A stretch of 64,000 bases of DNA from Rhodoferax sp. GTDB lineage: Bacteria > Pseudomonadota > Gammaproteobacteria > Burkholderiales > Burkholderiaceae_C. The DNA is taken from positions 779,039 to 843,038 of the forward strand of contig NZ_JABBPD010000004.1 in NCBI RefSeq assembly GCF_012927445.1, read 5' to 3'. A program made the translations under genes and the position numbers. The notes below the pieces were generated by a model. The model was not told where the DNA came from, searched no databases, and saw nothing but the letters and a program-made list of their open reading frames with translations. Below are positions 1 to 64,000 of this stretch, one piece after another (within the stretch, counting starts at the first letter, position 1; every line of letters begins with the position of its first letter).

Positions 1-1001
1 GAGCGCATGGCGGCGATCACGCCCAGCAGGTTGGACACGTTGTAGGTCCCGATCAGCTGGGTGTGCAACACCGGCGGCGGGTTGCCCGCAACGCCATCCT
101 CCACCAACTCGAAACACAGGCCCTGCGCGTCGTAGCTGATGTTGCGGGCCTGCAGCCGTGCTGATTCAGTGAGCGAGACTGTCCACACGTCAGGCACCTT
201 GCCGCTCAGCGCCACCGCCAGCGCGGCGCCCTGAACATCGTCAATATTGATCACCGCCGATTGCAGGCCGGACCACTGAAACAGAGGTTCCTTGGCTTGC
301 CAGTAGGCTTCCATCGTGCCGTGGTAGTCCAGATGGTCTTGCGTGAAGTTGGTGAAAATAGCGGTGCGGATGCGGGTCCCATCCAGGCGGTGCTCTTCGA
401 TGCCGATGGAGGAAGCCTCGATCGCGCACGCCTGGACACCCGCTTCGACAAAGCGCCGGAAAGTTTGTTGCAGCAGCACCGGGTCGGGCGTGGTCATACC
501 GGTCGCCACAATCTCGGCAACACCCGCGACCGAAGCCAACGGGGCAGCCTGGCCCGGCGCCGGTGGTCGGCCAATACCCAAAGTACCCACCAACCCGCAT
601 GGAATGGGTGCCACCTGCTTTAAATTCGATAGCGCCTGCGCCAGCCACCAGGCGGTGGAGGTTTTGCCGTTGGTGCCGGTCACGGCCAGCACCGCCAACT
701 GCTCGGAAGGTTGTTCGAAATACGCCGCGGCAATCGGGCCGCTGGCCGCTTTGAGCCGGGCGTAGGCGGCAACGTTGTCGCCACTGAAGGCATAAGGTTC
801 GGCACCGTCCAGCTCCACCAGACAGGCGGTCGCGCCGCGGGCCAGCGCAGCGGCAACATGCTGGCGGGCGTCAACGGCCGCGCCCGGCCAGGCGATGAAG
901 CCGTCACCCGGCTGCAGCTTGCGGCTGTCGGTACGAATCGTCCCGGTCACGCGGCTGCGCAGCCAGTTGGCGGCGTCCAGGGGGGTTTGGAATTCAAGCA
1001 T
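1..1001 (-). CDS. murE: UDP-N-acetylmuramyl-tripeptide synthetase MurE (partial, C-terminus outside window)
   Basis: Adds the third stem-peptide residue (meso-diaminopimelate in Gram-negatives) to UDP-MurNAc-dipeptide in the cytoplasm. Reading the minus strand from the ATG at 1001 gives an uninterrupted frame to the window edge, about 333 residues. The N-terminal part carries the TDSR substrate-binding motif, and the ATP-binding P-loop GTNGKT lies at about residues 109-114, followed by the central Mur ligase domain. The Mur ligase C-terminal domain lies beyond position 1. The start codon overlaps the ftsI stop as TGATG, which supports translational coupling within the dcw cluster. The DAP-specificity motif is not visible, so the substrate is inferred from taxonomy. 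Confidence 0.93.
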   Translation of the reverse strand, partial: MLEFQTPLDAANWLRSRVTGTIRTDSRKLQPGDGFIAWPGAAVDARQHVAAALARGATACLVELDGAEPYAFSGDNVAAYARLKAASGPIAAAYFEQPSEQLAVLAVTGTNGKTSTAWWLAQALSNLKQVAPIPCGLVGTLGIGRPPAPGQAAPLASVAGVAEIVATGMTTPDPVLLQQTFRRFVEAGVQACAIEASSIGIEEHRLDGTRIRTAIFTNFTQDHLDYHGTMEAYWQAKEPLFQWSGLQSAVINIDDVQGAALAVALSGKVPDVWTVSLTESARLQARNISYDAQGLCFELVEDGVAGNPPPVLHTQLIGTYNVSNLLGVIAAMR

Positions 1002-2743
1002 CACAGGCTCTCTTCTTCCGCTTTGGCCACGATCTGGGGCTTGACCGCCATGTCGGGCTGAACACCCATCATGCGCAGGGTCTGCTGCGCCACTTCACTG
1101 AACACGGGAGCGGCCACCGCCCCACCAAAATACTGGCCAGCGCTGGGCTCATCAATCATCACGCCGATGATGATGCGCGGCTGCTCAATCGGCGCCATGC
1201 CGACAAACCAGCCCCGGTATTTGCGATTGCCAGCGGTGCCGTAGCCCTTGCCAACCTGTTTGTAGGCGGTGCCGGATTTGCCACCCACGGAGTACCCGAT
1301 GGTCTGCGCTTTTTGACCGGTGCCGCCCGGACCCGCCGCCAGCTGCAGCATCTTGCGCACCTGGTCGGCCGTATGCGCCGACAGGACCGGCACGCCCACG
1401 GCCGGTTCGCTGTTCTTGAGCATGGTGACCGGAATGATCTTGCCGCCGTTGGAAAAAACCGTATAGGAGCGCGCCATCTGGAACAGTGACGCCGACAGGC
1501 CGTAGCCATACGACATGGTGGCCTGCTCAATCGGGCGCCAGGTCTTGAAGGGGCGCAGCCGCCCCGACACCGCACCGGGGAAACTGATCTGCGGCTTCTG
1601 CCCAAAACCCGCTTCTGAAAAAAGCTCCCACATTTCGCGCGGCTGCATTTGCATCGCAATCTTGGCGGTGCCGATATTGCTGGATTTCTGGATCACACCT
1701 TCGACCGTCAGCACGCCATTGGGGTGCGAGTCGGAAATCGTGGAGCCCGTGATCGTGAACCGGCCCTTGCCCGTGTCAATCAGGGTCTGCGGCGTAACGC
1801 GACCGGTCTCCAGCGCCAGCCCAATCGTGAACGGCTTCATCACGGAGCCCGGCTCGAAGGTGTCCGTCAGCGCCCGGTTGCGCAATTGGGCGCCGCTCAG
1901 GCCCTGTCGCTTCATCGGCGAGTAGCTGGGGTAGTTGGCCAACGCCAGCACTTCACCGGTCACCACATCCAGAACCACGACACTGCCGGCCTTGGCTTTG
2001 TGCAGCAGCACGGCATCGCGCAGCTTTTGGTAGGCAAAAAACTGAACCTTGCTGTCAATGCTGAGCTGCAGGTCACGCCCGTCAGCGGGCGCGACGGTCT
2101 CGCCCACCGCCTCCACCACCCGACCGAGGCGGTCCTTGATCACCCGACGGGAGCCGTTGTGCCCGGCAAGATCCTTGTTGAACGCCAGCTCAATGCCTTC
2201 CTGGCCTTTGTCTTCCACATTGGTGAAACCGACCACATGCGCTGCCGCCTCGCCTTCGGGGTACTGACGTCTGTATTCCTTGCGCTGGTAGATTCCTTTG
2301 ATACCCATGGCCGTGATTTCTTGCGCCACCGACTCGTCGACCTGGCGCTTGAGCCAGACAAAACTCTTGTCCTCGTCTTCCAGGCGCTTGGTGAGTTCGG
2401 CCAGCGGCATGTCCAGCAATTTGGCAAGTCGCTGCAACTGGGTCTTGTCGCGCTCGACATCTTCCGGGATGGCCCAGATACTGGGCGCCGGCACGCTGGA
2501 GGCGAGGATCAAGCCATTGCGATCCAGGATCCGGCCCCGATTGGAAGGCAGCTCCAGCGTTCGCGCAAAACGCACTTCCCCCTGTTTTTGGAAAAAATCG
2601 TTCGCAATCACCTGGATATACACCGCGCGGGCAGCCAAGCCGACAAACCCGAGGGCGATGGCCGCCACAATAAACTTGCTGCGCCAGACCGGGGTCCGGC
2701 TGGCCAGCAAGGGGCTGGAGGTGTAAGCGATGCTGCGGCTCAT
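1001..2743 (-). CDS. ftsI: Peptidoglycan D,D-transpeptidase FtsI (PBP3)
   Basis: Septal transpeptidase that crosslinks peptidoglycan in the divisome. It is 580 residues, close to the family norm. A single N-terminal membrane segment (about residues 22-47) anchors it, followed by the PBP dimerisation domain with its RGRILDRNG signature near 69-77. The transpeptidase domain has all three active-site motifs: SVMK at 300-303 with the acylated serine, SSN at 354-356, and KSGT at 489-492. The start overlaps ftsL by 4 bases and the stop touches murE, so it sits in a tightly coupled operon. Nothing looks abnormal. Confidence 0.97.
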   Translation of the reverse strand: MSRSIAYTSSPLLASRTPVWRSKFIVAAIALGFVGLAARAVYIQVIANDFFQKQGEVRFARTLELPSNRGRILDRNGLILASSVPAPSIWAIPEDVERDKTQLQRLAKLLDMPLAELTKRLEDEDKSFVWLKRQVDESVAQEITAMGIKGIYQRKEYRRQYPEGEAAAHVVGFTNVEDKGQEGIELAFNKDLAGHNGSRRVIKDRLGRVVEAVGETVAPADGRDLQLSIDSKVQFFAYQKLRDAVLLHKAKAGSVVVLDVVTGEVLALANYPSYSPMKRQGLSGAQLRNRALTDTFEPGSVMKPFTIGLALETGRVTPQTLIDTGKGRFTITGSTISDSHPNGVLTVEGVIQKSSNIGTAKIAMQMQPREMWELFSEAGFGQKPQISFPGAVSGRLRPFKTWRPIEQATMSYGYGLSASLFQMARSYTVFSNGGKIIPVTMLKNSEPAVGVPVLSAHTADQVRKMLQLAAGPGGTGQKAQTIGYSVGGKSGTAYKQVGKGYGTAGNRKYRGWFVGMAPIEQPRIIIGVMIDEPSAGQYFGGAVAAPVFSEVAQQTLRMMGVQPDMAVKPQIVAKAEEESL

Positions 2744-3036
2744 TGAATTCGCCCTGCCGCAGCAGGCTGCTCGGCATGGTAGGTCACATAGTGCGTGATG
2801 GCCGGCGTGACGCTGCGCATCTGCAATTGATCCTTGGCCAACTTCTCCACGCGCAAAGGGGTGGCCTGATCGCGCTTTTCCACCTGCAGGCGTTCATTGT
2901 CGGCCTCGATCCGGTGCGCCGCAGAACGGGCTTTGTCCAGCTCGGAGAACAGACGGCGTGAGTCGTACTGCACGTTCACGAGGTACAAAGAGCTTGCCAG
3001 CACGGCCAGCAGCAGCACCAGGTTGAGACGGGTCAT
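2740..3036 (-). CDS. ftsL: Cell division protein FtsL
   Basis: Small bitopic inner-membrane protein that forms the FtsQLB divisome subcomplex. It is 98 residues, with a membrane segment at about residues 4-20 followed by a periplasmic coiled-coil-like stretch of alternating charged and hydrophobic residues (about 27-70). Sequence alone is weakly conserved in this family. The call rests on size, topology and the fixed position between rsmH and ftsI, with 4-base overlaps at both ends. Confidence 0.9.
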
Positions 3037-3977
3037 GCGGCCGTCCTTTGTGCCACGCGCATGATCGCGCTGCGCGAGCGGGGGTTGGCCGCCACCTCGG
3101 CGGCACTGGGCTTGATGCGGTCCAGTGCCTTGAGTTGCATGATTTTGGGGGCAGCAAACGGATCGCGCCGATCATATTCATCGCGCGAGTGCTTGGCGAT
3201 GAACTGCTTGACAATGCGATCCTCCAGCGAATGAAAGCTGATCACGACCAGCCGCCCGCCCGGCTGCAACACCTGAAGACTGGCTTCTAGCGCCTGTTGC
3301 AGCTCTTCAAGCTCGGCATTGATAAAAATCCGAAGAGCCTGAAATGTGCGCGTGGCGGGGTTTTGGCCCTTTTCGCGGGTTTTGACCGTGTCAGCCACGA
3401 GCTGGGCCAATTCGGTGGTTGTTGAAATTGGGCCCCGCTCCTCTCGGCGAGCAACAATCGCCTTTGCAATGGCGCCAGCAAACCGTTCTTCACCGTAGTC
3501 ACGTATCACCTCCGCTATTTTGTCGACCTCGGCATCGGCCAGCCACTCGGCCACGCTAATGCCCCGCGTGGTATCCATGCGCATGTCAAGGGGGCCCTCG
3601 AACCTGAAGCTGAAACCCCGTTCCGGGTTGTCCACTTGCGGCGAACTGATGCCCAGATCAAGCAACACACCGGCCACACTGGCGTGCGGAAGCTCCCCGA
3701 GATGCCGAAAACCCTGGTGCCGGATGGAAAAACGCGGGTCCTTGATCGTGGCCGCCTCGGCCAAGGCATCAAGATCTTTGTCGAAGGCAATCAGTCGCCC
3801 CTGCGGCGCCAGCCGGGACAGGATCAGGCGAGAATGGCCGCCCCGACCAAATGTGGCATCCACATAGGCGTGCGTGCCGGCTTCGGTGTCACCGGCTTCG
3901 GCGTCCGGATTGTTGAGAAGCGCATCGACGGCTTCGTTCAACAATACAGTGGTGTGTGTCCATGAAGTTTCCACCAT
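3033..3977 (-). CDS. rsmH: 16S rRNA (cytosine-1402-N4)-methyltransferase RsmH (MraW)
   Basis: SAM-dependent methyltransferase that modifies C1402 in the decoding centre of 16S rRNA. It is 314 residues, the usual length. It opens with the family signature [10 protein letters not shown]; the SAM-binding loop follows as [10 protein letters not shown] near residue 42, then [10 protein letters not shown] near 106, and [10 protein letters not shown] near 245. It overlaps ftsL by 4 bases and starts 6 bases after the mraZ stop. Located second in the dcw cluster, as in most proteobacteria. Confidence 0.97.
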
Positions 3978-3983
3978 CGGCCT

Positions 3984-4412
3984 TCAGAAAGAGAAGTCCT
4001 TGAAGACGTCGGGCATGTCGCCCTGCATCGCCTTGGCCTCTTGGGCGTCGTAGGTTTGCTTGTCCCACAACTCGAAATGGTTGCCCATGCCCAGCAGCAG
4101 GGTGTCCTTGGCAATACCGGCGGCCTCCCGCAATTCGGGCGACACCAGCACGCGACCCGTGCCATCCATCTCGACATCCATGGCATTGCCCAGAAAAATC
4201 CGTTTCCACCACTGGGCCGACATCGGCAGGGTGGCAATGCGTTCACGGAATTTTTCCCATTCGGGACGCGGAAAAACCATCAAGCAGCCGTGAGGGTGCT
4301 TGGTGATGGTGAGCTGGCCCAGGGCCATGGCACTCAGGACGTCACGATGCCGGGTCGGCACAGACAGCCGACCCTTTGCATCCAAACTTAAAGACGAAGC
4401 CCCTTGAAACAC
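3984..4412 (-). CDS. mraZ: Transcriptional regulator MraZ
   Basis: Ring-forming DNA-binding protein that regulates its own operon, the dcw cluster. It is 142 residues with two SpoVT/AbrB-like repeats, each showing the DxxxR-type core: [10 protein letters not shown] near residue 10 and [11 protein letters not shown] near residue 84. The start is GTG at 4412; an AGAGG about 10 bases upstream is a modest ribosome-binding site. It is the first gene of the cluster, and four 10-bp-spaced repeats resembling MraZ boxes lie 49-84 bases upstream. Confidence 0.95.
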
Positions 4413-4460
4413 GACAGCTCAACCTCTTTTGATAGATAGGCGAAGAAATGGAAGCACAAA

Positions 4461-4496
4461 TGCACTATTCACCACTAAATTGCACTTTTTTGCACT
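4461..4496 (-). promoter_or_regulatory. Predicted MraZ operator: four direct repeats with a 10-bp period
   Basis: On the minus strand the hexamer AGTGCA occurs at 4496-4491, 4486-4481 and 4466-4461, with the variant AGTGGT at 4476-4471. This makes four units in exact 10-bp register, one per helical turn. MraZ of E. coli and mycoplasmas binds tandem GTG-containing repeats of about 10 bp upstream of mraZ, so this is very likely the autoregulatory site. The exact half-site differs from the E. coli TGGGN form. I could not assign the -35 and -10 elements with confidence. Confidence 0.75.
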
Positions 4497-4581
4497 GTAT
4501 CAGCAAAAACGATCTACGCAAGAGGACTTGCAACAATTATTTCAATGAAATCAAGGACTTAGAAGCGACTCCCAAAGTGCA

Positions 4582-4601
4582 AGAACAGTAAAAACTGTTC
4601 T
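4582..4601. repeat. Perfect 8-bp inverted repeat between hslU and the mraZ leader
   Basis: AGAACAGT and ACTGTTCT are separated by four bases. It lies 70 bases past the hslU stop and 170 bases before mraZ. No U-tract follows in the hslU direction, so it is a poor intrinsic terminator. The half-site order is the reverse of a LexA box (CTGT-N8-ACAG). It could be a hairpin that protects the hslUV mRNA 3' end or an operator of an unidentified regulator. Confidence 0.5.
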
Positions 4602-4670
4602 AAATTAAGCACTTAGCGGATATTTTGAAAGTGATGCGCGAAGGAAAACCCTAGTCCCAGCCGCAGACCT

Positions 4671-6002
4671 TTACAGTATGTAACGAGAGAGATCTTCGTT
4701 CCGGCTCAGCTCACCGAGTCGCGCATCCACATACGCCGCATCAACCTGAATGGTCTGGCCGCCCAGGCTGGCCGCCTCAAAACTCACCTCATCCAGCAGC
4801 CGCTCCATCACGGTCGACAGGCGCCGCGCGCCAATGTTCTCGGTGCGTTCGTTGACATCGAACGCGATGTGCGCGAGACGCGTGATACCCGCCTCCTGAA
4901 ACTCGACGGTGACATTCTCCGTCGCCAGCAAGGCTTGGTACTGCTTGACCAGCGAGGCGTGCGTTTGCGTCAGAATCGCCACAAAGTCTTGCACCGACAA
5001 AGACTGCAACTCCACCCGAATGGGAAAGCGTCCCTGCAACTCGGGAATCAAATCACTCGGCTTGCTCATTTGGAACGCACCCGAGGCGATGAACAAAATG
5101 TGGTCGGTCTTGACCATGCCGTATTTGGTGGACACGGTGGTGCCCTCAACCAGCGGCAGCAAATCGCGCTGGACACCCTGGCGCGACACTTCGGCACCGC
5201 TGCCCTCCGAGCGCGAGGTGACCTTGTCAATCTCGTCGATGAACACAATGCCGTTCTGCTCCAGCATGTGCAGCGCCTGTGTTTTGATTTCTTCCTCATT
5301 GACCAGCTTGGCTGCTTCTTCGTCCACCAGCAGCTTCAGGGCCTCTGGAATCTTGAGTTTGCGCACCTGGCGCTTTTGTTGCCCCATCTGGCCAAACATG
5401 CCGCGCAACTGCTCGGTCATTTCTTCCATGCCCGCCGGGCCCATGATTTCCAACTGTGGGGTGGCTTGGGCCACGTCAATCTCGATCTCCCGGTCCGCCA
5501 GCTGGCCTTCTCGCAGTTTTTTACGAAAGGTCTGGCGCGCCGTGCTCTCGGTCTCGGGGTTTGGAACGACGCCGAAGTCGCTCCGCGGCGGCGGAATCAG
5601 AATGTCCAGCACCCGGTCTTCGGCGGCATCTTCCGCGCGGGCACGCACCTTCTTCATCTCAGCGACGCGGGTTTGCTTGACCGCAATATCGGCCAGATCG
5701 CGGATGATGGCATCCACATCCTTGCCCACGTAACCGACCTCGGTAAATTTGGTGGCCTCGACCTTGATAAAAGGCGCATCGGCCAGCCGGGCGAGTCGCC
5801 GGGCTATTTCGGTTTTACCCACCCCTGTCGGGCCAATCATCAGAATATTTTTGGGCGTGATTTCCGCGCGCAAGCCGGGCTCCACCTGCTGACGGCGCCA
5901 GCGGTTGCGCAGCGCGATGGCGACCGCACGTTTGGCCTGATGCTGGCCAACGATGTGCTTGTCCAGTTCACGAACAATTTCCTGCGGGGTCATGGAGGAC
6001 AT
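4671..6002 (-). CDS. hslU: ATP-dependent protease ATPase subunit HslU (ClpY)
   Basis: AAA+ unfoldase that feeds substrates into the HslV peptidase in the cytoplasm. From the ATG at 6002 it is 443 residues, the family norm. The N-terminus [13 protein letters not shown] matches the family. Walker A GPTGVGKT lies near residue 60, Walker B is FIDEID, the intermediate I-domain is in between, and the C-terminus ends RYIL, as needed to dock into HslV. An in-frame TTG at 6020 would add six residues but overlap hslV; ATG 6002 leaves a 4-base gap and is preferred. It is the second gene of hslVU. Confidence 0.97.
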
Positions 6003-6006
6003 AGAT

Positions 6007-6552
6007 TTAAAGGGTCTCAATCGTGTGATTCATGTTGGTATAGATGCAGATATCGGCCGCAATCTCCAACGACTTTTTGACGATTTCCTGCGCCGACAGC
6101 TCGGTATGGTTCAGCAAGGCGATCGCCGCCGCTTGTGCATAAGCGCCACCGGAGCCAATCGTGACAATCCCGTTTTCCGGTTCCAGCACATCCCCGTTGC
6201 CGGTGATGATCAGGGACGCCTCACTGTCGGCCACCGCCAGCATGGCCTCCAGACGGCGCAGCACCCGGTCGGTGCGCCAGTCTTTGGTGAGCTCGATGGC
6301 GGCACGCACCAGATGACCCTGGTGTTTTTCAAGCTTGGCTTCAAAGCGCTCGAACAGCGTGAAAGCGTCGGCGGTGGCACCCGCAAAACCGGCCAGCACC
6401 TTGCCGTGGTAGAGCTTGCGCACTTTGCGGGCCGTGCCTTTGACCACAATGCTGCCCAAGGTGACCTGGCCGTCGCCGCCGATCGCGACTTGCATGCCTT
6501 GTGGGGTCTTGCGTCGCACGCTGATGATGGTCGTACCGTGAAATTGTTCCAT
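6007..6552 (-). CDS. hslV: ATP-dependent protease peptidase subunit HslV (ClpQ)
   Basis: Threonine protease of the proteasome-like HslUV complex. It is 181 residues. The mature catalytic N-terminus TTIISVRR is preceded by a short propeptide MEQFHG, instead of only the initiator methionine as in E. coli; this is the usual betaproteobacterial form to my knowledge. GDGQVTLG near residue 27 and [11 protein letters not shown] near 143 match the family. It is co-transcribed with hslU, 4 bases downstream. A 7-bp hairpin sits in its leader. Confidence 0.97.
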
Positions 6553-6573
6553 ATTCTTCTCAAGTCAGGTCAT

Positions 6574-6594
6574 CCAGCCTGATAACAAGGCTGG
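6574..6594 (-). promoter_or_regulatory. Stem-loop in the hslVU 5' leader
   Basis: Seven perfect base pairs (CCAGCCT/AGGCTGG) close a 7-base loop, 21 bases before the hslV start codon. There is no U-tract on the hslV side, so it is not a terminator. From memory, the E. coli hslVU mRNA also carries a leader stem-loop that stabilises it, so an equivalent role is plausible but inferred. Confidence 0.5.
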
Positions 6595-6612
6595 ACTGGA
6601 GCGCGTTTCGTT

Positions 6613-6641
6613 AAAAACACCCAACCAGCGGGTCAGCTGGT
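6613..6641 (-). terminator. Candidate intrinsic terminator after the STAS-domain gene
   Basis: On the minus strand ACCAGC-TGACCC-GCTGGT forms a 6-bp stem overlapping the stop codon of the upstream gene, followed after a short gap by TTTTT at 6617-6613. The U-tract starts seven bases or so beyond the stem, so termination may be weak. If active, it separates the STAS gene from hslVU. Confidence 0.45.
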
Positions 6642-8408
6642 CCTCAATATGACGCGGGCGTGTTCGTTGATCCCGATCACATTGAAAAAGGCAGCCACCA
6701 GACACGGCACATCGCGAAACTGCACCTGGCAGCCTTCGGACTCTCGCGTAGCAACCCAGTTGAGAATACTTCCAGCGGCCGAAAAATCGACACGAATCAG
6801 CCGGGCACAGGAAACCACCAGTCGGTCCGCCCCCTTCAATCCTGCCTGCAGTTTATCCAATGCTTCTGCCACATCGCCCAGCACTTCGCCGGTCAATTCC
6901 ACAACGGCCGCAGGGAGAATGTCCATCCCCATGAGCACGGTCGGCGCCTGATTCAAATCAGCCGGGTCGCTGAAGGCGCCCCCCATCAAACCATGGGCGG
7001 ATTCAAATGGCGTGCTTGAATTCACCCCCTCGAAGACATATTCACAACGGGCATCTGACCAGGGCGGCGGGGAAACTTCATAGGTGACACAATAATCCAG
7101 CGCCGCCAACTCAAACTCATCCTGCAAGCGCAAAATGCGCAAGGCATCCAGACGAAGCCGCCACCAATAGGGATCAACCCGTTTGTCACCGGATGGGGTC
7201 AATGATCTCAGTGTGTTTTCAAGAATGTCTGCCGCCAAAAAATTCAATTTCACGGGTTTCGAACACCACTCGACAAACAACGCCGCCAAGGCCCGTGCCC
7301 CATCGGGGGTGATGGCGCTCAACTGCCGCCAGTTCAAACACCAGGGCTCAGCCTCGCGCGTCAAGCGGGCCTGCAGGGCATGCACCGTCTGAACATCCAG
7401 CACGGCGGGACAATCCCACTCCGTCTGATTACTTTTCACCGCGGCCTGCACCCGATCTGCCAGGGGCGCCCCCGCTGCTTTATGCCCCAACAAATCGGGG
7501 GTGGAGAACCAGGCTGGCGCCGAGCGGCCGAAACGCTGGGCATAGTCGATGGCGACCCGATCAAAACTGGCCTGCTGTCCGGTTGAACGATAGAGGTCGA
7601 ACAAGGCAGCAGCCCACCGGTCGGCCGAATCGGGATCGACGTTGTCGGCATGCAACGCGGCCAGAAGCCCGGCTTCGGCACCGGCATCGTCGCCGTTGGC
7701 GAACCGGATGGCCGCTTCCTCCAGGTCCGGGTCCGCCAGACTGTCACCCAAGTCGATGGAAAACAATTTGGAGGGTGAAAATTCGCTGACTCCCGCTTCA
7801 AAGTTCCGGCTTCCCGCGCTTCTGGCGACCGTCGGTTCATGCGCCCCCCCCACCGCCGCCATGTCATCCGTTGTAGATAAACCCATTTGCGTGGATTCGT
7901 AATCAGACCCGGGCATCGAATCCAAATCCGAATTTAACTCGGATGCCTGTGTCGGCTCAAAAGACATCAACGCAGCATCGTCTGCAGTTCGAGGCTGAGT
8001 GCTCACCAGAGGCGAACTGCCGCCGAGAACCGCGGATTCATCCTGCTTGCCCTTCCACCACTGCTTGGACATCTGGGCTTCTATTTCATCAATCTTTTTG
8101 AGTGTCGTGGCTCGCTCATCCGGATTAGAGGCCAGACTGCTCTGAAAGAACGAGGGACGTCCCGCGAGATCGGGGTTGATCGCAGGCGCATTGCGCCGTA
8201 ATTTGCGCAGATAGTCAAATTCACGGCGCCGGACAAAATCATTTTGTCGCTTGCGCTCGATCATTTCTTTGAGCGCCTGCTTGCTGTAGCCGCTCTCCTG
8301 CTCTGGTTCCGGCGCTGGCTTGTCCAGATCAGCCCAGTCTTTCGTCGGATTACGGACGAAGCGGGCCACCTTGGACAGCAAACCGGCGTTATTGTCTTTG
8401 GTCGCCAT
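6633..8408 (-). CDS. STAS-domain protein of unknown function
   Basis: 591 residues, no signal peptide or membrane segment. The N-terminal ~120 residues are highly charged (many Lys, Arg, Glu) and probably helical. A Ser/Asp/Glu-rich low-complexity stretch (about 125-215) links to an all-helical middle, which may be TPR-like. The last ~95 residues, starting around ELTGEVLGDVAEALD, look like an MlaB-type STAS domain: VDFSAAGSILNW is where such domains carry the conserved Ser/Asp loop. STAS domains bind partner proteins, often anti-sigma factors or lipid-transport ATPases. The gene lies between hslV and dksA with a likely terminator after it. The specific role is unknown. Confidence 0.75.
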   Translation of the reverse strand: MATKDNNAGLLSKVARFVRNPTKDWADLDKPAPEPEQESGYSKQALKEMIERKRQNDFVRRREFDYLRKLRRNAPAINPDLAGRPSFFQSSLASNPDERATTLKKIDEIEAQMSKQWWKGKQDESAVLGGSSPLVSTQPRTADDAALMSFEPTQASELNSDLDSMPGSDYESTQMGLSTTDDMAAVGGAHEPTVARSAGSRNFEAGVSEFSPSKLFSIDLGDSLADPDLEEAAIRFANGDDAGAEAGLLAALHADNVDPDSADRWAAALFDLYRSTGQQASFDRVAIDYAQRFGRSAPAWFSTPDLLGHKAAGAPLADRVQAAVKSNQTEWDCPAVLDVQTVHALQARLTREAEPWCLNWRQLSAITPDGARALAALFVEWCSKPVKLNFLAADILENTLRSLTPSGDKRVDPYWWRLRLDALRILRLQDEFELAALDYCVTYEVSPPPWSDARCEYVFEGVNSSTPFESAHGLMGGAFSDPADLNQAPTVLMGMDILPAAVVELTGEVLGDVAEALDKLQAGLKGADRLVVSCARLIRVDFSAAGSILNWVATRESEGCQVQFRDVPCLVAAFFNVIGINEHARVILRTS

Positions 8409-8449
8409 GGGACAGCAAGGCCAGATAAAAAGTTGGAGACAACTTTCGA

Positions 8450-9418
8450 TTAATCCCCGAACATTTTTTGCCGAAGTTCCCGGCGCTGTTGCGCCTCCAG
8501 CGACAGGTTGGCCGTGGGTCGCGCGAGCAAACGCCCGACCCCAATGGGTTCCCCGGTTTCATCGCAATAGCCATATTCGCCTGCATCAATGCGCTGAATA
8601 GACTGTTCAATTTTCTTCAAGAGCTTGCGTTCCCGATCCCGGGTGCGCAACTCCAGCGCATGCTCTTCTTCAATGGTGGCACGATCGGTCGGATCGGGCA
8701 CCACCACGGTTTCCTCGCGCAGATGCTCAGTGGTTTCACCCGCATTGCTCAGAATTTCCTGCTTGATCACCGATAACTTCAGGCGGAAAAATGCCAACTG
8801 GGTATCGTTCATGTACTCATCGTCGGGCATCGCGATCACGTCGGCATCGGTCAGTTGCTCAACCGGTTTTAATTTCCAGTTGTTGGCCAGCTTGGGGTCT
8901 TTTTTGACGGACGAAGCCAGTGGCGGAATGATGAACGGGACCGGCGTAGTTTGCGTGAAACTGGCTTTGGCCGCGGTAGAAGCCACCGACTGCGCCATGG
9001 AAGGAACCGTGAGCTGGGCAAGCCGGGAAGAAGGACGGCCGGCTCTGGCAGGCACGGACGGGGCGTCAACTTGGGTGGGGGCCACCACAACCGGTTTTGC
9101 CGACGCCGCAGCGGTCGCAATTGTTCCAGGCTTCACCGTATGGGTGACTTTGGGTTTTGATACCACTACTTCGGGTTTGCTAGCTTTCGCAGTCGTCGTT
9201 TTCACAGAATCCTTTACTTGAACTTTAACTTTATCTTTGGCTGTCGGCTTGACGACCTGGATCGGGGCGGCTATCTCAGACGCTTTGACCGGTGATGGCT
9301 TCTTGACCCGTGGTTTGGCTGAAAGGTCCGCCACCGGCTTGGCAACGGCTTTCACATTGGGCTTGTCCTTGTCGATTGCTTTGGATGCCATTTTGGGTTT
9401 CCCGGATTGAGCTTTCAC
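8450..9418 (-). CDS. dksA: DksA-family RNA polymerase-binding regulator with long basic N-terminal extension
   Basis: The C-terminal ~130 residues are DksA: they contain the coiled-coil region MPDDEYMNDTQLAFFRLKL and a zinc-finger-like end. DksA binds the RNA polymerase secondary channel with ppGpp. Only the first cysteine of the four-Cys finger remains (YCDETG, then SLEAQ where E. coli has CIDC), a form I recall from other betaproteobacteria. About 190 residues before it are rich in Lys, Ala, Pro and Val and look disordered. I chose GTG at 9418 because AGGAGG lies 6 bases upstream; the frame stays open to an ATG at 9583 that lacks a good ribosome-binding site. Confidence 0.88.
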   Translation of the reverse strand: MKAQSGKPKMASKAIDKDKPNVKAVAKPVADLSAKPRVKKPSPVKASEIAAPIQVVKPTAKDKVKVQVKDSVKTTTAKASKPEVVVSKPKVTHTVKPGTIATAAASAKPVVVAPTQVDAPSVPARAGRPSSRLAQLTVPSMAQSVASTAAKASFTQTTPVPFIIPPLASSVKKDPKLANNWKLKPVEQLTDADVIAMPDDEYMNDTQLAFFRLKLSVIKQEILSNAGETTEHLREETVVVPDPTDRATIEEEHALELRTRDRERKLLKKIEQSIQRIDAGEYGYCDETGEPIGVGRLLARPTANLSLEAQQRRELRQKMFGD

Positions 9419-9424
9419 TTCTTG

Positions 9425-9430
9425 CCTCCT
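9425..9430 (-). promoter_or_regulatory. Shine-Dalgarno that decides the dksA start
   Basis: A perfect AGGAGG on the minus strand, six bases before GTG at 9418-9416. The alternative ATG at 9583 and the in-frame ATG at 9391 lack a comparable site. Confidence 0.65.
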
Positions 9431-9615
9431 CGCAGAATGGACCTGCGTATCTACTTCCGAAGCCTTTGACGTTATACCCGCAATGCCAGCTGTTGAGGAC
9501 TGACGTTGCGCATCTTCTTTGGCGCGCGAGTTTACAGGCTCCGCCACTGGAAAACCCATCAGTTGCAAAAGCGAGACAAACATTTGGACTTCTGCTTAAA
9601 AATAAGGGCGCCGAA

Positions 9616-10665
9616 TCAAACCAGACTCTGCTCCATGCCCTGCAAAAAGATGTCCTTGGGCAGATCAATGCCGATGAACACCATTTTGCTGGACCGCTTT
9701 TCACCCTCGGCCCAAGCCGGCCCCAGGTCGCTGCCCATCAACTGGTGCACGCCCTGAAAAATCACTTTTCGATCGGTGCCTTGCATGAACAAAACGCCTT
9801 TGTAGCGCAACATGCGCGGGCCGTAAATATTGACGATGGCGCCCAGAAAGTCTTCCAGCTTGGCCGGGTCAAAGGCCCGATCCGATTTGAAGACAAAACT
9901 CTTCACGTCATCATCGTGATGGTGGTGATGTCCGCCGCCTTCGCTGTGCGAGGGATGGTCGCAATGTTCACCGGGCGCGTGGTCATGGCCTTCATGGGCG
10001 GCCTCTTCTTCTTTGAGAAAGTCAGGGTCAATATCGAGCTTGGCATTCAGGTTGAAGCCGCGCAGGTCAAACACTTCACTTAACGCGACTTCACCAAAAT
10101 GCACCGCCTTTTGCGGTGCGCGCGGGTTCATGTGCTTCAAGCGGTGCGTCAAGGCATCGACTTCGTCCTGCCCGACCAGGTCGGTCTTGCTGATGAAAAT
10201 CTGATCGGCAAAGCCGACCTGGCGGCGCGCCTCCTGCCGTTCGTTGAGCTGCGTCGCCGCATGTTTGGCATCGACCAGCGTCAGGATCGAGTCGAGCAGG
10301 TAGCTCTCGGCAATTTCATCGTCCATGAAGAAGGTTTGCGCCACCGGACCGGGGTCCGCCAGGCCGGTGGTCTCGATCACCACGCGGTCAAAGACCAGCT
10401 CGCCCTTGCGCTTTTTCTCGGCCAGATCGCGCAGCGTCGCGCGCAGATCTTCGCGGATGGTGCAGCAAATGCAGCCATTGCTCATCTGGATGATCTGCTC
10501 GGTGGTGTCGGTCACCAGGATGTCGCTGTCGATGTTTTCCTCGCCAAACTCATTCTCAATGACGGCGATTTTCTGGCCATGGGCCTCTTGAAGCACGCGC
10601 TTGAGCAGCGTGGTTTTACCGGAGCCGAGAAAGCCCGTCAGAATGGTTGCAGGAATGAGGCTCAT
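9616..10665 (-). CDS. CobW/ZigA-family metal-chaperone GTPase
   Basis: G3E-family P-loop GTPase that probably delivers zinc to client proteins. It is 349 residues. Walker A GFLGSGKTTLL is near residue 11, and the metal-binding CxCC motif of the family appears as NGCICCTIRE near 64. A histidine/aspartate cluster (around GGHHHHHDDD, near residue 240) is typical of zinc-handling members, followed by the CobW C-terminal domain. It lies just upstream of dksA, and some DksA paralogues share zinc-starvation regulons with ZigA/YciC proteins. No Zur box was identified. Confidence 0.88.
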   Translation of the reverse strand: MSLIPATILTGFLGSGKTTLLKRVLQEAHGQKIAVIENEFGEENIDSDILVTDTTEQIIQMSNGCICCTIREDLRATLRDLAEKKRKGELVFDRVVIETTGLADPGPVAQTFFMDDEIAESYLLDSILTLVDAKHAATQLNERQEARRQVGFADQIFISKTDLVGQDEVDALTHRLKHMNPRAPQKAVHFGEVALSEVFDLRGFNLNAKLDIDPDFLKEEEAAHEGHDHAPGEHCDHPSHSEGGGHHHHHDDDVKSFVFKSDRAFDPAKLEDFLGAIVNIYGPRMLRYKGVLFMQGTDRKVIFQGVHQLMGSDLGPAWAEGEKRSSKMVFIGIDLPKDIFLQGMEQSLV

Positions 10666-10725
10666 CGTTTTTCTCAGTGGGTTGGCGTCAGAAGCAGGGG
10701 AGTGTAGCGGGCCAGGGGCGGCGGC

Positions 10726-11907
10726 TCATTTGCGCATAACCACCAAACCCTTGAGGTATTCACCCTCGGGGAAATTGATCGTCATCGGATGATCCGGGGC
10801 GCCCCCCATGCGCTCGCTGATATAGCCATCGACCCCGGCGTCAATGCCGGCGGAGGCCACAATCTTATGAAACAGGTCGGCGCTGACGCCGCCTGAGCAG
10901 GAATAGGTAAACAAGACGCCGCCCGGTGCCAGCAGCTTGAAGGCGAGCCGGTTGATGTCCTTGTAGGCCCGCGCGGCCCGCTCGGCGTGCGCCACGGTCG
11001 GGGCAAACTTGGGCGGATCAAGCACGATGGCATCAAAAGTTGTGCCGGCGGCACCAAACTGGCGCAACGAGGCATTCACATCGGCATCCATGAAGGTGGT
11101 GCGACTGGCGTCAAACCCATTCAACACCACGTTGGCGGCGGCTTTTTCAAGGGCCGGGCCGGATGAGTCAATCGAGGTGACGTGACCCGCGCCGCCGGTC
11201 AGCGCAGCCACCGTGAAGCCGCCGGTGTAGCAGTAACAATTGAGCACACGCTCAAATTTCAGGCGCCGGCTGTAATCGGCAAACGTCTTGCGGCTGTCGC
11301 GCTGGTCCAGGTAAAAGCCGGTCTTGTGCCCGCTGGCGATGTTGATGGCCAGTTGCCAGTCGTGCTCGCGCAGCACCAGTTCGGTCGGACCCTCCCCGCG
11401 CAACCAGCCGCTCACCTCCGGCAACCCTTCCAGCGCGCGGCCACTGGCGTCGGAGCGCTCATACAACTTGCTCAGGCCGGTGGCGACCAGCAAGGCGTCG
11501 GCCAGCACCGCTTTCCAGCGCTCGGCGCCAGCGGAAAGAAACTGCGCCACCAAGGTGTCGCCATAGCGGTCGACGATGAGCCCCGGCAACCCGTCGGACT
11601 CACCGTGCACCAGCCGCATGCTGTCACTATTTATATCAAATCGGCCTCTAGCCCTTACAGCAGCTGCGCAAGCAGCTATTAAAAACGCAGCACCTATCGA
11701 CTGCGCTTCGTCAAAACTCCAGACCCGGGCCCGGATTTTGGAGCTCGGGCTGAAGGCGGCCCAGGCTAGAAACTGGCCGTCAGCAGATTCCACCCGCACC
11801 GTCTCGCCCGCGTCGGCCGTGCCTTGGGCAATGGCGGACTCAAAGAGCCAGGGATGGCGGCGCAAGAGCGAACGCTCTTTGCCGGCTTTTAATTGAATCG
11901 TTTTCAT
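10726..11907 (-). CDS. rlmI: Class I SAM-dependent rRNA methyltransferase, RlmI-like
   Basis: Probable 23S rRNA m5C methyltransferase. It is 393 residues: an N-terminal PUA domain (KAGKERSLLRRHPWLFESAI), an EEHEE-type linker domain with LVHGESDGLPGLIVDRYGD, and a Rossmann methyltransferase domain. The latter has NCYCYTGGFTVAAL as the SAM loop and DPPKFAP near residue 270 as the catalytic motif. Residues encoded by 11633-11684, between the PUA domain and LVHGE, come from a dispersed repeat translated in frame and rich in alanine. RlmI is the closest named relative; the exact target base is inferred. Confidence 0.88.
   Translation of the reverse strand: MKTIQLKAGKERSLLRRHPWLFESAIAQGTADAGETVRVESADGQFLAWAAFSPSSKIRARVWSFDEAQSIGAAFLIAACAAAVRARGRFDINSDSMRLVHGESDGLPGLIVDRYGDTLVAQFLSAGAERWKAVLADALLVATGLSKLYERSDASGRALEGLPEVSGWLRGEGPTELVLREHDWQLAINIASGHKTGFYLDQRDSRKTFADYSRRLKFERVLNCYCYTGGFTVAALTGGAGHVTSIDSSGPALEKAAANVVLNGFDASRTTFMDADVNASLRQFGAAGTTFDAIVLDPPKFAPTVAHAERAARAYKDINRLAFKLLAPGGVLFTYSCSGGVSADLFHKIVASAGIDAGVDGYISERMGGAPDHPMTINFPEGEYLKGLVVMRK
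11633..11684 (-). repeat. Dispersed repeat copy 1, in frame inside rlmI
   Basis: On the minus strand this reads AATAGCTGCTTGCGCA, a variable middle, then GGGCTAGAGGCC and a trailing TTTGAT. It is the most complete copy of the family found here and is translated as about 17 residues including IAACAAAVRARGRFDI. Other copies lie at 14391, 16096, 39936, 42301, 46994, 62351 and 63319, with weaker ones at 27882 and 44338. Confidence 0.8.
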
Positions 11908-11985
11908 GGCACTGATTGTGGGGCCTAACGAAGGCGACCTTTTCCGGTCACCTGGCGCCGCCCTTGGCCGCGCCAGGGTGCGTCA

Positions 11986-12297
11986 TCAATAAGTGACGGA
12001 CATCGCCGGGACGTCGATCCGGATCATGGGTTTGGCAAGCGCCGCAGACACGGCCTGAACATAGGCCGCGGCCCATTTTTCATCCCCCAGCAAGGCGGCG
12101 CCGGCCGCTTCGGTTACCCGCAGCACCTTGTCCGCCGTCAGAACTTTGCCGCTGGCCCGCAGGGGCTCACAGTCCAGGGCGGTGAACTGGCTGTCAAGCC
12201 AGGTCCGGGCGACGTCGTGGGGCATGGGAGGCGCTTCGCCCACATTGAAATTGAATTCAACCCCTTTGTCCAGGATGACCGATATTTGACTGCGCAT
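11986..12297 (-). CDS. Small conserved-looking protein of unknown function
   Basis: 103 residues from ATG 12297, which has an AAAGG ribosome-binding site 8-10 bases upstream; the longer open frame reaching back into xerC is out of character and rejected. The protein is soluble, starts MRSQISVILDKGVEF and has no motif I recognise. It is 34 bases downstream of xerC on the same strand, so it may be co-transcribed. Codon use resembles its neighbours, which supports a real gene. Function unknown. Confidence 0.7.
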   Translation of the reverse strand: MRSQISVILDKGVEFNFNVGEAPPMPHDVARTWLDSQFTALDCEPLRASGKVLTADKVLRVTEAAGAALLGDEKWAAAYVQAVSAALAKPMIRIDVPAMSVTY

Positions 12298-12331
12298 GAA
12301 GAACCTTTCTATCGAAGGGCTCCAGTGTGCC

Positions 12332-13309
12332 TTACTTCTGACCGGACGACTTGATTTTGGCCCGGGGATGCGCCGCATCGTAGGCCTTGGCCAGATGCTG
12401 AAAGTCCAGCCGGGTGTAGACCTGCGTGGTGGTGATGCTGACGTGGCCGAGCAACTCTTGCACGGCACGCAAATCGCTGCTCGACTGCAGCAGGTGACTG
12501 GCAAAGGAATGGCGCAGCATGTGCGGATGCACGGGCGTGGCCAGCCCGGCTTGCTGGCTGCGGCGCTTCACCCGCTGCCAGATCGATTGCGCGGTCAGCC
12601 GGGTGCCATTGCGCCCGATAAACAAGGCGGCCTGGGCGGTACCGCCCGGCGCCGGCGTGCCCTGCGCGGCCAGCGGCAGCGCCTGATCGCGCAGCGCCAG
12701 CCAGCGCGTCAGCGCTGCAAGCGCCTTGCGGCCCACCGGCACGGTACGTCGTTTGGCGCCCTTGCCCAGCACATGCGCTTCCGCCGCATCCAGATCGATC
12801 CAGCCGGGGGCCGCGAGACTGGCCACCGCGTCCAGGCCAGTCAATTCACCGACGCGCAGGCCGCTGCCATAGAGCAATTCGACGATGGCGGCGTCGCGCG
12901 CTTCCAGCCACGGATCGTTGCGGTCACTGGCAAAACGGGCCAGTTGCACGGAATCGTCCACACTCAGGGCTTTCGGCAAAGGCTTGCCGGCCTTGGGCGC
13001 GCGGACATCCTGCACCGGGTTGCTATGGACCAAGCCTTCGCGCCCGAGCCAGACGTAAAAACCGCGCCAGCCCGACAGAATCAGGGCAATGCCGCGGCCG
13101 CTGCGCCCGCCGCCATGCATCTGCGCGACCCAACGCCGGATGTGGCTGTTTTGGACCTGGGTCAGGGCGACGCTGACCTGCGCGGCATAGCCTTGAAGCT
13201 TTTGGAGGTCCAGCGAATACAGCGTGACCGTGCGCTCGGCCAGGCGTTTTTCGAACCGCACATGCGCCAGGTAGCGCTCGATCAGGACGGCGTCGTCAAC
13301 CACCGGCAC
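12332..13309 (-). CDS. xerC: Site-specific tyrosine recombinase XerC
   Basis: Acts with XerD at dif to resolve chromosome dimers. It is 325 residues. The N-terminal SAM-like core-binding domain covers about residues 1-105. The catalytic domain shows the first arginine in LYGSGLRVGELTGL, the second box HPHMLRHSFASHLL (HxxR) and the nucleophile tyrosine in TTQVYTRLDFQ. Located with DUF484 and dapF, the classical dapF-yigA-xerC arrangement of proteobacteria, which favours XerC over XerD. Confidence 0.95.
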   Translation of the reverse strand: MPVVDDAVLIERYLAHVRFEKRLAERTVTLYSLDLQKLQGYAAQVSVALTQVQNSHIRRWVAQMHGGGRSGRGIALILSGWRGFYVWLGREGLVHSNPVQDVRAPKAGKPLPKALSVDDSVQLARFASDRNDPWLEARDAAIVELLYGSGLRVGELTGLDAVASLAAPGWIDLDAAEAHVLGKGAKRRTVPVGRKALAALTRWLALRDQALPLAAQGTPAPGGTAQAALFIGRNGTRLTAQSIWQRVKRRSQQAGLATPVHPHMLRHSFASHLLQSSSDLRAVQELLGHVSITTTQVYTRLDFQHLAKAYDAAHPRAKIKSSGQK

Positions 13310-13315
13310 AAGCCA

Positions 13316-14002
13316 CTACCGCAGGCGGGTCAGCGCGGCGCTGGCCAGTTCGGCAATGCGCTCCAGAAAGTCGGTGCCCATGGTGTTGTTGAAACGCTGG
13401 GCGTCCGGCGACGCCAGCACCAGCATGCCAAAGGCTGGCGCCGTGCTGCCCACCAGCCCGGCGCGCAGCGGCAGAATCGCCAGCGAGATGGCGGCCTGCG
13501 GTTCGGGCAGCCAGCTGATGGCCTCGAAACCGGTGTTCAAGCCACAGTACGGCTCCATCAGCGAGGAGGCGAACAGTTTGGCGTCGTCACTCACGCCCAG
13601 CGCAAAGTTGGCAGCGGCAAACTCGGGCGCCACGTCCCACACCTTGATGCCGACCTGGGGCACCAGGAACTGATGCTGAATTTCTTCGGCAATCTGTCCC
13701 GGCAAGGCCTGCAGGTCGGTGGTCAGAAACAGGTCGCGCGCCCAGCGCAGCAACTTGTCGGACAAGATGACGTTCTCGTTGACATTGCGCAGCATGCCCA
13801 TGATGCGCTGCTCCAGCACCCGGATCTTGTCGCGCAGCATCTCCGCCTGGCGCTCCTGCAGGCTCACGGCGCGCTGGCTGTGCGGGCTGGTGAGTTGCAC
13901 GGCGGCCAGCAATTCGGCGTGGCGCTCAAAAAATTCGGGGGTATTGGCCAGGTAGTTGGCAATATCGTCTTCGGTCAGGGGATTGGTGAAGGAGGTAGTC
14001 AT
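13316..14002 (-). CDS. DUF484 family protein (YigA-like)
   Basis: 228 residues, GAF-like fold family of unknown biochemical role. The N-terminal signature [19 protein letters not shown] is typical, followed by a short coiled coil and the GAF-like domain with [19 protein letters not shown] towards the end. It overlaps dapF by 4 bases and lies 6 bases before xerC, the same order as in E. coli dapF-yigA-xerC. Function not known. Confidence 0.92.
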
Positions 14003-14874
14003 AGGTAGTCAGGTAAATCAATTTCGCCGTGAAAAACAGTGGTGGCCGGGCCCGTCATCATCACCGGCGAGGCGAGACCGGCCCAGGAAATCGTCAAGGT
14101 GCCGCCGCGGGTCTGCACATCCACCTTGTCGTCGAGCAGTCCCAGCCGGATGCCCGCCACCACGGCAGCGCACGCGCCGGAGCCGCAGGCCAGGGTTTCG
14201 CCGGTACCGCGCTCAAACACGCGCAGCCGAATGTGGCGGCGGTCCACCACCTGCATGAAGCCGGCATTCACCCGCTTGGGAAAACTGGGGTGGTTTTCAA
14301 TCAACGGCCCTTGCAGCAGCACCGGCGCCGTGTCCACCTCGTCCACCACTTGCACGGCGTGCGGATTGCCCATCGACACCACTGCTACATAAACAATAGC
14401 TTCCTGCGCAGGTTCCACGAGGGCTAGCGGCCATTTTTGCCATGAACCAGCGGCTTGCGGCGTCAAACCGGCCGCATTAAATGGAATCTCGGCCAGCTCA
14501 AACACCGGCGCGCCCATGTTCACCGTCACCCGGCCATCGGGCATCAGCCGGGGTTCAATCACGCCGGCCTTGGTTTGCACCCGGATCGCATCCTGGGTGG
14601 TCAGACCCTGGTCCCGCACAAAGCGGGCAAAGCAGCGCGCGCCGTTGCCGCACTGCTCCACCTCAGAGCCATCGGCGTTGTGGATGACGTACTCAAAGTC
14701 GATGCCCGGCGCGGGCGACGGGCGCACCGTCAAAATCTGGTCGGCACCGACGCCGAAGTGGCGGTCGGCCAGAAAGCGGTACTGCGCGGGGGACAGGCCG
14801 AGCCGCTGCCGGGTTTCGTCGAGCACCACAAAGTCGTTGCCGGCACCCTGCATTTTGGTGAAACTGATTCGCAT
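13999..14874 (-). CDS. dapF: Diaminopimelate epimerase
   Basis: Interconverts LL- and meso-diaminopimelate for lysine and peptidoglycan synthesis. From ATG 14874 it is 291 residues and starts [19 protein letters not shown], the standard N-terminus; the frame runs 14 codons further upstream without support. The two active-site cysteines are in EQCGNGARC and ACGSGACA, and SMGNPHAV is also present. A segment before SMGNPHAV (about residues 157-176) is encoded by a dispersed repeat in antisense orientation, slightly lengthening the usual loop. It heads the dapF-DUF484-xerC run. Confidence 0.96.
14391..14438 (+). repeat. Dispersed repeat copy 2, inside dapF (antisense)
   Basis: On the plus strand AATAGCTTCCTGCGCA, a ten-base middle, then GGGCTAGCGGCC and a T-run. 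It lies within dapF and is read on the opposite strand, giving residues around [13 protein letters not shown] just before the conserved SMGNPHAV. Confidence 0.72.
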
Positions 14875-14943
14875 GCGGGAATTATCCCTGCATCGCAGGC
14901 GCAGCCGCGCTCCCACCGGCGTAATTCATTGCAAAATCACGCC

Positions 14944-16599
14944 ATGGCACGCCCCACCCAACTCCTCCATCCCCCGCGTGAACCCGCGCCCACCCGCCCT
15001 GCCGCCACCGTGCTGCTGCTGCGCGACTCGGCCAGCGGCATTGAAGTGCTGATGACGCGCCGCTCCATGACCGCCAGTTTTGTCCCGGGCGCTTATGTCT
15101 TTCCAGGCGGCGGCGTGGACGCGCTGGACGAGTTGAGCCACGGCCAGACGAAGCGGCGTGCCACCCAAAGTGACCTGCACCTGACACAGGCCATCGCCGC
15201 CATCCGCGAAAGTTTTGAAGAATTGGGCGTGCTGCTGGCGCGCCGGGCCGACGGCTCAGCCGCCGACCAGTCTGACGTTGACGCGCTCGACCGCGCCGAA
15301 CCGTTCGCCGCCCAATGCCAGACGCTGGGCCTGACGCTGGCGGCCGACGAGGTGTTTGTGCTGGCCCACTGGATCACCGATCGCGATATGCCGCGCCGCT
15401 TTGATGTGCCGTTTTTGGTGGCCCGCATGCCCGCAGGGCAAACGCCGGTGGCCGATGAGACCGAGCAGTTCGAGCCGGTGTGGGTGCGCGCCGCCGAGGC
15501 GCTGGCGCGGCACAAAGCCGGCCAGTTTTTCATTATTTTCCCGACCATCCGCACGCTGGAACGGCTGCAGGACTACGCCACGGTCGACGCCGTGCTGCAA
15601 GCCTGCGCCGCCACCGAGCAGCCGCTGTGGAGTTGCTGCCCGCGTACCGGCCTGCTGGCCGGCGCGGAAGCCCGCTACATGGAGCACGAGCAGCCGTATG
15701 GCGAACTGGCGCTGGTCTGCCCGGACGGGCACATCGTGCACCCGCTGGACTGGCAAACCGAGCAACCGGTGGCGCTGCTGAAAAACGTGCAGCGCCTCAC
15801 CGCGCCCAACCCCGGCGCAATGACCGGACCCGGCACCAACAGTTACCTGGTGGGCGACCCGCATACCGGCTACATCGTCATTGATCCCGGGCCAGCCGAC
15901 CCCGAGCACCTGGAAAAGCTGTGGCGCGCCGCCGGCGGCGACATCCGCATGATTGTGTGCACCCACTCTCACCCGGACCATTCGCCCGGCGCCAAACCGC
16001 TACAGGCCCTGTGCGACACCCGACCGCCGATTTTGGGCCTGCCGTCCGCCCCCACGGCACGGGCGCACAGTGCCTTCACGCCCGACAGGTCGCTACAAAA
16101 TAATGAGCTACTTACGCTTAAGGGACGGGGGCTAGCGCCTGATTTGACACATACCTTGATGGTCCTTCACACCCCCGGCCACGCGGCCAACCACCTGTGT
16201 CTGGTGCTGCTGGAAGACGGCTTGCTGTTCAGCGGCGACCACATCCTGAACGGCAGCACCACGGTGATTGACCCGCCGGATGGCGAGATGACGGCCTACC
16301 TCGATTCGCTCGACCTGTTAAGCGCCGCCTGCACGGCGCACCGGATTGACTTCATCCTGCCCGCGCACGGCTACGTCATCGGCGGCTTTGCCGGCGAGGC
16401 CGCTGGCGCCATTGCCCACCTGAAGGCGCACCGATTGAGGCGCGAAGCCAAAATTCTCCAGGTGATGCAGGCGCAGCCGAACGGCACGCTGGACGACTGG
16501 GTCGCCGCGGCGTACGACGACGTGCCGCCGCGCATGTGGCCGGTGGCCAAACGCTCGCTAACGGCGCATGTCGCGCGCATCGAAGCCTTACAACCGTGA
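14944..16599 (+). CDS. NUDIX / metallo-beta-lactamase-fold fusion hydrolase
   Basis: 551 residues from ATG 14944. Residues 1-~250 form a NUDIX-type domain (VFPGGGVDALDE, then IRESFEELGVLL matching the REXXEEXG core with the first Glu pair altered). Residues ~270-500 are a metallo-beta-lactamase domain with THSHPDHSPGA (HxHxDH), HTPGHAANHLCL, SGDHIL and PAHG as metal ligands. The last ~60 residues resemble the winged helix of LACTB2-like proteins. It probably hydrolyses a nucleotide- or CoA-type substrate, unknown which. The linker around LLTLKGRGLAPDL is encoded by a dispersed repeat. Divergent from dapF, 69 bases apart. Confidence 0.85.
   Translation: MARPTQLLHPPREPAPTRPAATVLLLRDSASGIEVLMTRRSMTASFVPGAYVFPGGGVDALDELSHGQTKRRATQSDLHLTQAIAAIRESFEELGVLLARRADGSAADQSDVDALDRAEPFAAQCQTLGLTLAADEVFVLAHWITDRDMPRRFDVPFLVARMPAGQTPVADETEQFEPVWVRAAEALARHKAGQFFIIFPTIRTLERLQDYATVDAVLQACAATEQPLWSCCPRTGLLAGAEARYMEHEQPYGELALVCPDGHIVHPLDWQTEQPVALLKNVQRLTAPNPGAMTGPGTNSYLVGDPHTGYIVIDPGPADPEHLEKLWRAAGGDIRMIVCTHSHPDHSPGAKPLQALCDTRPPILGLPSAPTARAHSAFTPDRSLQNNELLTLKGRGLAPDLTHTLMVLHTPGHAANHLCLVLLEDGLLFSGDHILNGSTTVIDPPDGEMTAYLDSLDLLSAACTAHRIDFILPAHGYVIGGFAGEAAGAIAHLKAHRLRREAKILQVMQAQPNGTLDDWVAAAYDDVPPRMWPVAKRSLTAHVARIEALQP
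16096..16148 (+). repeat. Dispersed repeat copy 3, in frame inside the NUDIX-MBL gene
   Basis: AAAATAATGAGCTACTTACG, then GGGACGGGGGCTAGCGCC and GATTTGA. It is in the sense orientation and is translated as about 17 residues between the HxHxDH motif and the VLHTPGHAANH motif. Confidence 0.78.
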
Positions 16600-16611
16600 G
16601 CGCGTAGCGCC

Positions 16612-17430
16612 TTGCCCGCCCTCATCGTGGCCGGTCTGGCCCTGCTTTTTATTCTCTGGCTGCTGGGCCAGCCCTACTGGACCCGGCGCCAGCGCGACAA
16701 GCTGCGGGCCCAGCCGTTTCCCGACGCCTGGCGCGACATCCTGAAGCAGCGCGTACCCTACGTGCGCGCCCTGCCCGCCGATTTGCAGCGGCAGCTTGAA
16801 CAGCACATCCAGGTGTTTGTGGCCGAGAAAGCCTTCATCGGTTGCGCTGGCCTGGTCATGACCGACGAAATGCGGATCACGATTGCGGCGCAAGCCTGCC
16901 TGCTGCTGCTCAACCGCCCGCGCGGCTACTACCCCAACTTGCGCCAGATTCTGGTGTACCCGGGCGGCTTCGTGGTGCAGCGGGCGCAGACCGACGACAG
17001 CGGCGTGGCGCATCACGCGCGCGAGGCCCTGTCCGGCGAATCCTGGTCGCAGGGCCAGGTCATTCTGTCGTGGCACGACGCGCTGGAAGGCGCCGCCATG
17101 CCCCACGATGGCCAAAACGTGGTGATCCATGAATTCGCCCACCAGCTCGACCAGGAAACGGGCGCTGCCAACGGCGCCCCGGTGCTGGCACGGCGCGACC
17201 AATACGCCCGCTGGTCGCAGGTGCTCGGAGCCGAGTTTGCGCAACTGCAGGCGCGCAGCGCGCACCGCCAAACCTCCTTGTTCAGCGACTACGGCGCCAC
17301 CGACCCGGCTGAATTTTTCGCCGTCATCTCCGAAGTCTTCTTTGAGCAACCGCAACGCATGGCCGCCGAGCACCCGGCGCTCTACCGCGAACTCGCCCTG
17401 CTGTACCGCCTCGATCCGCTGAGTTGGTAA
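16612..17430 (+). CDS. mtfA: MtfA-family (M90) zinc peptidase
   Basis: Relative of E. coli MtfA, which binds the glucose-repressor Mlc and has peptidase activity. It is 272 residues. Here the N-terminus has one membrane segment (about residues 3-18), followed by the soluble domain with the metal motif VIHEFAHQLDQETG (HEFAH). AEFFAVISEVFFEQP near residue 230 supplies the downstream glutamate. The likely start is TTG at 16612; no ATG is near, and a GTG at 16627 is the alternative. It lies 12 bases after the NUDIX-MBL stop, so the two may be co-transcribed. Confidence 0.88.
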   Translation: MPALIVAGLALLFILWLLGQPYWTRRQRDKLRAQPFPDAWRDILKQRVPYVRALPADLQRQLEQHIQVFVAEKAFIGCAGLVMTDEMRITIAAQACLLLLNRPRGYYPNLRQILVYPGGFVVQRAQTDDSGVAHHAREALSGESWSQGQVILSWHDALEGAAMPHDGQNVVIHEFAHQLDQETGAANGAPVLARRDQYARWSQVLGAEFAQLQARSAHRQTSLFSDYGATDPAEFFAVISEVFFEQPQRMAAEHPALYRELALLYRLDPLSW

Positions 17431-17457
17431 AGCGCCGGCACGGTTAACATCCAGCCA

Positions 17458-18246
17458 ATGATTCCGAATAAAAAACCTGCCCCCCAAGGACCCCGCACCG
17501 ACGAACGCCTGGCCAAACGCGTCGCTGAAATGGTGCCTTGCTCGCGCCGCGAAGCCGAGCAGTACATTGAAGGCGGTTGGGTCAGCGTCAACGGGCAAGT
17601 GGTTGAGGAACCGATGTTTCGGGTGTCGACCCAAAAAGTGGCGATTGACCGCGACGCCAGCCTGATGGAGCTCGTGGACGTGACCTTGCTGCTGCACAAG
17701 CCGCCAGGCTTTGATGCCATGGCGGAGCTAGGCGATGCGAACAAAAAAATCAAACCGGCACAGCAATTACTGAGCGCCGCCACCCACGCCGCCGATGACG
17801 CGTCGGGCATCCGCCTGCTCAAGCGCCACTTTGCCAACCTCACGGCCGCGGTGCCGCTGGAAACCGGCGCCAGCGGTCTGGTGGTGTTCACCCAAGACTG
17901 GCGCGTGCTGCGCAAGCTGGACGAAGACGCCGGCGTGATTGAGCAGGAAATTATTGTGGAGGTCGCCGGTGAAGTGGCTCAAAGTATTCTGAATCGCCTC
18001 AACCACGGGCTGGCCTCCGACGGCTATCCGCTGCCACCGGTCAAAGTCAGCCTCAACAGCGCAAGCGACACCGCGTCCAAACTGCGTTTTGCCATCAAAG
18101 GCTCATACCAGGGTCTGATTGCCTACCTGTGTGAACGCGTCGGACTGGAAATTATGGGCATGAAGCGCATTCGCGTGGGGCGGGTGTCTATGACCCAGCT
18201 TCAACCGGGACAATGGCGCTACCTGCAGGCGCACGAGCGGTTTTAA
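17458..18246 (+). CDS. S4-domain pseudouridine-synthase-like protein with altered active site
   Basis: 262 residues, related to the RsuA/RluB/E/F family that isomerises uridine in rRNA. An N-terminal S4 RNA-binding domain (about residues 15-65: RLAKRVAEMVPCSRREAEQY) precedes the synthase domain with HKPPG at 80-84. Where the family has GRLDxxTxGLLL with the catalytic aspartate, this protein has AVPLETGASGLVVF, placing Glu135 at the aspartate position and Pro at the arginine. It may be inactive or altered and act only as an RNA-binding protein. The 3' end overlaps the convergent nhaR gene by 59 bases. Confidence 0.8.
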   Translation: MIPNKKPAPQGPRTDERLAKRVAEMVPCSRREAEQYIEGGWVSVNGQVVEEPMFRVSTQKVAIDRDASLMELVDVTLLLHKPPGFDAMAELGDANKKIKPAQQLLSAATHAADDASGIRLLKRHFANLTAAVPLETGASGLVVFTQDWRVLRKLDEDAGVIEQEIIVEVAGEVAQSILNRLNHGLASDGYPLPPVKVSLNSASDTASKLRFAIKGSYQGLIAYLCERVGLEIMGMKRIRVGRVSMTQLQPGQWRYLQAHERF

Positions 18247-19171
18247 GACCGGCCTCGGTGACCGGCCGGGCCATCCGGACGCTGAACAACTGCTTGCGCG
18301 CCGCCTCCGTAATAGCCACGACGCAAGGGTGCGTGATGCGTCGCTCCACCGACACGGCAAAAAACTCTTCCACCAGTTCACGCGTGCGACCGATCACCTC
18401 CACGCCAAACTGCGTCACCGTTTCGGCTTCCAGCACGGTGGGGGCCATGAAAATACCTTTCCCCTCCCGGCCAAAGGCCTTCATCAAGGCAACATCATCA
18501 AATTCCCCGATCACCCGGGGCTGAATGTGCTGGCGGGCCAGCCAACTTTCCAGCGAGTGCCGGACCGACGCAGCAGCCCCTGGAATCAGCATCGGCATGT
18601 CGTTCAGACATTGTGGAAAGCTCCCTTGCAGCCTGCTTTTTAGCCCCGGCGTACAGAAAAAACTCATCGTGGTACTGCCCAGCGGGTGGTTGAACGCCTT
18701 GACGCTGACGCGCCGGGACATCGGCTCATCCGCAATCACCAAGTCAAGCCGGTGCAGGGCCAACTGCGCCAGCAGATCGGTGAACTTGCCTTCACTGCAA
18801 ATCAGGCGCACCGGCTCGTCCACCGACAAGGCCGGCTCCAGCAAACGGTAGACCACCGACTTGGCCACGGAATCGGCCACGCCGACCCGGAAGTTCAGCA
18901 CGCGCGGTCCGCCACGCGCCTGACGCACGGCCGCTTCCAGTTCGGCACCCAGCGTGAAGATCTGATCGGCATAACCCAGCGCCAGCCGGCCGTCTTCGGT
19001 CAGCTCCAGCTGGCGGCCATTTTTGCGAAACAGCTTGCGGCCGAGCCAGTCTTCCAGCAGCTTGATCTGGCCGGACAGGGTTTGCGGCGTGGTGTGCAAC
19101 TGCTCGCCGGCACGCATCACGCCGCCGGCTTTGGCCGTCACCCAAAAGTAGTGCAGATGCTTGAAATTCAT
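18188..19171 (-). CDS. nhaR: LysR-family transcriptional activator NhaR
   Basis: 327 residues. The N-terminal winged helix opens with MNFKHLHYFWVTAKAGGVM and continues TTPQTLSGQIKLLE, as in E. coli NhaR. The effector domain contains GEFDDVALMKAFG and APTVLEAE, also shared with NhaR, which activates the Na+/H+ antiporter gene nhaA in E. coli. No nhaA is present in this window, so the target here is unknown. It is transcribed divergently from the Rrf2-type gene with 139 bases between, and overlaps the convergent upstream gene at its 3' end. Confidence 0.85.
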   Translation of the reverse strand: MNFKHLHYFWVTAKAGGVMRAGEQLHTTPQTLSGQIKLLEDWLGRKLFRKNGRQLELTEDGRLALGYADQIFTLGAELEAAVRQARGGPRVLNFRVGVADSVAKSVVYRLLEPALSVDEPVRLICSEGKFTDLLAQLALHRLDLVIADEPMSRRVSVKAFNHPLGSTTMSFFCTPGLKSRLQGSFPQCLNDMPMLIPGAAASVRHSLESWLARQHIQPRVIGEFDDVALMKAFGREGKGIFMAPTVLEAETVTQFGVEVIGRTRELVEEFFAVSVERRITHPCVVAITEAARKQLFSVRMARPVTEAGLKTARAPAGSAIVPVEAGS

Positions 19172-19310
19172 GAGTAACCTCCAAAGTACAGGCCTCTATT
19201 ATTCGTATTTTTCGAAGTTTAATTGTAAAAAAAACGAATTTACACGAAGTGAAGGGTTATTTATAGTTCATTACTTCACACCCCTTGTGACACTGACAGG
19301 AGCTAAAAAT

Positions 19311-19859
19311 ATGAGATTAAGTACCAAAGGCCGATTTGCTGTTACCGCGATGATCGACGTTGCGCTGCGCGAAAGTTTGGGGCCCGTCCCGCTGTCCGAT
19401 ATTGCGGTGCGTCACAAAATCTCGCTCTCTTACTTGGAACAAATGTTCAGCAAACTGCGACAGCACGGTCTGGTGGAAAGCACCCGCGGTCCGGGCGGCG
19501 GCTACACGCTGGGTCAGCGTTCCGACAGCATCACGGTTGCGGACATCATTGGTGCCGTTGATGGTCGCGCGGAACCGCTGGGCTTGGGCGCAGAGCGGAC
19601 GGGTGAAGCCATGGTGCCGGGCATGCCGCAGGACATCACCCAAGACTTGTGGGACTCCCTGAATTCAAAAATGGTGGACTATATGCAGTCCATCAGCCTG
19701 CGCACCTTGACCACCGAGCAACGCAGCAAGGGGTTTCGTGTCGATGACCGGAAAACAGCCAACCGCGGCGTTTTCAAGAAGCCCAAACAGGAGCCCGTGA
19801 GGGCCAGCACGCCCAATTCCGTCTTTGCACTCGGAAAATCGCTGCTAGCCCGAGGCTAG
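19311..19859 (+). CDS. Rrf2/IscR-family transcriptional regulator lacking the Fe-S cysteines
   Basis: 182 residues from ATG 19311, with AGGAG 8 bases upstream. The winged helix is strongly IscR-like: MRLSTKGRFAVTAMIDVAL and GLVESTRGPGGGYTLG. IscR holds a [2Fe-2S] cluster through three cysteines after the helix-turn-helix; here the equivalent stretch (about residues 85-115, RAEPLGLGAERTGEAMV) contains no cysteine, and none occurs in the whole protein. It therefore probably works without a cluster. The basic C-terminal ~50 residues extend beyond IscR. No isc genes are nearby; the 3' end faces rnpB. Confidence 0.85.
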   Translation: MRLSTKGRFAVTAMIDVALRESLGPVPLSDIAVRHKISLSYLEQMFSKLRQHGLVESTRGPGGGYTLGQRSDSITVADIIGAVDGRAEPLGLGAERTGEAMVPGMPQDITQDLWDSLNSKMVDYMQSISLRTLTTEQRSKGFRVDDRKTANRGVFKKPKQEPVRASTPNSVFALGKSLLARG

Positions 19860-19878
19860 GCCGGTTGCCATAAAAAAG

Positions 19879-20270
19879 TGTGAAGCCCGCCGATAAGCCG
19901 GATTCTGTGCATGGGGTAAGACCTTGCGATCTTTCTCCATGTGACTGCCATTAATCTGGGCTATTGGTCGCCCAATAGCTCATGCTACCTACCCGCACAC
20001 TCCGGGGGCCCCGTCAACGTGTGCCTACTTGGTATTGCTGCGCGTAGAGATTGCCCGTTTCACCCGCACCAGGTTGCCCCGCTGCGACTCGTCTCTGTTG
20101 CTCTAATCCTCACCTTATACCGCTCACTTGCATGAGCGGCTTTCAGTGGACAGCCGTTAGCTGCTACGCTGCCCTGTGCAGTCCGGACGTTCCTCCAATG
20201 CGGTGTTTCCACCCGACGCCGAAGCGTCGTCCTTGCGGCTTGCACCAGCGACAGTCTGGCAGGCTTCACC
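19879..20270 (-). ncRNA. rnpB: RNase P RNA (M1 RNA), bacterial type A
   Basis: The minus strand starts GAAGCCTGCCAGACTGTCGC and ends GGCTTATCGGCGGGCTTC. These two ends pair to form helix P1 and match the consensus of bacterial RNase P RNA, which cleaves 5' leaders from pre-tRNAs. The conserved block GAGGAACGTCCGGACT with following ACAGGGCA near the 5' side, and GGGGCAACCTGGTGCGGGTG and the 3' CCGGCTTATCGG, are recognisable. About 390 nt. A TTTTTT tract at 19877-19872 directly follows the 3' end and likely ends transcription. End coordinates are estimates to within a few bases. Confidence 0.95.
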
Positions 20271-20275
20271 CCCTC

Positions 20276-20306
20276 ATTATCGCGGCTATCCATATCGATA
20301 TATCAA
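20276..20306 (-). promoter_or_regulatory. Tentative rnpB promoter
   Basis: On the minus strand TTGATA (20306-20301) and GATAAT (20281-20276) are 19 bases apart, placing a start a few bases before GAAGCC of RNase P RNA. The spacer is two bases longer than optimal, so this is a suggestion only. The stretch is AT-rich, unlike its surroundings. Confidence 0.4.
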
Positions 20307-20377
20307 ATTATGTTGATGAAGTCGTAGAGAATGATGTGGAGATCAGCCAGCCACACCACCCCAACAAGGAGCCGCAC

Positions 20378-21295
20378 ATGAAAGCCGACAACATCCTGCA
20401 AACCATTGGCAACACGCCTCACGTCCGCATCAACCGCCTGTTTGGCCCGGGCCACAACGTGTGGATCAAGTCCGAGCGCAGCAATCCTGGCGGCTCTATC
20501 AAAGACCGTATTGCCTTGGCCATGGTCGAAGCGGCGGAGCAAAGCGGCGAACTCAAACCCGGCGCCACCATCATTGAGCCGACTTCCGGCAACACCGGCG
20601 TCGGCCTGGCCATGGTGGCGGCCGTCAAAGGCTACAAACTGATTCTGGTCATGCCCGACAGCATGTCGGTGGAACGTCGCCGCCTGATGCTGGCCTATGG
20701 CGCCAGCTTTGATTTGACGCCGCGTGAAAAAGGCATGAAAGGCTCGATTGCCCGCGCCATGGAGTTGGTGGCGGCCACGCCCAACGCCTGGATGCCCCAG
20801 CAGTTTGAAAACCCCGCCAACATTGACGCCCACGCGCGCACCACGGCGCTGGAGATTCTGGCGGACTTCCCCGATGGCGTCGATGCGCTGATCACCGGCG
20901 TCGGCACCGGCGGTCACCTGACAGGCTGTGCCCAGGTCCTCAAAGCCCAATGGCCCCAGCTGAAGGTGTACGCGGTTGAGCCCACCGGTTCTCCCGTTAT
21001 TTCAGGCGGCACGCCTGCGCCGCATCCGATTCAGGGCATTGGCGCCGGCTTTATCCCCAAAAATCTGAACATGGCCTTGCTCGATGGCGTCATTCTGGTC
21101 GATGCCGAACCAGCGCGGGAGATGGCGCGGCGCTGTGCCCGCGAAGAAGGCATTCTGGTGGGCATCTCCAGTGGCGCCACCCTGGCCGCCATTGCGCAAA
21201 AACTGCCTGACCTGCCCGCTGGTGCCACCGTGCTGGGCTTCAACTACGACACCGGTGAGCGTTACCTGTCGATCGAAGGTTTTTTACCGGCCTAA
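20378..21295 (+). CDS. cysK: Cysteine synthase (O-acetylserine sulfhydrylase)
   Basis: PLP enzyme making cysteine from O-acetylserine and sulfide. It is 305 residues from ATG 20378, with AGGAG 7 bases upstream. The PLP lysine is in NPGGSIKDR near residue 42, the substrate loop is TSGNTGVG near 69, the phosphate loop is [10 protein letters not shown] near 176, and GISSGA lies near 263. [14 protein letters not shown] favours the CysK group; the NPGGSIKDR form is also seen in CysM, so A/B assignment is not certain. Divergent from rnpB; its last 12 bases overlap the convergent GGDEF/EAL gene. Confidence 0.9.
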
Positions 21296-23617
21296 AACCG
21301 GCGTCAAGCCCGCCTGCTCGCGCGCCAGCAGGAGCGCGAACTCATGCGCGGGCACCGGTTTGCTGTAGAGATACCCCTGTATTTCATCGCACTGGTGTGT
21401 CCGTAAAAAGTCGAGTTGCGCCTGGGTTTCCACACCCTCCGCAATGGTCCGGAACCCCAGCCCCTTGGCCAAACCGATGATGGCGGTGACGATGGCGGCG
21501 TCATCCGGATCGGAACGGAGATCGCGGATGAACGACTGGTCGATCTTGAGCTTGTCGATTTTGAATCGTTTCAAATAACTGAGCGAAGAATAGCCAGTGC
21601 CAAAATCATCGATGGACAGCCCGATGCCCAACGAATGCAAGCGCGCCACCATGTCGATGGTGAAAGAGGAATCGTCCATGGCAATGCTTTCCGTGAGCTC
21701 CAGCTCAACCATGGACGGATCGAGTCCGCTCACGCGCATCGCATCAATGACGGAATCGCACAGGGACGCATTCTTGAATTGCACCACGGACAGATTGATG
21801 GCCACCGGCACAATGGGCAAGCCGGCGGCTTGCCAGTCCGCATTCTGCTGCACGGCGGTATACAAAACCCAGGTGCCGATGTCCCGAATCTGGCCACTTT
21901 CTTCGGCCACGGGAATGAACCGCGCCGGCGACACAAGGCCCCACTCCGGATGCTGCCAACGCACCAGCGCTTCCACACCCACAATTTTCAAACTGCGGGC
22001 ATCCACTTGTGCCTGGTAATAAAGCAGCAACTCCTTATTTTCGAGGGCACGGCGCAAATCATTCTCGATGCGCAAGACCTCGTTCGCCCGTTCATGCATC
22101 TGCTGCTCAAAAAACTGAAAGTTGCTGCGGCCATTCTGCTTGGCCCGGAACAGCGCCGCGTCCGCGCACTGTGACAACCGGGCCAAGTCGCGGCCATTGT
22201 CCGGAAACAGGGCGATTCCGATGCTGGCGGTCAGGCTCAAGCGCTGACCATCGATCACAAAAGGCTCGGCAATGGTGGCCAGCGTCCTTTGCGCCACGTG
22301 GGCCGCGCCCTGGTAGTCGGTGTTGGGCAGCAAGAGAATGAACTCGTCCCCGCCCGGACGGCAAATGGTGTCATCCGGGTGCAGGTGCGTGGTGAAACGC
22401 GTGGCAAGCTCCTGCAGTAGGCGGTCGCCAACCGCGTGGCCCAATGAGTCGTTGATGTTTTTGAAGCGATCCAGATCGACATACATCAAGGCCACCGTGG
22501 CATGCGCCCGCTGCGCCGCCGCCAGCGCCACCCGAGCCCGATCGTGCAGCAAGATGCGGTTGGGCAGCTGGGTCAGCGCGTCGTAATTGGACAAAAAACG
22601 GATTTTCTCTTCCGCATCCTTGCGACTGGAGAGGTCCGTCAGGATGCCAATGTGTTGTGTGATCTGCCCCGCCGGATTGCGGATCGCACTGATGGACAGC
22701 CACTCCGGGTAAATATCCCCATTCTTGCGGCGATTCCAGACTTCGCCCTGCCAGTGGCCCTCCGATTGAAGGGTGCGCCACATCACCTCATAAAAAGCCT
22801 TGTCTTGTCGCCCGGAGGCGAGCAGACGTGGATTACGCCCCAGGACCTCGTCCTTGGTGTAACCGGTGACTTCCGTGAAAGCCCGATTGACCGACAGCAG
22901 ATGGTTGTCGGCATCCGTGATAACGATGCCTTCCTGGCTTGATTCAAACACCTGGGCATTCAACCGCAACTGCTCCTCCGCCTGCTTGCGGTCCGTGACA
23001 TCCAGCCAGGCGCCCACAGCGCCGGTAACGAGACCGGACTGATTGTGGGTAAGCACCAGTTGGTCATAAATCCAGCGATAGGCGCCATCCGCATGCAAAA
23101 ACCGGTATTCATGCTGCAGCGCACCAGCATCGTGCAAATTCTGCTGGGCTTGCATGACCGTCAGCCGATCATCCGGGTGCACCCGCTCGAGCCACAGGCC
23201 GGGGGAGGCCAGCCACTGCGCGGGCGTGTAACCGGTGGTTTGCGCCACATTGGAACTGGCAAAGTCCACGACAAACCCGCCTTTTGCCTGCGGGTCGGCC
23301 GCCAATGAATAAATCACCGCCGGATTGACCGCCAGGATGTGCGCCAGGCGCTCGGCCTCCTGTTTGATCTTGGCGGTCAGGTTACCGCGCGCCATCGCAT
23401 CGCGTCGGATCAAGAAGTACAGCGCCACGGACGTGACGAGAACAAAAAAGCTGCCCTTGGTCGATTGGAGCCAGCTCATTCTTTCGGGCGACTGGAAAAG
23501 ACCTGCCAGGACGCGATCAGAGAGCCATATCCAGGCGCTGGCAAAGATGGCGTACAGCAGGCTGATGCGCAGCGCGGCGTTGGGGCTGGACCATTGAGGA
23601 AGGCTCATGAAAGTCAT
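21284..23617 (-). CDS. PAS-GGDEF-EAL cyclic-di-GMP signalling protein
   Basis: 777 residues from ATG 23617. Two N-terminal membrane segments (about residues 15-35 and 48-68) lead to two or three PAS/PAC modules ([16 protein letters not shown]-type and [22 protein letters not shown]). A GGDEF domain with the intact RPGGDEF motif follows, then an EAL domain with [21 protein letters not shown] and EGVET. Both cyclase and phosphodiesterase signatures look complete, so it could be bifunctional. Starts at 23608 and 23680 are also possible. Divergent from the FAD protein, 117 bases apart. Confidence 0.92.
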
Positions 23618-23734
23618 TCTCAAAAAACGTATTAAAAAATTACAGTCATTCCGGGATGTTTGACACAAAGGGCTGGACAAAGGTCACCGCGTATCATAGT
23701 AGCCCTCTGCTTGATCAACACAAGCCACACTGAC

Positions 23735-25447
23735 ATGATCCGCCTGACCGAACTCAAACTACCCCTGGAACACGCGGCCACCGCCCTGCCCGCGCTGATT
23801 GCAAAGACACTGGGCGTGATGCCTGATGACCTGCGCGAATTCACCATTTTCAAACGCAGCTTTGATGCGCGCAAAGCCGAGCTAATGCAGGTCTACATCG
23901 TGGATGTCGAGATCGACTCCACGCTGGAAGCCGCCTTGCTGGCCAGGTTTGTGGACCACTTGCACATCTTTGCCACACCCGACATGCGCTACCAGCCGGT
24001 TGGGCAAGCCCCGGCCGACTTGCCACTGCGTCCGGTGGTGGTGGGCTTTGGTCCGTGTGGCATTTTTGCCGCGCTGGTGCTGGCGCAAATGGGCTTCAAA
24101 CCGATCGTGCTGGAGCGCGGCAAAAAAGTACGCGAACGCACGCAGGACACCTGGGGCCTGTGGCGCAAGCATGTGCTCAACCCCGAGTCCAATGTGCAGT
24201 TTGGCGAAGGCGGCGCCGGCACGTTCTCGGACGGCAAGCTCTACAGCCAGATCAAGGACCCGCGCTTTCTCGGCCGCAAGGTCATGGACGAGTTCGTCAA
24301 AGCCGGTGCACCACCGGAGATTCTGGTCGACGCCCACCCGCATATCGGCACCTTCAAGCTGGTGAAAGTGGTGGAGAACCTGCGCGAACAGATCATCGCG
24401 CTGGGCGGTGAAATCCGCTTTCAGCAGCGCGTCACCGATGTACTGATTGAAGGCAAGTCGGATGAACGGCAAGTGCGCGGCCTGACCGTGCTGGACCAAG
24501 CCGGCGGCCAATCCTACGAACTGGAATGCAACCAGGTGGTGCTGGCGCTCGGCCACAGTTCACGCGACACCTGCACCATGCTGTACCAGCGCGGCGTGGC
24601 CATGGAAGCCAAGCCGTTCGCCATCGGATTTCGCATCGAGCACCCGCAAAGCGTGATTGACCGCGCCCGCTGGGGCCGCCATGCCGGCCATCCGAGTCTC
24701 GGCGCCGCCGACTACAAACTGGTGCACCACGCCAACAACGGCCGCTCGGTCTACAGCTTTTGCATGTGCCCCGGCGGCACCGTGGTGGCCGCCACCTCGG
24801 AGCCCGGTCGCGTGGTGACCAATGGCATGAGCCAGTACTCGCGCAACGAGCGCAATGCCAATGCGGGCATCGTGGTCGGCATTGACCCGAGCGATTACCC
24901 GACTGACGAAGCGGCTTTCCATGCCACCCTGGGCGAGCATGTACAGGCGCAACCGGCACCGGGGACCGCGCACCATCCGCTGGCCGGTATCGTGCTGCAA
25001 CGCCAGCTGGAATCGAATGCCTATGTCATGGGTGGCTCCGACTACAACGCCCCCGGGCAACTGGTCGGCGACTTCGTGACGGGCAAGGCCTCGACCCAAC
25101 TCGGTGGCGTGGAGCCGTCCTACAAACCCGGCGTCACGCTGGGCAACTTGCACACGGCCCTGCCCACCTACGCCATTGAAGCCATCCGCGAAGCGCTGCC
25201 CGCCTTTGCCCGCAAGATCAAGGGCTTTGACATGCCGGACGCGGTATTGACCGGGGTGGAAACCCGCACTTCATCGCCTTTGAAAATCCCGCGCGGTGAC
25301 GATTTTCAGAGCATCAACACCAAGGGCGTCTACCCCGCTGGTGAGGGCGCCAGCTACGCCGGGGGCATTTTGTCGGCCGGGGTCGATGGCATCAAGGTCG
25401 CGGAGGCGGTGGCGCGGCGCTTGTTGGGATTCAGTCCGCGCGCTTGA
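23735..25447 (+). CDS. FAD-dependent oxidoreductase/dehydrogenase (COG2509 type)
   Basis: 570 residues from ATG 23735; the frame extends further upstream without support. The N-terminal ~90 residues form a small alpha/beta domain, then the FAD-binding Rossmann motif VVGFGPCGIFAALVLAQMG near residue 90. NVQFGEGGAGTFSDGKL and YPAGEGASYAGGILSAGVDG complete the flavin site. Homologues are annotated only as uncharacterised FAD-dependent dehydrogenases; the substrate is not known. The stop overlaps the convergent exporter gene by 17 bases. Confidence 0.88.
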   Translation: MIRLTELKLPLEHAATALPALIAKTLGVMPDDLREFTIFKRSFDARKAELMQVYIVDVEIDSTLEAALLARFVDHLHIFATPDMRYQPVGQAPADLPLRPVVVGFGPCGIFAALVLAQMGFKPIVLERGKKVRERTQDTWGLWRKHVLNPESNVQFGEGGAGTFSDGKLYSQIKDPRFLGRKVMDEFVKAGAPPEILVDAHPHIGTFKLVKVVENLREQIIALGGEIRFQQRVTDVLIEGKSDERQVRGLTVLDQAGGQSYELECNQVVLALGHSSRDTCTMLYQRGVAMEAKPFAIGFRIEHPQSVIDRARWGRHAGHPSLGAADYKLVHHANNGRSVYSFCMCPGGTVVAATSEPGRVVTNGMSQYSRNERNANAGIVVGIDPSDYPTDEAAFHATLGEHVQAQPAPGTAHHPLAGIVLQRQLESNAYVMGGSDYNAPGQLVGDFVTGKASTQLGGVEPSYKPGVTLGNLHTALPTYAIEAIREALPAFARKIKGFDMPDAVLTGVETRTSSPLKIPRGDDFQSINTKGVYPAGEGASYAGGILSAGVDGIKVAEAVARRLLGFSPRA

Positions 25448-26060
25448 ACAGGGCGAGCAGTGAACCGGCCACCACAAAAAGTCCGCCAAAGGTGCGGTTC
25501 ATGGCGCGGATATGGGCGGGCGATTTCAACGTTCCCAGCACCCGCGCGGCCAACACGGTATAGCCGGCCATCACCACCAGGTCGGTGAAACCCAACGTGG
25601 CGGCAATGATCAGGTACTGCGGCAGCAGCGGCTGCGCCAGGTTCATGAACTGGGGCACCACCGCCAGCAAAAACACAGTGCCTTTCGGGTTGACGGCATT
25701 GATCATCACGGCCCGCAGCACCATCGAGCGGCGGGTGACGAGCGCGCCCTCATCGGTCTTGGTCACCATCGGCGTAGCAGGTGCGCGCCATTGCGCAATG
25801 CCCAGCCACACCAGATAGGCCACCCCCAGCCATTTGACGACCAAAAAAGCCGTACTGGAAGTGGCCACCAGCGCCCCCAGCCCCAAGCTGACCACAATCA
25901 CCTGCAGCCAGATGCCCAGAATCAAACCGAAGGTCGTGAAGTAGCCGCGCCGAAAACCGTGATTCAACCCGGCACTCATGGCCGCCACCGCACCGGCGCC
26001 CGGCGAAATGCTGATCGCCCAGGAGGCGGCAAAAAAGGCGAGCCAGGTCGAAAGTTCCAT
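25431..26060 (-). CDS. LysE/RhtB-family amino-acid exporter
   Basis: 209 residues from ATG 26060, starting MELSTWLAFFAASWAISISPGAG. Six hydrophobic segments are visible, as in RhtB-type exporters of homoserine, threonine or other amino acids. The conserved SPGAGAVAAMSAGLNHGFRRG motif is near residue 17, and NPKGTVFLLAVVPQFMN near 125 is the other family signature. Inner-membrane location. The frame extends 22 codons upstream but lacks a ribosome-binding site there. Substrate cannot be told from sequence. Confidence 0.9.
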   Translation of the reverse strand: MELSTWLAFFAASWAISISPGAGAVAAMSAGLNHGFRRGYFTTFGLILGIWLQVIVVSLGLGALVATSSTAFLVVKWLGVAYLVWLGIAQWRAPATPMVTKTDEGALVTRRSMVLRAVMINAVNPKGTVFLLAVVPQFMNLAQPLLPQYLIIAATLGFTDLVVMAGYTVLAARVLGTLKSPAHIRAMNRTFGGLFVVAGSLLALFKRAD

Positions 26061-26261
26061 GATGAATACCGGTTGCGGAGAATCTGCGGTTTTAACACAG
26101 CCAGCGCGCCGGCCAGATGAGAACACACAGGCACAACAAGCCTCAAATAAACATGCATTTAATTTACATGTTTTAATGGCGCCTTATCAAACAACGCTTT
26201 AAATCAACCGCCAGTCATGCTGGTTTTGATCTCCCACCGCTCCACTTCGAAAGGATTTTCC

Positions 26262-26672
26262 ATGAACATCGATAAATTCAAAAACCAGCACGTTGACATC
26301 ATCGAATGCATTGCGGCACTGAGAAAATCTGCCAAAGACGGAATCAGCAGCAATGCAGCAGAGATTGCCAGACTCATTGTGTCAATGAGTTCGACCATCA
26401 AATTGCACTTGGCCGTGGAGGATCAAGTCCTGTACCCCGCGCTGCGCAGCGGGAGCAACACCACCCTGGCAACGATGGGCAAGAAATTTCAAGAGGAGAT
26501 GGATGCCATTGCGGCCGCATACATGGTGTTTGCGGGCCGCTGGAACCATGCGACCAAGGTCGCGAACGATCCCGAAGGATTCCGGTCAGACGCCAACACG
26601 GTGCTCAAAATATTGCATGCACGGATGCAGCAAGAAAACACCGTTTTTTATCCGGCGATTGAAGCGCTGTAA
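26262..26672 (+). CDS. Hemerythrin-like (HHE domain) protein
   Basis: 136 residues from ATG 26262, with AAAGGA upstream. It is all-helical, with histidine/glutamate pairs expected for a di-iron four-helix bundle: NQHVDI near residue 10, LHLAVEDQVLYPAL near 46-59, HATK near 91, and HARMQQENTVFYPAI near the end. Such proteins bind oxygen or NO or sense redox state; the role here is unknown. It is a single gene, flanked by the RhtB exporter (divergent) and htpX (convergent). Confidence 0.88.
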   Translation: MNIDKFKNQHVDIIECIAALRKSAKDGISSNAAEIARLIVSMSSTIKLHLAVEDQVLYPALRSGSNTTLATMGKKFQEEMDAIAAAYMVFAGRWNHATKVANDPEGFRSDANTVLKILHARMQQENTVFYPAIEAL

Positions 26673-26699
26673 AGCCACTCTCACAAGATGATCTAGACC

Positions 26700-27575
26700 T
26701 CAGACCTGCGCGTTTTGCAGCGCGGCAATGCGCTCTTCAATCGGGGGGTGCGTGGAAAACAGCTGACCAATGCCACCCGCAATGCCAAACGCCGCCACAC
26801 TCTTGGGCAGTTCACCGGAGTGCATGCCACCCAGGCGCGCCAAGGCGTTGATCATGGGTTGTTTGCGGCCCAGCAACTGGGCCGAGCCCGCATCGGCGCG
26901 GAATTCACGGTGGCGGGAGAACCACGCCACCACGATGGCGGCGGCAAAACCCAGCACGATGTCCAGCACGAATGTCGTGATCATGTAGCCAATGCCGGGG
27001 CCGCTGGAACGCTCGTCGCCTTTGCGCAAGAAGCTGTCAATGGCGTAGCCAATGACGCGGCTCAGGAACACGACAAAAGTGTTCATCACGCCCTGAATCA
27101 GGGTCATGGTGACCATGTCGCCATTGGCGACGTGGGCGATTTCGTGGCCGATGACGGCCTCGATCTCGTCATGCGTCATGCCCTGCAGCAAACCGGTGGA
27201 GACCGCCACCAATGCTGAATTTTTGAAGGCACCGGTGGCAAAGGCGTTCGGGTCGCCTTCAAAAATACCGACCTCGGGCATGCCGATGCCGGCTTTTTCA
27301 GACAGCTTGCGCACCGTCTCCACAATCCAGGCCTCGTCGGCGTTTTGCGGCTGGTTGATGATGCGCACGCCCGCGGTCCACTTGGCCATCGGTTTGCTGA
27401 TCAGCAGCGAGATGATGGCGCCGCCAAATCCCATGATCAAAGCAAAGCCCAGCAACGAGCCCAGATCAAGGCCATTTGGGGTCAGGTACCGGTTCACGCC
27501 CAGCAAGCTGGCCACAATGCCGAGCACCGCCACCACCATCACGTTGGTCAGGACAAACAAAATAATGCGTTTCAT
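26700..27575 (-). CDS. htpX: Membrane zinc metalloprotease HtpX
   Basis: Heat-shock M48 protease that degrades misfolded membrane proteins. It is 291 residues from ATG 27575, with AAGGA just upstream; a TTG at 27587 is less likely. Two N-terminal membrane segments (about 4-24 and 36-56) precede the zinc motif [12 protein letters not shown] near residue 140. Two more hydrophobic stretches follow (about 155-180 and 195-220), then [14 protein letters not shown] with the third zinc ligand. The C-terminus ends [15 protein letters not shown], typical of HtpX. Confidence 0.96.
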
Positions 27576-27696
27576 GATTTCCTTCAAATACGGTTCAAAT
27601 CAGCGAACCATTGACACGGATGTTAGGGGCGTGCGGTCCAAATACAAGGCCACAGGCCTCAAATGCCCACCGAGTTTACGGGCATTGCCCGGTCTG

Positions 27697-28476
27697 TCAG
27701 CCAGTGGCGGCGCCACCAGCTTTGGGCAAGCGAAACACACTGGCGTCGGCATAAAACGCCGCCTCTTCATTCGCGGCCCACCAGCCGGGCACGCCCAGCA
27801 CCGGCAAGTGGGCAAACGGTTTGGCGGCCAGCTTTTCAGCACTCAGATCCGCCGCCACCCAGGCGTCCAAAATTGCTATTGAATTAATAGCACACTGCGC
27901 ACGATAGACGTGGGCTGTGATCTGTTTTCTTGGGTAAACCAGCTTCTCCAGCAAAGCGTGACCGAACAGCAGCAAATGGGCCTCGCGCCACAGCGGGCGC
28001 AGCTCCACAAACAAGCGCTGCCAGTCTTTCGCCACCAAGGCGTCCCACAGTGCGTCCGGTGCTTGCAGGAAGGCGGAATTTTCGTCAAACACGGTCAAGC
28101 CGTCGCGCGCCGGACCCCGCACCGGCTGGATACCGGTTTCGGCAATTTGGGCGACGTGCAGCTGGTTCAAGCGCCGCTTGGTCAGGGGGAACTGCAGCCA
28201 CGCCACGCCATTGAAAAAGTCGTGTAAGCCCTCGCGGGTCGGGCAGCAGTTGCTATCAAAAATATAGCTCTCATAAGCCTGGCCCGGTGGCAGGTCACTT
28301 TGCGGCACAAAACGCACCGGGCTGGCCAGGGGCGCCAGCGCCGCATTCAGGGCGCCCGCGCTGGAAACCCCCGCCGCGACCGCCGTCGCCACGCCCTGCC
28401 CGATTTGGGCATAAGGCGCCAGCCAGGGCGCGGCCCAGTCAATGGCGGCCAGATCGCTCGCAGCAGGCGGGCTCAA
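27697..28476 (-). CDS. DUF3025 domain-containing protein
   Basis: 259 residues, soluble. The family core is present: YESYIFDSNCCPTREGLHD, then FFNGVAWLQFPLTKRRLNQLH near residues 85-105. DUF3025 proteins are proteobacterial and uncharacterised. It overlaps the NYN gene by 4 bases and is probably co-transcribed with it. A degenerate copy of the dispersed repeat (27882-27928) is read through near residue 190 (YRAQCAINSIAIL). Confidence 0.85.
   Translation of the reverse strand: MSPPAASDLAAIDWAAPWLAPYAQIGQGVATAVAAGVSSAGALNAALAPLASPVRFVPQSDLPPGQAYESYIFDSNCCPTREGLHDFFNGVAWLQFPLTKRRLNQLHVAQIAETGIQPVRGPARDGLTVFDENSAFLQAPDALWDALVAKDWQRLFVELRPLWREAHLLLFGHALLEKLVYPRKQITAHVYRAQCAINSIAILDAWVAADLSAEKLAAKPFAHLPVLGVPGWWAANEEAAFYADASVFRLPKAGGAATG
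27882..27928 (+). repeat. Possible degenerate dispersed repeat inside the DUF3025 gene
   Basis: TTAATAGCACACTGCGCACG, then GACGTGGGCTGTGATCTGTTTT keeps the spacing of the family core (ATAGC, TGCGCA, GGGCT, T-run), but with several mismatches. It is read antisense in the gene. Similarity is weaker than in the other copies. Confidence 0.4.
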
Positions 28477-29375
28477 GCGAGGTCCTGCGGCGGGGTATAG
28501 GTCACCGTTCTGGGTTTTTCAGGCGGCAGCAGCGCAAAGTGCTGCGGAAATTTCTTGAGCACCTTGGTTGAGGTCAGGTTTTTGCCCCGCAGTTTGGCGT
28601 CCAGCAGCGCTTTGGCAACAACAGCCAGGGGCTGTGGCTGCCCGGACTGCAAGGCGGGCACGGCCTGCAAAATGGCCGCCACATCGACGGTGTGCGACGG
28701 GTTCGCCGCGCCGTCGGCCGTGACCGTTGCAGGCGCGTTCTCATTCGCCACCGTTTTGCGGACAGGCGTTTTTTTAACCGTTGGCGTTCTGGTCACCACT
28801 TTTTTAGCGACGACCTTTTTGACCGGCGTTTTAGCCGCCGGGGCTTTGACCGCAGGGACCTTTTTCGCCGCTGTTTTCCGGGCCACGCCACGCCGCCCCA
28901 CGGGCGCCTCCAGCACGGGCGCAAGAGGCGTACCGGCCAACTGGGCTTCATGCAGCGCCTGCTCCGGCCCGACCAGGATCACGCGGTCATAGGCGGAAAC
29001 GGCTTCGCGGCCCATCTTGCCGCGCTCCGACACGCACACCATGCGGATGCCGCGTTCACGCAGCCGCACCACCAACGGCACGAAGTCGGCGTCGCCCGAG
29101 CCAATGACCACCAGCTTGGGCGCCGGGGTTTGGCACGCAAACTCCATCGCATCCACGGCCAGGGCAATGTCGGTGGTGTTTTTTGTCAAGGAGAGGTTGA
29201 CGAACGGGCGCACCGCCCACACCCGCAGCACGTCGGCCAAGCCCTTCAGGTTTTCGGCACTGCCGTAAGCCCGCCGCACCGGCATGACGCCTTCCGACTC
29301 TTCCAGCACGCGAAATGCTTCGTCGACCCAGGCGCTGGCGCTCAAGTTATCGGCATCGATCAAAAAGACGTTCAT
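28473..29375 (-). CDS. NYN-domain protein with basic linker and C-terminal winged-helix (LOTUS-like) domain
   Basis: 300 residues from ATG 29375, with AAGGAG upstream. The N-terminal ~150 residues form a PIN-like NYN domain with the acidic sites of the fold: FLIDADNLS near residue 4, TTDIALAVDAMEF near 72 and VIGSGDADFVPLV near 95. A Lys/Ala/Pro/Thr-rich linker (about 165-215) resembles histone H1 tails. The last ~75 residues (VAKALLDAKLRGKNLTSTKV) resemble an OST-HTH/LOTUS RNA-binding domain. The whole suggests an RNA-binding nuclease. Upstream partner of DUF3025. Confidence 0.85.
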   Translation of the reverse strand: MNVFLIDADNLSASAWVDEAFRVLEESEGVMPVRRAYGSAENLKGLADVLRVWAVRPFVNLSLTKNTTDIALAVDAMEFACQTPAPKLVVIGSGDADFVPLVVRLRERGIRMVCVSERGKMGREAVSAYDRVILVGPEQALHEAQLAGTPLAPVLEAPVGRRGVARKTAAKKVPAVKAPAAKTPVKKVVAKKVVTRTPTVKKTPVRKTVANENAPATVTADGAANPSHTVDVAAILQAVPALQSGQPQPLAVVAKALLDAKLRGKNLTSTKVLKKFPQHFALLPPEKPRTVTYTPPQDLA

Positions 29376-29421
29376 TTCAACTCCTTGTTGGCGTGCCACG
29401 CGGTAGGCGGACGGCTGGCTT

Positions 29422-30456
29422 TCAGCGAATCAATTTCCACGGCAGGGCTTCCCCCGAACGCAGGGGTTTCAGCGTCGCTTCGCCGAAGGCAAAGCTCTCC
29501 GGTGGCGTCCAGGCTTCGCGCTTCAGGGTGATGGTGCCGGTGTTGCGCGGCAGGCCATAAAAATCAGCGCCGTGGAAACTGGCAAAACCTTCCAGCTGGT
29601 CCAGCGCCCCCACCGCGTCAAAGGCTTCGGCGTACATCTCGATGGCGGCATGCGCGGTGTAGCAGCCGGCGCAACCGCTGGCATGCTCCTTGAGATGGGC
29701 CGGGTGCGGCGCGCTGTCGGTGCCGAGAAAGAACTTGCTGGAGCCGCTGGTGGCCGCGGCCACCAGCGCCAGGCGATGGGTCTCGCGCTTCAACACCGGC
29801 AAGCAGTAGTAATGCGGCCGGATACCGCCGGTGAAGATGGCATTGCGGTTGAACAGCAGATGGTGTGCGGTCAAAGTGGCGGCGGTGAAGCGGTCGGCCT
29901 CCTGCACATACTGCGCCGCCTCCCGGGTGGTGATGTGCTCAAACACAATTTTCAGTTCGGGGAAATCACGGCGCAACGGGATCAGCTGGGTGTCGATGAA
30001 CACCGCCTCCCGGTCAAACAGGTCAATCTCCGGCGATGTCACCTCGCCATGCACCAGCAGCGGCATCCCAGCGCGCTGCATCGCTTCCAGCGTGGCGTAG
30101 GTCTTGCGCAGATCGGTGACACCGGCATCGCTGTTGGTGGTGGCGCCGGCTGGGTAGAGCTTGACGGCAACGATGCCGACGTCGCGGGCGCGCTGGATTT
30201 CATCGGCCGGCAACTTGTCGGTCAGGTAAAGCGTCATCAGCGGCTCAAACGCCACGCCTTCGGGCACGGCCGCCTGGATGCGCGCCTTGTACGCCAGCGC
30301 GGCCTCGGTCGTGGTGACGGGCGGGCGCAGGTTGGGCATGATGATGGCACGGCCAAACTGGGCGGCGGTGTGCGGCACCACCACGCGCAGCGCCTCGCCA
30401 TCGCGCACATGCAAATGCCAGTCGTCGGGTTGGGTCAGTTGAATAGTTTGTGTCAT
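29422..30456 (-). CDS. pyrC: Dihydroorotase (class II)
   Basis: Zinc enzyme of pyrimidine synthesis, cyclising carbamoyl aspartate to dihydroorotate. It is 344 residues, the usual length for the short E. coli PyrC type. The metal motif [10 protein letters not shown] is near residue 12, the carboxylated lysine lies in [15 protein letters not shown] near residue 96, and [20 protein letters not shown] and the catalytic aspartate region LGTDSAPH all match. It stands 46 bases upstream of the NYN gene and is probably the first gene of that run. Confidence 0.96.
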
Positions 30457-30496
30457 GGCTGTATTGTCCCAAATGCTGTTTAATAGCGCCCCCGGC

Positions 30497-31471
30497 CTAC
30501 AACACGGCCGACTGGGTCGCCAGATAATCCCACAGCGCCTGCGCGTTGCGCTTGGGCGCTGGCCCGGCGCTGCGGTTGGTGTGAATGCCTGTTTTGCCCG
30601 CTTCTTTGATGGAGGGCCGCTCCCGGTACGCCCGCACGTCCATGGTGATCTGCAGACCTTTCATTTCCGGCGGCAAGGCGCTCACCAGTTTTTTGGCGCG
30701 CAAATCCTTTTTGACGGCGCTGAAAGGCAAAAAGGCGATGCCATGCCCTTCCAGCGCCATTGCCTTCAGGCCTTCGGCCATGTCCGTTTCATACACGCGG
30801 TCAAAGTGGATGGCGGCGTCTGATTGTTTCAGGATCAACTCCACCATCTGCCCCAGATAGGCGCCGGGCGCGTAGCCGAGGTACGGCAGGGGATGACCGG
30901 CGCGCCCCGGCAGTTGAAACAGGGGCTTGCCATCGGCATCGGGCTTGACATAAGGCGCCATGACCTCTTCTCCCAGACTGACCATCTCGTAACGATCGGC
31001 ATCCAGCTGGTAGGGCTGCGAGGGGTGGTGGTAGGCGATCAACAGATCGCAACTGCCCTCCACCAGCCGCATGACGGCATCGTGCACATTGAGCGCAATC
31101 AGGCGGCTTTTGATAGGGCCGAATTTTTCGCGCAGGGCCGAGACCCAGGCCGGAAAAAACGTGAATGCCAGCGTGTGCGGCACCGCAAACTCGATCACAT
31201 CCTGCCCGGCGGCGGTGTGCCCGCGCAGCATGGCCCGCGTGCTTTGCAGCGCTTGCAACACCTCCAGCGACTGGGAATAAAGCGTCTCCCCGGCGGGCGT
31301 CAGCCGCGTCGGGTAGCTGCTGCGGTCCACCAGGTCGGTGCCGGCCCACGCCTCCAGCGACTGGATGCGCCGCGAGAACGCGGGCTGGGTGACGTGGCGC
31401 AACTGGGCCGAGCGGCTGAAACTGCGGGTTTCAGCGAGGGAGACAAAGTCTTCAAGCCATTTGGTTTCCAT
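30497..31471 (-). CDS. LysR-family transcriptional regulator, HypT-like
   Basis: 324 residues. The N-terminal helix-turn-helix [20 protein letters not shown] with [15 protein letters not shown] strongly recalls E. coli HypT (YjiE), a hypochlorite-responsive regulator. A C-terminal type-2 periplasmic-binding-like domain follows. The stop is 40 bases from pyrC on the same strand. It is divergent from mrcA (121 bases between), so mrcA is a possible target. HypT identity is by similarity only; I did not find the methionines used for sensing with certainty. Confidence 0.8.
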
Positions 31472-31592
31472 GGGCCGGAATTATGCGCGGATTGCATGAA
31501 AGACAGCGTTGATTGTGGTGAAGCGCTGGCGTGCGCGGGCATAAACGCCACAACGGTTAGAGTCGTGTTTTGAATTTGCTGGGCAAAACACA

Positions 31593-33854
31593 ATGAAATG
31601 GATCCTTGGCCTCCTGGCCATGCTTGCTTTGGCCTGTGGCGTGGTACTCGCCTACGCTTTGTTCGTACTGGCGCCCGGTCTGCCCGCGCTGGATGCGGTG
31701 ACCGACTACCAGCCCAAGATTCCGTTGCGCATCTACACCGCCGACAACGTCTTGATCGGTGAATTCGGCAAGGAGCGCCGGGACTTTGTTTCCATCCAGG
31801 AAACGCCCGCGCTCATGAAGAATGCCTTGTTATCAATTGAAGACTCGCGCTTTTACAGCCACGGCGGCGTGGACTTCATTGGGGTGACGCGGGCTGTCCT
31901 GTCGGACCTGACCGGCGGCGTGAACCAAGGGGCCTCCACCATCACGATGCAGGTGGCCCGGAACTTCTTTCTCACCCAGGAGCGCACGCTCTCGCGCAAG
32001 CTGAAAGAGGCCATGCTGGCCTACCGCATCGAATCGGCCTTGAGCAAGGACCAGATTCTGGAGCTGTACATGAACCAGATTTACCTGGGCCAACGCAGCT
32101 ACGGTTTCTCCAGCGCCGCACGCAGCTATTTTGGCAAGTCGCTTCAAGACCTCAGCCTGGCCGAGGCGGCGATGCTGGCCGGTTTGCCGCAAAACCCGTC
32201 CCGACACAATCCCGTCGTCAATCCACAGCGGGCCAAGCAACGTCAACTGCTGGTGCTGAAAAGCATGCTCCGACTGGGCTACATCACGGAGACGCAATTG
32301 GCACAGGCCAGCAGTGAGCCACTGCGTGTTGGCGCCAGTCCAGCGCTTGAATCGCATGCGGCCTATGCCGCCGAGATGGTGCGGCAAAGCATCTTTGCGC
32401 AATACCAGGAAGCCGCTTACACCATGGGGCTGAAAGTGGTCACCACCATCACGCAGGCCGAGCAGGAAGCCGCCTACCAATCGGTGCGGCGCAACGTCAT
32501 GGCCTACGACCAGCGCCATGGCTACCGTGGCCCCGAGGCGTTCATCGAATTACCCACGGACGATGATGCGCGGGAGAATGCGATGGATGACTTGCTGCAG
32601 CAACACCCGGCCAGCGACAACTTGCTGCCGGCCGTCCTCACCAGCGTTTCGGCCAAATTAGTCAAAGCCGAGTTGAGCAGCGGAGAGTCCATCCAGATCA
32701 TGGGGGAAGGCTTGCGTTTCGCCGCACCCGCCCTACAAGCCAACGCCAACCGTGCTTTGAAGCTGCGCCCCGGCGCGCTGATCCGGGTCCTGCAAGGCAG
32801 CAAGAAAGACTGGTTCATCACGCAGTTGCCCGAGGTGGATGCGGCCTATGTGGCACTCGATGCGCAAACCGGGGCCTACCGCGCCTTGGTTGGCGGCTTT
32901 GATTTCACGCGCAAAAACTTCAACCATGTCACCAGCGCCTGGCGCCAACCCGGCTCGTCGATCAAGCCGTTTATTTACTCGGCGGCGCTGGAAAAAGGCT
33001 TTGCACCGGCCACCCTGATTAATGATGCGCTGCTACCCGCCAGCGACGACACGCAGCAATGGACCCCACACAATGATGACGACAAGTACGACGGTCCGAT
33101 CACCATGCAGACCGCTTTGGCGCAATCCAAGAATGTGGTGTCGGTTCGGATTTTGCAAGCCATTGGTGCCAGCTATGGGCGTGATTTTTTACCCAAGTTT
33201 GGTTTTGACGGCAGCAAGCATCCGGTCAATCTCACGCTGGCCTTGGGCACCGGCTCGGTCACGCCGCTGCAGTTGGCCGCTGCCTATGGCGTGTTTGCTA
33301 ACGGCGGTTACCAAGTCAACCCGTGGCTCATCCAACGCATCACCGATGCCCGTGGCCAGCTCCTGTTTGAAGCCAACAAACCGGCCCAGCCGCCCGAAGA
33401 CTCGCGCGTGCTGGACAGCCGTAATGCCTTTGTCATGGACAGCATGCTGCGCGAAGTCACGCGCTCGGGCACCGGCGCCATGGCGACGCAAAAACTCGGC
33501 CGCCGCGACCTGGCGGGCAAGACCGGCACCACCAACGATGCCGTTGATGGCTGGTTTGCCGGTTATGCCAACAACATGGTGTCGGTCGCCTGGATGGGCT
33601 TTGACGAGCCCAAATCCCTGGGCAACCGCGAGTTTGGGGCCACCCTGGCCTTGCCGATCTGGATCGACAGCATGCGCCAGGCCTTGTCCGGCAAGGCAGA
33701 AGTGACGCGCAGCGTGCCAGAGAATGTGGTCAACGTGGACGGCACCTGGCGCTATGCCGAATTTGGCAACGGGGCCGGCGTGCAAACCCTGGGCCTGGAC
33801 GAACAGCCGGTGAATGTACCGCCCATCGGGAACCCTGCGGGCCAGGGATATTGA
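31593..33854 (+). CDS. mrcA: Penicillin-binding protein 1A (bifunctional transglycosylase/transpeptidase)
   Basis: Class A PBP that polymerises and crosslinks peptidoglycan at the inner membrane. It is 753 residues, somewhat shorter than E. coli PBP1a (850). Membrane anchor at about residues 4-26. GT51 domain: EDSRFYSHGGVDF near residue 82 with the catalytic glutamate, GASTITMQVARN and KDQILELYMNQIYLG. Transpeptidase domain: SSIK in QPGSSIKPFIYSAALEKG near 450, SKN in ALAQSKNVVS, and KTGTTND near 643. An OB-like insert lies between them. Looks complete. Confidence 0.95.
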   Translation: MKWILGLLAMLALACGVVLAYALFVLAPGLPALDAVTDYQPKIPLRIYTADNVLIGEFGKERRDFVSIQETPALMKNALLSIEDSRFYSHGGVDFIGVTRAVLSDLTGGVNQGASTITMQVARNFFLTQERTLSRKLKEAMLAYRIESALSKDQILELYMNQIYLGQRSYGFSSAARSYFGKSLQDLSLAEAAMLAGLPQNPSRHNPVVNPQRAKQRQLLVLKSMLRLGYITETQLAQASSEPLRVGASPALESHAAYAAEMVRQSIFAQYQEAAYTMGLKVVTTITQAEQEAAYQSVRRNVMAYDQRHGYRGPEAFIELPTDDDARENAMDDLLQQHPASDNLLPAVLTSVSAKLVKAELSSGESIQIMGEGLRFAAPALQANANRALKLRPGALIRVLQGSKKDWFITQLPEVDAAYVALDAQTGAYRALVGGFDFTRKNFNHVTSAWRQPGSSIKPFIYSAALEKGFAPATLINDALLPASDDTQQWTPHNDDDKYDGPITMQTALAQSKNVVSVRILQAIGASYGRDFLPKFGFDGSKHPVNLTLALGTGSVTPLQLAAAYGVFANGGYQVNPWLIQRITDARGQLLFEANKPAQPPEDSRVLDSRNAFVMDSMLREVTRSGTGAMATQKLGRRDLAGKTGTTNDAVDGWFAGYANNMVSVAWMGFDEPKSLGNREFGATLALPIWIDSMRQALSGKAEVTRSVPENVVNVDGTWRYAEFGNGAGVQTLGLDEQPVNVPPIGNPAGQGY

Positions 33855-33963
33855 GCGGACTCAGCACGTCAGTGCCGCGCCATATTGACATTTCGCAACG
33901 GAGCTCGTCGGGTATCCGGCATGCTGGATCAGTAATATCGTCCCAGGCAAGCCAGAGAAACCC

Positions 33964-36369
33964 CTACACGGTCAGGCAAACAGTCGAATCGTAAAACCGC
34001 ACCAGATTGCGCCCGGCTTCTTTGGCTTGGTACATGGCCGTGTCTGCCCATTTGAGGATGTCGTCCGGGCTCATTTCAGAATTGATGAACAAGACCACAC
34101 CGATGCTGGCCGTACATTGATGCTCGACCACGACCTCTCTCATAGCTTCATTGCGGATGGTCAGCCGGTAGGGGGCAGACAAGCTGCTGCGAATTTTCTC
34201 GGCGATGCTGGCGGCTTGTGACGTCGATTCCGTTTTATCCGAACTCAAATTGCTCAGCATCACCACAAACTCATCGCCACCGAAGCGCGCCACGGTGTCC
34301 ATTTCGCGCACACAACTGCTCAACCGCCGCGCCGCCTCGATCAACAGCATATCGCCCGCCAGGTGGCCATGCGTGTCATTGAGCGACTTGAAGTTGTCCA
34401 GATCAAGCACCATCAAGGCGCCATAACAGGCACTGCGTTTGCTGGTCGCCATGGACTGTCGCAAGCGGTCGTTGAGCAGGCGCCGGTTTGGCAGTCTGGT
34501 GAGCGGGTCATAAAACGCCAGTTGCCGCACCTTGTCTTCCATCTGCTTGCGCTCGGTGATGTCAGAGAACAAGGCCACGTACTGCCGGACATGGCCCTGC
34601 TCATCGCGCACGGCGCTGATGGTTTGCATCTCGGCATACACCTCGCCCGTCTTGCGGCGGTTCCAGATTTCGCCGTACCAGTGACTTTTGTCGAGCAGCC
34701 CGGCCCACATCGCGGCGTAATACTCTTTATCCTGACGGCCCGAGCTCAAGATGCGTGGGTTGCGGCCCAGGACGTCGTCACGGCTGTAGCCGGTAATGCG
34801 ACTGAAGGCCTCGTTGACATCAATGATGCTGCCGTCAGCGCTGGTGATCATGATGCCCTCGTGGGCATGGGTGAACACGCTGGCGTCGAGATTGAGTTTT
34901 TCTGCGGCTACTCGGCTCTCGGTGATGTCCGCAATCACGCCGATGAGGCCGCGCTCCTCCCCGTTGGCATCGTAGAAACGCTTGCCCGTCAGATGCCCCC
35001 AGAACTGGGTCTGGTCGGGGCGCCAATACATTCGATCCACATCCACCGAAGTGACTGAGCCATCCAGCAAGGCATGCATATTCTGGCGTCCACTCTCACG
35101 CTCGGCAGGCGGCAGCAAGGCAATGTAGTCACTCCCCTGCAAGGTGTCCAGAGAACATTGAAACAGGTCCGCCATACGCTTGTTGGCTTGCGTGATGCAG
35201 CCCGTCATATCAACCAAAAAAATGCCCACGCTGGACGTGTCCAGAATCTGCTTGAGCAAGGCCTCGCGCTGATTGAGCGTATTCAGCACCCGATTGAAGC
35301 CGCCGATCAGCTCGCCAATTTCATCTTGACTGGCGACCGGCAAAGGCTGCGCCGGCTGATTGGTTTCTGACAGGGTGGTCAGCGTTCTGGCGGCCGCCAG
35401 CATGGGGGAAAGTTGGCGTCGCAACATCCACGAGATCAACCACCAGGTCAGCCCTCCCGCCAGCACGCTCAGGAAAAGTGTGGCCAGCAGCATGCGTTGC
35501 TGCATGTCGCGAACCGGGGCAAAGACTTCTGCGGCATGCTGCACAAGCCCCATCGACCAGCCCGCCACCGGAATGCCTTTGACGGCCGTAAGTTCTTCAA
35601 TGCCGCGGGAGCTGACGGAAACACCGTAGCCCTCATAACCCTGCATATAACGGTCCAACAAGGGATTCACGCCGGGCTCGGGGGTCGGTTGCATGTTGCG
35701 GCTCTTGTCGGTGGCCGTCACAAACAGCTTTTGCCGCGGCGCGATCAGGAGATAGCCGCCGGTCTTGCCGTAGCGACTGGCCATAATTTTGTCGAGGAAA
35801 TTGGGTTTGGCCAGGTTGATCACGCCAAACAGGGCGCCGATCACCTGGCCCTGCGCATCGCGAATGGGTGCCGCCATGGCAAAAATCGGCGTCTGCAGCG
35901 TCTTGCCGATGACAACCCGACCGATGGTCGACTTACCGTCCTTGAGCGCGCCGACCAAGTAATCCCGGTCCAGATAATTGATGCCGATCCGGCCGAGCGA
36001 ACGTGGCATATCGGCAATCACGGTGCCCTCGGTGCCGACGACGCTGATGCCACCGTTGAACAGCCCTTGAGAAATCAGGCGGGGTTCCAGGTGGGCTTGC
36101 AGGGCCGCCACATGACCCAGCAGGGCCGGGGTAATTTCTTCCGCAATCACTTCCAGCGCCCTGAGTCGTTCGTCCAATTCGGTGTTGACCTGCTCGGAGG
36201 CCAAAGAAACCGTCGAGAACTGCTGCTCGCCTAACAAGCGCTCCATATCCTGACGCAACATCCGGCTGGCATAGAACGACAGCGACCAGATGCCAATCAG
36301 GAAAACAACCAGTGTTAGAAGAGTTACCCGGGTCTTGAGCGACCGCCAGTTAAAGAAGTTGAAACGCAT
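33964..36369 (-). CDS. Cache-HAMP-PAS-GGDEF diguanylate cyclase
   Basis: 801 residues. A membrane segment at about residues 13-35, a periplasmic double-Cache sensor (about 40-285), a second membrane segment (MLLATLFLSVLAGGLTWWL, near 290-310), HAMP (about 315-370) and two PAS/PAC modules precede a GGDEF domain with intact RFGGDEF near residue 700. No EAL domain, so it should make cyclic-di-GMP in response to an extracellular small molecule. It sits alone; the ligand is unknown. Confidence 0.93.
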   Translation of the reverse strand: MRFNFFNWRSLKTRVTLLTLVVFLIGIWSLSFYASRMLRQDMERLLGEQQFSTVSLASEQVNTELDERLRALEVIAEEITPALLGHVAALQAHLEPRLISQGLFNGGISVVGTEGTVIADMPRSLGRIGINYLDRDYLVGALKDGKSTIGRVVIGKTLQTPIFAMAAPIRDAQGQVIGALFGVINLAKPNFLDKIMASRYGKTGGYLLIAPRQKLFVTATDKSRNMQPTPEPGVNPLLDRYMQGYEGYGVSVSSRGIEELTAVKGIPVAGWSMGLVQHAAEVFAPVRDMQQRMLLATLFLSVLAGGLTWWLISWMLRRQLSPMLAAARTLTTLSETNQPAQPLPVASQDEIGELIGGFNRVLNTLNQREALLKQILDTSSVGIFLVDMTGCITQANKRMADLFQCSLDTLQGSDYIALLPPAERESGRQNMHALLDGSVTSVDVDRMYWRPDQTQFWGHLTGKRFYDANGEERGLIGVIADITESRVAAEKLNLDASVFTHAHEGIMITSADGSIIDVNEAFSRITGYSRDDVLGRNPRILSSGRQDKEYYAAMWAGLLDKSHWYGEIWNRRKTGEVYAEMQTISAVRDEQGHVRQYVALFSDITERKQMEDKVRQLAFYDPLTRLPNRRLLNDRLRQSMATSKRSACYGALMVLDLDNFKSLNDTHGHLAGDMLLIEAARRLSSCVREMDTVARFGGDEFVVMLSNLSSDKTESTSQAASIAEKIRSSLSAPYRLTIRNEAMREVVVEHQCTASIGVVLFINSEMSPDDILKWADTAMYQAKEAGRNLVRFYDSTVCLTV

Positions 36370-36548
36370 GCCAATCCAAACGCAATCGATGATTTTTATT
36401 TTTGCATCCGGGATGCTTTATTGACCCTTCGCGGACCCAGGTTGCAGTCTGTTAAAGATGGACTTTGGGAGCCCGCAATCGGCCTGAATTAACTCTACCA
36501 CTTTCAGCGTTAAGCGCCAGACGGCGGCAGAAATAAACACCCCAAAAA

Positions 36549-36690
36549 TCACGCCAAACGCTGCTGCAGCGCCCACATTGATGCATAGCACCCATTGGCC
36601 GCCAGCAGTTCGGACTGGATGGCGCGCTCGTTGACGAAATCGAGCGCCGAGATGATTTCGTCGAAGTTCAGAAACGGCGGGGTTTAGGCA
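36549..36690 (-). pseudogene. Remnant of an ABC-transporter ATPase 3' end with internal deletion
   Basis: Read on the minus strand from about 36681, codons give PPFLNFDEIISALDFVNERA, then IQ, then SELLAANGCYASMWALQQRLA and a stop at 36549-36551. This matches two separated parts of the Atm1-type gene at 39994-41808: the Walker B region (PPILIFDEATSALDSANERA) and the C-terminus (AELLAANGRYASMWALQQ). The ~43 codons between them are missing, with the join at a shared AEL-like point. No start, Walker A or signature motif. A longer open frame over this region is in a different frame and is not a gene. Confidence 0.75.
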
Positions 36691-36791
36691 TGATGTCAAT
36701 GGCTTACGATGGCCGCTGACGCCCCTGCGCGGAATGAGCAACGGGATAATCCACGTCTCTATGGGAAATTTCAAACAGCCGTGATCACAAA

Positions 36792-37604
36792 ATGTCTCTC
36801 CTAATTATTGATGCGCTGAACATCATCAGGCGTATTCACGAAGCCATTCCCGAGCCCGACAGCGAGGAGAAGGTAGCGGACACCATCAAATCAAGCCTGA
36901 GCTCGTTCAAGCGCGCACTCAAAACCCACAGGCCGACCCACGCGGTTGCGGTTTTTGACCATGGGGGTCGCACCTGGAAACATGAGCTCTATGAAGCCTA
37001 TCAAGCCCACCGCAAGCCCATGCCGCAACCCTTGCGAGCTGGCCTGCTGACCCTCAAGCATGAATTGCAAGGTATGGGCTTGCCCTGGATTTCAATTGAG
37101 GGCATCGAAGCGGACGATGCCATCGCCGCGCTGGTCGAAAAATGGTGCATCACCAGGTCGGAGCGCGCCATTATTTTGTCGACCGACAAGGACTTTTTGC
37201 AGTTGCTCAATGACCAGGTCTGTATTTACGACCACTTCAAAGACGTTTGGCGCGACGCCGCTTATGTGCAGGAAAAATTTGGTGTCACGCCATCGCAGAT
37301 GGGCGATCTGCTGGCCCTCATGGGCGATGCGGTGGATGGCGTCCCCGGTGTGGACAAGATCGGCTGCAAAACTGCCGCCATGCTGCTGCGAATCAATGGC
37401 AATCTTGACCGACTGATCTCCAACGCCGACAAGGTCGCGGGCCAGGTTGGCGTGAATTTGCGCAAGGGCATTGATATCGCCCGGCTGTCCAGAGAACTGG
37501 TTTCATTCAAGACTGACAGGCCGCTGGGGCTGACCTGGAAGATGCTGGTGCAGGCTCAAGTACCCCCACTTCCTACTCACACCCTGACCGAGACTTTGCC
37601 ATGA
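36792..37604 (+). CDS. FEN/T5-type 5'-3' exonuclease, Xni-like
   Basis: 270 residues. N-terminal SLLIIDALNIIRRIHEAIP gives the first acidic residue, then VFDHGGRTWKHELYEAYQAHR near 55, the EADDAIAAL acidic cluster near 105, STDKDFLQLL near 128, and the H3TH region DAVDGVPGVDKIGCKTAAMLL near 177-197. Similar to the 5' nuclease domain of DNA polymerase I and to ExoIX (Xni), probably acting on flap or branched DNA. It is the first gene of a two-gene operon; the stop overlaps the next start as ATGA. Confidence 0.88.
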   Translation: MSLLIIDALNIIRRIHEAIPEPDSEEKVADTIKSSLSSFKRALKTHRPTHAVAVFDHGGRTWKHELYEAYQAHRKPMPQPLRAGLLTLKHELQGMGLPWISIEGIEADDAIAALVEKWCITRSERAIILSTDKDFLQLLNDQVCIYDHFKDVWRDAAYVQEKFGVTPSQMGDLLALMGDAVDGVPGVDKIGCKTAAMLLRINGNLDRLISNADKVAGQVGVNLRKGIDIARLSRELVSFKTDRPLGLTWKMLVQAQVPPLPTHTLTETLP

Positions 37605-38401
37605 GCACACTGCCAGCGGAGTTGGACCGCCTCTATCTTGCTCACGAGCCAAACCTCCAAACCCCACCCGGTACCGAGCCCAGCCTGATGGCGCCCGATG
37701 GGAGCGTACGCGCCCTGGTGCTGGAACTGGCCCGACCCGCCGACTGGACCCTGCTGTCGACTATTTGGCGCGGGGTGCAGACGGATCTGGAGCTGCCCGC
37801 GCCGGCAATCGCCGTCTCTGGCAATGACGCTTACCAACTGTGGTTTTCACTCGCAGAGCCCGCCTCCGTCGCGCAAGCGAGGGCATTTCTTGAATTTTTA
37901 CGTTTGCGCTATTTGAGCGGGGTGGCACCCAACCGCCTTGTGCTGCGGCCTGCTGCTGACGCGGCCAGCCCCGGCGAAATCCAGCACGCCCGGTTGGTGC
38001 CCGCCCTGCAACCCGCCACGGGCCAATGGTCCGCGTTTGTGACGCCGGACCTGGCCGCCATCTTTGCGGAAGAACCCTGGCTCGACCTGCCCCCCAACCC
38101 CGATGCGCAGGCGAACGTCCTGGCGCGCCTTGAATCCATCAAGCCCGCTGTTTTTCAGGCCATCCTGAAACGGCTGAGCCCCGTGGTCAGGATGGAGACC
38201 TCGCCCATGAATGCCGTGGCTGACGAGACGCAGGGCCGCCATGCCCATCAGGAAGCCCAAGCATCCGCATCACCGGGGAACAGTCGCGACCCCAAAGGCT
38301 TTTTGCTCGGCGTGATGAACGACCCGACGATTGACCTTCTTCTGCGGATCGAGGCGGCGAAAGCACTTTTGCCTTATTTCGAGGGGCGGGTCGACAGCTG
38401 A
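37601..38401 (+). CDS. Unknown protein coupled to the FEN nuclease gene
   Basis: 266 residues, no membrane segment. I do not recognise the family. Residues ~66-85 (AIAVSGNDAYQLWFSLAEP) faintly resemble the sGxGyHlwf strand of archaeo-eukaryotic primase/polymerase folds, but no DxD-type catalytic pair is evident. The last ~35 residues (LLGVMNDPTIDLLLRIEAAK) resemble a short helical motif seen in small phage-type proteins. The start overlaps the nuclease stop by 4 bases, so the two are translationally coupled and may work together on DNA. No homology could be checked. Confidence 0.75.
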   Translation: MSTLPAELDRLYLAHEPNLQTPPGTEPSLMAPDGSVRALVLELARPADWTLLSTIWRGVQTDLELPAPAIAVSGNDAYQLWFSLAEPASVAQARAFLEFLRLRYLSGVAPNRLVLRPAADAASPGEIQHARLVPALQPATGQWSAFVTPDLAAIFAEEPWLDLPPNPDAQANVLARLESIKPAVFQAILKRLSPVVRMETSPMNAVADETQGRHAHQEAQASASPGNSRDPKGFLLGVMNDPTIDLLLRIEAAKALLPYFEGRVDS

Positions 38402-38711
38402 GCGGGCTGAAGTTCGGCAGTTCATCTAATTGATTCCTTGCAGACTATGGCTGTCTATCTCAGCCGATCGACATGGTGTTGAAGACGATTACCGGCTTGA
38501 GATCCAAAGCGGCTGTACAGCTTTCCAATCTATTCGCTCCAAAGCCGCCATTCAGTTAGGGTTAGGCCACTGATATGCAGCAACGTGGCGTCGATTCCGC
38601 GAATCAACGTACTCGTCATAGAACATGAGCAGACGTTGGCTCGAACCTTGATCACCTACCCAACAGCAGGCCTTGCCGCGCACAGGCGAGGCAGCCGACC
38701 ACTCGCGGGGA
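38402..38711. other. Intergenic stretch without a recognised gene
   Basis: About 310 bases between the unknown gene and ridA. Short open frames exist (for example 38585-38791 on the plus strand), but none has a convincing start or a recognisable protein. No repeat, hairpin with U-tract or RNA signature was seen. Confidence 0.5.
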
Positions 38712-39119
38712 CTAACCCGGCAGGCGGACTGTCAGCTCCAGCTCCACTTGCAGCTCAGGCGCAGCCAATGCTGCGACGCCCACACCGGTAATGCAGGGCT
38801 GTGCACCATTGAACATCTCCAGCAAGGGCGGAAAGATCTGGTCCAGTCTGGCGGGCGTCAAATCGGTCATGAAGCAACGTGCAATGACGATGTCCTCGGG
38901 GCTTGCGCCTAGGGCACCCAGAGCGGCCTTTGCATTGGTGACCACGATCTTCATTTGCGCAACCAGATCGGCGGGCACGGGTTCGCCGTTAGGTCGCCAG
39001 GCCACTTGTCCGGAGATATAAGCCATGCGGCCCGGTTCGACGATGGATATTTGCGAGTACCCCATCTCTGCGGCATTGGGCAAAGTGGAAGGATTCATGC
39101 GAACGATGGCTTGTGTCAT
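38712..39119 (-). CDS. RidA-family protein, probably without imine-deaminase arginine
   Basis: 135 residues, YjgF/YER057c/UK114 fold. Family features: MAYISGQVAWRPNG near residue 32, QMKIVVTNAKAALGALGAS near 54, and VIARCFMTDL near 79. RidA proper has an arginine in ARSCVEV that binds the imine; the aligned stretch here is AQPCITGVGV, so this looks like one of the Rid subfamilies lacking that arginine. It is divergent from a TetR regulator 69 bases away, which is the obvious candidate regulator. Confidence 0.88.
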   Translation of the reverse strand: MTQAIVRMNPSTLPNAAEMGYSQISIVEPGRMAYISGQVAWRPNGEPVPADLVAQMKIVVTNAKAALGALGASPEDIVIARCFMTDLTPARLDQIFPPLLEMFNGAQPCITGVGVAALAAPELQVELELTVRLPG

Positions 39120-39188
39120 AGATAATCCTAAGAAAGTTGTGGAAAATAATTTAAGTGAAGTGCATAACTCTACATATGAAGAGAAAAG

Positions 39189-39761
39189 ATGTCAACAAAC
39201 AAAGCTGATCGAAGGGAAACCATCCTTGGGGGGGTGATTGAGCTGCTCGCCACACGCGGTATGGAAGGCGTGACGCACCGTGCGGTCGATGAGCTTGTGG
39301 GTCTGCCGCAGGGTTCAACGACTTACTACTTTCCCAAAAAGACATCGCTCCTTGTTGCCGCGTCGCAGTACCTCGCAGCGCTGCTGGAAAGGGAGTGTGA
39401 TGAACTGCAGGTGGGCTTTGCGGACAAGGCGGCAACACAGGGGTTGGAGGCCGCCATTGCTTACGTGGCCGATGAGCTGGTGGCCTATGCGGACGACGAA
39501 AGACATCTGTTTCTTGCGCGGGTGGAGCTGACCTTGGCATCTGCCCGCCGCGAGGACCTGGCAGGCGTGGGTGAACAATTGACCTCTGCCGCGCGCCGGC
39601 CAATCGAGTTCTTCGTCAAGCTGATCTCCAACGGACAGGCCAACGTACCGATCGAAACCTGTGCCGGTTTGATTGATGGCATTACTTTGATGTACGCCAC
39701 CGGCCAGGCCCCCAAGCCAACGACCGATCAAGTATCTGCCGTACTACGAGCCATTCTGTGA
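39189..39761 (+). CDS. TetR/AcrR-family transcriptional regulator
   Basis: 190 residues. The N-terminal helix-turn-helix spans ADRRETILGGVIELLATRG to STTYYFPKKTSLLVAAS (about residues 6-58). The C-terminal ligand domain is unassigned. It is divergent from the RidA-like gene, and the intergenic 39120-39188 must hold both promoters. I found no clean palindrome there, only an imperfect AGTTGTG/CATAACT pair. Likely regulates itself and the RidA gene. Confidence 0.9.
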   Translation: MSTNKADRRETILGGVIELLATRGMEGVTHRAVDELVGLPQGSTTYYFPKKTSLLVAASQYLAALLERECDELQVGFADKAATQGLEAAIAYVADELVAYADDERHLFLARVELTLASARREDLAGVGEQLTSAARRPIEFFVKLISNGQANVPIETCAGLIDGITLMYATGQAPKPTTDQVSAVLRAIL

Positions 39762-39935
39762 GTACAGGTCGTACGTTTGGCTATACGTCCGCCATGGGCA
39801 CGTTGCCGCACGCAACGAACTGCCCCTGACAGGAGACGGACTGGACAACCGGAAAGGTGCCTGTCGCGAACATCTCTTTACGCTGCAAACCCGACCATCA
39901 CGGGGATGGAAATCCTCACTCCCAATCCACTATCA

Positions 39936-39980
39936 TTTAAATAGCTGCTTACGCATACTGCACGAGGGCTACAGCCAAAA
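39936..39980 (+). repeat. Dispersed repeat copy, intergenic
   Basis: TTTAAATAGCTGCTTACGCA, then CTGCACGAGGGCTACAGCC. It ends 13 bases before the stop codon of the convergent ABC exporter gene (39994). It is outside any coding region. Confidence 0.75.
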
Positions 39981-39993
39981 AACACCAAAAAGC

Positions 39994-41808
39994 CTACTCA
40001 GCCGTCGACTGCTGCAGCGCCCACATCGATGCATAGCGCCCATTGGCCGCCAGCAACTCCGCATGGGTGCCGCGCTCCAGAATGCGCCCGGCGTCCATCA
40101 CCAGAATCTCATGCGCATCGACCACGGTCGATAAACGGTGCGCAATCACCAACGTCGTCTTGTTCTGCGCCACGCTTTGCAGCTCAGCCTGAATCGCACG
40201 TTCGTTGGCGGAGTCCAGCGCCGAGGTGGCTTCATCAAAGATCAGGATCGGCGGGTTTTTCAGCAGGGTGCGGGCAATCGCCACGCGCTGCTTTTCGCCA
40301 CCCGACAGTTTGAGGCCACGCTCGCCGACCATGGTGTCGTAGCCTTTGGGCGTGGCGCTGATGAAGTTGTGAATGTGGGCCGAGCGCGCGGCCTCCTCTA
40401 CCTCGGCGCGCGTGGCGCCGGGTTTGCCGTAGGCGATGTTGTATTCCACCGTGTCGTTGAACAGCACGGTGTCTTGCGGCACGATGCCGATCGCCTGCCG
40501 CACACTGGCCTGCGTGACCTGCTTGATGTCCTGCCCGGCAATCAAAATCTGGCCGCTCTGCACGTCGTAGAAGCGAAACAGCAGCCGCGCCAGCGTCGAC
40601 TTGCCCGAGCCCGAGGGACCGACCACCGCCACGGTTTTGCCGGCCGGTATTTCGAAGCTGATGTCATGCAGGATCGGCCGCGCCGGATCGTAGGCAAAGT
40701 TGACGTGGCTGAAGGTGACGTTGGCGCCGTCCACCTTGAGCGGCTGCGCGCCCGGCACATCGGCAATTTCGCGCTCGCGCTCCATCAGGGTGAACATCTT
40801 GTCCAGGTCGGTCAGGCTTTGCTTGATCTCGCGGTACAGCACGCCCAGAAAGCCGAGCGGAATGTAGAGCTGGATCATGAAGGCATTCACCATCACCAGG
40901 TCGCCCAGCGTCATGCGGCCATCGACCACGCCTTGTGTGGCGCGCCACAGCATGGCGATCAGGCCGGTAGCGATGATCAGTTGCTGGCCGGTGTTGAGCA
41001 AGCTCAGGGTGCGCTGACTCTTGAGCGCGGCCTTGCGGTAACGCTCCAGGTTTTCGTCGTAGCGGTGCGCCTCAAACTCTTCGTTGTTGAAGTACTTGAC
41101 GGTTTCGTAATTGAGCAGCGAATCGATGGCGCGGCTGTGCGCCTTTGAATCGAGTTCGTTCATGACCTTGCGAAACTCGGTGCGCCACTCGGTCACCATC
41201 ACGGTAAAGCTGATGTAGAACACCAGCGCAATGAGGGTGATCCAGGCAAACCAGGCGTCAAACTTGACCGCCAGCAGCGTGAGCACCATGGCCACTTCAA
41301 TCAGCGTGGGAATGATGCTGTACAGCGAGTACGAGATCAATGAATTGACGGCCCGCGTGCCGCGCTCGATGTCGCGCGTCATGCCGCCGGTCTGGCGCTC
41401 CAGGTGAAAACGCAGGCTCAAAGCGTGCAAATGGCGGAACACCTGCAACGAGATGCTGCGCGAGGCGCCTTCGGTGGCCTTGGCAAAAATGAGTTCGCGC
41501 AATTCGGCAAACAAGGTAGTGGACAGGCGCAGCAGCCCATAAGCAAACAGCAGCGCCACCGGCACCACCAACAAAGCGCTGGCGTCGATGCCGCCTTTCG
41601 GGTTCATGGTGTCAATGAGCTGCTTGAGCAACAAGGGCACGCTGACGTTGGCGGTTTTGGCGCCGACCATGAAGGCCAGCGCCGCCATCACGCGGTACTT
41701 GTACTCCCACAAATACGGAAACAGGCGGCGCAAGGTGGCCCAGTCGGAGCGGGGAGAAGGGGTGGTGGACGCCGAGGCGACTTCGTGGTGAGAGCCAGAG
41801 CGGCGCAT
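39994..41808 (-). CDS. ABC exporter, fused permease/ATPase, Atm1-type
   Basis: 604 residues from ATG 41808 (a TTG at 41817 is the alternative). Six-helix membrane domain over about residues 30-330, then the ATPase: Walker A VVGPSGSGKSTLARLLF near 390, signature LSGGEKQRVAIART near 495, Walker B ILIFDEATSALD near 515, and the H-loop VIAHRLSTV near 550. Residues DTMNP and RQTGGMTRDIERG match the Atm1/heavy-metal-tolerance subfamily, which exports glutathione-linked compounds. A decayed copy of its 3' end lies at 36549-36690. Confidence 0.93.
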   Translation of the reverse strand: MRRSGSHHEVASASTTPSPRSDWATLRRLFPYLWEYKYRVMAALAFMVGAKTANVSVPLLLKQLIDTMNPKGGIDASALLVVPVALLFAYGLLRLSTTLFAELRELIFAKATEGASRSISLQVFRHLHALSLRFHLERQTGGMTRDIERGTRAVNSLISYSLYSIIPTLIEVAMVLTLLAVKFDAWFAWITLIALVFYISFTVMVTEWRTEFRKVMNELDSKAHSRAIDSLLNYETVKYFNNEEFEAHRYDENLERYRKAALKSQRTLSLLNTGQQLIIATGLIAMLWRATQGVVDGRMTLGDLVMVNAFMIQLYIPLGFLGVLYREIKQSLTDLDKMFTLMEREREIADVPGAQPLKVDGANVTFSHVNFAYDPARPILHDISFEIPAGKTVAVVGPSGSGKSTLARLLFRFYDVQSGQILIAGQDIKQVTQASVRQAIGIVPQDTVLFNDTVEYNIAYGKPGATRAEVEEAARSAHIHNFISATPKGYDTMVGERGLKLSGGEKQRVAIARTLLKNPPILIFDEATSALDSANERAIQAELQSVAQNKTTLVIAHRLSTVVDAHEILVMDAGRILERGTHAELLAANGRYASMWALQQSTAE

Positions 41809-41848
41809 GGGGGACAATCGATTAGCTTAAACAACCTTGATTGTGCCC

Positions 41849-42289
41849 ATGTCTGCAAACCCTAGCCCGAACCCCGCTGCCAAGAGCCACTCGACCGGCG
41901 TGACATTGCCGACCGACCAGGAGCTGGTGCTCAAGGTCATTCCCATGCCCGGCGACTGCAACGCCAATGGCGACATTTTTGGCGGCTGGGTGATGGCCCA
42001 AGTGGACCTGGCGGGCGCTGTCGTGCCGGCACGCTATGTGAAGGGGCGCATGGTCACGGTGGCGGTGAATGAATTTGTGTTCAAGCATCCGGTGCGGGTG
42101 GGCGATATTCTGTCGTTTTTCGCCAAGCTGACCCGCATCGGCCGCACCTCGATCACGGTCAAGATTGAGGTCTTTGCCGAACGTTTTGGCTCGGAAAACG
42201 AATACACCAAGGTAACGGAAGCATCGCTCACCTATGTGGCGATTGACGAGCACGGCCAGCCGCGCGAAGTGCCGCAAAAGCTGATTTGA
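41849..42289 (+). CDS. YciA-like acyl-CoA thioesterase (hotdog fold)
   Basis: 146 residues from ATG 41849. Single hotdog domain of the YciA/BACH group, which cleaves acyl-CoA: VIPMPGDCNANGDIFGGWVM near residue 30 carries the catalytic Asn/Asp loop, followed by VAVNEFVFKHPVRVGDILSF. Divergent from the ABC exporter, with only 40 bases between starts, so the promoters must overlap. The leader of this short region is too small for a large operator. Confidence 0.92.
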   Translation: MSANPSPNPAAKSHSTGVTLPTDQELVLKVIPMPGDCNANGDIFGGWVMAQVDLAGAVVPARYVKGRMVTVAVNEFVFKHPVRVGDILSFFAKLTRIGRTSITVKIEVFAERFGSENEYTKVTEASLTYVAIDEHGQPREVPQKLI

Positions 42290-42300
42290 GTTTGCTACTT

Positions 42301-42347
42301 TATTTATAGCTACCTGCGCATACAGGACGGCGGCTAGCGGTAAATTT
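42301..42347 (+). repeat. Dispersed repeat copy just after the thioesterase stop
   Basis: TATTTATAGCTACCTGCGCA, then TACAGGACGGCGGCTAGCGG and AAATTT. It begins 12 bases after the stop codon of the thioesterase gene. Typical GGACGG-GGCTAG core. Confidence 0.78.
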
Positions 42348-42519
42348 CATCATTATTTTTTGAAGACGGCCGTGAACACCGCGGCCCTCCCCGCCGCCAG
42401 CAGCGGGGGACAAAGTGTGGCGACCCTTGATTTTTATCTATGGCACGCGAATTTGCCTAACGACACGCCCGCTGTTTTGTGTTCGACTCCTTCATCCAAC
42501 TTCATCTTCGTGGAAATAA

Positions 42520-43248
42520 ATGATGCGATTTATGCACTGGAACCACCTTCTCGCCTACCTCGCCTTGACTGCTGCGCATGGCGCGGCGCAGGCGCTGGAT
42601 GCCACCTCCCTCGAACTGGCGGTTGGCGAAAAAGTGCAGATGGTCCGTTTGGGGGCGCAATGGGACTGGGAACGCCGCTGGTTTCAATCCAATGGCACCC
42701 ACATTGGCGGCTACTGGGATTTGTCGTTGGCGCAATGGCGCGGCACGCACTACCAGAACATCGAAGGACAAACCCAAAACATCACCAGCATCGGTCTGAC
42801 GCCGGTCTTGCGCTTCCAGCAGGAAAGTAAAAAAGGCTTTTACGCGGAAGCAGGGATCGGCATCCATCTGCTGTCCGAGCTTTACGACAATGACAACAAC
42901 CACCTCTCAACCCATTTCCAGTTTGGTGACGAAGTAGGGGTCGGCTATGTTTTCAACAACAAGCTGGACATGGGGTTAAAGCTGCAGCATTTTTCGAATG
43001 GCGGCATCAAGAAACCCAATGACGGCATTGATTTCACCTCCATCCGCGTCCGCTACATTTTTTATGTCAGGACACGATATAGGCCGCCGAGCCGGTCGAC
43101 AGCAGCTTGCCGTCCGCCCCCAGAAACTCCATGCGGGTGGAGGCCACGCGCGAGCCCAGACGCATCACCTCGGCACGCAATTCAAAATAGTCGCCAATGC
43201 CGGGACGCAGGTAGTCGATGCGCAAATCAATGGTGCCGAGTTTGCTGA
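42520..43248 (+). CDS. PagL-like lipid A 3-O-deacylase with abnormal C-terminal extension
   Basis: Outer-membrane beta-barrel that removes the 3-O acyl chain from lipid A. A signal peptide ends near HGAAQA (residue 25), and barrel strands follow. Catalytic HFSNGGIKKPNDGID has His157 and Ser159; the third position of the triad (usually Glu, as in P. aeruginosa PagL) is Asp171. Such barrels end in an aromatic residue; RYIF at 178-181 fits, but no stop follows and the frame runs about 60 more residues antisense to the next gene. The true gene probably ended near 43062, so loss of a stop or a frameshift is likely. Confidence 0.8.
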   Translation: MMRFMHWNHLLAYLALTAAHGAAQALDATSLELAVGEKVQMVRLGAQWDWERRWFQSNGTHIGGYWDLSLAQWRGTHYQNIEGQTQNITSIGLTPVLRFQQESKKGFYAEAGIGIHLLSELYDNDNNHLSTHFQFGDEVGVGYVFNNKLDMGLKLQHFSNGGIKKPNDGIDFTSIRVRYIFYVRTRYRPPSRSTAACRPPPETPCGWRPRASPDASPRHAIQNSRQCRDAGSRCANQWCRVC

Positions 43249-43558
43249 ACCTGTGCAGGCGCTGCATGGGCGTCTCGTCCATGTGGCGCGCGCCAATGGC
43301 GGCCATCACCGCCAGGCCCCCCATGGCGTCCAGACCGGCGCTGATGACACCCCCGTGGAGCCGGTTGTAACTGAAGTGGCCAATCAAATCGCGCTTCATG
43401 TCGATACGGGCCCGGACCTGGGTCGATTTGAGGGAGGTGATCTTCAGACCCAGCACCTGGTTGAACACAATCATTTCCTCAAAGACTTGGGGCAGTCCGG
43501 CAACAAACTCTTCTTCAAATTCAATTTCGGCCGGGACGGCGAGGTGTTGGGTCATCAA
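43067..43558 (-). CDS. Hotdog-fold thioesterase (YigI/PaaI-like)
   Basis: 163 residues, single hotdog domain. The family feature is NRLHGGVISAGLDAMGGLAV near residue 65, with the catalytic-loop HGG. It likely hydrolyses medium- or long-chain acyl-CoA. The start overlaps the upstream TetR gene by 4 bases, so both are in one transcript; the 3' end is overlapped by the abnormal extension of the PagL-like gene. Confidence 0.9.
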   Translation of the reverse strand: MMTQHLAVPAEIEFEEEFVAGLPQVFEEMIVFNQVLGLKITSLKSTQVRARIDMKRDLIGHFSYNRLHGGVISAGLDAMGGLAVMAAIGARHMDETPMQRLHRFSKLGTIDLRIDYLRPGIGDYFELRAEVMRLGSRVASTRMEFLGADGKLLSTGSAAYIVS

Positions 43559-44259
43559 GATTCCTTAAAAAACAAAGCGAGTGCGGCATCGGTCAATTCG
43601 TCCAGCGACGCCTCCTTTTGGGAGTCAAACCACTGCACCGACCAGTTCAACGCGCCCAGTATCAGCAGCCGCGACAGCTTGACTGGCGCGTGTAAGCGGC
43701 CACTCGCGTGCAGGGCTTCCAGCACCGGCGTCCAGGCCGATTCGTAGTCCACTTGCAGCTGGGCCAGCGACGCTCGTTGCGCGGGATTCAGGGAGCGACG
43801 TTCGTAAAGCATCACGGGAACAAAGTCGTTGCCCGGCCCCAGCAAGGTGCCAAAGTGGGCGCGGATCAGTCGCCGGAGGTGCATCAAGGGCGCCTCGGCT
43901 GCGGGCACCGTGCCGGCGTCCACTGATTCCAGCTCAGTACCCAGCAGGGCTCGGGCTTGCCGTGCGATGGCCGCGTGCATGCCCTCCTCCATCACAGCGT
44001 AGAGCAGCGCGTCCTTGCTTTTAAAGTGATAAAACGGCGAGCCACTGTGCATGCCGACGGCTGCCGCGATGTCACGCGTGCTGGTGGCGTCAAAACCCTG
44101 GTCGCGAAACAAGCGGGCGGCCGCGGTGATCAATTCATGCCGGCGGTTGCCGTCGTCGCGCTCTTCTTCGGTCTTGCGTGGCCGGCCGCGCGAGCGCTTG
44201 GGCGACGGGTCAGGCGGCGACTTGGCAGACAAATGGAGGGACGGAACGGGAGCAGTCAT
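43555..44259 (-). CDS. TetR/AcrR-family transcriptional regulator
   Basis: 234 residues. A basic N-terminal tail (SPKRSRGRPRKTEEERD) precedes the helix-turn-helix from HELITAAARLFRDQGFDA to SGSPFYHFKSKDALLYAVM, about residues 38-85. The C-terminal domain is of unknown ligand specificity. It precedes the hotdog thioesterase with a 4-base overlap, which suggests it senses an acyl-CoA or related compound. No operator was identified upstream. Confidence 0.9.
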   Translation of the reverse strand: MTAPVPSLHLSAKSPPDPSPKRSRGRPRKTEEERDDGNRRHELITAAARLFRDQGFDATSTRDIAAAVGMHSGSPFYHFKSKDALLYAVMEEGMHAAIARQARALLGTELESVDAGTVPAAEAPLMHLRRLIRAHFGTLLGPGNDFVPVMLYERRSLNPAQRASLAQLQVDYESAWTPVLEALHASGRLHAPVKLSRLLILGALNWSVQWFDSQKEASLDELTDAALALFFKES

Positions 44260-44337
44260 TGCGCCGAAGCATACCCAGATTGTTTATTTTTAGCAAGCAA
44301 ATGCTTTGTGAAATAAAGCGGCAAAACCTTGTGCGTT

Positions 44338-44377
44338 TTCGCGCTAGTCCGTCGGGGTCAGTGCGGGCGGCTATTTC
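44338..44377 (-). repeat. Probable degenerate dispersed repeat at the 3' end of the DedA gene
   Basis: On the minus strand AAATAGCCGCCCGCAC, then CCGACGGACTAGCGCG. It keeps the AATAGC, CGCA and CTAGCG core positions with substitutions. It supplies the last codons (RNSRPH) and the stop of the DedA-like gene. Confidence 0.5.
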
Positions 44378-44909
44378 TGATCCACCAGATGATCATGCCC
44401 ACGGCTGCCAAACTGAGCAGGAGCCACATTTCAAGATGCCGGATGTCGCCCAAGGCGGCTTCAGCGGCTCGACCAAACACCCAGCCGATACCCGCAACCA
44501 GACCCGCCCAGAGCACTGCGCCCAGCGCGTTGAGCAGACCAAAGCGCACCCTTGATATCGGCGACATGCCCAGCAGCACCGGCCCGGCGATGCGCAATCC
44601 GTAGGCAAAGCGTATGCCGATGATCACGGCCGTGTGATAGCGGTCAATCAGACGCCGGAGCCGATCAGTCTGTCGTGCCACCGATGGCCAGCGGGCCAGA
44701 ACGGCGGGGCCATGCCGGCGCCCGAGACAAAAATAGAACTGGTCACCCAAAAATCCGGCCGTTGACGCAATACCGATCACCGCCAAAGGGTTGAGGTAGC
44801 CCCGGTGCGCGGCGAAGCCGGCCAGCACCAGAACCGTTTCACCTTCCAGCAGACAGCCAATTGCCAGCACCCAATAGCCATGCGTTTCAATCAATGCGCC
44901 CAAAGTCAT
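44358..44909 (-). CDS. DedA-family inner-membrane protein
   Basis: 183 residues, four or five hydrophobic segments. The family motif is GFLGDQFYFCLGRRHG near residue 50, followed by FAYGLRIAGPVLLGMS with the functional glycine/arginine pair and AVLWAGLVAGIGWVFGRA. DedA proteins are lipid transporters/scramblases needed for membrane homeostasis. It is short for the family. It is a single gene; the last codons appear to come from a degenerate dispersed repeat. Confidence 0.88.
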   Translation of the reverse strand: MTLGALIETHGYWVLAIGCLLEGETVLVLAGFAAHRGYLNPLAVIGIASTAGFLGDQFYFCLGRRHGPAVLARWPSVARQTDRLRRLIDRYHTAVIIGIRFAYGLRIAGPVLLGMSPISRVRFGLLNALGAVLWAGLVAGIGWVFGRAAEAALGDIRHLEMWLLLSLAAVGMIIWWIRNSRPH

Positions 44910-44978
44910 AAGGCTCTCCTGTGCTGCATAGATGTCCTTGTATCTTGGGGATGACAGCGCACCGGGGCGCCGTTGGCC

Positions 44979-46169
44979 TTATTTGCGCCTGGCGGTTTTC
45001 CAGTCGCGAAACACGTCAATGTCAAAGCCGTCGGGGTAATTCAGCAAGCCGGGGGTGTGGCCCTTTTTACCTTTTTCACCGTACTGCCAGATGATTTCCT
45101 TGGTCTTGCGGTCGATCACCATGACGCGGTCGTTCAAATCGTCCACAACCAGAATGTCGCCGGTATCGGGCAGTTCGCGGGCAATGGAGGAATGGTCGAG
45201 CGCCTTGTCGCCGTCCTTGACGAAGTATTCCCAGCTGACTTTGCGCGTCAGGGGATCGAAGATCACCACGCGGCCGGGCTTCCAAAAGTCGGCCACGATG
45301 ATTTGCTTGCCGTCCACGGTGGGAAAGGCATCCGACGGGTAGTGCATGTTGGGCGCCTTGACGCTCCACAGCACCTTGCCTTCACGCGTGATGCGCGAGA
45401 TCCAGGCGTCGGTGATTTCGGTCACCAAAATGTCGCCGTTGGCCAGCGGTGTTGCACCATTGGCATGGGCCAGTTCATGCGGCGGGTTGTGCCGGCACTT
45501 GCCCGGCGTGCCCCATTGGGTGACGATCTTGTTGTCTTTCGGGTCGATGATGACGACACGGCAGTTGCGGATGTCGGCGGTGATGAACTTGCCGTCGGCC
45601 AGCAGGTGCGCGTCGTCCGGGTAATTCAACAGGTTCGGGCCGCTGCCGCGGGTGTCGGGCGTGCCGTAGGTCCAGGTCAGGGCGCGCTTTTCATAGTCCA
45701 CGATATGCACGTCGAAGTTGTCTTCTTCGCTCACGGCCAACTGCTTCCCGTCCATCGAAAAGTTGACGTCTTCGTTGCCGCGGTAGACCTTCAGGCTGGG
45801 CGAGGGAAATTCCCACACGATGCTTTTGTCCGGCGCGATTTCTATCAGCCGGTTGTTGCGCCGGTCGGCGATGACGATCGGGTATGGCAGGGGCTTGCCC
45901 CAGGACGCCACCGGATTGGTGCGGTTGCCCGTCACCGGCGGAATAGGGGGGAGCGTGACACCGCTGGAGACCATGCCGGCGCCGGTCATCTCGGGCGTGA
46001 CCTTGACTTCGATCCCGGCTGATTTGGCGGCTTTCTCCGCGGGAGGCGCGACGGGTGTGGCAACTGCTCCGGTAGCGGCCAAAACAGGCAGGGCCAGCGT
46101 GAAAGCGGCCAGGCCAGCGCACACGGCGCGCAGCGGGGCCTTGCGGCGTAAAGGGGGTTGCGGATGCAT
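44979..46169 (-). CDS. Secreted beta-propeller protein, NHL/arylsulfotransferase-like
   Basis: 396 residues, with AAGGA seven bases before the ATG. A signal peptide (about residues 1-31, ending LPVLAATG) suggests periplasmic location. The mature part contains repeated WxYGxPD / DxxNxRVxxID blade motifs: PYPIVIADRRNNRLIEI, HIVDYEKRALTWTYG, DDLNDRVMVIDRKTKEIIWQ. These are typical of a six- or seven-blade propeller. Function not known; catalytic residues of arylsulfotransferase are not evident. Confidence 0.8.
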   Translation of the reverse strand: MHPQPPLRRKAPLRAVCAGLAAFTLALPVLAATGAVATPVAPPAEKAAKSAGIEVKVTPEMTGAGMVSSGVTLPPIPPVTGNRTNPVASWGKPLPYPIVIADRRNNRLIEIAPDKSIVWEFPSPSLKVYRGNEDVNFSMDGKQLAVSEEDNFDVHIVDYEKRALTWTYGTPDTRGSGPNLLNYPDDAHLLADGKFITADIRNCRVVIIDPKDNKIVTQWGTPGKCRHNPPHELAHANGATPLANGDILVTEITDAWISRITREGKVLWSVKAPNMHYPSDAFPTVDGKQIIVADFWKPGRVVIFDPLTRKVSWEYFVKDGDKALDHSSIARELPDTGDILVVDDLNDRVMVIDRKTKEIIWQYGEKGKKGHTPGLLNYPDGFDIDVFRDWKTARRK

Positions 46170-46306
46170 GCGGATTCCTTGGGTAGCGATGACAATAACA
46201 ATCTGCCAGCGAGGGCAAAGGCGGCATTATTCAGCAGCTGTGCCCGACCGACCTTGACCTGCGGCAAGGGAGCGCAGTTCAGCGCGCCGAAACGGTGCGC
46301 TACGGG

Positions 46307-46969
46307 CTAAAGACTTTCCAGCACCGCGCGCTGGTGCAGCGGCTGCACCGCCCGGGCGTTGTCGGCAAAGCGTTTGCGGTAGCGCGCCAGCTGCGCGGCC
46401 GAGAGTTGCAGCGGCTGTTTCATGACGATCCAATCGACGCCCTCGGTGCAGGGCGGCGCGGTCACCGAGCCTGGGTAGCGGTAGTAGCCATGACTGGCCG
46501 GCAGCAGAGCGCGGGCATCCACGGTTTTGCCGGGCAGCGTGTGGGCACCGTCCGCACGGGCGGGAATCAGCGGCAGCAGCGCTTCGAGCAGCGGGTTTTC
46601 GGCACCGACGCGAAACAGCACCACCAGCGCCAGCAACTGCCCGGATTGACTCTTGTGCAGCAGGTGTGCCGCCATCGGGAAATTCTCACCGGCAATGCGG
46701 TCGCCACCCGGGGTGTGGAAGTGGAACTGCTGCAGCGTGTAGCGCTGGGGGCCAATGTGCAACTGGCTGCCGTTGGCAAAGCGCACGCGCACCGTGTGGC
46801 CATCATCAGCCAGCTTGAGCGGTGCCGCCCGGTAGTCAAAGCTCAGGTCCGGCAGCGGTTGGCGCGTGGTGCTGGTGATGTCAATCGGCGACTGGCGCAG
46901 CCCACTGTCGCAGGTGGAAGCAAGGGCGGTGGCGGCAGAGAGCAACAGGGGCAAGAGGAGAAGCTTCAT
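46307..46969 (-). CDS. Alpha-type carbonic anhydrase (periplasmic)
   Basis: Zinc enzyme interconverting CO2 and bicarbonate. It is 220 residues with a signal peptide (about 1-17). QSPIDI is near residue 26, and the zinc ligands are in QFHFHTP near 82 (two His) and AAHLLHK near 103 (third His). YRYPGSVTAPPCTEGVDW near 163 completes the active site with the threonine. Complete in length and motifs. No neighbour suggests a pathway. Confidence 0.92.
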   Translation of the reverse strand: MKLLLLPLLLSAATALASTCDSGLRQSPIDITSTTRQPLPDLSFDYRAAPLKLADDGHTVRVRFANGSQLHIGPQRYTLQQFHFHTPGGDRIAGENFPMAAHLLHKSQSGQLLALVVLFRVGAENPLLEALLPLIPARADGAHTLPGKTVDARALLPASHGYYRYPGSVTAPPCTEGVDWIVMKQPLQLSAAQLARYRKRFADNARAVQPLHQRAVLESL

Positions 46970-46993
46970 GCGCTGAGCATAGCGCCAATCATG

Positions 46994-47048
46994 CTATATA
47001 AATAGTAGCTGCCTGCGCTTATGGGACGGGGGCTAGAGGTTAATTCGA
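46994..47048 (+). repeat. Dispersed repeat copy upstream of carbonic anhydrase
   Basis: TATATAAATAGTAGCTGCCT, then GCGCTTATGGGACGGGGGCTAGAGG and TTAATTCG. It is in the gap before the carbonic anhydrase start, starting 25 bases upstream of it, and is the most complete intergenic copy. Confidence 0.8.
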
Positions 47049-47108
47049 CCTGATCAGACACCTGCCTCAGACAGACTTTATTTTTAGACTGGTCCTCATA
47101 TATTGCTT

Positions 47109-47226
47109 TTACACACAGCTTTGTGAGGTGGTAGGCCATGGCAAGGAATCGAATCCAGTTCCAGGCAGGTTGATCAATGCGAGACTCAAAGTCAATATGG
47201 CAGCGAGGAACAGTGCGAAAGCGCAT
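47109..47226 (-). pseudogene. Possible small membrane-peptide gene broken near its start
   Basis: A perfect AGGAGG (47238-47233) lies six bases before an ATG at 47226, yet that frame (86 codons, to 46966) gives a protein of no recognisable kind. One frame over, the codons from 47225 encode AFALFLAAILTLSLALINLP and end at TAA 47111-47109. That would be a plausible ~38-residue membrane peptide if one base were inserted or lost within the first codons. Could also be chance. Confidence 0.3.
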
Positions 47227-47238
47227 TATTTACCTCCT

Positions 47239-47598
47239 GGATTTACTGGTTTCACATTGCACCCACTTGTATTGGGGTTCACACTCTCTGGCTCATTGAT
47301 GGTCAGTCGCCTCAAGCGCCCCAAGCTCTAAACGGCCTAGTCCCTTGCGGCCCATGCAAGTCGGCTTTAAGTAGAGGCCGGACTAGCGAGAGAGACCCTC
47401 CGAGGACAGTCAGCAGAGCCAGTTCGGTGGACCCTTCTGCCCGAACAAGTGATGACGTGACGTCCTTGCGATTTCGCAAGAAAGGGCTTAACGTTTTCGC
47501 ATACGCTTATCTGAAGGCTGTAAAAGTGTTGAAAAGCCTGAAGAAAATTGTTTTTTGCGCGCCTTTGCGCAATCCTGGTCCATCAAAAGGAGACAGAA
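47239..47598. other. Long leader region before the ferritin-like gene, no gene recognised
   Basis: About 360 bases. Two small hairpins are visible: GTTCGG/CCGAAC at 47422-47446 and CTTGCG/CGCAAG at 47465-47480. Neither is followed by a U-tract. The stretch could be a long 5' untranslated region of the ferritin-like gene or the remains of a gene; I recognise no riboswitch. Confidence 0.4.
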
Positions 47599-47886
47599 AT
47601 GTCCAGTATCGGTTATCACGAGCCCATCGAGGAACTGTCCGAAGGAACGCGCGACATGCACAGGGCCGTTGTTTCCCTGATGGAAGAACTAGAGGCAATT
47701 GATTGGTATAACCAACGCGTGGATGTCTGCAAAGACGTTGAACTCAAGGCAATTCTTCAACACAATCGAGACGAGGAGAAAGAGCACGCGGCCATGCTGT
47801 TGGAGTGGATTCGGCGCAGAGACCCCAAGTTGTCTGGCGAATTGAAAGACTACTTGTTCACCGAAAAGCCGATTACGGAACGGTGA
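47599..47886 (+). CDS. Encapsulated-ferritin-like protein (EncFtn family), no encapsulin nearby
   Basis: 95 residues from ATG 47599, with AAAGGAGA upstream. It closely matches EncFtn proteins, which form decamers with an inter-subunit di-iron ferroxidase centre: HRAVVSLMEELEAIDWYNQR near residue 24 and HNRDEEKEHAAMLLEWIRRR near 53. EncFtn normally carries a short C-terminal tag that directs it into an encapsulin shell encoded next door. Here it ends TEKPITER with no such tag, and the next gene is a hydratase on the other strand. Iron oxidation is inferred from the family. Confidence 0.88.
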   Translation: MSSIGYHEPIEELSEGTRDMHRAVVSLMEELEAIDWYNQRVDVCKDVELKAILQHNRDEEKEHAAMLLEWIRRRDPKLSGELKDYLFTEKPITER

Positions 47887-47987
47887 CGCGGCCCCTGACC
47901 CTTGGGAACGAATTGCTTATAGCAGTACGCGAACCACGGGTAGAAATCAATCCACCCTTATTGGGCAGCGGCAAAAAACCTAATTGC

Positions 47988-48752
47988 TTAAACCTTGGAG
48001 AAATCCGGCTTGCGCTTCTCCATGAAGGCCGTGAACGCTTCGCGTGCGGCGGGTTCGCGCAACATGCGGCCAAAGCTGCGACCCTCCTCCACCATGCGTT
48101 CAGCCACGATGCTGGCCTGGCCTTTGCGCATCAGGCGCTTGGTCTCGATCAGCGAGGCCATCGGTTTGGTCGCCAGCTTTTGTGCCTGGCGCTGGGCCAG
48201 TGCCGCCGCTTCGGCGGGTGGCACGATGCGGCTGATGAGCCCCATCTCCAGCGCCGCCTCGGCCAGAAACGGCTCACCCAGCAGCAGCGCCTCGGCCGCC
48301 CGGCCGTAGCCCATCAATTGCGGTGCCAGGTAGCTCGACGCCGCTTCCGGGCACAAACCGAGGTTGACAAAGGGCATGGAAAACGCCGCGTTGTCACCCG
48401 CATAAACCAAATCGCAATGAAACAGCATGGTGGTACCAATGCCGACCGCCGGGCCACACACCGCCGCCAGCACGGGCTTGGTGAAGGTGCTGATGCCGCG
48501 CAAAAAGCGAAACACCGGCGCATCCAGCGTGTCGGGCGGCGCACCGAGAAAGTCCGCAATGTCGTTCCCGGCGCTGAAAATGGTCTCGTGCCCCTGGAAC
48601 ACCACCACACGCACCGCGTCATCGGCCTGCGCCAACGCAAGGGCGTCCGCCAGGGCGGTGTACATCGCACCGGTGAGTGAGTTCTTTTTGTCCACGCGGT
48701 TCAGGGTGAGGGTCATCACGCTGGCACTGGTGTCGATCAATATATCGGTCAT
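47988..48752 (-). CDS. Enoyl-CoA hydratase/isomerase family protein
   Basis: 254 residues, crotonase fold. The oxyanion-hole segment is FQGHETIFSAGNDIADF near residue 52, and PVLAAVCGPAVGIGTTMLFHCDLVYAG near 95 gives the second glycine pair. SMPFVNLGLCPEAASSYLAPQ holds the position of the catalytic glutamate in hydratases (here Pro-Glu). It is the last gene of the fatty-acid operon, 29 bases after the thiolase. Confidence 0.92.
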   Translation of the reverse strand: MTDILIDTSASVMTLTLNRVDKKNSLTGAMYTALADALALAQADDAVRVVVFQGHETIFSAGNDIADFLGAPPDTLDAPVFRFLRGISTFTKPVLAAVCGPAVGIGTTMLFHCDLVYAGDNAAFSMPFVNLGLCPEAASSYLAPQLMGYGRAAEALLLGEPFLAEAALEMGLISRIVPPAEAAALAQRQAQKLATKPMASLIETKRLMRKGQASIVAERMVEEGRSFGRMLREPAAREAFTAFMEKRKPDFSKV

Positions 48753-48781
48753 GCTGTTCTTTCGTTTGTCAGGAGGCCTGC

Positions 48782-49978
48782 TTACACCCGCTCAAAAATT
48801 CCGGCCGCGCCCTGTCCCATGCCGACGCACATGGAGACCATGCTGTACTTGAGATGGTTGCGGTGCAGCGCGTGGATGGCGGTGGCGGAACGGATAGCCC
48901 CGGTGGCGCCCAGCGGGTGACCGAGTGCAATGGCGCCGCCCATCGGGTTGACCTTGGCCGGGTCCAGCCCCAGCGTGTTGATGACTGCCAGCGACTGCGC
49001 GGCAAACGCCTCGTTCAACTCAATCCAGTCGATGTCGTCCTGCTTCAGGCCGGCGTAACGCAGTGCCGCCGGAATGGCTTCAATCGGACCAATGCCCATG
49101 ATGTGCGGTGGCACGCCTTTGGCGGCAAAACTGACGAAACGCGCCAGCGGTTTCAGGCCAAATTGCTTGACCGCTTTTTCGCTGGCCAAGATCAGGGCAC
49201 CGGCACCGTCCGAGGTTTGCGAACTGTTGCCAGCCGTCACCGAGCCGCGGGCGGCAAACGGTGTTTTCAGCTTGATCAGGCCTTCCATTGAGGTATCAAA
49301 GCGCGCGCCTTCGTCCAGGCTGACCAGCCGTTTTTTCTCGATGACTTCACCGGTCGCCAGATTGGGGGAACGGTCAATCACTTCCACCGGCGTCATTTCA
49401 TCGGCGAAGTGACCGGCTTCCATGGCCGCCAGCGCCCGTTTATGGGACTCCACGGCGAACGCGTCCTGCGCTTCGCGGCTGATTTTCCACTGCGTTGCCA
49501 CCTTCTCGGCGGTCAGGCCCATGCCGTAGGCAATGCCGATGTTTTCGTCGTTGTTGAACATGGCGGGCGACAGCGACGGCGTGTTGCCCATCATCGGCAC
49601 CATGCTCATGCTCTCCACGCCGGCGGCAATCATCACATCGGCTTCACCGACGCGAATACGGTCAGCCGCCATTTGCAGCGCGCTCAAGCCCGAGGCGCAA
49701 AAGCGGTTGACGGTGATGCCGCCGACGCTGGTCGGCAAGCCGGCCAGCACCGCACCAATGCGCGCAATGTTCAGACCCTGCGGCCCTTCGGGAATGGCAC
49801 AGCCGCAAATCAGGTCTTCGATCATGGTCGGATCGAGCGAGGGCACTTGCGCCAGCGCCGCATGCAGCGCCTTGACCAGCAGGTCGTCCGGGCGGGTGTT
49901 GCGGAAAAATCCACGGTGCGAACGGCCAATGGGCGTGCGCGTGGCGGCAACGATATAGGCTTCTTGAATTTGTTTCAT
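48782..49978 (-). CDS. Acetyl-CoA acyltransferase (thiolase), FadA-like
   Basis: 398 residues; cleaves 3-ketoacyl-CoA in the last step of beta-oxidation. The nucleophilic cysteine is in NRFCASGLSALQMA near residue 90, the histidine in NPMGGAIALGHPLGATGA near 350, and the second cysteine in SMCVGMGQGAAGIFE near the end. Domain structure is intact. It lies 13 bases downstream of the HADH/hydratase gene, as in fadBA-type operons. Confidence 0.95.
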   Translation of the reverse strand: MKQIQEAYIVAATRTPIGRSHRGFFRNTRPDDLLVKALHAALAQVPSLDPTMIEDLICGCAIPEGPQGLNIARIGAVLAGLPTSVGGITVNRFCASGLSALQMAADRIRVGEADVMIAAGVESMSMVPMMGNTPSLSPAMFNNDENIGIAYGMGLTAEKVATQWKISREAQDAFAVESHKRALAAMEAGHFADEMTPVEVIDRSPNLATGEVIEKKRLVSLDEGARFDTSMEGLIKLKTPFAARGSVTAGNSSQTSDGAGALILASEKAVKQFGLKPLARFVSFAAKGVPPHIMGIGPIEAIPAALRYAGLKQDDIDWIELNEAFAAQSLAVINTLGLDPAKVNPMGGAIALGHPLGATGAIRSATAIHALHRNHLKYSMVSMCVGMGQGAAGIFERV

Positions 49979-49991
49979 GGTCTTCTCTTGA

Positions 49992-52403
49992 TCAGTTGCG
50001 AACCGGCTTGCCGGTGGACATCATGCCCATGATGCGTTCCTGCGTTTTGGGGTGAACCAGCAGTTCACAGAACGCGCGGCGCTCCAGCGTCATCAGGTAC
50101 TCTTCATCCACCAAACTGCCGGCATCGATATCGCCGCCGCACACCACGTTGGCGATCAGGCTGGCGATATGGAAGTCGTGCGCGCTGATGAAACCACCGT
50201 CGCGCATGTTGACCAGTGAGCCCTTGATGGTGGCAACACCGCTGCGCCCAGCGACCGCGAACAGGCGCTTGTGCGGTGCGCGGTAGCCGCCGGCAAACAG
50301 GGCCTTGGCCTCGTTGATGGCGACAAACAGCAACTCGTCCTTGTGCGGCACGATGACATCGCTCTCCAGCAGGAAACCGAGCTTGCGCGACTCCAGCGCG
50401 CTCGTTCCCACCTTGGCCATGGCGGCAGCAGTGAAGCCTTCGGTCAAGAACGGCAGTAAATCCTTGCCGGTCGAGGTTGCGGCATTCTCCGCCGCACGCC
50501 GTGCAATGTAGGTCAGACCACCGGCACCGGGCACCAGACCCACGCCGACTTCGACCAGGCCGATATAGCTCTCCATGGCGACCACGCGCCGGGCCGAGTA
50601 CACCGCCAGTTCACAGCCGCCGCCCAGCGCCAGACCGCGCACGGCCGACACGACCGGCACGTTGGCGTAGCGCAGTTTGAGCATGGCCTGCTGCATCTCG
50701 GCCTCGGCGCCGTCAATGGCCGACACGCCCGCGGCGGCGAAGCCCATCAGCACGGACTGCAGGTCGGCACCGGCGGAGAACAAGTCGTCCGGCGACCAGA
50801 TCACCAGGCCCTTGAAGTCGGCCTCGGCCAGCGCCAAGCCTTGCATCAGGCCTTCGACTACGGCGGGGCTGATGGCATGCATCTTGGTTTTGATGCTGGC
50901 AATCAGCACCTCGCTGTCCTCATCGCCCGGCAGCGTCCACAGGCGAATCGCTTCGTCCTCAAACAGTGTCTTGCCGGCGGTTTCAGCCTTCGGCGTATGG
51001 GCCCCCAGCACACTCTCGGGAAAGTGCTGCCGGGCATAGACGGGCAGACTGCGCGGTTGCACAAATTGTTGGGTGGTCGGATTCCAAGACCCTTGCGCGG
51101 TGTGCACGCCACCGGCCTCGGCGACCGGGCCGTTAAAGACCCAGTCCGGCAACGGTGCGTTGCACAGCGCCTTGCCGGCGTCGATGTCTTCCTTGACCAT
51201 GTTGGCCACCGCGCGCCAACCGGCTTCTTGCCACAGCTCAAACGGGCCCTGCTTCATGCCAAAACCCCAGCGCATGCAGAAGTCGACGTCACGCGCGTTG
51301 TCGGCAATCGAGGCCAGATGGACGGCGGCGTAGTGGAAGCTGTTGCGCAGAATGGCCCACAAAAACTGGCCCTGGGCGCCTTCGCTGTTGCGCAACAAGG
51401 TTAGGCGTTCGGCGGCCGGCTTTTTCAGCATGCGGCCATAAACCTCGTCACCCTTTTGACCGCCCGGCACATACTCTTTGGTTTCAAGGTCAAAACGCAA
51501 AATATCGCGACCTTGCTTCTTGAAAAAACCGGCCTTGGCCTTCTGGCCGAGACTGCCCATCTCCAGCAAAGTCTTGAGCACGTCGGGCGTGGCAAAGCTC
51601 TCGTAAAACGGATCGCTCTCCAGGCTCAAAGTGTCCTGCAGCGTCTTGATCACATGCGCCATGGTGTCCAGCCCCACCACGTCGGCGGTGCGGAAGGTGC
51701 CGGAACTGGCGCGACCCAGCTTTTTGCCGGTGAGATCATCCACCACGTCGTAGGTCAGGCCAAAATTCTGCACCTCTTTCATGGTCGCCAGCATGCCGGC
51801 AATGCCGACGCGGTTGGCGATGAAGTTGGGGGAATCTTTGGCCCGTACCACGCCTTTGCCCAGGGTGCTGGTGACAAACGCTTCCAGGTCATCCAAAATT
51901 TGCGGCTGGGTGGTGGGCGTGTTGATCAGCTCCACCAGCATCATGTAGCGTGGTGGGTTGAAGAAGTGAATGCCGCAAAAGTTCGGCTTGATTTCCTGCG
52001 GCAATGCTTCACTCAGCTTGGTGATCGACAGGCCCGAGGTGTTGGAGGCGATGATGGCGTGCGGCGCCAAAAAGGGCGCGATCTTTTTGTACAGATCAAG
52101 CTTCCAGTCCATGCGCTCGGCAATGGCTTCAATCACCAGGTCACAGTCCTTGAGCAACTCCAGGTGCTCTTCGTAGTTGGCCTGCTGGATGAGACCGGCG
52201 TCTTCCGCCACGCCCAGCGGCGCGGGCTTGAGCTTTTTCAGGCCGTCAATGGCCCGGGTCACGATGCCGTTCTTCGGCCCCTCTTTGGCGGGCAGGTCAA
52301 ACAGAATGACCGGTACTTTGACATTGACCAGATGGGCCGCAATTTGCGCCCCCATCACGCCGGCACCTAGCACGGCGACTTTTTTAACTTGAAAGCGGGA
52401 CAT
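49992..52403 (-). CDS. 3-Hydroxyacyl-CoA dehydrogenase / enoyl-CoA hydratase fusion
   Basis: 803 residues. Domain order is reversed relative to E. coli FadB: an N-terminal NAD-binding dehydrogenase (VLGAGVMGAQIAAHLVN near residue 10, GIHFFNPPRYMML near 143) with two C-terminal dehydrogenase domains, followed by a C-terminal crotonase domain (LVIWSPDDLFSAGADLQ near 555, GLALGGGCELA near 610, GLVPGAGGL). This resembles the FadN/FadJ-like architecture of other bacteria. It is followed directly by thiolase. Confidence 0.93.
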   Translation of the reverse strand: MSRFQVKKVAVLGAGVMGAQIAAHLVNVKVPVILFDLPAKEGPKNGIVTRAIDGLKKLKPAPLGVAEDAGLIQQANYEEHLELLKDCDLVIEAIAERMDWKLDLYKKIAPFLAPHAIIASNTSGLSITKLSEALPQEIKPNFCGIHFFNPPRYMMLVELINTPTTQPQILDDLEAFVTSTLGKGVVRAKDSPNFIANRVGIAGMLATMKEVQNFGLTYDVVDDLTGKKLGRASSGTFRTADVVGLDTMAHVIKTLQDTLSLESDPFYESFATPDVLKTLLEMGSLGQKAKAGFFKKQGRDILRFDLETKEYVPGGQKGDEVYGRMLKKPAAERLTLLRNSEGAQGQFLWAILRNSFHYAAVHLASIADNARDVDFCMRWGFGMKQGPFELWQEAGWRAVANMVKEDIDAGKALCNAPLPDWVFNGPVAEAGGVHTAQGSWNPTTQQFVQPRSLPVYARQHFPESVLGAHTPKAETAGKTLFEDEAIRLWTLPGDEDSEVLIASIKTKMHAISPAVVEGLMQGLALAEADFKGLVIWSPDDLFSAGADLQSVLMGFAAAGVSAIDGAEAEMQQAMLKLRYANVPVVSAVRGLALGGGCELAVYSARRVVAMESYIGLVEVGVGLVPGAGGLTYIARRAAENAATSTGKDLLPFLTEGFTAAAMAKVGTSALESRKLGFLLESDVIVPHKDELLFVAINEAKALFAGGYRAPHKRLFAVAGRSGVATIKGSLVNMRDGGFISAHDFHIASLIANVVCGGDIDAGSLVDEEYLMTLERRAFCELLVHPKTQERIMGMMSTGKPVRN

Positions 52404-52482
52404 GGTTGTTCCTGAAAATTAAATGGAAGACCTTTGCGGGACAGACCGCAGCCGCGTAGCGACAAGCTCTGTCCTCAACGGC

Positions 52483-52914
52483 TTAAGGGATGCGAATCCA
52501 GGTTTGGTTTCGAAAGAAGAAGGCGATGTAGCCCCGGACTTCGAGCTTTTTGCCGTCCTCGATCGGGGTCAAGCGCAAGGTGTATTCCTTGCCGTTGTCC
52601 GGGTCCAGAATCTTGCCGCCCTCCCAGACCTCTTTGCCCTCGGCTTTTTTGGCGCCGCGGATGATCTCCATCCCGAGCTTGGGCTTGCCCTTGCGATCGT
52701 CGGCGCACAGGTCGCAGTTAGGCTCGGCACTGGGCTTCAGCGCTTTTTCGACCACCCCGGTAAGCACGCCGCCGGCGTCCGCACTGATGCGAATCTCGGC
52801 CTTGGGCTGCCCCGTCTTGTCGTCAATGCTGCGCCACACCCCAACGGGCGTCATTTGCGCCAGCACGGGGAATGTCAGCGCTCCTAAAACAATAGCTATC
52901 AATGACCTGTACAT
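52483..52914 (-). CDS. DUF2147 periplasmic protein inside the fatty-acid operon
   Basis: 143 residues. Signal peptide about residues 1-19, cut after VLA. The mature DUF2147 domain is recognisable: MTPVGVWRSIDDKTGQPKAE near residue 21, LTGVVEKAL, and the end KLEVRGYIAFFFRNQTWIRI. Family function unknown. It sits between the acyl-CoA dehydrogenase (49 bases) and the HADH/hydratase (79 bases), all on the same strand. Its start region partly resembles the dispersed repeat, but too weakly to call. Confidence 0.9.
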   Translation of the reverse strand: MYRSLIAIVLGALTFPVLAQMTPVGVWRSIDDKTGQPKAEIRISADAGGVLTGVVEKALKPSAEPNCDLCADDRKGKPKLGMEIIRGAKKAEGKEVWEGGKILDPDNGKEYTLRLTPIEDGKKLEVRGYIAFFFRNQTWIRIP

Positions 52915-52963
52915 AAGGGCTCCTTGGCTAAAAGACTAAAACTCCGGGGACCGGGGGCTGCAC

Positions 52964-54760
52964 TCAGGCCAATGCGGCGTCAGTGTCCATCAACACCTTG
53001 CTGCCAGCGCGGGCCGTGCGCATCAGCGTGGCGGTTTCCGGGAACAGCTTGGCAAAGTAAAAACGGGCTGTTTGCAGCTTGGCCAGATAGAACTGGTCGG
53101 TGTTGCCCGCGGCGATCTCCCGCAGCGCCACTTGGGCCATGCGGGCCCAGAAGTAGCCAAACACCAGGTGCCCGGCCACGCGCAGATAGTCCACGGCCGC
53201 AGCGCCCACTTCGTCGGGATTCTGGAAGCCCTTGAAGCCGATTTCGGTGGTGAACTTGGTCATCTGGTCGCCCAGAATGGCAATCGGCGTGATGAACTCG
53301 GACATCTTCTCGTTGACGCCTTCCTCATTCACCAGTTGGCTAATGAGCTTGCCAAACTTCTTGAGCGTGGCTCCGTTGTTGCCCAGGATCTTGCGACCCA
53401 GCAAATCCAGCGACTGGATGGTGTTGGTGCCCTCATAGATCATGTTGATGCGGTTATCGCGCACAAACTGCTCCATGCCCCATTCCTTGATAAAGCCATG
53501 GCCGCCGAACACCTGCATGCAGGCATTGGTGGAGATGTGGCCGTTGTCGGTGATGAAGGCCTTGACGATCGGCGTCAGCATGGCCAGCATTTCGCCGGCG
53601 TCTTTGCGCACTTTCTCGTCCGGATGGTTGTGCTCTTTTTCCAGCAGCATCGAGCTGTAGCACATCAGGGCGCGGCCGCCTTCGGCATAGGCTTTGGCGG
53701 TGAGCAGCATCTTGCGCACATCGGGGTGCACGATGATCGGATCCGCCGGCTTGTCCTTGGCCTTGGTGCCGGACAACGAACGCATCTGGATGCGGTCTTT
53801 GGCATACGCCAGCGCGTTTTGATACGCCACCTCGGTCAGCCCGAGCGACTGGTTGCCCACGCCCAGACGCGCCGCATTCATCATCACAAACATGGCGTTC
53901 ATGCCCTTGTTGGGCAGGCCCACCATCGTGCCGACCGCGCCGTCGAGCACGATCTGCGCGGTGGCGTTGCCGTGGATGCCCATCTTGTGCTCCAGGCCAC
54001 CGCAGTAAATGCCGTTGCGCGCACCCAGCGTGCCGTCCTGATTCACCAGCACCTTGGGCACGATGAACAGGCTGACGCCCTTGATGCCGACCGGCGCATC
54101 GGGCAGACGGGCCAGCACCAGATGAATGATGTTGTCCGCCATATCGTGTTCACCGGCACTGATGAAAATCTTGTTGCCGGTGAGCTTGTAGGTGCCGTCG
54201 GCTTGCGGCTCGGCCTTGGTGCGCATCAGGCCCAGGTCGGTCCCGCAATGCGGTTCGGTCAGACACATGGAGCCGGTCCACTCGCCGCTGGTCATCTTGT
54301 GCAGGTAGGTCTGCTTTTGCTCTTCGGTGCCGTGGGCATGCAGCGCAGCGTAGGCGCCGTGCGTCAAACCCGGGTACATGGTCCAGGCCTGGTTGGCGCT
54401 GTTGAGCATCTCGTAAAACATCTGGTTCACCACCAGTGGCAAGCCCTGGCCGCCAAAGGCGGGGTCGCAACCCAGCGCGGCCCAGCCGCCTTCGATGTAT
54501 TTGGCGTAGGCTTCCTTGAAGCCCTTGGGCGTGGTGACGGCATGGGTGGCCTGGTCGATGCTGCACCCTTCGGTGTCTCCGCTGATGTTCAGCGGGAAGG
54601 CCACATCAACGGCAAATTTGCCGCCTTCTTCCAGCACGGCATTGATGGTGTCAACATCCAGGTCCGCGTGCTGCGGCATGGTCTTGAAATCGGCGACGAC
54701 GTTGAGCACTTCGTGCATCAAAAATTGCATGTCGCGCAGGGGTGGGGTGTAGGTAGGCAT
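52964..54760 (-). CDS. Acyl-CoA dehydrogenase (FadE-like, with C-terminal domain)
   Basis: 598 residues; flavoprotein that oxidises acyl-CoA to enoyl-CoA. The central fold contains MCLTEPHCGTDLGLMRTKAE near residue 158 (FAD loop) and NKIFISAGEHDMADNIIHLVL near 193. MQVFGGHGFIKEWGMEQFVRD near 430 matches the substrate-binding C-terminal helix domain, and a further C-terminal domain follows, as in the ~600-residue group. Starts 2 bases after the TetR stop. Confidence 0.95.
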   Translation of the reverse strand: MPTYTPPLRDMQFLMHEVLNVVADFKTMPQHADLDVDTINAVLEEGGKFAVDVAFPLNISGDTEGCSIDQATHAVTTPKGFKEAYAKYIEGGWAALGCDPAFGGQGLPLVVNQMFYEMLNSANQAWTMYPGLTHGAYAALHAHGTEEQKQTYLHKMTSGEWTGSMCLTEPHCGTDLGLMRTKAEPQADGTYKLTGNKIFISAGEHDMADNIIHLVLARLPDAPVGIKGVSLFIVPKVLVNQDGTLGARNGIYCGGLEHKMGIHGNATAQIVLDGAVGTMVGLPNKGMNAMFVMMNAARLGVGNQSLGLTEVAYQNALAYAKDRIQMRSLSGTKAKDKPADPIIVHPDVRKMLLTAKAYAEGGRALMCYSSMLLEKEHNHPDEKVRKDAGEMLAMLTPIVKAFITDNGHISTNACMQVFGGHGFIKEWGMEQFVRDNRINMIYEGTNTIQSLDLLGRKILGNNGATLKKFGKLISQLVNEEGVNEKMSEFITPIAILGDQMTKFTTEIGFKGFQNPDEVGAAAVDYLRVAGHLVFGYFWARMAQVALREIAAGNTDQFYLAKLQTARFYFAKLFPETATLMRTARAGSKVLMDTDAALA

Positions 54761-54762
54761 GC

Positions 54763-55479
54763 TTACTTCTCCTTGAGGGCGGGGTTTGATTTGATGGGAG
54801 GTGTTGATGCGGCAACAGCAGACTTGCCATAGCGCGCGAGAATGTTTTCGAAGCCTTTGTTGGCGCGCTCGGTCGACACCGGGTTTTGCAAAAAGCGGGC
54901 TTCGTAATGCAGGGCCAGAATGAGGCCGTGAATCTCAAAAGCCATTTGTTCTTCGTCGGCATCTTCATTCAGGTGGCCCGCCTCTTTGGCCTGCACCACG
55001 GCGCGGTACAGCGCCGCCAGCCAGGTCTTGACCGAGCTGGCCAGCGCGTCACGCACCGGCCCCGGCCGGTCGTCAAACTCAACGGCACCGCTGATGAAGA
55101 TACAACCGGACTGGAGTTCGACTGCCACGCGTTTCATCCAGTTGTCAAACAGTGCCCGCACACGGGGCAAGCCACGGGCTTCATCCATGGCCGGAGAAAA
55201 AACCTCGTCGGCAAAACGGGCGTAATACTCGCGAATAACGGAAATCTGCAGCTCTTCGCGCGACCCAAAGTGGGCAAAGACCCCGGATTTACTCATCTGG
55301 GTCACTTCGGCCAAGGCGCCGATACTCAGGCCTTCCAGCCCGATCTGCGCGGCCAGTCCCAAGGCGGCATCAATAATCGCCTGCTTGGTTTGTTGCCCTT
55401 TTTGCAAGGCACGCCCGCCGCGCGAGCTTGGGCGCTGGCTGGAGCGAATGGGTTTAACGGATGAATCAGAAATAGACAT
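54763..55479 (-). CDS. TetR-family regulator heading the fatty-acid operon
   Basis: 238 residues. The helix-turn-helix spans KQAIIDAALGLAAQIGLEGL to MSKSGVFAHFGSREELQIS (about residues 30-80), with a basic N-terminal tail. The TetR_C ligand domain follows. It is first in the operon, two bases before the acyl-CoA dehydrogenase, and an inverted repeat lies just upstream of its start. This pattern suggests an acyl-CoA-responsive repressor of the degradation genes, as known for TetR-type FadR/PsrA regulators. Confidence 0.9.
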   Translation of the reverse strand: MSISDSSVKPIRSSQRPSSRGGRALQKGQQTKQAIIDAALGLAAQIGLEGLSIGALAEVTQMSKSGVFAHFGSREELQISVIREYYARFADEVFSPAMDEARGLPRVRALFDNWMKRVAVELQSGCIFISGAVEFDDRPGPVRDALASSVKTWLAALYRAVVQAKEAGHLNEDADEEQMAFEIHGLILALHYEARFLQNPVSTERANKGFENILARYGKSAVAASTPPIKSNPALKEK

Positions 55480-55482
55480 AAG

Positions 55483-55505
55483 GCACGAAAAAGAACGATC
55501 GTGCT
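55483..55505. promoter_or_regulatory. Candidate operator of the TetR fatty-acid regulator
   Basis: Two overlapping symmetries: GCACGA (55483-55488) with TCGTGC (55499-55504), and a 14-bp imperfect palindrome AGAACGATCGTGCT (55492-55505) with one mismatched pair and a perfect ACGATCGT core. It lies 4-26 bases upstream of the TetR start codon, in a position suited to autorepression. The core resembles TetR operators in general but is not a known FadR or PsrA consensus. Confidence 0.55.
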
Positions 55506-55648
55506 ATTTTGCCGTATTTTTCTCTGATCACGGCGCACCGCGGCCAATTTTTAGAGAGATTTTTCTAGAGGTCACAAGGGTTTACCCGATGACATCCGTG
55601 TTTAACCAGCGCGCTATTAGCGTTATTCCCTATTGAATATCGCTTTTT

Positions 55649-56296
55649 TTAAAGCATCAGTGCCAGGCTGGCTTCGAGATGTTCCGAGGGCAGACGCTTG
55701 AAGCCCGAACGCGCAAAGCGCTGCAGACGTCCCACCAAAAAAGCGGTCAACACGGACGCCTGCACCTGCGTGTCCACGGTGGGCGTGGCCGAACCACTCA
55801 CCTCGGCCGCACTGCGCAGGCTTTGCTTGAGGCTGGACTCGATCTTGTCAAAAAACTGGTTCATGCGTTGCTGCAGGCGTTCGTTTTCAAATACCAGCGC
55901 ATCGCCCACCATGACGCGCGTCATGCCGGGATTTTTCTCGGCGAACTGCATCAACATGGCCACCACTTTGCCCGCCTGGCGCGGGCCTGCGGCGTCGCCC
56001 TCCCGGTTGGCGATCTGGTTGATCAGCAAAAACACTGTCTGTTCAATGAAGTCAATCAAGCCCTCAAACATCTGGGCCTTGCTGGCAAAGTGACGGTACA
56101 GCGCGGCCTCGCTCACTTCCAGGTGCGCCGCCAGTGAGGCGGTGGTGACGCGCTCGGCACCGGGCTGCTCCAGCATGGTCGCCAGCGCCTGCAAAATCTG
56201 CACCCGGCGCTCGCCCGGTTTCGGGCGCTTGCGGACCGGAGGGGTGATCTCAAGGCCGGATGCGGGTTGAAAAGAGGAAGACTCGACGTCAGACAT
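55649..56296 (-). CDS. slmA: Nucleoid occlusion factor SlmA
   Basis: TetR-fold protein that binds chromosomal sites and blocks FtsZ assembly over the nucleoid. It is 215 residues. The helix-turn-helix is GERRVQILQALATMLEQPGA to EVSEAALYRHFASKAQMFE (about residues 28-75), then VFLLINQIANREGDAAG and the long helical domain MTRVMVGDALVFENERLQQR, both typical of SlmA. It follows argB on the same strand with 10 bases between, a linkage I recall from other Burkholderiales. Confidence 0.9.
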   Translation of the reverse strand: MSDVESSSFQPASGLEITPPVRKRPKPGERRVQILQALATMLEQPGAERVTTASLAAHLEVSEAALYRHFASKAQMFEGLIDFIEQTVFLLINQIANREGDAAGPRQAGKVVAMLMQFAEKNPGMTRVMVGDALVFENERLQQRMNQFFDKIESSLKQSLRSAAEVSGSATPTVDTQVQASVLTAFLVGRLQRFARSGFKRLPSEHLEASLALML

Positions 56297-56306
56297 GGTG
56301 CGGCGC

Positions 56307-57224
<918 letters not shown>

Positions 57225-57262
57225 TCAATGGGCAAATTGTGCCCCATGTTAGAGCGTCATCG

Positions 57263-59128
57263 TCATTGCGGCGCATCCCCATATCCATGCACACAAATCT
57301 GCAGCACCGCCTTGATGGCGGCATCATCATTGTCGTCAGCGCCTTGGCGTAGCGTCTGCAGATGCAACGCCAGATCCGACCAGGTTAAGCAGTCCTCGTG
57401 CGCTTTCATGATGCGGGGGTGCGCCGTGCGCTCGGGGTTGTCGCCAATCAACAATTCTTCGTACAGCTTTTCACCCGGGCGCAGACCGGTAATTTCAATG
57501 TCAATGTCGCCACTGGGCCGGTGCTCATCCCGCACGGTCAGGCCGCTGAGCTGCACCATGCGCCGCGCCAGATCCATGATCTTTACCGGCTCGCCCATGT
57601 CCAGCACAAACACGTCGCCCCCCGCGGCCATGGCCCCCGCCTGCAGCACCAACTGCGCCGCCTCAGGAATCGTCATGAAATAGCGGGTGACGTCGACGTG
57701 CGTGACGGTGAGCGGGCCGCCTGCGGCGAGTTGCCGGCGAAACAGCGGCACCACACTGCCACTCGAATCCAGCACGTTGCCAAAACGCACCATCGTGAAG
57801 CAGGTTGGCGAGTCTTCTGCGGCCAGCGCCTGCAGCACCAACTCGGCCATGCGCTTGGTGGCGCCCATCACGTTGGTGGGCCGCACCGCCTTGTCGGTGG
57901 ACACCAATACAAAGCGTTTGACACCACTGGTCTGCGCCGCACGGGCCATGTTCAGCGTGCCAAACACATTGTTGGCCACACCTTCACCCGCGTTGTCCTC
58001 GACCATGGGCACATGTTTATAAGCGGCGGCATGGTAGACCGTGGCCGGGTGGTACATGGCGCACACCGAGAGCAGGCGCGCATAGTTGGCCACACTGCCG
58101 AGCAGCGGCACCAACTCGACGGCCAAGCCACTGGCGGCACAGAGGCCCTGCAACTCCTGGTGAATGCTGTACAGACCAAACTCATTGTGGTCCAGCAGCA
58201 GCAGCTGGCGCGGCTGTTGCAGCACAATTTGCCGTGTCAACTCACCACCAATGCTGCCACCGGCCCCGGTCACCAGCACCACCTGGCCCGCCAGGTCGCG
58301 CGCGATCAGCTCGGCATTCGGCGGCACCGGGTCGCGGCCCAGCAGATCTTCAACATCCAGCTCACGAAAATCCTGTACCGTGACGCGGCCACTGGCCAAA
58401 TCCGCCAACGCCGGCAGCGTTCGAATATGCACCGGTAGCTCGCGCAAACTGTCAATGATGCTTTTGCGGCGATCTCTTGACACACTGGGTAGCGCCAGCA
58501 GAATGTCCGTCACCCCTTGCTGAGTCACCACACCCGGGACTTCTGACGGCGCAAAAACCGGAATACCGTTAATGCTGCGGCCGACTTTGGTCGGATCGTC
58601 ATCCACAAAACCGAGTAGCGCAAACTGCCTTGAGACGCGCAAGGCAGTGGCTGTTTGCACGCCTGAAGTGCCCGCACCGAAGATCAACAAGCGTCCTTCG
58701 TCCTTGGCCGAGGCATTACCCAGATCAGCCAACCAGAACCGGGCAACGGCCCGGCTACCCCCCACCAAAAACAAAAACACCAAGGGCTGCAGCACGCCCA
58801 AGGTCCGAGGCACACCAGGCCACTGCCGCCATAACAGGATGCCCAGCAAAAGCATGCCGTACACCAACACGGCCTGACCCGTCGCCTGCAATGCCGCCTG
58901 CCCGGTGTATCTGAAAATCGCCCGATACAAACCAAACTTGACAAATATGGGTACGGCCAAAACCGGCGCTAGCCCATACACCCACCATTGCGCGCCCTCT
59001 GGCCAATGCGGCGTATCCAGCCGGAGCGTGAAAGCGATCCAGGTAGCCACCAATGCCAAGACGACATCAAGCGCCACCACAACCAAACGCTTTACGGCAC
59101 GCGGCCAACCCAAAACCCTGCTTTGCAT
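57263..59128 (-). CDS. Membrane-bound UDP-sugar 4,6-dehydratase, WbpM/CapD-like
   Basis: 621 residues. Four N-terminal membrane segments (within about residues 12-120) and a CoA-binding-like domain precede the catalytic Rossmann domain. VLVTGAGGSIGGELTRQIVL near residue 290 is the NAD(P) loop; VSTDKAVRPTNVMGATKRMA near 415 carries the SMK-type catalytic pair, with Met in place of the usual Tyr. These enzymes make UDP-4-keto-6-deoxy sugars for O-antigen or capsule. It marks the left edge of a surface-polysaccharide region. Confidence 0.93.
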   Translation of the reverse strand: MQSRVLGWPRAVKRLVVVALDVVLALVATWIAFTLRLDTPHWPEGAQWWVYGLAPVLAVPIFVKFGLYRAIFRYTGQAALQATGQAVLVYGMLLLGILLWRQWPGVPRTLGVLQPLVFLFLVGGSRAVARFWLADLGNASAKDEGRLLIFGAGTSGVQTATALRVSRQFALLGFVDDDPTKVGRSINGIPVFAPSEVPGVVTQQGVTDILLALPSVSRDRRKSIIDSLRELPVHIRTLPALADLASGRVTVQDFRELDVEDLLGRDPVPPNAELIARDLAGQVVLVTGAGGSIGGELTRQIVLQQPRQLLLLDHNEFGLYSIHQELQGLCAASGLAVELVPLLGSVANYARLLSVCAMYHPATVYHAAAYKHVPMVEDNAGEGVANNVFGTLNMARAAQTSGVKRFVLVSTDKAVRPTNVMGATKRMAELVLQALAAEDSPTCFTMVRFGNVLDSSGSVVPLFRRQLAAGGPLTVTHVDVTRYFMTIPEAAQLVLQAGAMAAGGDVFVLDMGEPVKIMDLARRMVQLSGLTVRDEHRPSGDIDIEITGLRPGEKLYEELLIGDNPERTAHPRIMKAHEDCLTWSDLALHLQTLRQGADDNDDAAIKAVLQICVHGYGDAPQ

Positions 59129-59237
59129 TTAATACCCTTGATTTAGTTCAGCTCTTGGTGGTGAATTTTTCTTTGGATTATCCTTGAGCCACCCATCCCG
59201 TCGGCCAACGCGGCATCGGCCCACAACCATTCCTCAG

Positions 59238-59720
59238 TCAAACCAGCGGCAAGTAAAGCGTCATCGGCGAATCCGTGCAGGGCGTGAACCCGTAGTGCTC
59301 GTAAAAAGTCTTTGCCTGAACATGCTTGGCATCAACGATTAACGCGAATGCTGCCACTTGCTTGCGGGCCTGCAGGCAGCGATCGACGGCGCATCCCACC
59401 AACAACTTACCCAAGCCCTGGCCTCGCTGGTCGACGCGACAGGCCAGCCGCCCCATCCGAAAACACGGAATTGGGTAGCGCGGCAGCTTCTTTCGGTCCA
59501 CATCACTGAGTTGCAGCACATCAACCTGAGCCGCACTGAGTGTGTAGTAGCCAAGGATCAGACTGGGGCGGCCCGCGTCCACCAACACATGGACCGTGCT
59601 CACACCCTTTCGGCTGTGCTGCACCGCGAAGCGGTGAAGGTAATCATCCAGCGCCGGCATGCCACAGGTAAAGCCAACGCGGTCATGAAGCGATGGATCC
59701 AGCGCATGCTCTTCAAGCAC
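59238..59720 (-). CDS. tacT: TacT-like GNAT acetyltransferase toxin
   Basis: 160 residues, GNAT fold. TacT-type toxins acetylate aminoacyl-tRNA and stop translation. Family signs: FTCGMPALDDYLHRFAVQH near residue 17, LGYYTLSAAQV, FRMGRLACRVDQRGQGLGK with the acetyl-CoA loop, LIVDAKHVQAKTFYEHYGF with the catalytic tyrosine, and the end SPMTLYLPL. It overlaps the upstream antitoxin gene by 8 bases. Confidence 0.9.
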   Translation of the reverse strand: MLEEHALDPSLHDRVGFTCGMPALDDYLHRFAVQHSRKGVSTVHVLVDAGRPSLILGYYTLSAAQVDVLQLSDVDRKKLPRYPIPCFRMGRLACRVDQRGQGLGKLLVGCAVDRCLQARKQVAAFALIVDAKHVQAKTFYEHYGFTPCTDSPMTLYLPLV

Positions 59721-59982
59721 GCTTGACCTTGGCAGCCGCAGTCAATGCGCCTTTGAGGGCTGCGTTGGGGGTGAACGCGCTGTTGAGTGCTGCGGTAAAG
59801 GCGGCAAAATCGCGCTGAGACAGCGTGATTCGCGATTCGCGGTCCAGCAAGGTCTGCGCCTTCTCTTTGGCAGCAGCACGGACGAAACCAGCCATCGTCG
59901 TACCCATCAGGGTTGCAGCGCGGGAAACGATATCCTTGTCTGCGGCATCCATCTTCAGATCAAAACGGGCGGTTGCGGTCAT
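59713..59982 (-). CDS. tacA: TacA-like DUF1778 ribbon-helix-helix antitoxin
   Basis: 89 residues. The N-terminal ribbon-helix-helix is ARFDLKMDAADKDIVSRAAT (about 5-24), followed by MAGFVRAAAKEKAQTLL and the toxin-neutralising tail with TLSQRDFAAFTAALNS. DUF1778 proteins pair with GNAT toxins. The order antitoxin-toxin with overlap is standard. A near-perfect palindrome 20 bases upstream is the likely operator. Confidence 0.92.
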   Translation of the reverse strand: MTATARFDLKMDAADKDIVSRAATLMGTTMAGFVRAAAKEKAQTLLDRESRITLSQRDFAAFTAALNSAFTPNAALKGALTAAAKVKRA

Positions 59983-60001
59983 GGTAGTTTCTGCTTTAAA
60001 T

Positions 60002-60028
60002 ATGAATACGGCATTTTACCGTATTCAT
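60002..60028. promoter_or_regulatory. Predicted TacA operator: 10-bp perfect inverted repeat
   Basis: ATGAATACGG and CCGTATTCAT are exact reverse complements separated by seven bases. The minus-strand centre reads TAAAAT, a possible -10 element, so bound TacA would block the promoter. It lies 20 bases before the tacA start codon (59982). Autorepression by the ribbon-helix-helix antitoxin is the rule for such modules. Confidence 0.7.
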
Positions 60029-60072
60029 TCCAGTGCAAAGCTTTGCTCTGCATTTAGCCCGCTTGATTCACA

Positions 60073-60387
60073 TCAGCTCTTGATTGCGAACTCTTCTTTG
60101 GTTTTGCCTTGCGCTACCAGCGCCGCCAGCCAACGCGGCATCAGACCCCGACCACTCCAGGTTTCGCCGTTGGGACCCCGAAATTTGGCAGCCGCCGGCT
60201 TGGTGGCGGGCGAAGCCGCCTTGCGAACGCGCCCTTTGACAGCTTCCAAGTCTTTCAGGGTGATGCCAAAAGCGGTCATTTTGACCAGTATTTCTTGCAC
60301 CGTTTTATCAAACTCCTGCGCCCTGATTTCATTCGCCTGCTTTTGCAGTTTTTCTATCTGATTTTGAATCTCGATTAAATTATTCAT
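60073..60387 (-). CDS. H-NS-family nucleoid protein (short, Bph-like)
   Basis: 104 residues. An N-terminal coiled coil (about 4-45) for oligomerisation is followed by an Ala/Pro/Lys linker and the C-terminal DNA-binding motif KFRGPNGETWSGRGLMPRWL, which matches the H-NS core with its hook R-G-x-G-x-x-P pattern. These proteins silence AT-rich, often foreign DNA. It sits among toxin-antitoxin and polysaccharide genes, and its own upstream region (60388-60611) is AT-rich. Confidence 0.93.
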   Translation of the reverse strand: MNNLIEIQNQIEKLQKQANEIRAQEFDKTVQEILVKMTAFGITLKDLEAVKGRVRKAASPATKPAAAKFRGPNGETWSGRGLMPRWLAALVAQGKTKEEFAIKS

Positions 60388-60611
60388 GACAAATACCTTG
60401 CTATTTAAATTTAAAAATCCCTGAATAGACTAACTTCTACTATTTTTAATAAATCACATTATCTCTTCACAAAACATTCAAAACCGAGAGGAATATGTTT
60501 TATACAAATTATTCTTTGCAAGTATTTCAATATCGCGCATCAACCGCCAGCCGATACACTTCAAGCCTTCGGCGAGACTCGGCACTTTTGCCAAATCAAA
60601 AACAATTAACC

Positions 60612-61619
60612 ATGAAAACCTACGACCTTTACGCCATCGGCAACGCGCTGGTGGACTCTGAATACGAAGTGTCTGACAGCCAACTCCAAGCCATGGGCGT
60701 GGACAAGCGGCACATGACCTTGATCGACTCCGCGCGACGTTCTGAATTGCTGGGCCACCTGCAAGCCAGCACCTCGCGGCGCACCGGCGGCGGCTCGGCG
60801 GGCAATACCGTGGTGGCGCTGGCGCAACTGGGTGGCAAGGCGTTTTACTCTTGCCGCGTGGCGGATGATGAACTGGGCGCGTTTTACACCCAGGACTTGA
60901 TCGCTAACGGCGTGGCGACCAACCTTACCCACACCCCCCCCGCACCGGGCCAGACCGGCAGCTGCATGGTCATGGTGACGCCCGATGCTGAGCGCAGCAT
61001 GAGTACTTTTCTGGGTGCAACCGCCGACTTGGACCATACCGCCCTGCACGAACAAGACATTGTCAGCGCCAAGATCTATTACATGGAAGGCTACCTTGCT
61101 GCCTCGCCCACCGGGCTGCAGGCGGCGCTGCAGGGCCGTCAAATCGCCCACGATGCGGGCGTTGCGCTGGCCACCACCTTGAGCGATGTGAGCATGATCA
61201 ACTTTTGCCGACCGGGCCTGGACGCCATCATCGGCCAAGGACTGGACTACTTATTCTGCAACGAGGAAGAAGCCCAAGTCTGGTGTGGCTCGCAAGACCT
61301 GCAACTGATCTGCCAGCAAATCAGCCAACTGGCCCGCACCGTCTGCCTGACACGCGGCCCCTTGGGTTGCGTGTTGCTGGAGGGCGCACAACAAACCACG
61401 GTGCCCGCCGCCCCTGTCAAAGCGCTCGATACCAACGGTGCCGGCGACATGTTTGCCGGGGCGTTTTTGTACGCCGTCACGCACGGCCACAGTCACGCCC
61501 AAGCCGCCTGGCTGGCGAATCAGGCTGCCGGGCAGGTCGTCAGCCAATACGGCAACCGGCTCACACGGGAGACCATGGGCAGCATCAAAACCCGCTTTGG
61601 GGCGCATGTAGCCGGTTAA
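60612..61619 (+). CDS. PfkB-family adenosine kinase
   Basis: 335 residues from ATG 60612; the long AT-rich leader (60388-60611) contains no gene. PfkB signatures: TGGGSAGNTVVALAQLGGKA near residue 58 and the catalytic ALDTNGAGDMFAGAFLYAV near 280, with the aspartate base in GAGD. YDLYAIGNALVDSEYEV at the N-terminus favours the adenosine-kinase-like group of sugar kinases. The stop overlaps the convergent sugar-transferase gene by 4 bases. Confidence 0.88.
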   Translation: MKTYDLYAIGNALVDSEYEVSDSQLQAMGVDKRHMTLIDSARRSELLGHLQASTSRRTGGGSAGNTVVALAQLGGKAFYSCRVADDELGAFYTQDLIANGVATNLTHTPPAPGQTGSCMVMVTPDAERSMSTFLGATADLDHTALHEQDIVSAKIYYMEGYLAASPTGLQAALQGRQIAHDAGVALATTLSDVSMINFCRPGLDAIIGQGLDYLFCNEEEAQVWCGSQDLQLICQQISQLARTVCLTRGPLGCVLLEGAQQTTVPAAPVKALDTNGAGDMFAGAFLYAVTHGHSHAQAAWLANQAAGQVVSQYGNRLTRETMGSIKTRFGAHVAG

Positions 61620-62176
61620 TGCGACACCCCGTCGCGGCGTAGCACCTTCACAAAAGTGAGCCACAAGATGCGAATGTCAAACCACAGCGACTGCCGGTGC
61701 AAATACTCCACATCGAGCTTGACCTTGTCCGGGATTGGCAGCTCATCGCGTCCATTCACCTGCGCCCAGCCGGTCAGGCCGGGCATCAGCGCCTGCACGC
61801 CTTGTCGGGTGCGCAACTCAATCAAATCGTGCTGATTAAACAGGGCGGGGCGCGGCCCCACAAAACTCATGTCACCCACCAGAATGCTCCACAGCTGCGG
61901 CAACTCGTCCAAGCTGCTCTTGCGCAAGAAGCTGCCGATGGGCGTCAAGTAGGCATCCGGGTTGTTTAGCAAATGCGTCGCCACCGCAGGGGTGCCGATC
62001 TGCATGCTGCGGAACTTGGGCATTTTGAAAATGGTGTTGTTGCGCCCCACCCGGTCAGACCAATACAGGGCTGGCCCTTTTGAAGTCAGGCGCACCGCCA
62101 AGGCGACGAGAGCAATCGGCAGCAACAAGACCAGCCCAGCGCAAGCGCCTGCGAGCAGATCAAACAGTCTTTTCAT
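61616..62176 (-). CDS. Undecaprenyl-phosphate sugar phosphotransferase (short type)
   Basis: 186 residues. Initiates a surface polysaccharide by loading a sugar-1-phosphate on undecaprenyl phosphate. One membrane segment (about 9-30) precedes the catalytic domain with IFKMPKFRSMQ near residue 50, [23 protein letters not shown] near 88 and LTGWAQVNGRDELP near 134. Only the C-terminal catalytic part of the larger WbaP type is present, as in the single-domain PglC-like group. A broken duplicate lies at 62763-63117. Confidence 0.93.
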   Translation of the reverse strand: MKRLFDLLAGACAGLVLLLPIALVALAVRLTSKGPALYWSDRVGRNNTIFKMPKFRSMQIGTPAVATHLLNNPDAYLTPIGSFLRKSSLDELPQLWSILVGDMSFVGPRPALFNQHDLIELRTRQGVQALMPGLTGWAQVNGRDELPIPDKVKLDVEYLHRQSLWFDIRILWLTFVKVLRRDGVSH

Positions 62177-62186
62177 TACGATGCAT

Positions 62187-62221
62187 CGTCATTGCGAGGA
62201 GCGTAGCGACGCGGCAATCCA
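62187..62221 (+). repeat. CATTGCGAGGAGCG-type palindromic repeat, copy A
   Basis: GTCATTGCGAGGAGCGTAGC followed by GACGCGGCAATCCAT; the ends (ATTGC / GCAAT) and the centre (GCG-TAGC-G) can fold into a hairpin. I recall this unit as a widely scattered repeat in unrelated bacteria. A second copy is at 63149-63184. Confidence 0.85.
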
Positions 62222-62229
62222 TATTCGTC

Positions 62230-62340
62230 ATGTCCCACCATTGTCTGCTGCAACCCTTCATCGATTAAGAGCGGCGGGACACAGCCCAACGGCTGCCTAA
62301 TGTTTGTGTCTTCCAATGGGAAACTTCTGAACATTTGCGC
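62230..62340 (-). pseudogene. Remnant of a sugar-nucleotide epimerase C-terminus, copy A
   Basis: On the minus strand the stretch encodes NIRQPLGCVPPLLIDEGLQQTM, which parallels VDISKARSLLGWLPPMSVDG in copy B and the C-terminal helix of NAD-dependent epimerases. Only the last ~35 residues remain, with no start or active site. The frame continues into the CATTGCGAGG repeat. Confidence 0.5.
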
Positions 62341-62350
62341 CATACGCTTC

Positions 62351-62396
62351 AAAAAGAATAGCTGCTCACGCATACAAGACGATGGCTGCAGCCATA
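62351..62396 (+). repeat. Dispersed repeat copy, left side of the duplication
   Basis: AAAAAGAATAGCTGCTCACG, then CATACAAGACGATGGCTGCAGCC. Same core positions as the other members; intergenic. Confidence 0.72.
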
Positions 62397-62400
62397 AACG

Positions 62401-62700
62401 TTAGAAATCAAGTTGGGTACTGCTGGCGTGCGTGCAAAACGCGTAGTACATCGATAACGTCCCGCTCAACGCGATAGACCACGATGTAGTTGGGATGGGT
62501 GCGCAAGTAATGGGCCTATGACTCGCCTCTATTTCGTCTATGAGGGCGTCCATTTCCGCCATGACTTGATCATGAGGAATGCTTGGCCTTGGGTCGTCTA
62601 TCGCTTCCTTCACTTTGGCACAAAACCATTGATCGTAGCTGGCTGCCTCTTCTTCGCTCGCAAATTCAAAAATCCGCGGGTCAAGGGTTGCGGTGTTCAT
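62401..62700 (-). CDS. PaaA2-like antitoxin fused out of frame to toxin remains
   Basis: The first ~60 residues resemble PaaA2/stability-determinant antitoxins: [20 protein letters not shown] near residue 11 and [20 protein letters not shown] near 33. After [11 protein letters not shown] the frame enters sequence that in another frame encodes the end of a ParE toxin, so the last ~38 residues are not antitoxin. A deletion has removed the start and most of the toxin gene. The antitoxin part may still be produced. Confidence 0.6.
62408..62516 (-). pseudogene. C-terminal remnant of a ParE/RelE-type toxin
   Basis: In a different frame from the antitoxin fusion the codons read [18 protein letters not shown] then [16 protein letters not shown] and stop at 62408-62410. 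This is the typical C-terminal strand pair of ParE toxins (YRVE...LRVLHARQ). The N-terminal two thirds of the toxin are missing. Confidence 0.7.
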
Positions 62701-62762
62701 GCGTTCTCCAGATCGGGTTGTCGTGTTGGAATATCAACACTAAGCAATTGTGCATCGATTTT

Positions 62763-63117
62763 CCTGGCACCAACGCATGCACACCTTGCCGGGTACGCAA
62801 TTCAATCAAATCGTGCTGATTGAACAGGGCTGGGCGCGGCCCGACAAAACTCATGTCGCCCGCCAGAATGCTCCACAACTGCGGCAGCTCGTCCAGGCTG
62901 CTCTTGCGCAAGAAGCTGCCGATGGGCGTCAAGTAAGCATCCGGGTTGCTCAGCAAATGCGTCGCCACCGCAGGGGAGGTGTTGCGCCCACCCGGTCAGA
63001 CCAATATAGCGCCGGGCCTTTTGAAGTCAAGCGCACCGCCAAGGCCACCAGCACAATCGGCAACAACAAGACAAGGCCAGCGCACCCGCCTGCGATCAGA
63101 TCAAATAGTCTTTTCAT
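62763..63117 (-). pseudogene. Broken duplicate of the sugar phosphotransferase
   Basis: Starts MKRLFDLI like the intact gene at 61616-62176, but about 43 bases around the KFRSMQ motif are missing (a frameshift, not a multiple of three). It continues with [20 protein letters not shown] and stops matching near [14 protein letters not shown], before the GLTGWAQVNGRD region. It cannot make an active enzyme. Confidence 0.85.
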
Positions 63118-63148
63118 TACGTTACATCGTCATAGCGAGCGAGCGTGT

Positions 63149-63184
63149 CGTCATTGCGAGGAGCGCAGCGACGTGGCAATCCAT
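63149..63184 (+). repeat. CATTGCGAGGAGCG-type palindromic repeat, copy B
   Basis: GTCATTGCGAGGAGCGCAGC followed by GACGTGGCAATCCAT, two base differences from copy A at 62187. It lies at the equivalent position relative to the duplicated sugar-transferase gene. Confidence 0.85.
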
Positions 63185-63302
63185 GAACCCCATCCCCCAC
63201 CGCCCGCCGCAGTCCCCCGTCCACCGACATCGGCGGCAGCCAGCCCAACAGGCTGCGCGCTTTGGAAATATCGACCTGCAAATTACCGCATAGGCGCTGC
63301 AT
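63185..63302 (-). pseudogene. Remnant of a sugar-nucleotide epimerase C-terminus, copy B
   Basis: The minus strand encodes GNLQVDISKARSLLGWLPPM then SVDGGLRRAV, which matches the C-terminal end of NAD-dependent nucleotide-sugar epimerases (D-x-S-x-A...LGWxPP). About 35-40 residues remain, in frame with the CATTGCGAGG repeat. The better preserved of the two copies. Confidence 0.6.
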
Positions 63303-63318
63303 CGCATCGCAATACTAT

Positions 63319-63368
63319 TCAAAAACAATAGCTGCTCACGCAGTGTTGACGGGGGCTACAGCCCTGAA
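63319..63368 (+). repeat. Dispersed repeat copy, right side of the duplication
   Basis: AAAAACAATAGCTGCTCACG, then CAGTGTTGACGGGGGCTACAGCC. It occupies the same relative place as the copy at 62351, next to the epimerase remnant. Confidence 0.78.
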
Positions 63369-63433
63369 AGCTATAAATTAATTGGAAGCTGACCCCAATT
63401 GCATCCTTACTTTTTCAATTAATCACATCGGAT

Positions 63434-63622
63434 CTAAAACTTATGATCAATACCGGCTTGCTTCATGATGCCGTTGGCTGTGTGCCGCGATTCACAATTT
63501 GTAGAAACAGTCTGATTGCGCACGCCATTGCTCCAAATTTGGTGCGATGTGCCGTTTTGTCTGATGATTTTGTAACCATGCAGGCGCAGTATCTCAGCCA
63601 CCTGTTTGTAAAAACCATTCAT
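63434..63622 (-). CDS. hicA: HicA-like mRNA interferase toxin
   Basis: 62 residues, double-stranded RNA-binding-like fold family. FYKQVAEILRLHGYKIIRQN near residue 4 and GTSHQIWSNG with the catalytic histidine near 25 match HicA. The start overlaps the antitoxin stop by 4 bases (ATGA). HicA cleaves mRNA in a translation-independent way. Appears intact. Confidence 0.85.
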   Translation of the reverse strand: MNGFYKQVAEILRLHGYKIIRQNGTSHQIWSNGVRNQTVSTNCESRHTANGIMKQAGIDHKF

Positions 63623-63894
63623 GCTGCATGAGGTAGCTCTGAGCTAAGCCTGAAGTCGGCGCGTGCCAGAGGCTTCGGTTGATGCAGCGCTAGCTCAAGC
63701 AAGCTAGATGCCGCCAATAGGGCTTCATTTTTCAAATCTTCAAGGGTACGCCCCTCGACGATAAGACCATCCAAATCCGGGCTTTGAGCAATATAGACAT
63801 TGGCTTCCGGATCATGCGATATATCAACACGCAAGCGCACAGGCAGACCCATGCGGGCCAACACCTTCCAAAACGGAAAACCAACTCTGTACAT
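63619..63894 (-). CDS. hicB: HicB-like antitoxin (DUF1902 type)
   Basis: 91 residues from ATG 63894, which has AAAGGGA upstream; an ATG at 63921 is the alternative. The partial RNase H-like HicB fold is seen as DISHDPEANVYIAQSPDLDG near residue 24, then LIVEGRTLEDLKNEALLAAS. No C-terminal DNA-binding domain is evident, so autoregulation may need another feature. The antitoxin precedes its toxin, the reverse of the classical hicAB order. Confidence 0.82.
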   Translation of the reverse strand: MYRVGFPFWKVLARMGLPVRLRVDISHDPEANVYIAQSPDLDGLIVEGRTLEDLKNEALLAASSLLELALHQPKPLARADFRLSSELPHAA

Positions 63895-64000
63895 CTTTAT
63901 TCCCTTTGTAAACCAATCCATTTGATGACAAACTCTATCACGAATACCTTGAATACCTTCGCGGCTGGGGAGCAGCTACAACATACCAACCCCCTGCAGG

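Follow-up and report, generated by a model that had tools for sequence, protein, structure and literature searches.

The repeat dispersed through the window (the whole 64-kb stretch of DNA analysed here) is probably a DNA-level recognition motif that is built in place, and most of its tested in-gene copies look to have been made by base substitution rather than by insertion. Taken as a whole, we read it as a dialectal 65-bp recognition motif with a candidate protein reader, made by substitution and most likely uptake-like in its role, and we give this reading a probability of roughly one half (0.52). Fractionally below even odds stands the wider proposal of a genome-wide Comamonadaceae signal of ~65 bp and 73 bits, which would be written by substitution under a lineage-specific putative reader and erased when the pressure is lost. 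Uptake as the use of the motif is a tentative assignment, made by analogy. To our knowledge, no uptake or Chi-type signal comes near ~65 bp, the motif being several times longer than those known.

Long repeats are usually taken to be mobile elements. Here, the copies in the housekeeping genes rlmI, dapF and purL track the motif at silent sites without insertion, and thus a DNA-level force that is strong enough to shape 65 bp seems to act. Since most of the tested in-gene copies appear to be substitution-built, we propose that a putative trans-acting protein reads the pattern as DNA, and we infer a pressure from this reader that would act either by selection or by biased spread via recombination. 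At most of the tested in-gene sites the motif arises and disappears by base substitution, with nothing inserted; motif-rich species keep its silent positions, which motif-poor species have lost; at dapF, the site matches the dialect of the genome that carries it; and site scores track copy number. In the most likely use, better-matching DNA would be preferentially taken up and recombined, as with the dialects of DNA uptake signals, and the next candidate reader would be a chromosome-architecture binding protein. The discovery of a reader would reveal a new system of self-DNA or chromosome signals in a large family of mostly environmental bacteria, for which the 89 species of one genus, with and without the signal, provide a natural experiment.

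The repeat unit and its copies

The motif is composed, in order, of YGCTAY, an A/T tract, ATAGCTGCTTGCGC, about 7 free bases, ACGGGGGCTAGAGGC and further A/T tracts. It holds ~73 bits of information, and its consensus is ~39% GC. The original prediction had given a length of ~45-50 bp and a variable spacer of 6-12 bases; the unit in fact extends to about 65 bp, because the upstream GCTA(C/T) block and A/T tract are part of the repeat, and the spacer is fixed at 7 nt. The left half AATAGCTGCTTGCGCA, with up to 3 mismatches allowed, is matched 11 times in the window where 1.19 matches are expected; for the right half the count is 5, with 0.23 expected. Some left-half matches in the window are not copies of the repeat.

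A PWM of 67 positions, trained on 42 own-genome copies including those of the window, finds 9 copies in the 64-kb window (Table 1) and none in the reversed sequence, at cut-offs of 10, 14, 18 and 22. All eight of the copies first described as clear are recovered, as is one of the two described as weak (27873); the other, at 44338, is no copy by the PWM. Four copies rather than three lie in coding sequence, in genes with Pfam matches (11627, 14382, 16090 and 27873). The copy in the rlmI-like gene encodes AAFLIAACAAAVRARGRFDIN, and in the NUDIX-metallo-beta-lactamase gene GAG replaces the TAG of the motif (ELL).

Table 1. Copies of the repeat in the window, with strand, PWM score and setting
Feature	Position	Strand	PWM score	Setting
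Copy	11627..11693	-	66.6	Inside rlmI-like methyltransferase gene 10726-11907 (-), sense, in frame
Copy	14382..14448	+	63.5	Inside dapF 13999-14916 (-), antisense; Pfam PF01678
Copy	16090..16156	+	67.2	Inside NUDIX-metallo-beta-lactamase gene, sense; Pfam match
Weak copy	27873..27939	+	28.5	Inside DUF3025 gene 27697-28476 (-), antisense; Pfam PF11227
Copy	39927..39993	+	65.5	Directly past 3' end of ABC transporter gene 39994-41817 (-)
Copy	42292..42358	+	71.9	Directly past 3' end of thioesterase gene 41837-42289 (+), Pfam 4HBT
Copy	46991..47057	+	69.4	Called intergenic
Copy	62344..62410	+	48.7	Near duplicated sugar-transferase region
Copy	63314..63380	+	52.5	Near duplicated sugar-transferase region

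That this is a genuine repeat family, as originally claimed, is borne out by the own genome (3.94 Mb), in which the core is matched 283 times, or once per about 14 kb, against 0 for the reversed control. The occurrence of both orientations also holds, with 141 forward and 142 reverse matches. When 45 own copies are placed with respect to gene ends, the rlmI copy being corrected manually, 12 are convergent, 16 tandem and 1 divergent; many lie within 50 nt of a gene end, and about a third lie within genes, on either strand. Copies look clustered in places, and a defence island harbors 10 of them in about 15 kb, with 9 of the 10 on one strand. An integron-like cassette array was considered for this island on account of the shared strand and was rejected as a misfit with single copies in core genes. 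In G217 copies are found on both strands throughout, and successive copies do not share a strand significantly often (p 0.10). The repeat is present in some plasmid and viral contigs; it is carried by 4 of 72,556 plasmid records and by none of the 50,697 phage records scanned.

The repeat had been described as unlike a typical REP/BIME hairpin, and in keeping with this no folding excess is seen in any of 12 own copies (z -1.5 to +1.1). Among 500 elements, the strongest column couplings link adjacent positions (TTT or AAA at columns 39-41) and not paired arms; they are comparable with those of A-tract DNA shape. Hairpin registers that seem by eye to covary (GCGC/GCGC and CCC/GGG) do not rank as the main couplings of these 500 elements. 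The core is almost perfectly palindromic in copies of the Acidovorax type. A search of the window with Rfam covariance models, with E values up to 1 allowed, returns RNase P only and no match to the repeat.

In-gene sites, silent positions and dialects

Seven in-gene sites can be compared with their orthologs, and at five of them (rlmI, dapF, NUDIX-MBL, DUF3025 and PurL-1) there are motif-free orthologs of identical length encoding homologous protein. The rlmI site is 67 nt long in 19 of 19 ortholog loci, with scores from 69 to -34, and its copy aligns with E. coli RlmI (YccW, 3c0k) without insertion. The dapF site has the same length in 20 of 21 ortholog loci, with scores from 64 to -64 in 18 genomes; 10-11 residues of DapF, partly within the motif segment, are missing from distant homologs. 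The DUF3025 site has the same length in 4 of 4 ortholog loci. Length varies at three of the seven sites: NUDIX-MBL (61-103 nt; the same length in 8 of 17 ortholog loci, the rest 61, 79 or 103 nt), Tex (55-193 nt; motif-free 55-64 nt, a difference of 3-12 nt) and PurL-2 (25-220 nt; four genomes, which have 0-16 copies, show 25 nt, a difference of up to 42 nt). Over 75 site-genome values of equal length, kinship ignored, sites score higher in genomes that have more copies (Spearman 0.61). The motif is nevertheless retained at some sites in genomes where matches are few, in G329 at NUDIX-MBL (score 53) and in G334 at PurL-1 (56) and Tex (29).

Counts of the direction of change between the own genome and motif-poor genomes are biased, because the sites were chosen for carrying the motif in the own genome. 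A less selection-biased test is provided by silent third positions compared between the own genome and its relatives, in genome pairs that are not independent of one another. With motif-rich genomes, 410 of 473 informative silent motif positions are identical (86.7%) as against 4388 of 6534 in the flanks (67.2%), and uninformative silent motif positions are identical in 100 of 150 cases. With motif-poor genomes, the order is reversed, at 65 of 140 silent motif positions (46.4%) against 1836 of 2881 in the flanks (63.7%). GAG is found in all seven copies whose frame would make the motif TAG a stop; in copies called noncoding, the same position of TAG is T in 351, G in 16 and C in 1.

Similar sequences had been suggested for Comamonadaceae, and the family is indeed common to genera there; in a GTDB scan, among the 80 of 117 stretches listed, Comamonadaceae genera carry the repeat, and its range is at least this wide. 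Within one genus, own-dialect copies number from 0 to 312 per genome. The type 1 and type 2 dialects have, respectively, 283 and 13 copies in the own genome, 14 and 171 in G251, and 21 and 241 in G253. At the dapF site, G251, G253 and G273 each display the host dialect, CCCTT...AAGGG. In single-gene trees, whose support is mostly weak, motif-rich and motif-poor species are partly interleaved (4 and 3 changes of the rich label).

The constraint at the DNA level in genes, the A/T-tract couplings and the use of both strands would also suit a site bound by a protein of the nucleoid or of chromosome organisation (with a gyrase-, Chi- or MatP-like role) and maintained because chromosome function is under selection, as would the favouring of convergent and tandem gene ends, with divergent ones nearly avoided, and the presence of some copies in mobile DNA. 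We consider such a site unlikely, although it is the strongest of the alternatives: in 18 of the genus's 89 genomes there is no match to either dialect, an odd pattern if the function were a core one, and the apparent clustering also speaks against it.

Mobility and copying mechanisms

The original prediction took the repeat to be active or recently active and mobilised in trans. Recent mobility is not supported: equal-length motif-free orthologs exist at five of the seven in-gene sites, and target-site duplications, expected of a MITE or other transposed element, show no excess over randomly paired copies (51 own copies and 38 from G217). At unconstrained positions, 4 of 1275 pairs among the 51 own copies reach at least 65% identity, against 1.98 expected from shuffled columns. 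In G217, 12 of 703 pairs are alike against 1.74 expected, and some copies there are related. At two loci of relatives, gaps with intergenic copies exceed the empty ortholog by 42-86 bp, and at two further intergenic loci the filled gap is longer by 47 and 265 nt, from few comparisons. Intergenic copies may include some insertions, and from the longer gaps and the 12 alike pairs together, some copies may have arisen by insertion or duplication. Persistence of all copies at orthologous sites in distant genera, which was to count against mobility, is observed in part, for 39927 (same-place copies in G265, G302, G252, G270, G258 and G274) and 42292 (G252, G270, G294, G274 and G283), with flanking genes 82-89% identical; the species that keep them belong to the same genus and not to distant genera.

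Slightly less probable than a chromosome-organising site is a REP-like non-autonomous element copied by a chromosomal RAYT, with in-gene copies that are ancient and eroding. The own genome has a RAYT (NCBIfam REP_Tyr_transpos 81.7, cut-off 80), whose 3' end is accompanied by a copy. Motif-rich genomes have an element at one end of the Y1-transposase gene in 10 of 20 loci, against 1 of 16 for genomes with 0-31 copies, but these loci are orthologous and not independent, and a rough estimate would put a copy at some percent of gene ends in any case. Of 12 genomes judged by eye to lack a RAYT, 11 have under 20 copies (Fisher p 0.024); however, RAYT-type genes also occur in many motif-free genomes, and a RAYT as sole driver is rejected on this ground. 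The repeat resembles REP/REPIN-RAYT systems, as described in passages of PMC3733652, in its gene-end and convergent placement, repeat-supplied stop codons, in-gene copies and, in the own genome, a RAYT with a copy at its end, and the intergenic gaps longer by 42-86 bp would fit too. It differs from them in lacking a folding excess and in that insertion does not account for most of the in-gene copies tested; target duplications are likewise absent, and the own copies are unrelated. No GTAG- or CGTC-tagged palindrome was recognised in the repeat by eye, and the Comamonadaceae genus names searched for are absent from PMC3733652.

Short-patch gene conversion among dispersed copies, writing the motif into similar sequence, would leave length unchanged and scores graded, as is seen at most tested in-gene sites. 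It is improbable, as neither the spacer nor the remaining free positions accompany the motif in the own genome, and in genes they retain homologous coding sequence. A transcription terminator or RNA 3'-end element would agree with the many copies close to gene ends but is most improbable of all, given the intragenic third on either strand, the absent folding excess and the lack of terminator-like hits overlapping the three copies in 38000-48000.

Comparison with described repeats

The repeat shares with the DNA uptake sequences of Neisseriaceae and Pasteurellaceae, as presented in parts of PMC3630211, PMC2397512 and PMC7811141, its abundance, dialects, permissive sites in genes and A/T tracts. 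It arises and varies in place by point mutation, also in genes and with exceptions in length, and it has species dialects. The known sequences have cores of 9-12 bp as against 65 bp here, the repeat is far sparser, and in the relevant part of PMC2397512 DUS are reported to be absent from recently acquired genes, whereas one defence island here is dense with ten copies and the repeat also enters some plasmid and viral contigs. USS are reported to evolve by point mutation, with A/T-tract shape effects (in part of PMC7811141), and uptake dialects are on record (in part of PMC3630211), although many recent DUS have been argued to come from recombination and not point mutation (in part of PMC2397512).

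The BRE repeats, in the passages of PMC3110155 used here, are likewise found in Comamonadaceae and sometimes in genes; compared by description only, they differ from the repeat in their length of about 90 bp, a mean of 69% GC in Bordetella and some tandem arrays. No description of the 65-bp unit was found in the open-licence PMC literature. The closest report is a 2017 screen (PMC5217627), which, in the portion that concerns us, gives a 16-bp fragment from a single species and covers neither the 65-bp unit nor its family spread, dialects or in-gene evolution. This is the Acidovorax ebreus pair GCTTAT(N)5AAGCG, listed in its Table 7 with 114 copies, 107 of them intergenic and 44 between convergent genes, and with no function assigned. 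In 159 kb of 22 Acidovorax-type loci, fetched by motif, the pair has 12 matches, 6 of them within a same-strand element scoring above 20. A second pair from the same portion of that screen, ATAGCT(N)22CAAAAG of P. naphthalenivorans, has a single match in the named loci, and this lies inside an element.

The repeat unit and its distribution

The element is a dispersed unit of about 65 bp which, in aligned copies, consists of YGCTAY, an A/T-rich stretch, ATAGCTGCTTGCGC, about 7 free bases, ACGGGGGCTAGMGGC and then A/T tracts, with a summed information of 72.7 bits (67 columns, 42 copies). In the window the left half-site is found 11 times against 1.19 expected and the right half-site 5 times against 0.23, and a matrix scan returns nine copies, with none in the reversed sequence; the repeat family of the original prediction is thus genuine. 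Its two half-sites and A/T tail hold as well, whereas its length of about 45-50 bp and its variable spacer of 6-12 bases give way to the aligned dimensions. Across the Rhodoferax sp. genome, the core at no more than 3 mismatches matches 141 and 142 times on the two strands (reversed control, 0 and 0).

No folding excess was found in the 12 copies from this genome that were folded. Among 500 elements from many genomes, neighbouring columns are the most strongly coupled (14-15 and 23-24, as well as TTT or AAA at 39-41), and couplings from arm to arm are weaker (14-23, z 3.7). The pattern suggests DNA shape over RNA pairing, although the core of Acidovorax-type copies is nearly a perfect palindrome.

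Within the genus, matches in the dialect of this genome occur in 70 of 89 genomes, the number in a single genome ranging from 0 to 312. In 48 of the 89 a second dialect, CCCTT...AAGGG, is present; it predominates in two (G251 and G253), where matches to the first are few; 18 genomes have neither pattern, a count that covers these two dialects. In a family sample, 76 of 250 genomes have at least one match, of which single ones may be chance, as the control also matches occasionally. A scan of named GTDB genomes gave at least 117 matching stretches; the 80 listed include Rhodoferax, Acidovorax, Polaromonas, Simplicispira, Giesbergeria, Ottowia, Curvibacter, Diaphorobacter, Extensimonas, Paenacidovorax and Variovorax, with a few records carrying wider labels only. 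We take these genera to be Comamonadaceae, a placement confirmed for Rhodoferax and Diaphorobacter. None of 50,697 phage records has a match, and 4 of 72,556 plasmid records do, all four from Comamonadaceae. The 31.9-kb Rhodoferax antarcticus plasmid NZ_CP019241.1 carries 3 matches to the consensus and several toxin-antitoxin genes. In IMG/VR, 61 stretches match a looser core, for which some chance matches are expected, and hold 48 distinct copies scoring at least 30, on contigs that may be phage or host flank.

Copies within genes

Gene context was taken from 45 copies of this genome, those of the window and of the 30 best-matching loci, a sample biased to strong copies. With genes called by a home-made codon-usage finder (86% of the window called coding), 14 lie in genes, to which the rlmI copy, overlooked by the finder, is added; 12 are convergent and 16 tandem, with 1 divergent and 1 unplaced. 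Of the 491 distinct copies in all non-viral loci retrieved, 123 read through as coding. Depending on frame, characteristic peptides are PLAPVxxAQAAI, KSASSPxxxxASSYEKQ, IAACAxxVRARxRFD and ELLxLxxxGL; where the motif's TAG would be a stop, 7 of 7 copies have GAG instead. Seven in-gene sites were compared with those of relatives (G numbers); TrpF is another gene with such a copy.

In-gene copies, with segment lengths in relatives and matrix scores of motif-free orthologs
Site	Window position	67 nt, as in Rhodoferax sp.	Motif-free orthologs
rlmI-like	11627	19/19 loci	equal length: G323 -11, G308 -19, G214 -34
dapF	14382	20/21 loci	equal length: G323 -61, G308 -64, G288 -53, G214 -43
NUDIX-MBL	16090	8/17 loci	equal length: G288 -23, G214 -2
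DUF3025	27873	4/4 loci	equal length: G334 -43
PurL-1	(elsewhere in genome)	17/19 genomes	equal length: G308, G309, G320, G323, -34 to -72
Tex	(elsewhere in genome)	9/18 genomes	55-64 nt: G308, G323, G214
PurL-2	(elsewhere in genome)	4/20 genomes	

Five of the seven sites (rlmI, dapF, PurL-1, DUF3025 and NUDIX-MBL) have equal-length orthologs that lack the motif and so argue clearly for substitution in place; the protein segments of these orthologs remain homologous. Tex, where the sole motif-poor genome of equal length is G334 (score 29), leans the same way. PurL-2 looks like a length change, its segment measuring 25 nt in G304, G323, G320 and G308 (0-16 copies), 52 in G214, 220 in G309, and 67 in G334, with score 7. 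In alignments of the rlmI segment, E. coli YccW (3c0k) has two more residues, 2as0 is gap-free and 1wxw differs in length by one or two residues at most. For NUDIX-MBL, the main part of the segment is gap-free against 4ad9, and three residues are extra at the beginning. In DapF, 10-11 residues, partly within the motif segment, are absent from distant homologs, so this site informs on substitution within the genus and is silent on the ancient state.

Longer stretches resembling other repeats occupy the motif place in purL and tex loops of G309, G253 and G304 (L478, L466 and L496), as if these loops tolerated many repeats.

Constraint was assessed at six sites (all except PurL-2) on third codon positions with unchanged amino acid, this genome against each relative; the pairs are not independent and the sites were picked in this genome. 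In motif-rich genomes (at least 100 copies) informative motif positions were kept in 410/473 cases against 4388/6534 in flanks, and uninformative ones in 100/150; the corresponding informative and flank values were 65/140 and 1836/2881 in motif-poor genomes (at most 6 copies), and 59/95 and 992/1514 in intermediate ones. Sites score higher in genomes with more copies (Spearman 0.61 over 75 equal-length cases), G329 and G334 being exceptions, and the dialect at the dapF site is that of its genome. Near window position 52860, at an apparent gene start, a motif that looks degraded by eye is in register with copies in G250 (59) and G121 (28).

Origin and possible role

The best explanation as a whole is a recognition motif with a putative reader, to which we give a probability of roughly 0.52. 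That it is recognised as DNA and was built in place is probable; the fuller statement, a genome-wide signal of about 65 bp written into genes by substitution under a lineage-specific putative reader, falls just short of an even chance.

Mobility had been proposed in the original prediction, as an active or recently active element. Copies in this genome show neither recent shared ancestry nor the target duplications it suggested looking for, which speaks against that; some related copy pairs occur in G217. The proposed comparison of orthologous loci divides: empty in-gene sites exist, but equal length at five of seven tells against insertion there, whereas intergenic gaps with the element are longer (by 42-86 bp at two loci, and by 47 and 265 bp at one further locus each, in few comparisons), so intergenic copies may have been inserted. 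In several species, two of the window copies, both at the end of a gene, keep the same place.

A REP-like origin, in which a REP-associated tyrosine transposase (RAYT) copies the element, seems unlikely. The one Y1 transposase of this genome, a RAYT by the NCBIfam cut-off, has an element copy at its 3' end, and the element lies at either end of such genes in half of 20 loci from motif-rich genomes; however, the gene is also kept in motif-free genomes and the orthologous neighbourhoods are not independent, for which reasons RAYT is treated as a lead to a possible partner.

Of uses for a recognition motif, DNA uptake would rank first by analogy. Dialects, origin by substitution, permissive gene parts and A/T tracts are reported for uptake sequences (PMC3630211, PMC2397512, PMC7811141) and are shared by the element, although recombination is given a major share in the origin of DUS (PMC2397512). 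Membership among them is not claimed, since the element's length, sparsity and dense copies in a defence island do not fit. A 2017 motif screen prints a 16-bp piece of the element for Acidovorax ebreus, there without function or family, and names Rhodoferax ferrireducens T118 as having the most motif pairs among its genomes (PMC5217627).

Islands and neighbouring features

Defence-type islands were seen in this genome (C5:80000-99000, L445), after a glnS-like gene, and in G250 (C9:338500-372000, L447-L448), with MmeI-like restriction and toxin-antitoxin genes (nucleotidyltransferase/HepT, Unstab_antitox, ParE, Gp49 with HTH). The G250 island repeats fragments of a glnS-like gene end (tRNA-synt_1c_C2) and GIY-YIG/DUF4357 genes. 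The element lies between island cassettes, mostly on one strand. In the window, a sugar-transferase region is present twice in diverged form, at 61779-62239 and 62763-63201, with 88-91% identity over two stretches, and each copy is followed by another dispersed repeat, starting CGTCATTGCGAGGAGCG; positions 19878-20267 (minus strand) encode a bacterial RNase P RNA of class A.
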